Positions 1 through 30,667 of a stretch of 30,667 nucleotides of DNA are shown piece after piece. How positions within the stretch are numbered: the first letter of the stretch is position 1; the number at the start of each line of letters is the position of its first letter. Source of the DNA: a virus; IMG/VR virus record IMGVR_UViG_3300047678_000848, positions 1 to 30,667 of that record; one strand, written 5' to 3'. Position numbers and translations under genes: made by a program. The notes below the pieces were generated by a model, which made no database searches, was not told the DNA's origin, and saw only the letters and a list, made by a program, of their open reading frames with translations.

Positions 1-615
1 ATCCGCCGGGGTGTGCCCGCGCATATCGAGGGGCGCGACATTGGGGCCGGGCTCCTGCGTCTTATCAAAGAGGTCTGCAAAGGGATCACGCCCGCGCCTA
101 AACTGGGGAGCGAGCTAATCGGGGCGTGCGAGTCCTACGCGGCCGCGAAGGTGATGCCGCTGCTCTCGCAGGAGGGCAAGGAGCAGCAGGCGATCGCGCT
201 CCAGGACCGTCTCGACTGCTTGATCGCCATCGCACAGGGCCTACCCGAAACCGGCACGATCAACACCGTAGAGCGCTACATCAACGAGATGTTCGCCGAC
301 GACATGCGCGGTATCCGCCTCAGCTCGATCCACAAGGCGAAAGGCTTACAGGCCGAGCGCGTCGGCATTCTGGAGCCGCAGCAGTTGCCGCACCCGATGG
401 CGCGGCAGCCCTGGCAACGGACGCAGGAACTCAACCTCGCGTACGTCGCGGTGACCCGCGCCCAGCGGGAGCTTTACGTCGCCGGAGCGTTCAACTTAGA
501 CATCCCGGCGGCCCGTTTCCCTGAACTCTACCGCTCTGCAAGCTCGCCGTCACCGGCAAGTTCTCAAGTCCCCGCCGCCCCCGTGGCAGCGGGGCAGAAA
601 GGCCTCTCACTCTAA
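1..615 (+). CDS. UvrD-like superfamily 1 DNA helicase, C-terminal part
   Basis: The frame is already open at base 1 (codons before the GTG at 13 read I-R-R-G), so the gene is cut by the left edge and only its last 204 codons are present. The text EGRDIG (about residues 10-15), SSIHKAKGL (about 107-117) and NLAYVAVTRAQ (about 145-155) match the motif IV to VI region of UvrD/PcrA helicases, where the last stretch carries the arginine that contacts ATP. The Walker A half lies outside the window. It would unwind duplex DNA during phage replication or recombination. The last 35 residues (Ser/Pro/Ala rich) are a low-complexity tail that contains a palindrome at 540-562. The stop overlaps the next start (TAATG). 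Confidence 0.85.
   Translation: MRRGVPAHIEGRDIGAGLLRLIKEVCKGITPAPKLGSELIGACESYAAAKVMPLLSQEGKEQQAIALQDRLDCLIAIAQGLPETGTINTVERYINEMFADDMRGIRLSSIHKAKGLQAERVGILEPQQLPHPMARQPWQRTQELNLAYVAVTRAQRELYVAGAFNLDIPAARFPELYRSASSPSPASSQVPAAPVAAGQKGLSL
540..562. repeat. TCAC-loop palindrome, imperfect copy inside helicase tail
   Basis: Left arm AAGCTCGCCG (540-549), loop TCAC (550-553), right arm 554-562 with one mismatch and one G-T pair. It is the same core as the perfect hairpin at 8514-8545 and the GTGA-loop copy at 13307-13329. It is read in frame as part of the Ser/Pro-rich tail of the helicase. Confidence 0.55.
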
Positions 616-1145
616 TGTCTATCAACGTGAAATACAGCACCGGTTCTGGCGACTTCGCCATTTTGGCGGTGGGGGATCATCCCTGCCGCCTCACTGACCT
701 CAAGCCGGTTACCCGGCCGAAATTCCAGTCCGACGAGATGCAGCAGCAGCTCCAGTGGACGTTCACCAGTCTGAGCCAAACCGACGAAGAGGGGCGGCCC
801 ATGATCATCAGCCAATGGACCGGTTTCGGCTACGGAGCGCCGAACGCCAAATTGACGGGTTTGCTCGACCAGTTTTTCGGACGGGCGCTGACCGAGGAGG
901 AGATCGAGCAGATGGACATGGAGCGCCTGGTCGGCCACATCCAGGGCTACGTGATGGTCCTGCCCCACACTAAACAGGACGGCAGCAAGACCACGAAATT
1001 CGGAGCGTTCAGGGCAGCGCCCCAACGGGCACTCCCGCAGCCCAAGCAGTTCTACCGCGAGGCGGCAGGGGCGATCCCGGCGACTCGGTCTAAGGACGAA
1101 CCGGTCATCGACACGAGCGACCTAGAGGATCCGTTCGCGGGCTAG
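615..1145 (+). CDS. Putative single-stranded DNA-binding protein (SSB-like)
   Basis: 176 residues, starting at an ATG that overlaps the helicase stop. The N-terminal two thirds (about 1-130) reads as a compact beta-rich domain (GDFAILAVGDHPCRLTDLKP, LQWTFTSLSQ, YVMVLPHTKQDG), the pattern of phage OB-fold-type replication proteins. A proline/alanine-rich linker follows, then an acidic end, IDTSDLEDPFAG. Bacterial and phage SSBs end in a similar acidic, aromatic tip (DDDIPF type) that recruits partners. Position between a helicase and a nuclease fits a role in coating ssDNA. I do not recognise a specific family, so the function is inferred from the tail, the fold-like pattern and the context. 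Confidence 0.5.
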   Translation: MSINVKYSTGSGDFAILAVGDHPCRLTDLKPVTRPKFQSDEMQQQLQWTFTSLSQTDEEGRPMIISQWTGFGYGAPNAKLTGLLDQFFGRALTEEEIEQMDMERLVGHIQGYVMVLPHTKQDGSKTTKFGAFRAAPQRALPQPKQFYREAAGAIPATRSKDEPVIDTSDLEDPFAG

Positions 1146-1151
1146 GAGCGC

Positions 1152-1709
1152 ATGATGGCAAACATACAACCACACCTGCCGGGGCTGGCCCGTGCCGACA
1201 AGAAGCCGCGTCTCGCCAGGGTAAGCGAAAAGGACTTGGAGCGCCAGGTCGACGAAGCCTTGGCGGCGCTCGGGTACGAGCGGCTCATCCTGGGAGGCAC
1301 GCGCCCCCGGGTGCGCTGCCCGGCGTGCACGCAATCGTTCCACCCGGGCGGGTACCAGGGCAACACGCCTGGTACCCCGGACCGGATGTATCGTCACCCG
1401 GCCTGGCCGCAGTGCTTGTGGGCAGCCATTGAGCTGAAGGGCGAGAAAACCGCTGTGCGGGCCACACAGCAGGCGATGCAGGAGCGTGGCGGGACGGTGA
1501 TCGTTCATACCGTCGTCGAGGCGCTCTCGATCCTGAGTGACATCGAGGAAGAACTGAGGCGGCTCGTGATTGGAGCCGCGGAGCGTGAAGCCATCGCGCA
1601 GCGGCAACGTCGGATCGACTTTATGCTGAAGGGACTACTCCTGGCCCCCAGGGCGCAGGACGGCCTCCGCTCGGCGGTGGCGGCGGGAGAGGATGTGGAA
1701 TCCCTTTGA
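1152..1709 (+). CDS. VRR-NUC-type PD-(D/E)XK nuclease with CxxC insertion
   Basis: 185 residues; start ATG 1152 follows TAGGAG at 1143-1148. SEKDLERQVDEAL (about 25-37) is the N-terminal helix with the Glu/Gln typical of the VRR-NUC fold. NTPGTPDRMY (71-80), AAIELKGEKTAVRATQ (91-106) supply the catalytic D77, E94-x-K96 and the Q106 of the motif. These domains act as nucleases in phages, in restriction systems and in eukaryotic FAN1. Between helix and core sits a CPAC pair (C56, C59), possibly a small metal knuckle, which is not part of the minimal fold. The C-terminal 65 residues are helical and charged. Context suggests Holliday-junction or recombination processing. A 10-bp palindrome (1350-1377) overlaps the GNTPGTPD segment. 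Family is confident, substrate is not. Confidence 0.8.
   Translation: MMANIQPHLPGLARADKKPRLARVSEKDLERQVDEALAALGYERLILGGTRPRVRCPACTQSFHPGGYQGNTPGTPDRMYRHPAWPQCLWAAIELKGEKTAVRATQQAMQERGGTVIVHTVVEALSILSDIEEELRRLVIGAAEREAIAQRQRRIDFMLKGLLLAPRAQDGLRSAVAAGEDVESL
1350..1377. repeat. Perfect 10-bp inverted repeat in nuclease gene
   Basis: Arms GGGTACCAGG (1350-1359) and CCTGGTACCC (1368-1377) flank an 8-base spacer. It lies over a conserved catalytic-region motif, so part of it may be codon coincidence. The 8-base spacer recurs in the hairpins at 11980-12007, 18375-18406 and 24662-24691. Confidence 0.6.
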
Positions 1710-1743
1710 ACCCCGACAAATCCATCCATGGGATTCCACATCC
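1691..1743. repeat. 14-bp inverted repeat across the nuclease/zinc-protein junction
   Basis: GGATGTGGAATCCC (1691-1704) and GGGATTCCACATCC (1730-1743) are perfect complements with a 25-base spacer. The left arm covers the last codons of the nuclease gene and the spacer carries its stop and the TTG at 1706. In RNA the stem would surround the candidate TTG start of the next gene, so it may control its translation. Confidence 0.7.
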
Positions 1744-2131
1744 GTATCCACCACCCCAAATGTTCTGCGCGTTTGTCAGGTCGTGCACCCCTGAATACAA
1801 CCGCTGTATCTACAACGACCTACGCGCGGAGTACGACCGTAACCCCTCTTTGTTCTCAGTCACGCCCCAGAGGATCCAGGCAAAAGACGTGGTAGCGCGG
1901 GATACCTACCCACCGCGTCCCTGTATCTGGTGCGCACAAACGTTCCAATCGCACCGCTCATTCCACCGCCAGCGCTGCTGTGGGCCAGTGTGCTCCACAA
2001 AATGGAGCCGCTTCAAGCACAACGATACTCGGGTTGCGCAGGTGGATGCCCGGATCGAGGCGATAGAGCGGGGGGATGTGATCGAGCCATTGGCCGAAGT
2101 GCCGTTTCGAGTGAGAAAAAATTCCCGATGA
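1706..2131 (+). CDS. Small zinc-binding protein of unknown function
   Basis: Open frame of 141 codons from a TTG that overlaps the nuclease stop (TTGA); GAGAGGA at 1687-1693 could serve as its ribosome site. An ATG at 1760 gives a 123-residue alternative but has no visible ribosome site. Residues about 72-105 contain CIWC, CC and C in the pattern CxxC-x(12-16)-CC-x3-C with nearby His, in the style of a treble-clef or zinc-ribbon. The rest is basic at the C-terminus (RVRKNSR), consistent with nucleic-acid contact. It sits between nuclease and primase genes. I do not recognise the family; metal binding is inferred from the cysteines alone. Confidence 0.6.
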   Translation: MNPDKSIHGIPHPYPPPQMFCAFVRSCTPEYNRCIYNDLRAEYDRNPSLFSVTPQRIQAKDVVARDTYPPRPCIWCAQTFQSHRSFHRQRCCGPVCSTKWSRFKHNDTRVAQVDARIEAIERGDVIEPLAEVPFRVRKNSR

Positions 2132-2481
2132 ACGCCTACATAGAAGAGTTTTGCGAGACGTACGCAGGCTGGGACGAGGACCAGCCTATGCGCGCCATGC
2201 TGGCGCAGTGGGCCGCGCTGGTGATCACGGACGCCGACACGCTGGCGGACGCGCAGCGGACGCTGCGCGTCCGCTGTCCGTGCTTGGAGCGCAAAGGCTG
2301 GCGCTACAACGTGTGGCGCGAGGAAGCGAACTGCGCGCTAGCCGAGCGCTACCCCGAAATACGCCTCGCTCTCTCCCGGCGGGCTTCAGCCCGCCGGGAG
2401 AGAGCCCGATTGCGCGCCGGTCTGTCGCCTCTGCCAGCAGATATGCAGCGGGCCCTCTTCGGCACGGGGATCACGCCGTGA
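2128..2481 (+). CDS. Hypothetical protein, 117 residues, carrying two perfect palindromes
   Basis: Starts at an ATG overlapping the previous stop (ATGA) and ends overlapping the GTG of the primase (GTGA), so it is tightly coupled to both. Residues 1-75 look like an ordinary acidic helical protein (YIEEFCETYAGWDEDQ, WRYNVWREEANC). The part from about residue 78 is arginine-rich and low in complexity because the DNA there is a 17-bp palindrome (2368-2405). A second 13-bp palindrome (2245-2274) lies upstream. No family recognised. The palindromes distort its codon use, so the C-terminal third may be a recent addition and not functional protein. Confidence 0.6.
   Translation: MNAYIEEFCETYAGWDEDQPMRAMLAQWAALVITDADTLADAQRTLRVRCPCLERKGWRYNVWREEANCALAERYPEIRLALSRRASARRERARLRAGLSPLPADMQRALFGTGITP
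2245..2274. repeat. Perfect 13-bp hairpin, GGAC loop
   Basis: GCGGACGCGCAGC (2245-2257), loop GGAC (2258-2261), GCTGCGCGTCCGC (2262-2274). No mismatches. It lies inside coding sequence. Confidence 0.8.
2368..2405. repeat. Perfect 17-bp hairpin, TTCA loop
   Basis: GCTCTCTCCCGGCGGGC (2368-2384), loop TTCA (2385-2388) and its exact complement (2389-2405). One of the longest perfect stems in the window. It lies in frame inside an unknown gene and encodes a serine/arginine-rich stretch. No T-run follows, so it is not a standard intrinsic terminator. Confidence 0.85.
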
Positions 2482-5400
2482 CCAATCCGACTCTCTCACC
2501 AGTCCTCAAAGCGGCCCGCTGGTACGTCAGGAGCGGTTACAGCGTGATCCCCGTGCGCCTAGACGGCAGCAAGGCGCCCGCCATCAACCGCTGGAAGGCG
2601 TACCAAATCGTCGTCGCCGACGACGACGATTTGGTACGCTGGTTTGGAGCCGGGGCGAATGGCATCGCGATCGTCCATGGGCAGGTCTCTGGCCACAGTG
2701 AGGCACTTGACTTTGAGACCGAGGCCGCCTATGAGGAGTGGGAAAAGCTACTGCGTTCCCACGGGGGGGCGAGAATCGCCCAACGACACATCGTGGCGGT
2801 CATAACGCCTACAGGCGGTCGGCACGTTTATTACCGTTGCCCAGACGGCGTTCAGGGAAATCAGAAGCTGGCTCGCTTCCCAGATGGGGCCATCAAAAGC
2901 GAGACTCGGGGGGAGGGCGGCTACACACTCGCGCCTGGCTCGCCGGTGACGGCGCACCCGAGCAAGCGACCGTATCGAAGCGTCTCAGGCAGCTTTGACG
3001 ACGTCCCGTTGTTCACGGCCGACGAGCGTGCCTTGTGCCTGGCGCTCGCCCGCTCCTGCAACGCGCAGGCTGAGACCCACGTCACCGCTCCTGCACCCAA
3101 GGCGGGCGCGGCCACGACCACACCCGGCGGCAGACCTGGCGACGACTACAACCAGCGCGCCACTAGCGCCAGCGTCGCCGAGCTGCTCGCGCGCCACGGC
3201 TGGCAGGTTACGGGCTCCCACGGCGAGGCGATCCACCTGCTGCGGCCGGGCAAAACAAGGCCAGGTCTATCGGCGACGATAGGATACGTCGCGCCCGGAG
3301 TCCTGTACGTCTTTTCGTCCTCGGCCGCGCCGTTCGAGCCGGACGCATCATACGATGCGTTTGCTGTGCTGACTTTGCTGGAGCATGGCGGCGATTTTTC
3401 GGCAGCGGCGAGAGCGCTCGCCGAGCAGGGCTACGGCGATCCGCTGCCACCCAGCGTACGCGTGAGCGTCTCCAAGTACGCCCCGGTGCAGACCACTTCG
3501 CATGGTCAAGGTGCCGGTTCGGCACTTACGCCTTCGGCACTTACGCCAAAGGTCGAGGTGGCACTGGAAGAGGATTCGGACGACCCGTTCGCGCGCCCGA
3601 CGCCCGTGGTGGGCCCGCAGCCGAGCTACCAAGCTCGGCGCCAGGCCGACGACCCACTGGTCAAGTCGTCCGCCCCGGTGACGATGGGGATGGCGCAGAC
3701 GGACCTCGGCAACGCGGAGCGGCTGGTAGCGCGCCACGGTGGGGATATACGGCATTGCCCAGCGCTCGGCTGGCTCGTCTGGTCGGGTACGCACTGGAGC
3801 ATCGACGGGTCGGGTGAAGTGCTCAGGAGAATGAAAGGCACCGTGCGCGGCATTCTGGAGGAGGCGGCGGTGCTGCTGCACCAGGCGGGCCAGGCGACCG
3901 ACTCGGACACCGCCAAACACCTCCAGGCCGAATCGGACCGGCTCAAAGCGTTCGCCCGACGATCCGAGATGGAGGCACGCATCCGCGCTGCGATCAGCCT
4001 GGCGGAGAGTGAACCGGGCGTCTACGTCGCCTACGAAGAGCTGGACAACAAAGCGTGGCTGCTGGCCGTGCAGAATGGGACGATCGATCTGCACACGGGG
4101 CGTCTCCAGGCTCCGCGCCGCGAGGATCTGCTCACCCGATCTCTGAGCGTCGCCTACGACCCGGAGGCCACCTACCCCACCTGGGAGCGATTTTTATCGC
4201 GCACTCTACCCGACCCCGACGTGCGCGCCTATATCCAGCGTGCGGCTGGCTACAGCCTCACAGGCGACGTGAGCGAGCAGTGTCTGTTCATGCTCTACGG
4301 CAAAGGCAGCAACGGGAAAAGTACGTTCCTCCGGGTCTTGCTGACGCTCATGGGGCCGCTGGGCAAGCAGGCGGTAGCCGACCTGCTGATCGCGCGCCGG
4401 GCGGGCGAGATGAAGGACGAGATTGCGCAACTCGCGGGACGGCGCCTGGTGGCGACTATCGAGGTGGACCAAGGCAAAGCCATGGCCGAAGCGCTGGTGA
4501 AAACACTCACCGGCGGCGACCGGATCACGGCTCGGTTCCTTTACCGCAACTCGTTCGAGTTTGAGCCGACTTTTAAATTATGGCAAGCCGTCAACCACAA
4601 ACCCGACGTCAAAGGGTCGGATCACGGTTTATGGCGACGCATCAAGCTGATACCGTTCATGGAGACGATCAGCGCGGATGAGAAAGACCCGGACCTTGCC
4701 GCCAAGCTGACAGCCGAATTGCCAGGCGTGCTCGCCTGGGCGGTGCGTGGGTGCCTCGACTGGCGCAGCGCCGGTATGCGGGAGCCAGGCGCGGTCCAAG
4801 CACAGACGCAGGAGTACCGCAAGGAATCGGACGTGCTGGGCACGTTTCTCACCGAACGCTGCGTACTGGCACCAACGGCCCGCGTGCGGCCTGCAGAGCT
4901 GTATCATGAGTACGTGGCCTGGGCTGAAGCGCGGCGCGAAAGGCCTCGCTCACAGATCCATTTCAGCCGCCACGTCAAGGAGTGCGAAGGGGTCGAGAGC
5001 AAAATCGTGCGCGGCTTCCCTTACTACTGCGGCGTTGGGCTGCTCGCGCAAAACAGCGGCGAGGGTGAACCATTGGGGGGCGAGGGTGAACCATTGGGTG
5101 AGGCTTTGGGTGAACCATTTGCGAGGGGGGGTGAACCGGGTGAACCATTGTGGGGGAACTCTCCGCAATGTCCCCGCTCATACGTGAACAAAGGTTACAC
5201 AGACGAAAATGGTTCACCCTTAAAAGAAAATACCTCACCCTTAGAAAGGGAAAGGAGAGAGAAAGAGGTAAATACTGCTAATAACAGTCAAGAACGAGAG
5301 AAAAACGGCTTTGAGCAGGGTGAACCATTGGGGGGCAAGGGTGAACCATTTGAAGACGGCTTCAACGCATGCGAGCGCTGGCTGATTACGATCCTCCAGA

Positions 5401-5549
5401 CGGCGCCCCCGGTGGGTGAACGCTGGACCTGGAGACAGCAAGAAAACGCGGCTGTGGTCGCAGGGTTCACCCCACTGGAGACGATAAACGCTAGGATGCG
5501 GCTTTTGCGCGAGGGCTACATCGACAAAAACTGCGAGAGGGTACTGTGA
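2478..5549 (+). CDS. Primase-polymerase / D5-type superfamily 3 helicase (replicative)
   Basis: 1023 residues from GTG 2478, which overlaps the preceding stop; longer upstream frames lack homology-like sequence. Residues about 10-175 are a Prim-Pol (archaeo-eukaryotic primase) domain: ALDFE (metal-binding acidic pair), GGRHVYYR and GEGGYTLAPGS. Residues about 400-590 match the D5 N-terminal/primase C-terminal region (NGTIDLHTGRL, LTRSLSVAYDP). GKGSNGKST at 608-616 is Walker A, RRLVATIEVDQG (about 655) the Walker B region, LWQAVNHKPDVKGSD the SF3 sensor region. Residues about 862-960 are a GEPL/GEPF-rich disordered linker whose DNA is an iteron-like array. The last 60 residues look like a winged helix. 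The protein probably primes and unwinds at the phage origin. Palindromes at 2598, 3406 and 3620 and a 15-bp duplication at 3518 lie in the gene. Confidence 0.9.
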   Translation: MTNPTLSPVLKAARWYVRSGYSVIPVRLDGSKAPAINRWKAYQIVVADDDDLVRWFGAGANGIAIVHGQVSGHSEALDFETEAAYEEWEKLLRSHGGARIAQRHIVAVITPTGGRHVYYRCPDGVQGNQKLARFPDGAIKSETRGEGGYTLAPGSPVTAHPSKRPYRSVSGSFDDVPLFTADERALCLALARSCNAQAETHVTAPAPKAGAATTTPGGRPGDDYNQRATSASVAELLARHGWQVTGSHGEAIHLLRPGKTRPGLSATIGYVAPGVLYVFSSSAAPFEPDASYDAFAVLTLLEHGGDFSAAARALAEQGYGDPLPPSVRVSVSKYAPVQTTSHGQGAGSALTPSALTPKVEVALEEDSDDPFARPTPVVGPQPSYQARRQADDPLVKSSAPVTMGMAQTDLGNAERLVARHGGDIRHCPALGWLVWSGTHWSIDGSGEVLRRMKGTVRGILEEAAVLLHQAGQATDSDTAKHLQAESDRLKAFARRSEMEARIRAAISLAESEPGVYVAYEELDNKAWLLAVQNGTIDLHTGRLQAPRREDLLTRSLSVAYDPEATYPTWERFLSRTLPDPDVRAYIQRAAGYSLTGDVSEQCLFMLYGKGSNGKSTFLRVLLTLMGPLGKQAVADLLIARRAGEMKDEIAQLAGRRLVATIEVDQGKAMAEALVKTLTGGDRITARFLYRNSFEFEPTFKLWQAVNHKPDVKGSDHGLWRRIKLIPFMETISADEKDPDLAAKLTAELPGVLAWAVRGCLDWRSAGMREPGAVQAQTQEYRKESDVLGTFLTERCVLAPTARVRPAELYHEYVAWAEARRERPRSQIHFSRHVKECEGVESKIVRGFPYYCGVGLLAQNSGEGEPLGGEGEPLGEALGEPFARGGEPGEPLWGNSPQCPRSYVNKGYTDENGSPLKENTSPLERERREKEVNTANNSQEREKNGFEQGEPLGGKGEPFEDGFNACERWLITILQTAPPVGERWTWRQQENAAVVAGFTPLETINARMRLLREGYIDKNCERVL
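2598..2639. repeat. Perfect 19-bp hairpin, CCGA loop, in primase domain
   Basis: GCGTACCAAATCGTCGTCG (2598-2616), loop CCGA (2617-2620) and its exact complement (2621-2639). It is the longest perfect stem in the window. It codes for a stretch ending in four aspartates in the N-terminal primase domain. Confidence 0.85.
3518..3547. repeat. 15-bp tandem duplication in primase linker
   Basis: TTCGGCACTTACGCC is repeated exactly twice (3518-3532, 3533-3547) and encodes SALTPSALTP in the linker between the primase and helicase domains. It looks like a recent slippage duplication that keeps the frame. Confidence 0.8.
3620..3639. repeat. ACCA-loop palindrome in primase-helicase gene
   Basis: GCCGAGCT, loop ACCA (3628-3631), AGCTCGGC. 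It is a perfect 8-bp stem read in frame as P-S-Y-Q-A-R in the inter-domain linker. The same peptide appears in the scaffold gene at 11443-11462, where the same palindrome is read in the same frame. Confidence 0.75.
5063..5472. other. Candidate replication origin: iteron array in primase-helicase gene
   Basis: GGGTGAACCATT occurs exactly at 5063, 5084, 5108, 5138, 5318 and 5339 and inverted at 5208-5219. Shorter matches lie at 5129, 5414 and (inverted) 5464. Several spacings are 21 or 24 bases, close to two helical turns and also whole codons. Between the two groups, 5201-5300 is about 61% A+T by hand count, far above its GC-rich surroundings. Iterons, a neighbouring AT-rich segment and placement in the gene of the initiator/helicase match the lambda O arrangement. 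The alternative is a merely repetitive GEPL linker. No plus-strand consensus DnaA boxes were seen. Confidence 0.5.
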
Positions 5550-5713
5550 TGAACGACGGCCCGGCTTTGACAACGTTTACTATCAGCCTGTACAATCTGG
5601 TGACCCTATCCACAGGCCCATTCGCCGGACCCGGCGAATGTACCACGATGGGGCACAACCTCCAAGGCGCAAGACGCCCCGGCCGCAAAACTGCGTGCCG
5701 AAGGTGCGTCTGA
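5549..5713 (+). CDS. Possible 54-residue small protein with C/H cluster
   Basis: ATG 5549 overlaps the primase stop (TGATG) and opens a 54-codon frame ending at TGA 5711-5713. The protein has C31, H36, C50 and C53, which could form a small zinc site, and is basic at the end. Against it: the same DNA holds a near-consensus promoter (5567-5596) and a dispersed palindrome (5621-5646), and no ribosome site is visible, so translation would depend on coupling to the primase. It may be a spurious frame in a regulatory leader. Confidence 0.3.
   Translation: MNDGPALTTFTISLYNLVTLSTGPFAGPGECTTMGHNLQGARRPGRKTACRRCV
5567..5596 (+). promoter_or_regulatory. Sigma70-type promoter, probably for the late operon
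   Basis: TTGACA (5567-5572) is separated by 18 bases from TACAAT (5591-5596), five of six matches to the -10 consensus. Transcription would begin near 5603-5605. It sits directly after the replication genes and before packaging and structural genes, all of which follow on the same strand with only short gaps. This is the best promoter match I found in the window; the assignment to late genes is inferred from position. Confidence 0.6.
5621..5646. repeat. Second-family palindrome, simple form
   Basis: TTCGCCG, loop GACC, CGGCGAA, followed by tgtaccac. The same core and the same downstream TGT(C/A)CC context recur at 29771-29830 and, with an inserted ACCA-loop palindrome, at 11256-11321 and 13788-13853. 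Here it lies in the 5' leader about 20 bases downstream of the predicted transcription start. Confidence 0.65.
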
Positions 5714-5763
5714 TTTCCTGCTCGTTCCGGCTGTTTCTACGTGATTGATGGAGTCTCCCCCCC

Positions 5764-6171
5764 GTGGAATCCATATATAATCCTACGGCCCGCAACCGAC
5801 GCAAAGCCGAACGCTTAGCTCTCGCTGCTCGGCGTCAGCGCCGAACTCACGATGAGCAAGAACTTGCCCTTTTTTGCGCCCGGCAGACCGGCACTCAGTA
5901 CCAGGTGCCGCTTGACACGTACGAGGTGCGGTCTGCGCCTCATCGGGAACGTGTTAGCGACGGGCAGAGCCACGGTCTGGTTCCACACGACGAGCAGTTT
6001 CAGGCCGCCCAAGAGAGGTTCCTGCGGGTCCTTGCCGAGGCGCCTGACATCGATCCGGATGCCGAGCCGATCAAAGTAGACGGCGAGTACGTGGGCGGCG
6101 TCCGCGGTGTGATGCTGCAACGGCTGGGACGCCATTTCAAACCCGGAGCGAAACCACCCCATGGCGGGTGA
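5764..6171 (+). CDS. Hypothetical protein upstream of packaging genes
   Basis: 135 residues from GTG 5764, with GGAG at 5750-5753 ten bases upstream; an uninterrupted run of seven C lies between. The N-terminus is strongly basic (NPTARNRRKAERLALAARRQRR, residues about 6-27), suggesting nucleic-acid contact. A middle section is Gln/Glu rich, and the C-terminus carries a small beta segment (IKVDGEYVGGV) and a basic tail. It overlaps the next gene by 11 bases. As first gene of the packaging operon it could be a terminase accessory or a small terminase, but I do not recognise its family. Confidence 0.6.
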   Translation: MESIYNPTARNRRKAERLALAARRQRRTHDEQELALFCARQTGTQYQVPLDTYEVRSAPHRERVSDGQSHGLVPHDEQFQAAQERFLRVLAEAPDIDPDAEPIKVDGEYVGGVRGVMLQRLGRHFKPGAKPPHGG

Positions 6172-6898
6172 GACACCCCATGGCACAAGTCGGCGGACCC
6201 GGCGACTTGACCATGGCGGACCGGCAAGTACTTGCTGTGGCGCTTTGGCCCGCTCGACTGGCGAGCCCTGCCAGCAGCCCGCCATGGCGAACGGCCGCTG
6301 TCGGTATCACGGCGGGAAGTCCTTAACCGGCGTTGCGAACCCGGCGTACCGCGATGGCCGCCACAGCAAGTACCTGCCGGTCCGCCTAGCCGCCCGCTAC
6401 GGCCAGAGCTTGCTTGATCCGGACTACCTGGCCTTGCGCGATGAGCTGGCCCTAGTCGACGCCCGCATTAGCGAGCTGTCTGAGAGCCTGCCCGACAGCG
6501 AGGAGATTGCCCAAACCTGGGAGTCGTTTCGCGCCCACTTCGCCGGTGCGGCCAGTGCCTACGACCGTAGCCGGGACAGTGCGTTGGCACCCGAGAAGCG
6601 GGCAGAGGCGCAGACCGAATTTTTTCAGCGCTTCGAGGCTGCCCTGTTGTTGTTTGCCGACGCGAAATCGATCGAGCAGCGCGGGGGTGCTCTCTGGGAC
6701 AAAATCGGCGACTGGCTGGAGCGACGGCGCAAACTTTCCGAGACCGAGGCGCTGCGGGTTTCCAAGGCTGCCGAGTCCATCAGCCGCGACCGGCTTGCCG
6801 CGCTGATGGGCGCGATCGCTCAGCTTATCCGTGCTAATGTCCGCGACCCTGCAACGCTCAACGCCCTACAAGACGGACTGCGTCGGCTTTGCGCTTGA
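6161..6898 (+). CDS. HGGKS-motif zinc protein, putative small terminase subunit
   Basis: 245 residues. Residues 25-54 contain CCG, GEPC, GRC and HGGKS (C26, C37, C47, H50), the compact Cys/His site of a phage family commonly encoded next to large terminases and often annotated as terminase small-subunit-like or HGGKS protein. NPAYRDGRHSKYLP follows, also typical. The rest (about 90-235) is helical and charged, suiting an oligomeric DNA-binding protein. The gene overlaps its upstream neighbour by 11 bases and the terminase start by 62 bases. A degenerate second-family palindrome (around 6189-6208) lies in its N-terminal codons. The packaging role is inferred from family habit and position. Confidence 0.6.
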   Translation: MAGETPHGTSRRTRRLDHGGPASTCCGALARSTGEPCQQPAMANGRCRYHGGKSLTGVANPAYRDGRHSKYLPVRLAARYGQSLLDPDYLALRDELALVDARISELSESLPDSEEIAQTWESFRAHFAGAASAYDRSRDSALAPEKRAEAQTEFFQRFEAALLLFADAKSIEQRGGALWDKIGDWLERRRKLSETEALRVSKAAESISRDRLAALMGAIAQLIRANVRDPATLNALQDGLRRLCA

Positions 6899-8495
6899 GC
6901 AGCTCGCCGACGCGCTTGTGGCGAGCGGCGTGCCCGAGCTGCCGTTCGGTCTGGGCGATCTTTACATCCAGACCAAGGACGCCCGGCTGGTCGTGCTCGG
7001 TGATGTCGTCAACGATGTCCAGGCGGCGATCTTGGACGACGTGGCACCCGCTTGGCACACCGGCGACTGCACGCTCGCGAGGGGCAGTCGCGAGTACGAT
7101 CTCAAGGCGCGCCAGTTCGGGGTCAGTACGTTGTTTCTTGCGCTCTATTTCCTCGATACGATCAACAACCCCGATCGTAACACGGTTGTGATCGCTGATG
7201 ACGCCGAAAACACGACCGCGTTGTTCGCGAAGGTTAAGCTTTTTTATGATAACTTGCCGACCAATAGGCGGCCGCGCACACGCTACAGCACAAAGACAGA
7301 GCTAGATCTGGCCGACCTGCGCTCGACGTTTCGGGTGTTGACGGCTGGCAAGGGTGGCGCTGGCCGGTCGCGCACGATCCACAATTTGCATATCAGCGAG
7401 CTGGCGTTTTGGCCCGACGCAGATGTTGTGCTCACGGGGCTGTTGCAGGCGGTCCCTGCGGGTGGCAACGTCACGATCGAAAGCACCGCCAACGGCCGGG
7501 GCGGCAAGGGCGAGGCGTTTTATCGGGAGTGGCAAGCGGCGGTGCGCGGCGAGAACGGCTACCGCCCGCGCTTCACGCCCTGGTACGCGCACAAGGAGTA
7601 CTCCATTGAGCCTGACCCAGCGTTCGTGCCGATCACAGGGCCCGAGGACGACCCGCTGGTGCGGCGCTTCGGCGACGAGATGGCGCTCATGCAGCGCCAC
7701 CGGCTCACGCTCGGCCAGATCGCCTGGCGCCGGGAAAAGATGCTGGAGCCCGGCATGGGCGCGCAGTTTCGGCAGGAGTACCCGGCCACCGCCGACGAGG
7801 CATTTTTGGCCAGCGGCGCGACGTTTTTCAACGACTTCGACGACCAGGTTGGGGGTCGACATGTCGTCGCGGCATCAGATGTGCCCGCCTGGTGGCATTT
7901 TGCAGGCGGGTTTGACTACGGCAAGAGCGCGCCCGCCTGCTTCTTGCTGGGCGTCTGGAATCCGGCCGAAATCTGCCGGGTTCTCACAGAAGTTTATATG
8001 CCCGGTGAAGAATCTGACCAAGCCGATGCCATTGTGGGCGCGCTCAAGCGCTTCGGCCTTTGGGACAACACAACCGGGTCCAGCCGCTGCGTGATCTACA
8101 GCGATCCATCGATCTTCCCAGCAACCGATCCGAAAAAACGGATCGGCCGACCGATCGTGCAAACGTTTTGGGACAAGGGGCTCCAGACGGTACCTGCACA
8201 AAACAATCGTCTGGCAACCAACAGCAACCTGCGGACGTATCTGTCGCACGACAAAATCCTGATTCACGCGGAGTGTCGTAACCTGATCCGCACCCTGCCG
8301 ACGATGATTGTCGACCCGAACGACGCGGAGGACTTTGACCACCGCCCCGGCATCGAGGACCACGCGGTGGACGCCCTTCGCTACCTGCTGATGCACCGAG
8401 ACATTCGGCCGACTGAGACTGTCTCACGTCTCCCTGACACGGCCCCACGTTGGGCCAAAGAGGCTGCCCACCGCGCCCGTGGGCCTCGTTACTAA
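6837..8495 (+). CDS. terL: Terminase large subunit (packaging ATPase-nuclease)
   Basis: 552 residues from ATG 6837, inside the end of the previous gene; a GTG six bases upstream is the alternative. KARQFGVST (about 90-98) is the modified Walker A seen in many phage terminases (RQ.G.ST), and HISE (about 185-188) the Walker B with catalytic Glu188. The C-terminal RNase H-like nuclease shows D360 in GFDYGKS, D423 in SDPS and the DHAVDALRY motif (D508, D512). It would cut concatemers and drive DNA into the prohead through the portal encoded downstream. Length is usual for the family. A hairpin with an A6 loop lies at 8125-8146 inside the nuclease part. Confidence 0.92.
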   Translation: MSATLQRSTPYKTDCVGFALEQLADALVASGVPELPFGLGDLYIQTKDARLVVLGDVVNDVQAAILDDVAPAWHTGDCTLARGSREYDLKARQFGVSTLFLALYFLDTINNPDRNTVVIADDAENTTALFAKVKLFYDNLPTNRRPRTRYSTKTELDLADLRSTFRVLTAGKGGAGRSRTIHNLHISELAFWPDADVVLTGLLQAVPAGGNVTIESTANGRGGKGEAFYREWQAAVRGENGYRPRFTPWYAHKEYSIEPDPAFVPITGPEDDPLVRRFGDEMALMQRHRLTLGQIAWRREKMLEPGMGAQFRQEYPATADEAFLASGATFFNDFDDQVGGRHVVAASDVPAWWHFAGGFDYGKSAPACFLLGVWNPAEICRVLTEVYMPGEESDQADAIVGALKRFGLWDNTTGSSRCVIYSDPSIFPATDPKKRIGRPIVQTFWDKGLQTVPAQNNRLATNSNLRTYLSHDKILIHAECRNLIRTLPTMIVDPNDAEDFDHRPGIEDHAVDALRYLLMHRDIRPTETVSRLPDTAPRWAKEAAHRARGPRY

Positions 8496-8513
8496 TCCCA
8501 GCCGCCAAAGCTC

Positions 8514-8545
8514 ACACAAGCTCGCCGTCACCGGCGAGCTTGTGT
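8514..8545. repeat. Perfect 14-bp hairpin, TCAC loop, after terL
   Basis: ACACAAGCTCGCCG (8514-8527), loop TCAC (8528-8531), CGGCGAGCTTGTGT (8532-8545). It starts 19 bases after the terL stop in a 73-base gap. No T-run follows, so it is a weak candidate for a terminator; RNA processing or 3'-end protection is as likely. It is the best copy of the TCAC/GTGA family. Confidence 0.8.
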
Positions 8546-8568
8546 AGGCGGGCCAGGAAACGCGATCT

Positions 8569-8742
8569 ATGCACCTTGCCGTCGCCCTGCTGCTGTCCGT
8601 GGTCGCCCTGCTGACCGGCTTCATCGCCGGCTACGTCTGGGGCTCTTGGGCCGGTGCCACGCGCCATGCCTGCCCGGTCTTCGACCGTAACGCCGTCCGG
8701 CGCCGTCCTCGGCAGGGCGACGGTAGAGAGGTCAAATACTGA
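8569..8742 (+). CDS. Small single-pass membrane protein
   Basis: 57 residues, start ATG 8569 after AGGAAA (8555-8560). Residues 3-25 (AVALLLSVVALLTGFIAGYV and flanks) form one clear transmembrane helix with a small-residue face; the remaining 30 residues are basic (RRRPRQGDGREVK), which would stay cytoplasmic. Such one-helix proteins in phage structural operons can be accessory lysis or superinfection factors, but there is no motif to decide. It is followed after 2 bases by the next ATG. Confidence 0.6.
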   Translation: MHLAVALLLSVVALLTGFIAGYVWGSWAGATRHACPVFDRNAVRRRPRQGDGREVKY

Positions 8743-8744
8743 CT

Positions 8745-9032
8745 ATGCCGGTAAACCAAGTTGCTGGGCCACCCTCGATGCCGATGGGGGGCGCAGAGAC
8801 CACAGGAGGTGCCGTGCTGGCGGTTTCGGCACCCAACCCTGCCTGCGTGTTGCTTTCCGCGCTGGAGAGCGTGATGGACGCCGATAGCGCCCGCATTGTG
8901 CTGCGCATACTGCCCGTCGTGTTGGCCTCCGGTGCGGGCACCTCTCACCGAGAAAACCACCTGCTGCGCCAGGCGGGCGCGTTGCTGAGAGACGCCGCGC
9001 GCGAACAGAACTCGCCGCCACCACCGCCATGA
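8745..9032 (+). CDS. Hypothetical small protein, 95 residues
   Basis: Starts at ATG 8745, with AGAGAGG about 15 bases upstream. Residues 1-30 are Pro/Gly/Ala rich and probably flexible. Residues 31-85 form a helical stretch (LLSALESVMDADSARIVLRILPVVLA, ENHLLRQAGALLRDAAREQ). The end is a run of five prolines. No family recognised. Between terL and the portal, phages often encode small head-associated or unknown proteins. Confidence 0.5.
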   Translation: MPVNQVAGPPSMPMGGAETTGGAVLAVSAPNPACVLLSALESVMDADSARIVLRILPVVLASGAGTSHRENHLLRQAGALLRDAAREQNSPPPPP

Positions 9033-9092
9033 CGCCAACGATCACGACGCCGACTGTATTAACCCTGGGTCTTGCGCCCGAAGGAGCTGACC

Positions 9093-9317
9093 ATGCCGAA
9101 AACGAAAAATACTACCGCCCCACCGACTGACAAAAGCGACGAGGAGCGCCACTTGCTGCCCTCGTTTGTGCTGAGCGACGAGGAGCGCCGCTTGATGCGC
9201 TCGTTTGTGCCGACGCTGCTTGATGAGGCAGCGGTGACGACCACATCGCTCACGATGGGCGAGGCGCTCACCCTGCGTGGTCTCGCGTCCAAGATCGCCG
9301 TCCTAGCCACCCTGTAG
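9093..9317 (+). CDS. Hypothetical small protein with 13-residue tandem duplication
   Basis: 74 residues from ATG 9093, after AAGGAG at 9080-9085, a good ribosome site; an ATG at 9072 in the same frame is less well placed. A 39-bp unit is repeated (9135-9173 and 9174-9212, four differences), giving SDEERHLLPSFVL followed by SDEERRLMRSFVP. The C-terminal half (TTSLTMGEALTLRGLASKIAVLATL) is amphipathic helix. Precedes the portal gene by 23 bases. Function unknown. Confidence 0.55.
   Translation: MPKTKNTTAPPTDKSDEERHLLPSFVLSDEERRLMRSFVPTLLDEAAVTTTSLTMGEALTLRGLASKIAVLATL
9135..9212. repeat. 39-bp tandem duplication, 35 of 39 identical
   Basis: Two adjacent 39-base units in frame inside the small gene at 9093-9317. 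The four differences show that the duplication is not brand new and that the copies have begun to diverge. Confidence 0.75.
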
Positions 9318-9340
9318 ACGACAGACCGTACGCCCTTCTC

Positions 9341-11251
9341 ATGCCCCGGCTCACCTCGCGACTTTTCTCCGGCCTCGGCCGCCTCGGGCGCGGGGCTGCT
9401 CTGTCTCGCCCACAGGAGGTATCTGCACGCCAAAGCGCAGGGAGTCCGGGCCATTTCGAGCCTCTCGGCCCAGACGATTTCGACAGGGACGAATTCGAGG
9501 AGGCGGACGAGGAGCGCGGCGCGGTCCCGCCCGAAGGCGAGGCAGCGTGCGTCGATGAGATCAAGCGCTGGGTTGAGAACGCAAAAGCGGCGCGCGCGCC
9601 GCTGGAGGGCCTGTGGATCGAGGCCATGGCCGCGGCCGAAGGTTATCCCTTCGTGGAGTGGGACGAGCGCCAGCGCCGCTTGTCGAGCATCTACACCGCC
9701 GACGATCGGCACCGCTACGTCTGCCCGGGCGTGGTCAAGGAGCTGCTCGAAAAATTCGTCGCGCGGGCGACGCAAAGCAAGCCTGACGCGTCGCCAGTCG
9801 CTGTGAGTCAGGCCGATCTTGACCAGACGGCGGCCCGCGAGGCCCGCGCGATCTTCGCCGAGTGTGAACGCGAGCTCGATCCGCAAGGCACGCTGCGGCG
9901 CCTGGTGTACCTCGCTGGTATGAGCACCACAGCATTTCTCCAGCAGTATTGGGACGAGGCTAAAGAGGCATTGGTGCCTGTATTCGGCCCGTCCGGGGTC
10001 ATGACCGGCGCCAGACTTGAGCGCGTGGGCGGTGTGTGCGAACGGGTCTTCTCAGGACTCGACGTCCTGCTCGATCCAAGCGCCCGATCCTGGGACGAGG
10101 TGCGCCGTCTCTGCATTGTGATGCGCGTCCCGCCCGAGTACGTCAAATCCAAGTACGGCCTAGCGGTCGAGCCTGACGACGACGACACGCTTGCCTACGT
10201 CGACGCCCTGTTTACGGCCCGCTCCCGGGGTGCGCGCATGCAGGGAGCCAAAAAGCCGAATCTGTGCACGCTCTACGTCGTGGAAGACAAAGCTGGCGGC
10301 GCGGGCAGTAAGTATCCGCAGGGGCGCTATACGGTCGTTGTGGGGAATCGCCTGGCCCGCTACCAGGTGACGGGCCTGTACCCGCCCTACGACAAATTTT
10401 CGGTCATTCCACTGGGCTACCTGGAGGCGCAGGGTACGCCCTACGACCTGGGCAAGGTCGACGAGACAGCGCTGGCGAGTGAGCGCGCCATCGGGCGCAT
10501 CTCGTCGCGCTGGCTGGAAAAGATCGAAAAGGACCGTATCTTCATCTTCGAAGGGCCGGGCACGCAGACCGCTCCGGACGCCTACGAGGACGACGTCGCC
10601 CGCATCGTCAAGCGGGTGCCGATTGGTCCCCAGACGCCCCAGATCACGCCCATGGCGCCCGTCAGCAGAGACTGGGCAGACATGATCCAGTACCACCTGG
10701 GGCGCTTGCAGGACCATTTCGGGGTCCACGACATCAGTCAGGGCAAAACCCCCGCCGGGGTCACGGCTGGCAGCGCCATCGAGTTGCTGCTGGAGTCCGA
10801 CACGTCGCAGATGTCGATTTTTTTGCAGCGCGTGGAGCGTTTCTCCCAGCTACAGCGCGAGGGCTGGCTTCGCCTATACAGTCTGTTTGCCAAGGAGCCG
10901 CGGATCACGAGCGTCGACGAGTCAGGCAGCAGCGTGGGCGCGCAGTCAGGCGTCGTCGCGTTCGACGCGCTCTCCCAGGGCGGCCAAGTGCGCGTCCATG
11001 TGATACCCGGCAGCGCCGTGCCCAAGACGCCGGCGGCAAAAAACGAGCTGTATATCACGCTCTATAACGCGGGCGCTATGGGGCCGCCCGGCTCGCCCGA
11101 GGCCAACATCATGCTCTGGCGCCTGCTGTCGGACTCACGCAGCGATGAAGGCGTCGAGCACGCCCTGGACATGCTCCAGCAGCGTGAGGAGCAGCAGCAA
11201 GCTGAACAGGCGGCAATGACAGGCGCGGCCCAGTCGGGATTGCCTCGCTAG
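9341..11251 (+). CDS. Portal protein
   Basis: 636 residues. It forms the dodecameric DNA channel at the unique capsid vertex and docks the terminase. Support: position between terL and scaffold, size, and portal-like segments: KRWVENAKAARAPLEGLWIEA (clip/wing region), SGLDVLLDPSARSWDEVRRL, YPPYDKFSVIPLGYLEAQGTPYDLG, ISQGKTPAGVTAGSAIELLLES and a C-terminal glutamine-rich helix. The last motif, with its TAGSAI and following helix, is typical of podovirus/P22-like portals. The first 60 residues are acidic and probably disordered. Start ATG 9341 has no clear ribosome site; an AGGAGG at 9414 has no in-frame start after it. A fully self-complementary 18-base palindrome lies at 9586-9603. Confidence 0.88.
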   Translation: MPRLTSRLFSGLGRLGRGAALSRPQEVSARQSAGSPGHFEPLGPDDFDRDEFEEADEERGAVPPEGEAACVDEIKRWVENAKAARAPLEGLWIEAMAAAEGYPFVEWDERQRRLSSIYTADDRHRYVCPGVVKELLEKFVARATQSKPDASPVAVSQADLDQTAAREARAIFAECERELDPQGTLRRLVYLAGMSTTAFLQQYWDEAKEALVPVFGPSGVMTGARLERVGGVCERVFSGLDVLLDPSARSWDEVRRLCIVMRVPPEYVKSKYGLAVEPDDDDTLAYVDALFTARSRGARMQGAKKPNLCTLYVVEDKAGGAGSKYPQGRYTVVVGNRLARYQVTGLYPPYDKFSVIPLGYLEAQGTPYDLGKVDETALASERAIGRISSRWLEKIEKDRIFIFEGPGTQTAPDAYEDDVARIVKRVPIGPQTPQITPMAPVSRDWADMIQYHLGRLQDHFGVHDISQGKTPAGVTAGSAIELLLESDTSQMSIFLQRVERFSQLQREGWLRLYSLFAKEPRITSVDESGSSVGAQSGVVAFDALSQGGQVRVHVIPGSAVPKTPAAKNELYITLYNAGAMGPPGSPEANIMLWRLLSDSRSDEGVEHALDMLQQREEQQQAEQAAMTGAAQSGLPR

Positions 11252-11255
11252 GCCA

Positions 11256-11321
11256 AGTCGCCGAGCCTGGCGAAGCCGAACCCCGAGTTACCAAGCTCGG
11301 GGTTGGGCGAATGTCCCGCAG
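11256..11321. repeat. Composite palindromic element, copy 1
   Basis: A 66-base unit in the portal-scaffold gap, 62 of 66 identical to copy 2 (13788-13853). It contains a second-family hairpin (about 11258-11273) directly followed by a 15-bp ACCA-loop hairpin (11275-11308, one mismatch and one G-T pair). The ACCA hairpin interrupts the second-family sequence and is bounded by GGCGAA on both sides. Confidence 0.8.
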
Positions 11322-11389
11322 ATACCTCGCCGTCCCGGGTTGGGCGCTAAACGACCCGGATGGAATCTGTTGATTCCGGAGAACCACCT

Positions 11390-12178
11390 ATGGACGAACT
11401 ACTCGCAGACGGCTCGTCCGCGTCTGCAACCAGCGATGATGGCCCGAGCTACCAAGCTCGGGATGGTCAGGGATTCGAGGCGCGCGACTATGGCGACAGC
11501 TTAGACAGCGCTGCCGAGAAGGCAACGCTTGCCGAGCCGGAAGGGGGTGTTGAGCCTGCTGTAAGCCCCGAGCCGGACGCTGCGGCGACCGTGCCCTGGC
11601 ACAAAGATCCGCGCTTTCAGGAATGGAAGCAGGCTGAGACGCGCTACAAGCGTTTCGAGAGCCTGATCCAGCAGCTCGAAACTCAGGGGTTCGGCTCCGC
11701 CGACGATATCCAGGCGGCGCTCGAAGTACAGCGCCAACGCGAGGAGCTTTTGCACTACCAGCAGAGCCTGGAGGAGCAAGGCGTCGACGAAGTCGTGCAG
11801 CAGGAGTTGATTGCCGCCCGGCAACACGCAGCCCAACTGGAGGCGCGTGATCGTTACTGGCAGACACACGTGACCAACTCCGCCCTGCGGGAGGCGCGCG
11901 CCGTCCTGCCAGATATGACCCCAGATATTGAAAATCATTTGCGGAAATTGCCGCCCGATGCCATCGGCCAGATCGCCGAGACCCTCGCCGCCTATAAGGC
12001 GAGGGTCGAGAAGGCCGCTGTCGCCCGCTACGTCACCGAAAAATCCGCCGCCTTAAAGCAGCACCAGCAGCCGGAAGTCGGACGGGGGACTCCCCCGTCC
12101 GCCCGAATTGAGAATGCGTCGCCTGATACGCCGCTTTCGCAGCTTCTCGGCCTGCTGCCCCTGCCTCGGCGCGGATAA
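11390..12178 (+). CDS. Scaffolding protein
   Basis: 262 residues from ATG 11390, with GGAG at 11377-11380; an ATG 30 bases upstream lies in a small hairpin (11362-11377) and lacks a ribosome site. It is acidic, low in aromatic residues and rich in Gln/Glu, with long helical segments from about residue 78 to 165 and 170-225 that should form coiled coils. It lies directly before the capsid gene, the classic position for a scaffold that guides prohead assembly and is then lost. Residues 18-24 (G-P-S-Y-Q-A-R) come from an inserted ACCA-loop palindrome (11443-11462). The final 60 codons contain two more perfect hairpins (11980-12007, 12079-12101). Confidence 0.78.
   Translation: MDELLADGSSASATSDDGPSYQARDGQGFEARDYGDSLDSAAEKATLAEPEGGVEPAVSPEPDAAATVPWHKDPRFQEWKQAETRYKRFESLIQQLETQGFGSADDIQAALEVQRQREELLHYQQSLEEQGVDEVVQQELIAARQHAAQLEARDRYWQTHVTNSALREARAVLPDMTPDIENHLRKLPPDAIGQIAETLAAYKARVEKAAVARYVTEKSAALKQHQQPEVGRGTPPSARIENASPDTPLSQLLGLLPLPRRG
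11443..11462. repeat. ACCA-loop palindrome inside scaffold gene
   Basis: CCCGAGCT, ACCA (11451-11454), AGCTCGGG. Perfect 8-bp stem. It encodes the same P-S-Y-Q-A-R peptide as the copy in the primase gene at 3620-3639, in an acidic, probably disordered N-terminal region. Confidence 0.8.
11980..12007. repeat. Perfect 10-bp inverted repeat in scaffold gene
   Basis: GACCCTCGCC (11980-11989), 8-base spacer, GGCGAGGGTC (11998-12007). It encodes part of a helix (ETLAAYKARVEKA). Confidence 0.7.
12079..12101. repeat. Perfect 10-bp hairpin with ACT loop in scaffold gene
   Basis: CGGACGGGGG (12079-12088), ACT, CCCCCGTCCG (12092-12101). The triloop ACT is shared with the hairpin at 15652-15676. Confidence 0.75.
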
Positions 12179-12184
12179 CGATGG

Positions 12185-12202
12185 CGGAGCTACCAAGCTC
12201 CG
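12185..12202. repeat. ACCA-loop palindrome after scaffold gene
   Basis: CGGAGCT, ACCA (12192-12195), AGCTCCG, seven bases after the scaffold stop. It is an intergenic copy with the CGG...CCG type outer stem, unlike the CCG...CGG type inside the scaffold gene. Confidence 0.8.
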
Positions 12203-12231
12203 TCCCATAACGGACCACTTAGGAACTCGGC

Positions 12232-12253
12232 AAGCAGGGCAGATGCCCTGCTT
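12232..12253 (+). terminator. Terminator-like or processing hairpin before the capsid gene
   Basis: AAGCAGGGC (12232-12240), loop AGAT, GCCCTGCTT (12245-12253), then a GT-rich stretch with two TTTT runs (12260-12270). The stem is strong but the T-run is interrupted, so partial termination or an mRNA-processing/stability hairpin that raises capsid output is as likely. It ends 29 bases before the capsid ATG. Confidence 0.45.
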
Positions 12254-12282
12254 TGCGGGGTTTTGTGGTTTTGGAGACTCCT

Positions 12283-13305
12283 ATGCCCGTCGAATCCCAA
12301 TCGTATACACTGTCCGAAATCGCCGGGCGCAGCAATGACCCGATCCTCAAAAAGGTCGTGAACGTGCTGCACGAAGGCAACAACATCATGACGGATATCC
12401 CGTTGCGGACCAATGCGGCGCTCAAGATGCGCTGGTCGCGCTACGACCACACCTCGTCGCTGCCCACGATCAACTGGGCCAAAATCAACGAAGAACCTGC
12501 GGCAACGCGCGGCAAGCCGAGCTTCTACAGCACGGAAATGGCACTGATCCGCAATCTTTTCTCCATTGACCGCCGCCTAGCCGCGCAGCCCGACACCATC
12601 GGCAACCCGATCGACGACGATTTTGAGATCTGGAAGCAGGTTTTGCAGTACGAGTTCAACCGCCGGTTCATCTATAACGACCCGGCGACCGGTGAGGAAG
12701 ACGCGCCCGCAGGAATCAACACGATCCTGGCGAACCCATCGGTTTACGGCATGATCTCGGACACCAAGATCAACGTCAACCTCGACATCTCGCTCGCGAA
12801 CGTGACCGCCGCGGCGGCGCGCGCGCTCATGGTCCATTTGCAGCGCATCATTGCCCGTTGCACAGGCGGCAAGCGGCTCAAAGGTATTTTCTACTGTAAC
12901 CAGGACACGCTTGTTCTTGTTGCCAACGCCGCCCGCGTATTGGGTACGGGTGCAGGTTTCGACATCACACGCGATTCCTACGACCGTCCGTTTACGACGT
13001 TCATGGGTTACCCATTCAAGGACATCGGCTACGACGTCTCCCAGACGAACTACATCATCACCAACACCGAGCCGGCGACCGGCACCGGCAACACGGGGGG
13101 CACGGCGACGTCCGTTTACTTTGTGACCTACGGCGACCAAGCCGTGACCGGCTGGCAGCCCGAAGACCTGACCATCGAGCCGCTCGGTCGCTCGGAGCGC
13201 GGCACGCACAACCTGTATCTCATCGACTGGGGTGTCGGCTGGGCGTTCAAAGGCCCGCGCTGCATCGGCCAGCTCCACAACCTGACCCTGGGCTCGCTGC
13301 CGTAG
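12283..13305 (+). CDS. Major capsid protein
   Basis: 340 residues from ATG 12283, with GGAGACTCCT directly upstream (12272-12281). The N-terminal text SEIAGRSNDPILKKVVNVLHEGNNIMTDIPLRTN (here quoted only as: NVLHEGNNIMTDIP, about residues 27-40) is the arrangement of a widespread podo/siphovirus capsid family in which a helix is followed by an 'N.I..D.P' loop. Length, order (portal, scaffold, capsid) and the absence of palindromes or repeats agree with a highly constrained structural gene. C-terminal GWAFKGPRCIGQLHNL is also capsid-like. It would form the icosahedral shell. The fold is presumably HK97-like, inferred from the family. Confidence 0.88.
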   Translation: MPVESQSYTLSEIAGRSNDPILKKVVNVLHEGNNIMTDIPLRTNAALKMRWSRYDHTSSLPTINWAKINEEPAATRGKPSFYSTEMALIRNLFSIDRRLAAQPDTIGNPIDDDFEIWKQVLQYEFNRRFIYNDPATGEEDAPAGINTILANPSVYGMISDTKINVNLDISLANVTAAAARALMVHLQRIIARCTGGKRLKGIFYCNQDTLVLVANAARVLGTGAGFDITRDSYDRPFTTFMGYPFKDIGYDVSQTNYIITNTEPATGTGNTGGTATSVYFVTYGDQAVTGWQPEDLTIEPLGRSERGTHNLYLIDWGVGWAFKGPRCIGQLHNLTLGSLP

Positions 13306-13306
13306 C

Positions 13307-13329
13307 AAGCTCGCCGGTGACGGCGAATT
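13307..13329. repeat. GTGA-loop palindrome after capsid gene
   Basis: AAGCTCGCCG, loop GTGA (13317-13320), CGGCGAATT, with one C-A mismatch and one G-T pair. It is the opposite-orientation loop of the TCAC family (540-562, 8514-8545). It begins two bases after the capsid stop. A second imperfect stem, ATTCCC...GGGAAT, follows at about 13357-13378. Confidence 0.6.
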
Positions 13330-13392
13330 CTCTAGCGCCCTAACGGACCCTGACGATTCCCACGCGCGCGCGCGGGAATGGAGAACGAAACC

Positions 13393-13782
13393 ATGCCTTC
13401 TGACGCTCTTCGCGTGCTACAAGCGTCGACGACGCGCACCGCCGCGTTCAACGGTGCCTTTATCGACATCGGTCGCGGCGGCCAGAACACCGATCTGGTG
13501 TTTCGGGTCAAGATCACTGCTGCCAACGCCTCGGGTGCTACCGGCACCGCCGTGTTCCGCATAGCGGACTCGGCCGACGGCACCAACCCGATCACGTTTT
13601 TCAGTCCGACCGAAGGCACGGTGACGCTGCCCGTGTCGCCTGCCGCCTTCAATAACTACATCTACTTCCGCGTGCGCACGCCGCGGCGGTACATTCGCCT
13701 AGAGCTCCAGACCATCACTGGCACATCCGCTACCGTCACCTACTTCGCGGAGCAGACCACCACCGACCCCAATCTGTCGTAG
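13393..13782 (+). CDS. Probable head decoration or minor head protein
   Basis: 129 residues from ATG 13393, with GGAG at about 13379-13382; the ATG at 13378 has no ribosome site. The whole protein is Thr/Ala/Gly/Phe rich and alternates polar and hydrophobic residues, a beta-sandwich pattern (TDLVFRVKITAANASG, TAVFRIADSADG, NNYIYFRVRTPRRYIRLELQ). Small all-beta proteins directly after the capsid gene are usually decoration or head-fibre proteins. No catalytic motif. I do not recognise a named family. Confidence 0.55.
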   Translation: MPSDALRVLQASTTRTAAFNGAFIDIGRGGQNTDLVFRVKITAANASGATGTAVFRIADSADGTNPITFFSPTEGTVTLPVSPAAFNNYIYFRVRTPRRYIRLELQTITGTSATVTYFAEQTTTDPNLS

Positions 13783-13787
13783 GTCAT

Positions 13788-13853
13788 AGTCGCCGGGCCC
13801 GGCGAAGCCCAACCCCGAGTTACCAAGCTCGGGGTTGGGCGAATGTCCCTCAG
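13788..13853. repeat. Composite palindromic element, copy 2
   Basis: 66 bases, four differences from copy 1 at 11256-11321. It has a fully self-complementary 16-base second-family core (13790-13805) and a 15-bp ACCA-loop hairpin (13807-13840) with a single G-T pair, bounded by GGCGAA on both sides. It begins 6 bases after the preceding stop and ends ahead of the chosen start of the next gene. Confidence 0.82.
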
Positions 13854-13884
13854 TGCCACGCCCCTGAAAGTGCGAAATTTCGCC

Positions 13885-14574
13885 ATGCCGACCCGAGCCG
13901 AGATGAAAACCCTGCTGCGTGTGCGTTGTCGCCCGCTTCTGCCGCCCGGCACCGTGGTCGACCCCCTTGCTGCCGACCAGTTTCTGACGATCAAAACGGA
14001 TGAGATGGCGCAGCGCACCTGGTGCTACTGGCGCCGCGCCGCAAGCGCCGTTGGGACCGGTCAAGCGCTCTACTGCTACCCGAATGCTGTCGGCTACAAC
14101 GACGACGACACGCTCCACCGTTTCGAAGGCGGCCCGGAATTTTTCGACATTCGCCGTGTCGCCTGCGAGGATGAGAGGGGGCAGGTTATCGTTTTGGAGC
14201 AGGCGACCGATGCGTTTCTCGACGCCTACGCGGCGGGCTGGCGCAAGTCGCCCGAGGTGGGGCGTCCTGCCGTGTGGGTGGCGCGCTATCCAAAGATCGA
14301 GCTGTACCCGGTGCCAAGCTACACCCGCGCGGGCGCGCTCGTCGTCGAGGGCTACGCCCGACCGTCGTCGTCATGGAGCCAAGACGGCGACAACTTCCCG
14401 CTCCCTGCGGCCGCCATGCTCCCCGTCATCGCCGGGTCGGCGGCGTATCTGACCGGCAGCGCCGCGCTCGCCACAGAGTTTGAGGCGGGCGTGAATCTGC
14501 TCTGGCGCCAGAGCATCGGCCAGCACGAGCAAGGCCGCGCCCACGCCCCGACGGTCCTAGGAGGAGCGTCCTGA
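13885..14574 (+). CDS. Head-tail adaptor/connector-like protein
   Basis: 229 residues from ATG 13885 (MPTRAEMKTLLRVRC). An ATG at 13843 opens the same frame, but it lies 2 bases after the 15-bp hairpin of the composite element, which would bury its ribosome site, and the ATG itself is part of the repeat; I therefore prefer 13885, although its own ribosome site is weak. The protein mixes helices (DAFLDAYAAGWRKS, PAAAMLPVIAGSAAYL, FEAGVNLLWRQSIG) with beta segments (PAVWVARYPKIELYPVPSY). Position after capsid and decoration genes fits an adaptor between portal and tail. Identity is by position. Confidence 0.55.
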   Translation: MPTRAEMKTLLRVRCRPLLPPGTVVDPLAADQFLTIKTDEMAQRTWCYWRRAASAVGTGQALYCYPNAVGYNDDDTLHRFEGGPEFFDIRRVACEDERGQVIVLEQATDAFLDAYAAGWRKSPEVGRPAVWVARYPKIELYPVPSYTRAGALVVEGYARPSSSWSQDGDNFPLPAAAMLPVIAGSAAYLTGSAALATEFEAGVNLLWRQSIGQHEQGRAHAPTVLGGAS

Positions 14575-15320
14575 TGGCCGCGCTCACACGCACCTCCCTT
14601 GTCGACGCCACGCTGTCGCTGCTGGCCGAATCGCGTGAGACCGACATGGGTGCCCTGTACGCGTCTCCGGGCGGCGCCGAGGCGGTGTCGTGGCAGGACG
14701 GGATCACGCGCGCCATAAACGATGCTTCGGCGCACCTCGCCCGCACGGCCGTCCCCATCGCCGCCCGGGCCAGCATTGTCGCCTTCGCCGCTCCAGAGGC
14801 CCGGGCGGCAGACGCCGCCCCGCTCGCTGGCGCGGGGCCGCTGTGGGCGGTCACCGGCGTGCATTTCAACAGCCTGCCGCTCGCCGAGATGGAGGCGGCG
14901 GATTTCGATATCCACTTTGGGACGCAGCTCGTGCGCGGCGATCCGCGCTACTGGTGCGACCGGGGCAGCGGAACCGTCTCGCTCTCGGCACTTGCGCTCT
15001 CGCCGCGCACGCTGCTGCTCATCGGCCTCGCCCTGCCTCCTGCGCTGTCCTTGCCCGACGCCGAGCCGACCGGGACGACCACGACGCTGACGGGCATCGA
15101 TGAGGATGTGGCGTGGCGCCTCGTCCCAGTCGGGGCTGCGCTAAAACTTGCGGGATCGAAGCTGCTCGACGCGCAGATGCCGCCGTTTTTTGCCGCGCTG
15201 AAGGCCGAATGGGACGTCGAGCGCGCGCGCCTGCGGGCCGCAATCCCCGAGCCGATCCGCCTGCGCCACTACCCGCAGGCGGCGACCACGGCCGCGCGGA
15301 CCTCTGCGGGGGGTAGATGA
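14574..15320 (+). CDS. Connector or tail-head closure-like protein
   Basis: 248 residues; ATG 14574 overlaps the previous stop (TGATG) and GGAGGAG lies at about 14560-14566. N-terminal helix [18 protein letters not shown] followed by [14 protein letters not shown] resembles small phage connector proteins that start with a DNA- or portal-contacting helix. The middle is beta-rich ([37 protein letters not shown]). The end is Ala/Arg rich. A GC-rich 12-bp inverted repeat with a 26-base spacer lies at 14760-14809. The role is inferred from gene order, between the adaptor and the fibre. Confidence 0.5.
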
Positions 15321-18151
15321 TGGCGACTACCTACAAATTTGCGGTCGGGTACTACATTGGCTACGGCGCGCTCGCCACCACCGCGCTCCTGGATGACAAC
15401 GCCCCGGGCGACACCCTCACGGGGGTCGGCCAGACACTGGTGGTCCCGGGGCCGCTCGCGGGCCACCTTTCGGGAAGGTACGTCCAGGGTCCGAACGCGG
15501 CGCTGACCGCTGTCGCCGACTTTGGTGTGGCGCGGACGCTCGGTGCGGTTCAATTGACCCTCCAGAGCGTGCTCGGAGCGGCACCGCCCTACACGGGTTA
15601 CCAATCGTACCGAGACGTCGCCATCGAGGTGAGTCTCGACACGGTGACGTGGACGGAGGTGTACTACACCTCCGTCACCGTGGACGGGTTCTCGACCCTC
15701 GTCGCCACGCTCGCGACGCCCGTGTCGGCGCGCTACGTCCGGGTCGTGGTCCGAACTGCGACATGGAACACGCCGACGTTCGTCACGATGACAAACGTCG
15801 CCGCGTTGTCCGACCTGAGGTTCACGCTGGCCCCTGGGGCGACGACAGGTCTCGACGGGGTCGGGGTCTGCGAGGGGGCGCAGATCACTCTGACCTGGGC
15901 AGAAGCAGAGTATGCTACCAGCTACGAGGTGGAAGTGACGCCCGGTGGGGTGTTTGCAGTCACCGGTACGACCTACGTCTTCGCGCCGGCGACGATCGGG
16001 ATCGAGTACTCGATCCGGGTGCGAGGTATCAATGCCATCGGTGCAGGCGAGTGGTCACCCCCCCTCCTGATAACGCCGTGTATCGACGCCGCGTTCGACG
16101 CGTTTGAGGACGAGCCCGCATCGCCCACCATGCTTGCCGTTTGCCAAGGCGAGCAGGCGACCCTCTGGGCGTCGCCCATAGACGGTGGTGTGCGCTACCT
16201 TTTCCGCCGCTACGACGATGCGCAGGTGGCGATCGGGCTGCCAGCTGAGACAGTCTACGTCGGCCCGTTGCCAACGGTAGAGGCTCCCGTTGTGGACCGC
16301 CCGCTCCCCGTAGGTGTACAGGTCTGGTACACCGTGCAGGCGTTCGGCGGGGTGCCGACCGGGCCCGTGGAGGATATCGAGTCCTGGCCGGTCGCCTCCG
16401 TCGAGTCCGAGCCCGCCTACTTCACCCCCTGCCCAGTTGGCGCCGCCTGCGAATGCGATGGTTGGGTGCCACGCACAGACTGCCCCGATGAAAGCGTCGA
16501 AGACGGCCCGCTCTCGCCCGGCCTCGCGGAGCGCGTCGAGGACAGCGAAGCGGCAGTCACGGCGCTTGCGGCGCGGGTGGACACTCTGGAAACCACGCCA
16601 TCGTCGGGAGCGAATTTAGCGGCGACTCGGGATGCGGTGAGCGTCACGATCACCAGCGATACTGGCACTGACGCGACAATCCCGGCGGCAACGACGGCGT
16701 TTGCCGGAGTGATGACAGCTGCGGACAAGACGGCGCTAGCGAGCAAGGCAGATCTTTCTTTTGGCAAGCTCGACCCCACGCAACTACCCGACCTGTCCAT
16801 CGTGCAGTTTCTGGGCAGTGTGGCTTCCCAGGCCGCGATGTTGACGCTTGCCGGCCAGTACGGCGACTGGTGTATCCGCACGGACATTGGCACCGTTTGG
16901 GTAGTCACAGGCGCGAATCCGGCGATCATCGGGGGCTGGACGCAGCTTTCATATCCGACCGCCCCGGTGACGAGTGTTGCAGGCCGGACCGGCGCTGTGA
17001 CCCTGGCCGAAACCGACGTCTCCCAGACGCGCCGAGCGGTGGCCGATGCGAACGTCACAGCAAGCGCAACGGATCGATATATCGTTCTTACCACGATCAC
17101 GGCGGCGCGCACGATCACGCTGCCTGCGGCAAACTCGGTGTCGGCTGGGACAGAGATCGTCGTCGCGGACGAGAGTGGAAGCGTCACGCCGACTCTCACT
17201 CTCACCATCGCCCGCGCGGGTACAGACACTATCAACGGAGCGACGACTGAGACAATCACCCGCGCGCGGGGATGGCGGCGTCTGCGGTCCAACGGCGCGA
17301 ACGCCTGGAGCTTCGATGCGGGCGTGTTGCGCGCGGGTAAAAACCTTTCCGACGTGGCGAGTCCCGTGACCGCCAGGGCAAATCTGGGCCTGATCATCGG
17401 CACCAACGTACAGGCCTACGATGCGGACCTCGCTGCCATCGCCGCTCTGACAAGCGCAGCCGACAAGCTGCCCTTTTTCACTGGCACAGCCGCGGCGGCG
17501 CTGACCGATTTGTCGGGCTTTGCCCGCACTCTGATCGACGATACAGACGCGGCGACGGCCCGGACGACGCTCGGCATCACCGCATCGTCAGGCTACCTCG
17601 CCCGGGCCGTGGTGGGCGGCACAACGTACCTGTTGCTGCCCGGTGTGAGCGTCCACGGGGTTGGCAGCGAGTGGCAGGCGGCTGGCTACGATTACTTCGA
17701 GCCGATCATCGTCGTGCGCCCGATCCAGATCAACGCACTAATTCTGCAGGCCATGGTGACGGGCGTCACTGCAGTGCGCACTGCGATCTACAATACCGAC
17801 AGTGCAGGCACTCCAGGGAGCCTCGTCGAAGACCTGGGCGCGCAAAGCGTCAGCAGTGCCGATCAGATTCTGACGTTCACGCCATCAGGCGGGACGCGCA
17901 CTCTTCCTGCGGGCCTGTACCTGCTGGCGCGTAACCAATCCGGAAACGGCGAGCTGCGTTTTTTTAAAACGAGTATGCCAGAGTTCGGCCTGCTGCGCAG
18001 CGATATCGCGAGCGGCCCATTTATCAAGCGTTTGTACGCCGTGCGCACCTACGGAGCGTTTCCCACTACCGCATCGACCGCATCGGTCGACGGATGGGCT
18101 TTTGACGGCATGATGCGCTCCCTGATGTTACGCATTAGCGGGACGCCGTAG
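15317..18151 (+). CDS. Tail fibre / receptor-binding protein
   Basis: 944 residues from ATG 15317 (a second ATG follows directly). Domain order read from the sequence: discoidin-like beta domain, residues about 1-171 ([33 protein letters not shown]); a fibronectin type III domain, about 178-255 ([20 protein letters not shown]); a second FN3-like domain, about 265-371; a cysteine-rich hinge ([18 protein letters not shown]); a short coiled coil, about 400-428; then classic fibre shaft text [13 protein letters not shown] (about 551) and [17 protein letters not shown] (about 676); and a globular tip, about 758-944. Such proteins bind cell-surface glycans. It overlaps its upstream neighbour by four bases. 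A nested palindrome at 15652-15676 lies in the first domain. Confidence 0.85.
15652..15676. repeat. Perfect 11-bp hairpin with ACT loop, flanked by outer arms
   Basis: GACGGAGGTGT (15652-15662), ACT, ACACCTCCGTC (15666-15676). A further pair, ACGGTGAC (15641-15648) and GTCACCGT (15674-15681), overlaps it, so alternative hairpins compete. It lies in the discoidin-like domain of the fibre gene. Confidence 0.7.
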
Positions 18152-18181
18152 CCTTCGGTCGCCGGGCCACTAAGGAGACTC

Positions 18182-18490
18182 ATGCCGCGAACCGTCTACA
18201 TCCTCGATCCGGATGCCATCCTCGATGAGGCCGTCTTGCAGCAGGCGGCCGTACTGGCCGTCGACGCGCTCGACGTCGTGCTCGGTGTGCCGCCGTCGAT
18301 GCTGCGCGTGGGGGTGCTGCCGTCTGCGCGCGGCCTCGTCACCGCGCTCACGCCCGAAGAAGCTGCGGCAGAAGCCCTTGCAGAAGCGCGCGCACTTCTG
18401 CAAGGGGCTCTGGATGCGACCCCGCGTATCCAGAGCGAGGTGAACAAAGCACTTGCGGATTTCCTGGCCGCCGGTGGAGGACTTTCCTGA
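18182..18490 (+). CDS. Small hypothetical protein, 102 residues
   Basis: Start ATG 18182 with a strong AAGGAG six bases before it. Residues 1-60 mix short strands and helices (TVYILDPDAILDEAVLQQAAVLAVDALDVVLG), and residues 60-95 are an Ala/Glu-rich helix (TPEEAAAEALAEARALLQGALDATP). It overlaps the next gene by one base (TGATG). A perfect 12-bp hairpin lies at 18375-18406 within the helix codons. Its place between fibre and nozzle genes suggests a fibre-assembly or structural accessory role, but no family is recognised. Confidence 0.55.
   Translation: MPRTVYILDPDAILDEAVLQQAAVLAVDALDVVLGVPPSMLRVGVLPSARGLVTALTPEEAAAEALAEARALLQGALDATPRIQSEVNKALADFLAAGGGLS
18375..18406. repeat. Perfect 12-bp hairpin with 8-base loop
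   Basis: CCCTTGCAGAAG (18375-18386), spacer CGCGCGCA, CTTCTGCAAGGG (18395-18406); with one bulged A the stem extends by two more pairs. Confidence 0.75.
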
Positions 18491-18720
18491 TGCCAACTCC
18501 CGCGCGGCGCGTCCGGCTGGCTGCCGACATCGCCGAAGCGCCCGAAACCATCGCCGCGCTTAGGGCCGAGATCGGCAAGCTGAACCCGAAAGCTACGCGC
18601 ACGCCAGCGCAGCGGCGCGACGCGCTCCTCATGCGGGCGCTGATTTTGTGCCTGCGCCTGCTGCTGTGCCAGTTCGGCACGCCGACCGACGCGACCCTCG
18701 ACGATACCGGCGCTTCCTGA
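18490..18720 (+). CDS. Small hypothetical protein with hydrophobic helix
   Basis: 76 residues; ATG overlaps the previous stop. The first 45 residues are basic and helical (RRVRLAADIAEAPETIAALRAEIGKLNPKATR). Residues about 47-63 (LLMRALILCLRLLLCQF) are leucine-rich and hydrophobic but contain two arginines, so an amphipathic helix is likelier than a membrane span. It is translationally coupled to the preceding small gene and ends ten bases before the nozzle start. Function unknown. Confidence 0.5.
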   Translation: MPTPARRVRLAADIAEAPETIAALRAEIGKLNPKATRTPAQRRDALLMRALILCLRLLLCQFGTPTDATLDDTGAS

Positions 18721-18729
18721 AGTAATATT

Positions 18730-21700
18730 ATGCAAACCCTGCATAACGACACCCGTTTCTTAGGGATCGATGCGCGCACCGCGCCCGATCTTTTAGCGCC
18801 GGGATTCCTCACCGCGGCTGAGAACGTCCTGCTCGACGCGGACGGTCGCTTGTCCCAACGAGCGGGTTTTTCGCTCACCTGCGGTCTGGGTCACAATCCG
18901 AGCGCGGTATGCCCGTACGAAACGGCGTCCGGCCAGGCGGTGCTCGTTGTGGCAGGCGGGCGTCTTTACAACATGACGGGCGTGCCCGAGTTGGGCATGA
19001 GTCTGACGGAGATCGTCAACGAAGACAGCGCAACGGCATTCGATCTGGGCAGTGATGTTCTCATGGTGCGCTATGGCCGCTACGTTTACGGCACAGGCCA
19101 AGGCGGACTCTGGCGCTTCGACCCGGTGACAGGTACCGCCCGCTACGTCTCCGGGCTAAACCCCCCTGCGTTGGCCCCGCGCGTTGCCACTTCAGCGGCC
19201 GTTCTCGACAGCGCGACCGATGCGGCTACCTGGCAAGGCGTCGCCCCGCTCGCCTCTTACGTCAATCTGCTGTCCAATCCGAGCTTCGATGCGCCCGGCA
19301 CCAACCAGCCGCCCAACGCGCCCTGGACAAGGCCGGTTGATACAGGTGGTACCAACACTGCCGACTCGCTCACGGCCACGGGATCGAGTGGTCGTATGAC
19401 ACCCCAAGTCGGGTCGTACGCTCTTTTGCTCGATTGGACTGCAGACGCGATCGAGCAAGAGGTGGTCGCGCCTACGGTGGCGCGTACGGCCAACGGCACG
19501 TTTCCGGCACAGACGACCAAGGCGGCGCGCAAGATGGTTGTGCGCCTCCTCATCCACCAAGCGCATCCGGCTGGTGAAAGCGACCTGGACGTTACCCTCT
19601 ATGCGCTCGATGGGGCGACCACACCCGCCGTGCTGGGCCAGATCACGGCCAATGTCACGCAAGGTTACCAAGCGACTGCAGCCACCTGGGCGGTTAAGCA
19701 GCTCGTCTTCGACTTCAGCTTCCTTACGGTCGATCCGGCAAAATACCGATTGCGACTTCAGGGCGGCTCGCGCGCTGATACCGGGCTTGATGGTATCTAC
19801 ATCGACTACGCCGAGCTGGTCGCGGTTGACCCGCAGGCTGTGATCGCGTCGGCGGGCGGCGGCATCTCGGTTAAGTACCGCCCGCTTGCCAAGATCTACA
19901 GCCCGGTCAACAATACGCCAGGGTTCCTCACCGTAAACGACGCCATGCGGGCGACGGCGGGTTTTACCGTCACGCGTGGCTACGCAGGGGTGACGGGCAC
20001 AGCAAACGACTACTCGGACGTTTCGGCGCTCTACATCGGGGTGCAGCTCGCCGCGCACATCCGCAGCGCGTTTCTCGCCGTGGGCACCCTGCCGCGCTTT
20101 CGGGTCGGTTTTCAGACGGTCGGGTCGACGGACGTTTTGTGGAGCCCGACTGGCGTGTGGGACGCCGACGGCGCCAGTATCGGCTTCGACATCGCGGGCG
20201 TTTCTCCCGCAGCACGGGAGCAGACGACCGCACTGCACCTGCAATGCCTCGATTCGGTGCCCTCGACAGGCGATTTCCCGTTCGACGCGCTCTTTGCCGT
20301 GATCGGCCCCATAGCGTCGGGCACGGCGCTGGGTGTGGGGCTCACCTACGCCTACCGGGTCGAAGAGTGGCGCCGAACGGCAGCGCCGCCTGGTCCCGAC
20401 GATCTGCTCGGATACGGGCGCGTGGCGGGCGCGCAGTCCTCGGGCTCGCCCCTCTCCGCGGAGGTGACGACGACCGGCCTGCGCGCTCAGGTGCAGGTGA
20501 CTCTCGCCCCCCCCGTCAACACGATCACCGCCCCCGCGCAGGGCTTTTACCTGCTCTACCGACGTGGCGGCACCTACGACGACGGGCGCGAGTGGCTCGT
20601 CGACGTTTTGCCAATGGGAACGAGTGTGCTGCGCGGGGGCGTCCTGATCTGGGACGCGACAACGCGGGTTTACCAGGACAACATCCCCGACAGCACGCTC
20701 GACGGCCGACCGTACTACGAGATCGGGCGTGATCTGCCGCCGGTAAATCCGTCTTGCATCGCGGTCTATGGCGGGCGGTTGGCCCTGGGAGCAGGCAACA
20801 CAATCTATCTGTCGTGGCTTCTACAAGATGGCATTGAGGAAGGGATCTATTTCTCGAACGTCTCGATCGCTCTCGACGATCCGAACGCGGCGCTGAAGGG
20901 TGTTTCCTTTACCATCTCGTCCTCAGACGATTCCGAGCCGATCCTCTCGCTCACGGCGTTTCGCGGCCAGCTACTGGTTCACCGGCTGAACTCGTTCTCC
21001 GTGGTGACGGGCTCGGACCCAGCGACTCTGGCTGCGAGCGCTCCGCAAATCGGCCCGCGCTTCGGTCTGGCCGCAAAACGGGCAATTTGCATTGCGCAAA
21101 ACGAGCTGTGGTGGCTGTCGGGCGATGGCATCGTGGCGTATGCGGGCGGCGGCTCAGACGCCTCGGGGCGGGTGTATCTGGCGGGCAGCACGGCAAAGCG
21201 CGGCGAGAGCGTCCTGCCCATCCTACGTGAGGCAGGCGGCCCGGGCTTGTCGGGATTAGCGGGGTGGAGCAGCGCGCAGATGCTTTACCACGACGGCCGG
21301 GTGTACGTGCTCGTGCAAGGGCCGCCCGTGCTGCGTCCCGGATCGGCTCCGGCGCTCATCGTCGCCAACTCACGGCTGCTTGTCTACGACGCCCGCTTCG
21401 GCGACGCGGTAGCGCGCAGCGGCTGGACCCTGCTCACCGGGGCGACGTTCGCCACCCTGGCCTCGTTTGCCGGCGTGCGCGGCTCGACCCTTCTGCTCCT
21501 TGGCAGCAATGTCGCCGCGTCTCAGAAGGGTGTCTTCGTTTTCCCGACCGGGCCGACCAGCGGTGCCAGCGTCTGGGCGGATGCTAACCGGAGCGGGACG
21601 GTCCCGACGGTGACCATACGCTCGCGCGAGTATGGCCTGGACGGTGGCGGCAAGGCGCGATTCTCAGCCAGCGTCGCTACCCAACTGGAACTGCTGGCAA

Positions 21701-21945
21701 CGGGCAGCGCTGCTGCGGCCGTGACCGTTTTGTGGTCGGTCGTGGGGCGTGGAACCGGGCCGGACGCTGTGGCAACGGGAACAGCAATTTTTAAAACGGG
21801 AGTGCGGGCGGTGCGCATCCGCAAAATGCGCTCGGTGCTGGGCACGACCCACCGAGTCGATGTGGTTGTGGCAGGCGCAGCAGGCTTTGGCCTGTCGGGC
21901 ATCGGCCTGTCGGTGAGCGAGCGGCGCGTGACAGGCCGGGGCTGA
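18730..21945 (+). CDS. Large tail protein, nozzle/tail-knob-like with inserted carbohydrate-binding-like module
   Basis: 1071 residues from ATG 18730; the upstream ribosome site is weak. The N-terminal RFLGIDARTAPDLLAPGFLTA then AENVLLDADGRLSQRAGF is a pattern common to phage tail nozzle/stabilisation proteins (proteins at the distal end of the podovirus tail tube), and repeated beta segments later in the protein fit a propeller-like body. Residues about 178-374 begin with NLLSNPSFD and read like a carbohydrate-binding beta sandwich (CBM4/9-like) inserted in the body. The C-terminal part (REYGLDGGGKARFSAS, VRAVRIRKMRSVLGTTHRVDVVV) returns to tail-protein type sequence. Its stop (21943-21945) is in the same frame as the following repeat array and gene. 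Confidence 0.65.
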   Translation: MQTLHNDTRFLGIDARTAPDLLAPGFLTAAENVLLDADGRLSQRAGFSLTCGLGHNPSAVCPYETASGQAVLVVAGGRLYNMTGVPELGMSLTEIVNEDSATAFDLGSDVLMVRYGRYVYGTGQGGLWRFDPVTGTARYVSGLNPPALAPRVATSAAVLDSATDAATWQGVAPLASYVNLLSNPSFDAPGTNQPPNAPWTRPVDTGGTNTADSLTATGSSGRMTPQVGSYALLLDWTADAIEQEVVAPTVARTANGTFPAQTTKAARKMVVRLLIHQAHPAGESDLDVTLYALDGATTPAVLGQITANVTQGYQATAATWAVKQLVFDFSFLTVDPAKYRLRLQGGSRADTGLDGIYIDYAELVAVDPQAVIASAGGGISVKYRPLAKIYSPVNNTPGFLTVNDAMRATAGFTVTRGYAGVTGTANDYSDVSALYIGVQLAAHIRSAFLAVGTLPRFRVGFQTVGSTDVLWSPTGVWDADGASIGFDIAGVSPAAREQTTALHLQCLDSVPSTGDFPFDALFAVIGPIASGTALGVGLTYAYRVEEWRRTAAPPGPDDLLGYGRVAGAQSSGSPLSAEVTTTGLRAQVQVTLAPPVNTITAPAQGFYLLYRRGGTYDDGREWLVDVLPMGTSVLRGGVLIWDATTRVYQDNIPDSTLDGRPYYEIGRDLPPVNPSCIAVYGGRLALGAGNTIYLSWLLQDGIEEGIYFSNVSIALDDPNAALKGVSFTISSSDDSEPILSLTAFRGQLLVHRLNSFSVVTGSDPATLAASAPQIGPRFGLAAKRAICIAQNELWWLSGDGIVAYAGGGSDASGRVYLAGSTAKRGESVLPILREAGGPGLSGLAGWSSAQMLYHDGRVYVLVQGPPVLRPGSAPALIVANSRLLVYDARFGDAVARSGWTLLTGATFATLASFAGVRGSTLLLLGSNVAASQKGVFVFPTGPTSGASVWADANRSGTVPTVTIRSREYGLDGGGKARFSASVATQLELLATGSAAAAVTVLWSVVGRGTGPDAVATGTAIFKTGVRAVRIRKMRSVLGTTHRVDVVVAGAAGFGLSGIGLSVSERRVTGRG

Positions 21946-21956
21946 CCCCGAGCCAC

Positions 21957-22082
21957 GGAGCTACCAAGCTCCGTGAAGGAGCTACCAAGCTCCGTGAAGG
22001 AGCTACCAAGCTCCGTGAAGGAGCTACCAAGCTCCGTGAAGGAGCTACCAAGCTCCGTGAAGGAGCTACCAAGCTCCGTGAA
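21957..22082. repeat. Six perfect tandem copies of a 21-bp ACCA-loop hairpin unit
   Basis: The unit is GGAGCT-ACCA-AGCTCC-GTGAA; copies begin at 21957, 21978, 21999, 20 more at 22020, then 22041 and 22062, all identical. Each unit is a 6-bp hairpin (8 bp in the first, which is preceded by AC and followed by GT) plus a GTGAA linker. The array is 126 bases, seven codons per unit, ending ten bases before the next ATG. The linker of one unit plus the next stem reads GTGAAGGAG, a Shine-Dalgarno-like sequence half buried in a stem. It fills nearly the whole gap between two structural genes. Confidence 0.95.
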
Positions 22083-22092
22083 GGAAACGAGA

Positions 22093-22899
22093 ATGGGACT
22101 GCTTCAAGGGATTGGGAAAGTTTTGGGCCTGAGCGGGCAGAAGCGCTCGGGGTACTGGGGGCAGGCGGCAACCGCTCTTGGTCAACAAGCGGGACTCGGC
22201 GCACAGTACGGCCAGCTTGCGCGGCAGGGGCAGGAGCGCGCATCGCGTTTCACGCCCCAGTACGATGCCGCCGTGCAGAATCAGGCCGATTACCTGCGGC
22301 GAAACCCGTACGATCCGCAGCGCATGGACAGCTTATACAACCAGCGCACAGCCGTGGGCAACGCCGCCTTCGACCGTTCGGGCGCGGCAATCCAGAACAG
22401 CCTTGCCCGGCGTGGGATCGGGGGCGGGGTGCTCGCCGGCGCGCTCGCGGGCAACGAGATCGGACGCGCCCGTCTTCAGGCGGGTGTGCGCGGCCAGCTC
22501 GGCAATGAAGCTTACGCAAGCGAAGGGATGCGCCTCTCGCAGCTTGCGCAGCTTCTGGGCCAGGAGCGGGCAGGCGGCCTGTCCATGCAGATGGCCGGGG
22601 CGGGCGCGCAGGGCGGCGTCTATGGCAATCTGGCGCAAGGGTACGCACACCTCGGCGGCAGTGAGGACCAGTTCAACCAAGCAAACTCGCCGCTAGGTGC
22701 CATCGCTCAGCTTGCGGGCGCCTACGGCCAGTACCAGGGTATGGGCATGGGGGGGGGGGGCGCGGGCGGTATGGCGCAGGAGCCGGGCGTGACAGCTTCT
22801 GCGCCGATCGATCCACAGCTTCTTGCCCTGATGCGCCGCCGCCTGGGGAACGTGACCCCTGCGAATCAAGAGGCCTTCGATTACTACGGAGGTGGCTAA
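22093..22899 (+). CDS. Internal virion / DNA-ejection protein, glycine-alanine rich
   Basis: 268 residues from ATG 22093, with GAAGGAA at 22079-22085. The open frame extends upstream through the whole repeat array, where it would read ELPSSVK repeats; ATG 22093 is chosen because it follows the first free ribosome site. The N-terminal segment GLLQGIGKVLGLSG is amphipathic; the middle (NQADYLRRNPYDPQRMDSLYNQRTAVGNAAFDRSGAAIQNSLARRGIGG, given here only by position, about residues 57-104) is typical of small ejected proteins of podoviruses; the rest is Ala/Gln/Gly rich. A G12 tract (22749-22760) encodes glycines. Followed by two further probable ejection proteins. Confidence 0.6.
   Translation: MGLLQGIGKVLGLSGQKRSGYWGQAATALGQQAGLGAQYGQLARQGQERASRFTPQYDAAVQNQADYLRRNPYDPQRMDSLYNQRTAVGNAAFDRSGAAIQNSLARRGIGGGVLAGALAGNEIGRARLQAGVRGQLGNEAYASEGMRLSQLAQLLGQERAGGLSMQMAGAGAQGGVYGNLAQGYAHLGGSEDQFNQANSPLGAIAQLAGAYGQYQGMGMGGGGAGGMAQEPGVTASAPIDPQLLALMRRRLGNVTPANQEAFDYYGGG
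22749..22760 (+). repeat. Run of twelve G in coding sequence
   Basis: Twelve consecutive G bases encode Gly residues in the C-terminal part of the ejection protein at 22093-22899. Tracts of this length are prone to slippage in replication and also to sequencing error; the frame is intact in this reading. Confidence 0.9.
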
Positions 22900-22900
22900 T

Positions 22901-24229
22901 ATGATCGGTCTGGATATCGGGGGGCTCATGGCGCTGCTGGAAAAGCGCCGACGTGACACGTCTCCAGTCCTCGCTGGCGGTAGCGACCCGCGCGTCTTCA
23001 CGGAGCTTGGTAGCTCCGTCCGGTCCCGTCCGCTCGCCCTGGTGCGGGACGGCGTTTCCGACCCGCTCGACGTAGCTCCCGACCTGCCGCAAGATCCCAC
23101 ACGGAGCTTGGTAGCTCCGTCCGGGTCGGTTTCGCGCCCGCCTCACCCGACGCTAGTCGGTGGCTCTTACGCCTACGAGCCCGCGCCGACCATGGCCCCG
23201 CTGCCGGGTGCGCCGCGCCACTCCCTCCCTGAGGAACGGGCCTCGCTGGGTCGTGGTGCCCTACTCGGTGGGCTAACGGGCTTGCTGTTGGGTCAGGGGC
23301 TGCGCGGGGCTGCTGCGGGCGCGGGCGGCTTCGCGCAGGGCTTTGGACAGGGGGCGGATCGGGCGGACGCGATTCGGCGTCAGCAGTGGGGAGACCAGAT
23401 CCACCAGCAGCTGCAGGACTTCAGCCATCAGCGCCAAGGCTGGGCGGATAAAACGGCGCTGACAGACCGGCAGATGCGCGCAGACGGGATGCAAAACGCA
23501 AACGCTCTGCGCACCTACCAGACCGATATGGCCGCCTACGAGCAGGCGATGAACCGGTTCCAGCGAGAAGCACAGGCCAAAGCCGACCGGGCAAGTCGAG
23601 AAGCGGTTGTAGGAAACACTCTTGCCGAGCAGCGGCGGCAGTTCGACACGGCGCAGCCGCACAAGATCAAGCAGATACAGTCGCAAAACCACTACCGCGC
23701 AGCGATGGCCGACTTTCTAGGCACGCGCGCAGCCGATATCGCCGCAGACAACAACCACATAAAAAAGAAAGACGCAGCGGACCGGCGGCTCGCTAAGCAG
23801 CGTCTGGCGAACGAACTGGAGCGTATCGCCCTAGCAGAGCGCTCGCGCAAAGACCGATTGCAGTTGGGGACGCAGAGCAACCAGATTCAAGCGCGGCGCG
23901 CGGCGACTGAGCGGGGCAAGAAGCTGACCTGGGCCGACGTGCAGAAAAGTCTGGCCGACATCGCCGCCCGTGCCTCCGTGCTGGAATCGCCTGTACGCGT
24001 CGATTTCGACGAAGTCGATAAAAAGGGCGGATTTTCCAGAAAGGGGACACGTTACGATCCGGCACCCAGCGAGAAGGTGGCGGCAGCCCTCGCGCTGCGA
24101 GATGCGATCATAGCCAAAGCGGCCGAGTGGGGGTACATGGTCGAGTTTCAAAATGGTCGGCCAATCTACACAAAGGCGGGACGTCGTCCTAGCGGCGGCT
24201 ATCTGGATGGGGGCGCAGGAAAACGCTGA
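22901..24229 (+). CDS. Internal virion protein with coiled coils
   Basis: 442 residues from ATG 22901, with GGAGGTGG at 22888-22895; a GTG nine bases earlier overlaps that site and is less likely. Residues about 1-110 are Pro/Ser rich and contain two ACCA-family palindromes (TGGT orientation). Residues about 117-150 are glycine-rich and hydrophobic (ALLGGLTGLLLGQGLRG), able to insert in a membrane. Residues 150-360 are long charged helices rich in Gln/Arg/Ala (coiled coil). The last 80 residues form a small domain (PVRVDFDEVDKKGGFSRKGT). Proteins of this build are packaged in podovirus heads and ejected to form a channel. It is coupled to the next gene by TGATG. Confidence 0.6.
   Translation: MIGLDIGGLMALLEKRRRDTSPVLAGGSDPRVFTELGSSVRSRPLALVRDGVSDPLDVAPDLPQDPTRSLVAPSGSVSRPPHPTLVGGSYAYEPAPTMAPLPGAPRHSLPEERASLGRGALLGGLTGLLLGQGLRGAAAGAGGFAQGFGQGADRADAIRRQQWGDQIHQQLQDFSHQRQGWADKTALTDRQMRADGMQNANALRTYQTDMAAYEQAMNRFQREAQAKADRASREAVVGNTLAEQRRQFDTAQPHKIKQIQSQNHYRAAMADFLGTRAADIAADNNHIKKKDAADRRLAKQRLANELERIALAERSRKDRLQLGTQSNQIQARRAATERGKKLTWADVQKSLADIAARASVLESPVRVDFDEVDKKGGFSRKGTRYDPAPSEKVAAALALRDAIIAKAAEWGYMVEFQNGRPIYTKAGRRPSGGYLDGGAGKR
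23000..23120. repeat. Two ACCA-family palindromes in one gene, in different reading frames
   Basis: Copies at 23000-23019 and 23101-23120: ACGGAGCT, TGGT, AGCTCCGT, both followed by CCGG, so 24 bases are identical. The first is read as T-E-L-G-S-S-V and the second as R-S-L-V-A-P-S, a different frame. Both lie in the Pro/Ser-rich N-terminal part of the internal protein. Confidence 0.85.
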
Positions 24230-27200
24230 TGCCAGATATCATTGGGCGCAGCGCCCGGACGGGGCGACAGTACCAGATCCGCTACAATGGCCCCGGCGCG
24301 CTGACGGATCGCGAGATCCAGCGCGCTGTCGACAAGGCCGAGGCCGACAACGAGGGGTACGACATCGAGCGGATCGTCGTCCAACCCGCCGGAGCGAGCG
24401 GGGATCAGCCCGTCCTCACCCTGGCGAAGGAACGGCCTGTGGGCACCGTAGCCGCGGGCCTTGGCGCTCGGCTGGAGGGCGAGATGCGCGTCCGCACAGG
24501 CCGTCTGGCCGCCCGCCTAGGGACGGTCGAGCCTGTCCAACAGATGCGCCCGGTGTCAGACTCGCCGCTCTTGCGCCTGCTGGCAAACGTCAAGACCGGC
24601 ATCTACGATTCGTCCCAGCGCCTGGCGGACGGGATGACCCTGAAGAACGCTGCGCCTGAGCGGGCCAAAAACGCGGCGCAGTTTTTGGCCCAGACCTTGC
24701 CAGAGTCGACCATGCGGGCGCTGGCGGGCATCGCAACGAGCCCCATAACCGCGCCTGGTGCCCTGCTGCAGAACGTCATGAACGCGGGTACACGCCGCGC
24801 CTACGGCCAGGAGCAGGCGTCAAACAGAGACCCGCTGACGCGCATGGCAGGAGCGGGCGAGCAAAGGGCAGCGGGCAAGGATCTGGTGTTCGGCACACTG
24901 GGTGCTGCCGTACCGTTCTCGGGCGAGATTCGGGCGGCGACGGATGGCGGCGTCGGTAGCGCGTGGGACGCGCTGAAAGAGCGTGCATTATCGGACCCGA
25001 TATCGCTGGGGATCGACGCCGTTCCAGTGGTTGGTGCATTACGTGGAGGTGTCGGTGCCACCAAAGCAGCCAGTCTGGCCAGGTCTGCCTTGCGGAAACC
25101 TCTCCCTGTGAGCACCGTTCCGATCCAGGTACATTCGCCCAACCATGGGGCTTCGCCGAGGACGGCGACTGTAGCAACCGAAGCGCCGCGCCCCTACGCG
25201 CACGTGAAGCGGGGCAGCGAACGGGCTCGCCTGGCACCGGAGGATCTGGAGCAATTCCCTGGTGGGACCGGCCCGATGGCTTTCACCTTCGGGGATGCCA
25301 CCAACAACGGGATGTACGTCAATCCGACGACCGGGGCACAAGTACGGCTCCATGGTGGCATTGGCTACTCGCTCGATGACGAACACTTCGGCCGCTTTGC
25401 ATGGGCGTCTAAGGGAGCGCGCCAGGCAAATGCGATCCCTCGTCGCGCACAAGAGACCGGCGGCCTAGTCCATGTTGTCAACATGAAGCCCGAGGCCATG
25501 CTAACGAGCCAGCACGGTGTCCTCGTGCTCCAGGCTGAAATCGACGCCGCCATCCGGAACGGCACCGCTACTCCAAGCGACTTTCTGCATATGGTTAACG
25601 CGGTAATAGAGATGAAGGGGGGGAAGCCGATCCAGCTTCTGGGGCGTCGTCCCGAACAAGCGCTGGCCACTCTGGCGGATCACCTCACGGTTTTATCGTT
25701 TGAACAGCGGAAGCGCATTGTTCAGGCAGCGCTCAGCAAAAAGCAAAAATGGCTCCCTGACTACGAAACCGTGTTACCCCTCATGCGCGATCCCGCACTT
25801 GAGGGGGCACGAGCTGGAGACATCGTTGGATCGCTGTATGTCGATCCAAAGGGGCAGCCCGTCCCTGCTCGCGTACTGGGCGCTCCGGAGCACCCGGCCT
25901 ACCCCCTGGCGATACCTGGCACCGGCCTCGGTCTTGCATCTACCAGGCCCCATCTGCAGGAACTACTAACCGACCTGTTTGAACAGGTGAGAAACGACAT
26001 CTCCCAGCGTTGGGCAGCGCAAGGCAAAAAAGGGAAAAATGGTGTTCCGGCTATTCCCAGCGACGCCGAAGTGTACAATGAAGTCAGCCTACTACTGGAG
26101 CGCAAACATGATAACGTCTGGACAGGAAACAGAGATGCCGCCGCAACACAGCTCACTCAACCCCGACCTGGTGGAGTTCTTCGCGGCACTGTGGGCGGAA
26201 GCGACGCGCCTGGAACGGCAGCGTATGGCAGCCTCGCAAACGACCAAGCCCTATCTGGTGGCGGCAGGGATTCTATCCGAGGACGGGCAGAACCAGCCGG
26301 TGGCGGCGAGCTTGCAGCGGGGGGCGAGTCCCGAGCACCGAATCTAGCCCGAGCACCGAATCTAGTTCGAGGCCCCCATCCACCGACCCGCCACAACCTG
26401 CCGTCGATCGAAGAGAGGTTCGGTAATCTGATCGGCGGCCCGCAGGCGCGCTCCGCCTTGCATCATTCGGATTCGGGCAGGAGTGGTACTGCGCCCAGCT
26501 CTCTCCCCTTGGGCGGGATGACGCGTGCGGCACAGCACGCGCTCGCCGAGCGCCTGGGCTACGAACTCGATTCGGACGGCAACATCCCTCGTACGCATGC
26601 CCAAACCATCGAACGCGCCCTGGCACGACGCGATGAACTCAGCGCCCTGATCGACGAGCGCGAGCCGGGACGCGACGTGCCGGGCAGCAATGAGGAAATG
26701 GTGATCGTTGACCTGCGCCAGCAAGAGGCCGAACAACGGTATACCGCCCTAGCGCACGACGCGCCTGAGACCGAGCGCCTAGCCGCGCTGGCGGAAATCT
26801 CAGGACTTGGACGGCTCAAGGTGGCGTGGGGTCGCGAAGCAGGTCGCAACCTTGGTTTTATTCGGGCGGTTGTCCCCGACCCGACGAGCGTTGCTCACAC
26901 CATCACGGCTGTCGAGAAGGCAGTTGGCGAGGACCTCTCGCCAGCGTCGCGACAGTGGTTTGCGAAAAAGGCGACGGAGGCAAAGGAAGCCAAGGAGAAG
27001 ATCGACGCGCAGATCGCCACGCGGGGTGAGAAAGCGGCAGCCAAGCTCCGCGGTCAGTTCGCCCGCTTCGATACGAGCGCGGAGTCGATGCAGACGCAGA
27101 TCAAGGCGTTGCAAAAACAGGCCCGCAAATCGAATCGTTTGCGCGGGCGGCTCGCCAGTAAAACGGAAGCCGCGCAAACCGCTGCACAGGAAGCGGCAGA

Positions 27201-29223
27201 TGCAGCTGCAACTGCCCAGGGTGAGTACGACGCGACGCTCGTGCCGAAAGCCACCCAGCGCACTCAGGCGGCGGCAGAGCAACGACTCCTGCGTGCAAAC
27301 GAGGTGGCCGCACAGAGACAGGCCGCCATCAAGGGGCTGGAAGAGGAGCTTCGAAATCTCGAGACGAAGCGGCCGTATCTTGATAAACAGATCGCCGCGC
27401 TAAAAGCGGAAATCCCCGTGGCGCGCCGGGAGAACCGCATGGCAGAACGCTCGGCGGAGCGACTACAGCAGCGCCTCGATGCGCTCACTGCCCAGGCCTA
27501 CGAGTCGACCCAGCGCAAGGAACGGCTGGTTTCAGATCTTGCCAGCAAGAGAGCGGCGATGCGCAAGCAGGCGGCGGCAGATGAGCGCATCGCTACGCTC
27601 GGCGCAGACCGAGCGCGCCGCACTCCGCATCTCAATCCGTATATCGATGTCGCGCTTGGGGAGTACACTGCCGGTGCGACCAAGCTCGACCTCTTGGCCC
27701 GGCGACTCAAGGCGAAGATCGGGACGGATCTACCGATAGATCTCGTCGAGGAGCTTTTCAAAGAAGCCGCCGCGCGGTACAAGGTCGACTACAAGGCCGT
27801 CGACGATATCGCGTTTGAGATGTCCCAGCGCGTCGAGCGAGAGCTGCGCCAGCGCAAGTCCTTCGTTCTTCGGGGATTCGCGGCGCTGGGCGATATAGCG
27901 AACGCGCACCAAACGATGCTTGCGAGCGGCGATCTATCGGGTCTTGGCCGCCAGGGAGGGCTGGTCAGCGGTCCGAACATGCTCGGTCTGCGTGGCCGCA
28001 CCGGGCTACAAAGTATGTTTGGCGGTGCGGGTAGCAGCGGGGCGATCCGCGACATGCTCCGCGCTGGAGGGAGCGAGAACGAGCTAGCCCGGCAAGAGGC
28101 CGGACTCTCCGCCCGGCAGACCCGGCTCTACGGCGACGCGAATCACTACGAGAGGGTCGGTCTGGATCTGACGACGACAGATCGCAAGGCAGGTGCGGCA
28201 TTCCACGAGGAAGAGTTTCGATCGTCGCCGGCGGAGCGCATCCCGGTCCTCGGGCGCGGCGTCGCGGCGTCTGAGCGCGCCTACAATGCGGTCCTGAACC
28301 GGCTGCGGGCAGATCAGTTTGACTACATGGTCCGGGGGCTCAAAAGCACGGGTGAGCAGCTCACGCGCGACCAGGAGGTCATGGCGCGATGGACCAACGT
28401 GCTGACCGGGCGCGGCGATCTGCGCGAGTTCGGCAAGCCCGAAAACGCGGCTGTGGTCGCATCGGCTTTGGCCAACAGCGTGACCTGGTCGCCCCGTTTC
28501 GCCCTGTCGCGCGCCCAGTTCATCGTCGCGCCACTGAACCCGATGAGCGCCATGTATGCCCGTGGCATCAGCCGCCAAGCACGGCTGCGCATCGCGGGAG
28601 ATCTGGCAAAAACGTGGGCATCGATCTACACCACGATGCTGCTGGCGCGGCAAGTGGGGTGTCAGGTCGAGCTCGATCCCAGACACCAAGATTTCGGACT
28701 CATCCAACTGCCTGGCAGCGACCTAGAGATCGACGCCATGGCCGGACTACGGCCGACCATGCGCGCCAGCAGCAGGATGCTGACGAACACTACGCTAGAC
28801 TCGCGCAATGGCATGACAAACAAGCAGCCAAAGCCTCACGATACCGACTACCCTCTCGAATTGGGGAAGTTCCTCTTCGGCAAGAGCCGCCCTGTGATTG
28901 GCCTCGGGACAGAGACGTTGTCGGGACACACGACAACCGGCGAAAAATTCGACGCGCCGGAGGCGGCGACGCAGCTCCTGCTCAATATCGGCGTGGCGGA
29001 TATGGTGCGCGGTTTCCGCGCACAGGGCTACAGCCAGCAGACGGCGGCAGAACTCGCGGCAGCGTTCACACTATCGACCCTCGGTGTGGGCGCCAGTGTG
29101 CGCGACCGGTTCGGCGAGGAGGCGGATCGGCACTTTGACCGGAAAATTCAGCGGCTCCTCCCTGACGAGCCCGCCGGTTTGTGGAACGTGATCAGCAACG
29201 GCTTCGCTCGGGGCGAGCGCTAA
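24229..29223 (+). CDS. Very large multidomain internal (polyvalent-like) virion protein
   Basis: 1664 residues from ATG 24229, which overlaps the previous stop. Regions: 1-115 with a small N-terminal domain; 120-280 Ala/Gly rich with hydrophobic helices (ISLGIDAVPVVGALRGG); about 348-595 a globular domain (MAFTFGDATNNGMYVNPTTG, RLHGGIGYSLDD, VHVVNMKPEAMLTS, GDIVGSLYVDPKGQPV) which I recall from giant phage/plasmid polyvalent proteins but cannot name; 600-720 low complexity; about 911-1128 a long coiled coil; about 1441-1664 a C-terminal region (LNPMSAMYARGIS, LDPRHQDFGLIQLPGSDLEID) of the large-polyvalent-protein type. It is probably packaged and ejected with the DNA, with enzymatic or counter-defence modules. 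An 18-bp tandem duplication and an 11-bp hairpin (24662-24691) lie in the gene. Confidence 0.65.
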   Translation: MPDIIGRSARTGRQYQIRYNGPGALTDREIQRAVDKAEADNEGYDIERIVVQPAGASGDQPVLTLAKERPVGTVAAGLGARLEGEMRVRTGRLAARLGTVEPVQQMRPVSDSPLLRLLANVKTGIYDSSQRLADGMTLKNAAPERAKNAAQFLAQTLPESTMRALAGIATSPITAPGALLQNVMNAGTRRAYGQEQASNRDPLTRMAGAGEQRAAGKDLVFGTLGAAVPFSGEIRAATDGGVGSAWDALKERALSDPISLGIDAVPVVGALRGGVGATKAASLARSALRKPLPVSTVPIQVHSPNHGASPRTATVATEAPRPYAHVKRGSERARLAPEDLEQFPGGTGPMAFTFGDATNNGMYVNPTTGAQVRLHGGIGYSLDDEHFGRFAWASKGARQANAIPRRAQETGGLVHVVNMKPEAMLTSQHGVLVLQAEIDAAIRNGTATPSDFLHMVNAVIEMKGGKPIQLLGRRPEQALATLADHLTVLSFEQRKRIVQAALSKKQKWLPDYETVLPLMRDPALEGARAGDIVGSLYVDPKGQPVPARVLGAPEHPAYPLAIPGTGLGLASTRPHLQELLTDLFEQVRNDISQRWAAQGKKGKNGVPAIPSDAEVYNEVSLLLERKHDNVWTGNRDAAATQLTQPRPGGVLRGTVGGSDAPGTAAYGSLANDQALSGGGRDSIRGRAEPAGGGELAAGGESRAPNLARAPNLVRGPHPPTRHNLPSIEERFGNLIGGPQARSALHHSDSGRSGTAPSSLPLGGMTRAAQHALAERLGYELDSDGNIPRTHAQTIERALARRDELSALIDEREPGRDVPGSNEEMVIVDLRQQEAEQRYTALAHDAPETERLAALAEISGLGRLKVAWGREAGRNLGFIRAVVPDPTSVAHTITAVEKAVGEDLSPASRQWFAKKATEAKEAKEKIDAQIATRGEKAAAKLRGQFARFDTSAESMQTQIKALQKQARKSNRLRGRLASKTEAAQTAAQEAADAAATAQGEYDATLVPKATQRTQAAAEQRLLRANEVAAQRQAAIKGLEEELRNLETKRPYLDKQIAALKAEIPVARRENRMAERSAERLQQRLDALTAQAYESTQRKERLVSDLASKRAAMRKQAAADERIATLGADRARRTPHLNPYIDVALGEYTAGATKLDLLARRLKAKIGTDLPIDLVEELFKEAAARYKVDYKAVDDIAFEMSQRVERELRQRKSFVLRGFAALGDIANAHQTMLASGDLSGLGRQGGLVSGPNMLGLRGRTGLQSMFGGAGSSGAIRDMLRAGGSENELARQEAGLSARQTRLYGDANHYERVGLDLTTTDRKAGAAFHEEEFRSSPAERIPVLGRGVAASERAYNAVLNRLRADQFDYMVRGLKSTGEQLTRDQEVMARWTNVLTGRGDLREFGKPENAAVVASALANSVTWSPRFALSRAQFIVAPLNPMSAMYARGISRQARLRIAGDLAKTWASIYTTMLLARQVGCQVELDPRHQDFGLIQLPGSDLEIDAMAGLRPTMRASSRMLTNTTLDSRNGMTNKQPKPHDTDYPLELGKFLFGKSRPVIGLGTETLSGHTTTGEKFDAPEAATQLLLNIGVADMVRGFRAQGYSQQTAAELAAAFTLSTLGVGASVRDRFGEEADRHFDRKIQRLLPDEPAGLWNVISNGFARGER
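24662..24691. repeat. Perfect 11-bp hairpin with 8-base loop in the 1664-residue gene
   Basis: GGGCCAAAAAC (24662-24672), spacer GCGGCGCA, GTTTTTGGCCC (24681-24691). On either strand it resembles an intrinsic terminator stem without a free T-run. It encodes part of a helix (ERAKNAAQFLAQ). Confidence 0.7.
26330..26365. repeat. 18-bp tandem duplication
   Basis: CCCGAGCACCGAATCTAG occurs twice in a row (26330-26347, 26348-26365) and encodes APNLARAPNLVR in the low-complexity linker of the 1664-residue protein. It keeps the reading frame. Confidence 0.85.
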
Positions 29224-29269
29224 AAACCCCGTTCGTCCTCTTCGGTCGCCGAGCGCGGCACCTTGACCA

Positions 29270-29287
29270 CGGAGCTTGGTAGTTCCG
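29270..29287. repeat. Degenerate ACCA-family palindrome before the holin gene
   Basis: CGGAGCT, TGGT (29277-29280), AGTTCCG; one G-T pair in the stem. Located in the 102-base gap after the 1664-residue gene. A further degenerate relative follows at about 29296-29312. The rest of this gap shows only a weak second-family-like core (29244-29258). Confidence 0.6.
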
Positions 29288-29325
29288 CCATGGTCCGAGC
29301 TACACCCAACTCCGAAAGAGTCATC

Positions 29326-29877
29326 ATGCCATCCAAGAAAATAGGAATTGCCTTGAACCTATCTCTTCTTTACGTCTTCGAGTGGATCTGCGCGATCACC
29401 CCGGGAAAGGTCGAGAAATTGAGCCTCATCCCGCTCGTCTTCATCGTCGCCGACACGTTCACCGGCGTCGCCGTGGCCGCGATGCGCGGCAGGCTTTCCT
29501 CCCGGCTGCTGTGGCAAAAGGCTCTGCTCAAGACCAGTGCGTACACCGCCTTTCTGCTCGTCGGCTTCACCGTCTCGGCGATCACGCAGCAAGAGATCCA
29601 CCTTATGGCCGCGCTTGGGCTCATCACTGGCGCTGAGATCGTGAGCCTGGGCGAGAACGTCATCGCCATGCGCGCCTGGGGACTCTACTTCGGCCCAGCA
29701 AACGCCTGGCTGGAGAAGATCGGCGGGCTGTTCCCCACCCCGGATAGTCCAAGTAGCAAAGACCCACAGGCCGAGTCGCCAGACCCGGCGAATGTCCCAC
29801 CCGAGTCGCCAGACCCGGCGAATGTCCCACAGGCGCCACCGACACCACCGACTTCGACAGGAGGACCGACACCGTGA
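29326..29877 (+). CDS. Holin (phage holin family 4 / toxin-secretion lysis type)
   Basis: 183 residues from ATG 29326, with GAAAGAG at 29314-29320; longer upstream frames run through the degenerate palindrome and lack a ribosome site. Four hydrophobic segments: about 5-24 (IGIALNLSLLYVFEWICAI), 33-55 (SLIPLVFIVADTFTGVAVAA), 66-86 (LLKTSAYTAFLLVGFTVSAI) and 93-110. The segment with 'VADTFTG' followed by basic loop and 'LLWQKALLKTS' is the hallmark arrangement of holin family 4_1. It would open the inner membrane to release the endolysin encoded 200 bases on. The last 50 residues are a Pro/Ser tail built partly from a 30-bp tandem repeat (29771-29830). The stop overlaps the next GTG. Confidence 0.82.
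   Translation: MPSKKIGIALNLSLLYVFEWICAITPGKVEKLSLIPLVFIVADTFTGVAVAAMRGRLSSRLLWQKALLKTSAYTAFLLVGFTVSAITQQEIHLMAALGLITGAEIVSLGENVIAMRAWGLYFGPANAWLEKIGGLFPTPDSPSSKDPQAESPDPANVPPESPDPANVPQAPPTPPTSTGGPTP
29771..29830. repeat. Two perfect 30-bp tandem copies of a second-family palindromic element
   Basis: Units 29771-29800 and 29801-29830 are identical and encode ESPDPANVPP twice in the holin tail. Each carries the tcgccagacccggcga core followed by atgtcccac, the uninterrupted form of the sequence that contains an inserted ACCA-loop hairpin at 11256-11321 and 13788-13853. Confidence 0.85.
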
Positions 29878-30080
29878 AACTACCGATCTGGCTCAAATGG
29901 GCAATCTGTCAGGCGCTAGGCACCGTGAAAGGAAACATGGTGCTCTCTTTTTTGGAAGGCCCGCTCGGCGCGATCATCGACGCCGCGGCGAAGGGGGGGC
30001 CGTCGAGCGTGCTGGAGAAAGCCGACGCGGAGCTTCAGCGCGTCGCCCGGCTCCTCTCTGGCGGGGCGGGTACCCGGTGA
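29874..30080 (+). CDS. Small protein between holin and endolysin
   Basis: 68 residues from GTG 29874, overlapping the holin stop (GTGA) and ending in the same kind of overlap with the endolysin. Residues 1-35 (KLPIWLKWAICQALGTVKGNMVLSFLEGPLGAII) are hydrophobic with few charges; the second half is a charged helix (VLEKADAELQRVARLL). It could be a second holin-like or regulatory lysis protein, by position only. It keeps translational coupling through the lysis cassette. Confidence 0.55.
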   Translation: MKLPIWLKWAICQALGTVKGNMVLSFLEGPLGAIIDAAAKGGPSSVLEKADAELQRVARLLSGGAGTR

Positions 30081-30667
30081 AAAAGAGCACCTTGCAGGCG
30101 GTTAACCAGACCGACCCGCCGGTTCCTCATGGACGCGCCGGGATCGTGCGCGTCTACGGCAACCCGATGCGGGCGGACGGCAGTCTCTCAGGGGAGTGGG
30201 TGGAGGCCAATATCACGACCATTACCCTGCCGTATCCCTGTCGTCTGGCTTGGGACACGGACACAGTCGTGACGCGTATTTCCTGTCACCGGCTCGTGGC
30301 GGGCGATCTGAAACAGATCTTCACCGACATCCTTGCCTATGCACGCGCCCTCGTCAAGCACCGCGACGGGTACACGCTCTCGACCGATTACTATGATGCC
30401 GCCGCGCTGCTCCTGGTGTCGGCGCAAGGGCTCGATCTCTACGGTGGCTGCTTCAACTTCCGCCACAAACGCGCCGTGTCTCGCCTGTCGACGCACTCGT
30501 GGGGCATCGCGATCGACATCGACCCGGAGAGAAACGGCCTCGGGGACACGACGCCTGCCCTCCCAATGTGGGCAGTAGAGATTTTCAAACGCTACGGCTG
30601 GGCGTGGGGCGGCGACTTTGTCGGACGCAAAGACCCGATGCACTTCCAGCGCGCAACCGGCTACTGA
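30077..30667 (+). CDS. Endolysin: M15-family peptidase (D-Ala-D-Ala / L-Ala-D-Glu type)
   Basis: 196 residues from GTG 30077, which overlaps the previous stop (GTGA); an open frame reaches further upstream but only through the holin and small-gene coding regions. RLSTHSWGIAIDID (H140, D147) and DPMHF (H189) supply the zinc ligands and active-site arrangement of M15 peptidases, which cut the peptide stems of peptidoglycan. The family occurs in many phage endolysins. No signal peptide, so it would depend on the holin for release. The N-terminal 90 residues look like a separate small domain. The window ends at its stop codon. Confidence 0.85.
   Translation: MKKSTLQAVNQTDPPVPHGRAGIVRVYGNPMRADGSLSGEWVEANITTITLPYPCRLAWDTDTVVTRISCHRLVAGDLKQIFTDILAYARALVKHRDGYTLSTDYYDAAALLLVSAQGLDLYGGCFNFRHKRAVSRLSTHSWGIAIDIDPERNGLGDTTPALPMWAVEIFKRYGWAWGGDFVGRKDPMHFQRATGY

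Follow-up and report, generated by a model that had tools for sequence, protein, structure and literature searches.

Short palindromes dispersed through a genome are already known from phages, namely the cluster O mycobacteriophages and SPbeta, and from bacteria. For Corndog, a cluster O mycobacteriophage, 34 copies of a 17-bp palindrome are described (PMC4351075). This short palindrome occurs in dozens of copies within one phage group, in gene gaps as well as in genes and in both orientations, and it is missing from the host genomes that were checked and from other mycobacteriophages. Its arms are invariant and its 3-base centre varies, an arrangement that fits the binding site of a dimer, and the section on these repeats mentions neither nesting nor a tandem array (PMC4351075). 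SPBRE of Bacillus phage SPbeta is a 15-bp motif that is dispersed through the phage genome in promoter regions and bound by the repressor MrpR (PMC10516654). In bacteria, Rickettsia palindromic elements (RPE) are palindromic repeats of 105-146 bp that lie in gaps and in protein genes, where they are read through in frame, and that have no known dedicated transposase (PMC2229807, PMC3733652); they are included among the CGTC-tagged repeats (PMC3733652). Repetitive hairpin-forming elements (RHE) are short, intergenic mitochondrial hairpins that spread within a small genome and diverge in structure and composition (PMC2800124). The mitochondria of Nematomorpha carry perfect inverted repeats of up to 284 bp in functional coding sequence, which do not form a repeated sequence family (PMC6649704).

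The hairpins described here, termed family A, belong to an uncultured, podovirus-like virus of bacteria. Like the Corndog and SPBRE elements, family A is a short palindrome present in many copies in one phage and forming no family in cellular genomes. The remark in the initial annotation that nothing of the kind had been described in phages was too strong, given SPBRE (PMC10516654) and the Corndog palindromes (PMC4351075). In contrast to the invariant arms and varying centre of Corndog, the centre and the inner five pairs of family A are nearly fixed and the outer pairs change together; both nesting and a tandem array are present. Unlike SPBRE, most copies lie after or inside genes rather than in promoter regions. 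Family A shares with RPE its occurrence both in gaps and, read in frame, within protein genes, as well as the lack of a known dedicated transposase, but its hairpins measure 18-34 nt and reside in a phage, and they lack the GTAG or CGTC end tag of the REP classes (PMC3733652). It resembles RHE in that short hairpins are dispersed through a small genome (PMC2800124).

The window, that is, the whole stretch of DNA analysed, is the complete linear IMG/VR record IMGVR_UViG_3300047678_000848 (G000; 30,667 bases), in which no end repeats were found. Its G+C content is 64%, about 5% of it is intergenic, and all genes found lie on the + strand. They comprise a cut-off helicase, a primase-polymerase with a D5 helicase, terminase, portal, major head protein, tail and internal virion proteins, a holin and an M15-type endolysin. 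The record is a fragment of a phage genome. No near relative at the DNA level was present among 50,697 phage records, and none was found in IMG/VR by way of capsid, terminase or portal; the primase was the sole query with relatives (34-41% identity), and these lack the hairpin family. A repeated hairpin in one primase relative (L151) was rejected as an ordinary 12-nt tandem repeat. The phage is a singleton in the collections searched, so every comparative test is limited, and since no close relative was found, there is no empty site at an orthologous position.

Family A comprises 14 copies at nine places, five in the gene gaps that make up only some 5% of the window and four in open genes, and all copies listed in the initial annotation are present among them:

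A1, 3620..3639, + strand: ACCA hairpin with an 8-bp stem, in the stretch of the primase-polymerase gene that separates the Prim-Pol domain from the D5 domain
A2, 11275..11308, + strand: ACCA hairpin of up to 15 pairs, one of them T-G, with a single G-G mismatch; it lies downstream of the portal gene, inside a B-type repeat
A3, 11443..11462, + strand: ACCA hairpin with an 8-bp stem, in the putative scaffold gene close to its start, with ATGG on each flank
A4, 12183..12204, + strand: ACCA hairpin with 9 pairs, one of them G-T, immediately downstream of the stop codon of the putative scaffold gene
A2b, 13807..13840, + strand: ACCA hairpin with 15 pairs, one of them T-G, within a B-type repeat
A5-A10, 21954..22085, + strand: six 21-nt tandem units, with a 9-bp stem in the first and 6-bp stems in the others
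A11, 23000..23019, - strand: reverse copy (TGGT on the + strand) with an 8-bp stem, inside gene 22901-24229
A12, 23101..23120, - strand: reverse copy with an 8-bp stem, inside gene 22901-24229, 101 nt from A11 and in a different frame
A13, 29270..29287, - strand: reverse copy with 7 pairs, one of them G-T, in the gap that separates gene 24229-29223 from the holin gene, with CCA on each flank

The near-invariant core of these hairpins is GAG(C/T)TACCAAGCTC. The exact 14-mer GAGCTACCAAGCTC occurs in 11 of the 14 copies, nine times with ACCA on the + strand (six of these being the tandem units at 21954-22085) and twice with TGGT. The remaining three copies differ from it by one change: two read GAGTTACCAAGCTC (11285, 13817), and one reverse copy has AGTT (29272). 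Three copies in all are reversed, with TGGT on the + strand. At AG(C/T)T-N4-AG(C/T)T sites the loop is always ACCA or TGGT throughout the window, which bears out the proposal of a dispersed family with a conserved loop. The exact 14-mer occupies seven places, versus at most two separate places for the largest hairpin family in 30 Markov shuffles; chance origin, which would yield no copies, is rejected by the shuffles, and the family is real and far beyond chance. The shuffling suggested earlier as a possible refutation, carried out in Markov and codon-preserving form, left the family standing. A covariance model that recovers the known copies found no degenerate or decayed further copies in the window, so the family is either young or strongly kept. 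Avoidance or enrichment of AGCT as a restriction site was rejected (the AGCT ratio outside the copies is an unexceptional 0.83), as was derivation from tRNA or a known RNA family (ARAGORN found none, and Rfam gave two chance-level hits only).

Family A is a nucleic-acid feature and is not driven by protein, as had been proposed. A11 and A12 carry the same sequence in two different frames of one gene, and the copies at 3620 and 11443 both translate to PSYQAR; a protein-level repeat was rejected because frames differ and other copies lie in gaps. The protein segments that hold the coding copies rank high in disorder propensity (95th percentile for A1, 78th for A3, and 94th for both A11 and A12), and in two proteins other than the primase the copies lie near the N-termini.

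The outer stem is the variable part of the hairpin. Over nine pairs in 11 aligned copies, 90% of cells are paired; pair 6 is C-G in four copies and G-C in seven, and pair 8 appears as A-T, C-G, G-T and G-C. The covariation score of 0.30 is higher than in any of the 500 column shuffles (mean 0.11) or any slid register, so covariation is beyond chance, a check that the initial annotation had called for. Its claim that the outer stems always pair holds for the most part, including some compensating changes, but mismatches occur in the five tandem units A6-A10 (a 6-bp stem followed by an A/G mismatch), at 29270, where pairing fails at pair 8, and at 11275. Likewise, the 15-bp stems claimed at 11275 and 13807 are reached, but each contains a T-G pair, and that at 11275 also a G/G mismatch. 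By their outer sequences the copies form two related groups, CCG..CGG and CGG..CCG, and the number of independent compensating changes (pairs 6 and 8) is therefore small. This count is raised by the stem of 15 pairs at 13807 and by the variety seen at pair 8. The pair-8 G-T of A4 and that of A13 lie on opposite strands and are probably shared by descent.

Compensating changes alone had been taken to show selection on the fold. This step is not supported: the genome holds many unrelated perfect hairpins, some of them in coding sequence, and template switching offers an alternative (PMC8794818): it creates perfect stems and fixes both members of a pair in one event. Stems of at least 12 occur at 2.0 per 10 kb in the window, compared with 0 to 1.1 in eight control phages, and long hairpins are mostly free of mismatches in the window, whereas in the control phages they mostly contain them. 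Perfect stems of at least 10 in coding sequence number seven, against 0.48 in codon-preserving shuffles, and no ACCA copy is among the seven. A 19-bp perfect stem at 2598-2639 lies in the Prim-Pol region; TTG and GTA, both rare codons, occur in its 3' arm, which appears to have been copied from the 5' arm. Coding perfect inverted repeats are present at 2598, 18375 and 24662, and in this they resemble those of Nematomorpha mitochondria. Given this general excess of perfect hairpins, template switching could yield paired stems without any selection on RNA. A hairpin outside family A, named D, is also repeated:

D, 8514..8545, + strand: 14-bp perfect hairpin with loop TCAC and arm AAGCTCGCCG, after the terminase gene

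The D arm and loop recur at 539-557, 2938-2954 and 13306-13326. Other viruses, too, commonly carry the D sequence within coding regions; elsewhere in IMG/VR, D sequences gave single, incidental matches only.

A second hairpin repeat, B, has the loop GACC and the repeat sequence AGTCGCCAGACCCGGCGAATGTCCCACAG, and it is found both intact and interrupted:

B1, 5610..5646, + strand: uninterrupted, loop GACC, CATTCGCCG-GACC-CGGCGAATG
B2, 6178..6214, + strand: GACC hairpin with a different but pairing stem, CAAGTCG..CGACTTG
B repeat split by A2, 11256..11321, + strand
B repeat split by A2b, 13788..13853, + strand
Two tandem uninterrupted B repeats, 29771..29830, + strand: in coding sequence at the 3' end of the holin gene

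A 34-nt ACCA hairpin splits the B repeat at 11256-11321 and again at 13788-13853; once this hairpin and a single GAA copy are excised, 26 of 29 positions of B are restored in one place and 24 of 29 in the other. The contexts of A2 and A2b are 94% identical over 66 nt, and the two places are copies of each other. As B is split by a duplicated hairpin and stands intact elsewhere (three uninterrupted repeats, at 5610 and in 29771-29830), the nesting points to insertion and is the best evidence for it. Direct repeats of 3-4 nt border the hairpin at three of the nine places, with p of 0.03 to 0.17 each (among them ATGG at 11443, p 0.03, and CCA at 29270, p 0.08), and at most of the nine places there are none; evidence for target-site duplication is weak. 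B sequences elsewhere in IMG/VR, like those of D, were single, incidental matches.

The search proposed for the core in other phages and candidate host genomes returned single occurrences and no family. In other viruses the core occurs singly, and its stem extension is at about chance level in 119 cases; the form SSGAG..CTCSS was found in ten IMG/VR stretches. A scan of 84,980 species genomes, amounting to 257 billion bases of bacterial and archaeal sequence, found SSSGAG..CTCSSS in 14 stretches, once in each. For the exact core form, neither IMG/VR nor these species genomes contain family A as a repeated family in any other genome, and it is private to one virus in the collections searched.

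The favoured explanation, given about an even chance, is that family A is a young family of short self-complementary repeats that multiplied inside one phage lineage. A replicating or recombining strand would fold at a hairpin and then switch template; the switch would carry the core to new sites and, with one arm serving as template for the other, would lengthen the stem or restore its pairing. The copies that survive would be those causing the least damage, immediately behind stop codons or in flexible parts of proteins, and some gene-end copies may since have come to serve as hairpins at mRNA 3' ends. It is the pattern of the copies, rather than observed events, that suggests this copying route. 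Fold-back template switching would jointly explain the variable yet paired stems, the two orientations, the nesting and the excess of perfect hairpins. The loop, which is fully invariant, weighs against this, and neutral copying fits it only if the family is recent; so do the small number of independent compensating changes, the weak edge repeats and the lack of a transposase or reverse transcriptase in the fragment. A tentative reading, somewhat improbable, would extend the idea to families A, B and D as selfish hairpins without a transposase, fold-back switching dispersing the cores and perfecting the stems, so that covariation would be mutational rather than a sign of RNA selection, also inside protein genes.

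The hairpins might instead be RNA structures with a function at the ends of transcripts or in the gaps separating genes, where selection on structure would maintain them as attenuators, processing sites or mRNA stabilisers of the REP type. Gene gaps of at least 60 nt almost all contain a strong stem, be it of family A, B or D or of another kind, in many cases no more than 30 nt from a stop codon, and folding is far stronger than in shuffles in three gaps (z of -4.3 at 11246-11330, -3.6 at 12170-12260 and -8.7 at 21950-22092). Yet four of the nine places are inside genes, three copies are reversed despite the single gene direction, so that the RNA loop there would be UGGU, folds are weak at 29240-29326 and 13300-13392, and G-T pairs show no clear bias to the transcribed strand (genome-wide hairpins have 2 G-T versus 3 A-C). 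This account of the whole family is thus judged unlikely, with a role at mRNA ends possible for the gene-end copies as part of the story. Double-stranded binding sites, operator or architectural, for a dimeric phage protein would be the analogue of what is suspected for Corndog and shown for SPBRE. The nearly invariant 14-bp dyad GAGCT-ACCA-AGCTC, in both orientations and in gaps and genes alike, makes such a duplex site a serious rival, and the six-unit tandem array, the absence of the core family from other genomes and a distribution like that of the 34 Corndog repeats (PMC4351075) agree with it. It leaves the outer pairs unexplained, however, since a binding site needs neither varying yet paired outer bases nor the 15-pair stem at 13807; the centre is invariant here, unlike the usual spacer, most copies follow genes, promoter-like sites are not in excess, and no regulator gene was recognised in the fragment. 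On balance it, too, is rather doubtful as the explanation.

A miniature transposon of the REP/RAYT or MITE kind, with its transposase encoded by the host or by phage sequence outside the record, would account for the nested insertion and for the GAA, CCA and ATGG repeats, but is quite improbable. The proposed search for a REP-type Y1 (RAYT) transposase gave no PF01797 match in the record, a fragment, although control genomes match, and no reverse transcriptase was found there either. No tetranucleotide is shared at the hairpin foot or flanks of the nine places: the GTAG tag of REP is absent, and CGTC overlaps the 3' stem end on the + strand only in A4, A11 and A12. The edge repeats are inconsistent in length, unlike the constant length of MITEs, and mostly absent, and no cellular genome searched holds the family. 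Intrinsic transcription terminators are the least credible reading and are largely refuted by the sequence. Isolated cores outside this phage (L138, L131, L133, L143) do have longer stems and nearby T-runs and are terminator-like, but T-runs follow none of the family A copies in the window, and the terminator-like site in these gaps is an unrelated hairpin at 12232.

Dispersed palindromes as such are not new; the novelty seems to lie in bringing together, in a genome rich in palindromes, a fixed loop, stems that change yet pair, nesting and insertions in coding sequence. Should family A have been dispersed by copying, phages would offer a clear example of tiny non-coding hairpins that spread, even through protein genes, as in Rickettsia and in mitochondria. 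The family would equally caution against reading covarying stems as proof of a selected RNA structure, since perfect stems seem to be produced by this genome on its own.

Within the Prim-Pol coding region of the primase-polymerase gene lies a perfect 19-bp hairpin with the loop CCGA (2598-2639), the 3' arm of which contains the rare codons TTG and GTA. The likely start of this gene is flanked by a 15-bp perfect inverted repeat (arms 2462-2476 and 2542-2556), and the gap upstream contains two more long perfect hairpins (2245-2274 and 2368-2405). At the coding end of the gene, GGGTGAACCATT is repeated at 5058-5158 and 5312-5351, where it encodes the peptide GEPLG; one short stretch among these repeats, at 5207, is in inverted orientation. 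In L151, a distantly related phage contig, a 12-nt tandem repeat of about 43 copies occupies positions 2486-3100.

Several dispersed repeats that are longer than expected occur in the coding sequence of the window, including the 21-nt direct repeat GAAAACGCGGCTGTGGTCGCA, which is identical at 5442-5462 and 28441-28461 in two unrelated genes. The gene with the CRYHGGKS motif carries a 28-nt inverted repeat with one mismatch, whose arms (6215-6242 and 6359-6386) are both in coding sequence and 116 nt apart. Two unrelated perfect hairpins within genes, with stems of 10 bp (12079-12101) and 11 bp (15652-15676), have the 3-base loop ACT in common. The gap that separates the putative scaffold gene from the major head protein gene holds a likely intrinsic terminator at 12232-12261, with GCAGGGCAGATGCCCTGC followed by GGGGTTTTGTGG.

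Follow-up and report, generated by a model that had tools for sequence, protein, structure and literature searches.

The DNA analysed here, a contig of 30,667 bases (the window), comes from an unclassified bacterial virus that its portal protein (PF16510) identifies as a P22-like podovirus. The genome is partial, as the contig starts inside a UvrD-like gene and has no detected ends, and all annotated genes in the window run forward. Searches of IMG/VR with the major capsid, terminase, tail and downstream proteins returned no close relatives; the terminase has 571 distant phage matches, and the first among the matches listed, from Pseudoalteromonas vB_PspP-H6/1, is 35% identical. Rfam and tRNA searches gave no match. 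The repeat array that is the subject of this study separates two forward-strand genes. The upstream virion (tail) gene (18730–21945, 1071 aa) weakly matches PHROG 511, ‘internal virion protein’, and its product found no match in a PDB sequence search; its TGA stop codon sits in the loop of a hairpin, CGGGG[CTGA]CCCCG. The downstream gene (22093–22899) encodes a Gly/Ala/Gln-rich protein of 268 aa without a family match, whose designation as an ‘ejection protein’ is suggested by gene order only.

Positions 21957–22082 hold six identical 21-bp units, GGAGCTACCAAGCTCCGTGAA, on the forward strand, after which the sequence runs on into GGA. Tandem Repeats Finder (TRF) called the array at 21957–22085 with a period of 21, 6.1 copies, 100% matches and a score of 258, making it the best array in the window by a wide margin and bearing out the preliminary description of a perfect six-copy repeat. 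Each unit comprises a 6-bp stem closed by an ACCA loop, GGAGCT[ACCA]AGCTCC, and a GUGAA spacer. The stems and linkers described earlier are thus present, but the linker is GUGAA rather than GUGAAGGAG, because GGAG already belongs to the following stem as its 5′ arm. The first hairpin, CACGGAGCT[ACCA]AGCTCCGTG (21954–21975), is also the longest, with a 9-bp stem; it starts 9 nt 3′ of the tail-gene stop and is likely the founder unit of the array. At the other end, the last unit passes via GGA into the Shine-Dalgarno sequence of the downstream gene, GAAGGA, which together with the ATG at 22093 occupies 22081–22095. This GGA (22083–22085) is microhomologous to the first bases of every unit, and GGA is found at both joins of the array.

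The predicted RNA of this region is unusually stable, with a minimum free energy z-score of −5.5 relative to shuffled sequences. Since any 5′ arm can pair with any 3′ arm, it may fold either as a long rod (−72 kcal/mol) or as six separate stems (−64 kcal/mol), consistent with the earlier proposal that the two virion genes are separated by a series of stems in the RNA. The downstream Shine-Dalgarno sequence (22080–22086) is 64–97% unpaired in the predicted folds, whatever stretch of upstream units is included, and the downstream AUG is mostly unpaired over the same range. The earlier suggestion that the units act as decoy ribosome sites finds no support in these folds, where the GGAG of each unit is buried in a stem. 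The array was also absent from the terminator-like sites in the window; lacking a U-run after its stem, it is not an intrinsic terminator. Because it is not an intrinsic terminator, and because the downstream ribosome-binding site and start codon are predicted to be open, the array block would likely protect the end of the upstream mRNA and separate the two genes. It may also serve as an expression tuner or a protein-binding site, as originally suggested.

The array hairpin is not confined to this gap. A 12-mer from its core (AGCTACCAAGCT/AGCTTGGTAGCT), allowing up to one mismatch in either orientation, occurs at nine separate loci when the array is counted once, where 0.09 would be expected from the base composition of the window. 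A looser hairpin pattern was found 14 times in the window versus 1.8 times in shuffled sequences, none of which (0/100) reached 14. Six of the 12-mer loci are in forward orientation (near 3622, 11284, 11445, 12186 and 13816, plus the array) and three in reverse (near 23002, 23103 and 29271). Five of the nine are intergenic and four lie inside open reading frames, in a window of which 7.4% is intergenic (P of about 2e-4). Of the forward intergenic copies, one whose stem has about 15 pairs (11275–11308) lies in the gap between the portal and scaffold genes, nested in a second palindrome (11256–11321); another (12183–12204) begins 5 nt 3′ of the stop codon of ORF 11360–12178; and a third, with a 15-pair stem (13807–13840), is nested in 13788–13853 with GCGAA on both flanks. 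The reverse copy at 29268–29292 falls between ORF 24229–29223 and the holin gene. Altogether, family hairpins begin 5, 6 and, in the case of the array, 9 nt behind stop codons. The coding copies are found in the Prim-Pol/D5_N linker of the primase-helicase or near the N-termini of two ORFs. The linker copy, GCCGAGCT[ACCA]AGCTCGGC (3620–3639), and a copy near the N-terminus of ORF 11360–12178, CCCGAGCT[ACCA]AGCTCGGG (11443–11462), both forward, each encode PSYQAR, while two reverse copies (22996–23019 and 23100–23124) lie in ORF 22892–24229 in different reading frames.

Family elements span 16–34 bp around a conserved 14-bp core, GAGYT[ACCA]AGCTC. When the nine loci were aligned in one orientation, 14 columns were invariant and 98.6% of stem cells were paired. 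Two stem pairs have changed on both sides: one position alternates between C-G and G-C, and another shows A-U, C-G, G-C and G-U. The resulting covariation score was reached by none of 500 shuffles and by no slid register. Coming from only nine, related copies, this covariation shows that the hairpins are either kept or generated, without telling which.

Several features make the copies look like moved DNA rather than simply repeated sites. The copy at 22996–23019 is the reverse complement of 21955–21978 at 24 of 24 positions, including a GAAG outside the stem; 12178 and 29269 match inversely at 92% over 26 nt; and the sequences beginning at 11256 and 13788 are 94% identical over 66 nt. In the latter two, the ACCA hairpin sits within a second palindromic repeat. 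Removing a 37-bp insert from 13788, on both sides of which GCGAA stands, leaves the 25-mer AGTCGCCGGGCCCGGCGAATGTCCC, only two mismatches from each of the copies at 29774 and 29804; when the window was Markov-shuffled 20 times, the best match to this 25-mer had six mismatches. These two tandem copies, AGTCGCCAGACCCGGCGAATGTCCC (29774–29828, forward strand), lie in the C-terminus of the holin and represent an ‘empty’ form of the second palindrome, which lacks the ACCA hairpin. By sequence comparison, filled and empty sites coexist in one genome, in one family only within the window. The two filled copies may reflect one event plus a duplication, and the direction of change would be insertion rather than deletion. 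A shared left flank, GATGGC, was considered as a tag and dropped, as this hexamer is common in the window.

Other palindromes and repeats were noted. The second dispersed family, GTCGCCRGACCCGGCGAATGTCCC, occurs at 5619–5640 (an intergenic, forward-strand copy with a GACC loop) and 6186–6209, in addition to the tandem pair at 29774–29828. A third, AAGCTCGCCG[TCAC]CGGCG, is present at 531–564, 8514–8545, 13305–13331 and 26289–26322, with its loop inverted (GTGA) in one copy. A 42-bp perfect hairpin (2598–2639) with a 19-bp stem and CCGA loop lies within the part of the gene that encodes the Prim-Pol domain; this segment is presumably not an insertion, and the palindrome seems to have arisen inside a conserved coding stretch. 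Two very strong perfect hairpins with 13- and 17-bp stems (2245–2405) are located upstream of, or at, the primase-helicase start, possibly marking a replication or regulatory region, and imperfect GGTGAACCATTGGGG repeats (5058–5350) occupy the C-terminal part of the same ORF. A 28-nt inverted repeat, 96% complementary and with arms 116 nt apart (6215–6386), lies near the start of the ORF preceding the terminase, and a hairpin followed by a T-rich stretch (12232–12262) forms a terminator-like element directly 5′ of the major capsid gene.

Searches for the core elsewhere gave four matches in IMG/VR, one per contig, along with unrelated simple repeats, which is not above chance, and 29 single matches in GTDB genomes from unrelated taxa, below the roughly 60 estimated by chance. 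Several of the GTDB matches recur in the same coding context, and in a few the match continues into a hairpin with a T-run behind it. A host origin of the repeat was rejected, the GTDB matches being below the chance estimate and scattered over unrelated taxa. As the core was not found above chance in either collection, the family appears private to this P22-like podovirus; near records of the virus were possibly left out of these collections, and ‘private’ therefore means as far as searched. The literature searched contained no phage case of dispersed palindromes of this kind, and a published one may still exist.

The closest resemblance is to REP elements, including Rickettsia RPE-4 and RPE-6 (PMC3733652), which are likewise 20–40 bp palindromes with 8–9 bp stems and 4-nt loops, form sub-families with exchanged complementary stem residues, and are placed mostly between genes, with some intragenic copies and occasional nesting in other palindromes. 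Rickettsia palindromic elements also enter genes (PMC3733652). Measured against the features that define REPs, the phage hairpins are short palindromes with short loops, stems in the expected 5–13 bp range and exchanged complementary stem residues, in mainly intergenic units with some intragenic ones (5/9 intergenic, in 7.4% of the window). Unlike REPs, they occur in a phage, are private as far as searched, number nine loci, include a head-to-tail array of identical units, and come without a visible transposase. The unpaired terminal GTAG/CGTC tag is also missing: in the nine-locus alignment no flanking sequence is conserved beyond the stem, and the string CGTC occurs at only three loci, where it overlaps the stem. 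The family thus behaves like REPs but, because the tag is absent, is not filed in the GTAG/CGTC super-families. The closest phage precedent, the stoperators of cluster A mycobacteriophages (PMC9283540), also comprises many short conserved sites genome-wide, several in short intergenic gaps. Stoperators are asymmetric and oriented with transcription, however, whereas the phage family is near-palindromic, with six loci forward and three reverse among annotated genes that all run forward, and no repressor was found in the window. The hairpins further resemble intergenic stem-loops that protect mRNA 3′ ends (PMC7509114), in that their stems are strong and closely follow stop codons, by a few bases, in a polycistronic late region, but here six stems are repeated, the element is also found inside genes, and its role is predicted from structure and position only.

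Since the hairpin is a dispersed repeat that also occurs inside genes, a mobile or slippage-prone palindrome becomes the default explanation. We consider it probable that slipped-strand replication produced the array by expanding one member of a REP-like family of mini-palindromes that is dispersed in this phage and private to it, a reading that draws on the two-orientation dispersal, the stem covariation, the pairwise sharing beyond the hairpin and the filled and empty sites, and that proposes the founder and its slippage, the mode of spread and the mRNA barrier. A single founder hairpin (21954–21977) with GGA microhomologies on its flanks would have been copied repeatedly, head to tail, through slippage during replication, in keeping with the recent expansion suggested earlier, which our analysis supports. 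In the founder arrangement, CAC-GGAGCTACCAAGCTCCGTGAA-GGAAACGAGAATG, GGA begins the first arm of the hairpin and recurs past GUGAA, and slippage between the two across the hairpin would yield exactly the unit observed. The family itself could have spread by insertion or by template switching during replication. In the late mRNA, the block would resemble an intergenic REP in its action, forming a strong barrier of RNA just 3′ of the tail-gene stop and leaving the downstream ribosome site open. The number of array copies is probably not finely selected. A stronger version, in which the family is a phage-owned, host-independent and actively mobile mini-palindrome of REP/RPE type that inserts with a 5-bp flanking repeat into intergenic gaps, other palindromes and protein linkers, amplifies in tandem and reshapes late-gene mRNA, is possible but on balance doubtful. 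No transposase was recognised among the window ORFs scanned against Pfam, but these come from an incomplete genome, and the host could supply such an enzyme.

Alternatively, a polymerase prone to template switching may make and repair hairpins genome-wide, leaving the array and its relatives as functionless by-products. Template switching is known to generate perfectly paired stems and inverted spacers (PMC8794818, PMC8604942), the window carries 5.2 perfect hairpins (stems of at least 9) per 10 kb, compared with 1.3 in controls of matched G+C content and 0.7 in Markov sequence, and the 19-bp perfect stem within the Prim-Pol coding region (2598–2639) fits such a process. It would account for arms and loop inversion but not for one 14-bp core at nine distant loci, and the intergenic copies 5, 6 and 9 nt behind stops suggest tolerance or use; we regard this reading as rather unlikely. 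A similarly low probability attaches to the proposal that the loci are dispersed sites, comparable to operators or stoperators, at which a DNA-binding regulator or a structural protein of the phage would bind, with the array as a high-occupancy cluster. We retain it because even the loop is conserved, with the rest of the core, in both orientations, as if duplex DNA were read, and because the 30 kb contain nine loci, many of them in short gaps between genes. Binding sites, though, need neither the sequence that pairs share past the core nor filled and empty sites; the two orientations among genes annotated in one direction are unlike stoperators (PMC9283540), and the window contains no candidate repressor.

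Programmed readthrough, or an alternative start, would give a tail fusion or a downstream extension with ELPSSVK repeats. As the preliminary description stated, the TGA (21943–21945), the array and the ATG at 22093 share one frame without an intervening stop; the opening extends over 21946–22899, and the UGA is followed by C. Given the frame, however, chance alone would produce such an opening in about half of cases: units 2–6 repeat the seven codons of unit 1, and only about 21 independent sense codons are needed, at roughly even odds for this G+C content by our estimate. One neighbouring gene in three would share the frame anyway. Two codons of the unit, CTA and CCA, are rare (7% and 14% of their families), no free Shine-Dalgarno sequence precedes GTG 21973, and ATG 22093 has its own GAAGGA, making readthrough or an upstream start very improbable. 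Least credible of all are site-specific inversion sites around the downstream gene, for although the inverted copies at 21955 and 22996 match perfectly over 24 bp and lie 1 kb from each other, no recombinase was found in the window, the seven other loci flank nothing sensible, and inversion would set a virion gene against its operon.

Bacterial chromosomes are known to contain small palindromic repeats, but observing these in the act of moving is difficult. If our interpretation of the array as an expanded copy of a dispersed phage palindrome is correct, a compact phage genome would offer a simple system for studying how such hairpins originate, spread and affect polycistronic mRNA, as it would combine filled and empty sites with copies that are inverted or lie inside genes and with a perfect tandem expansion of one element.
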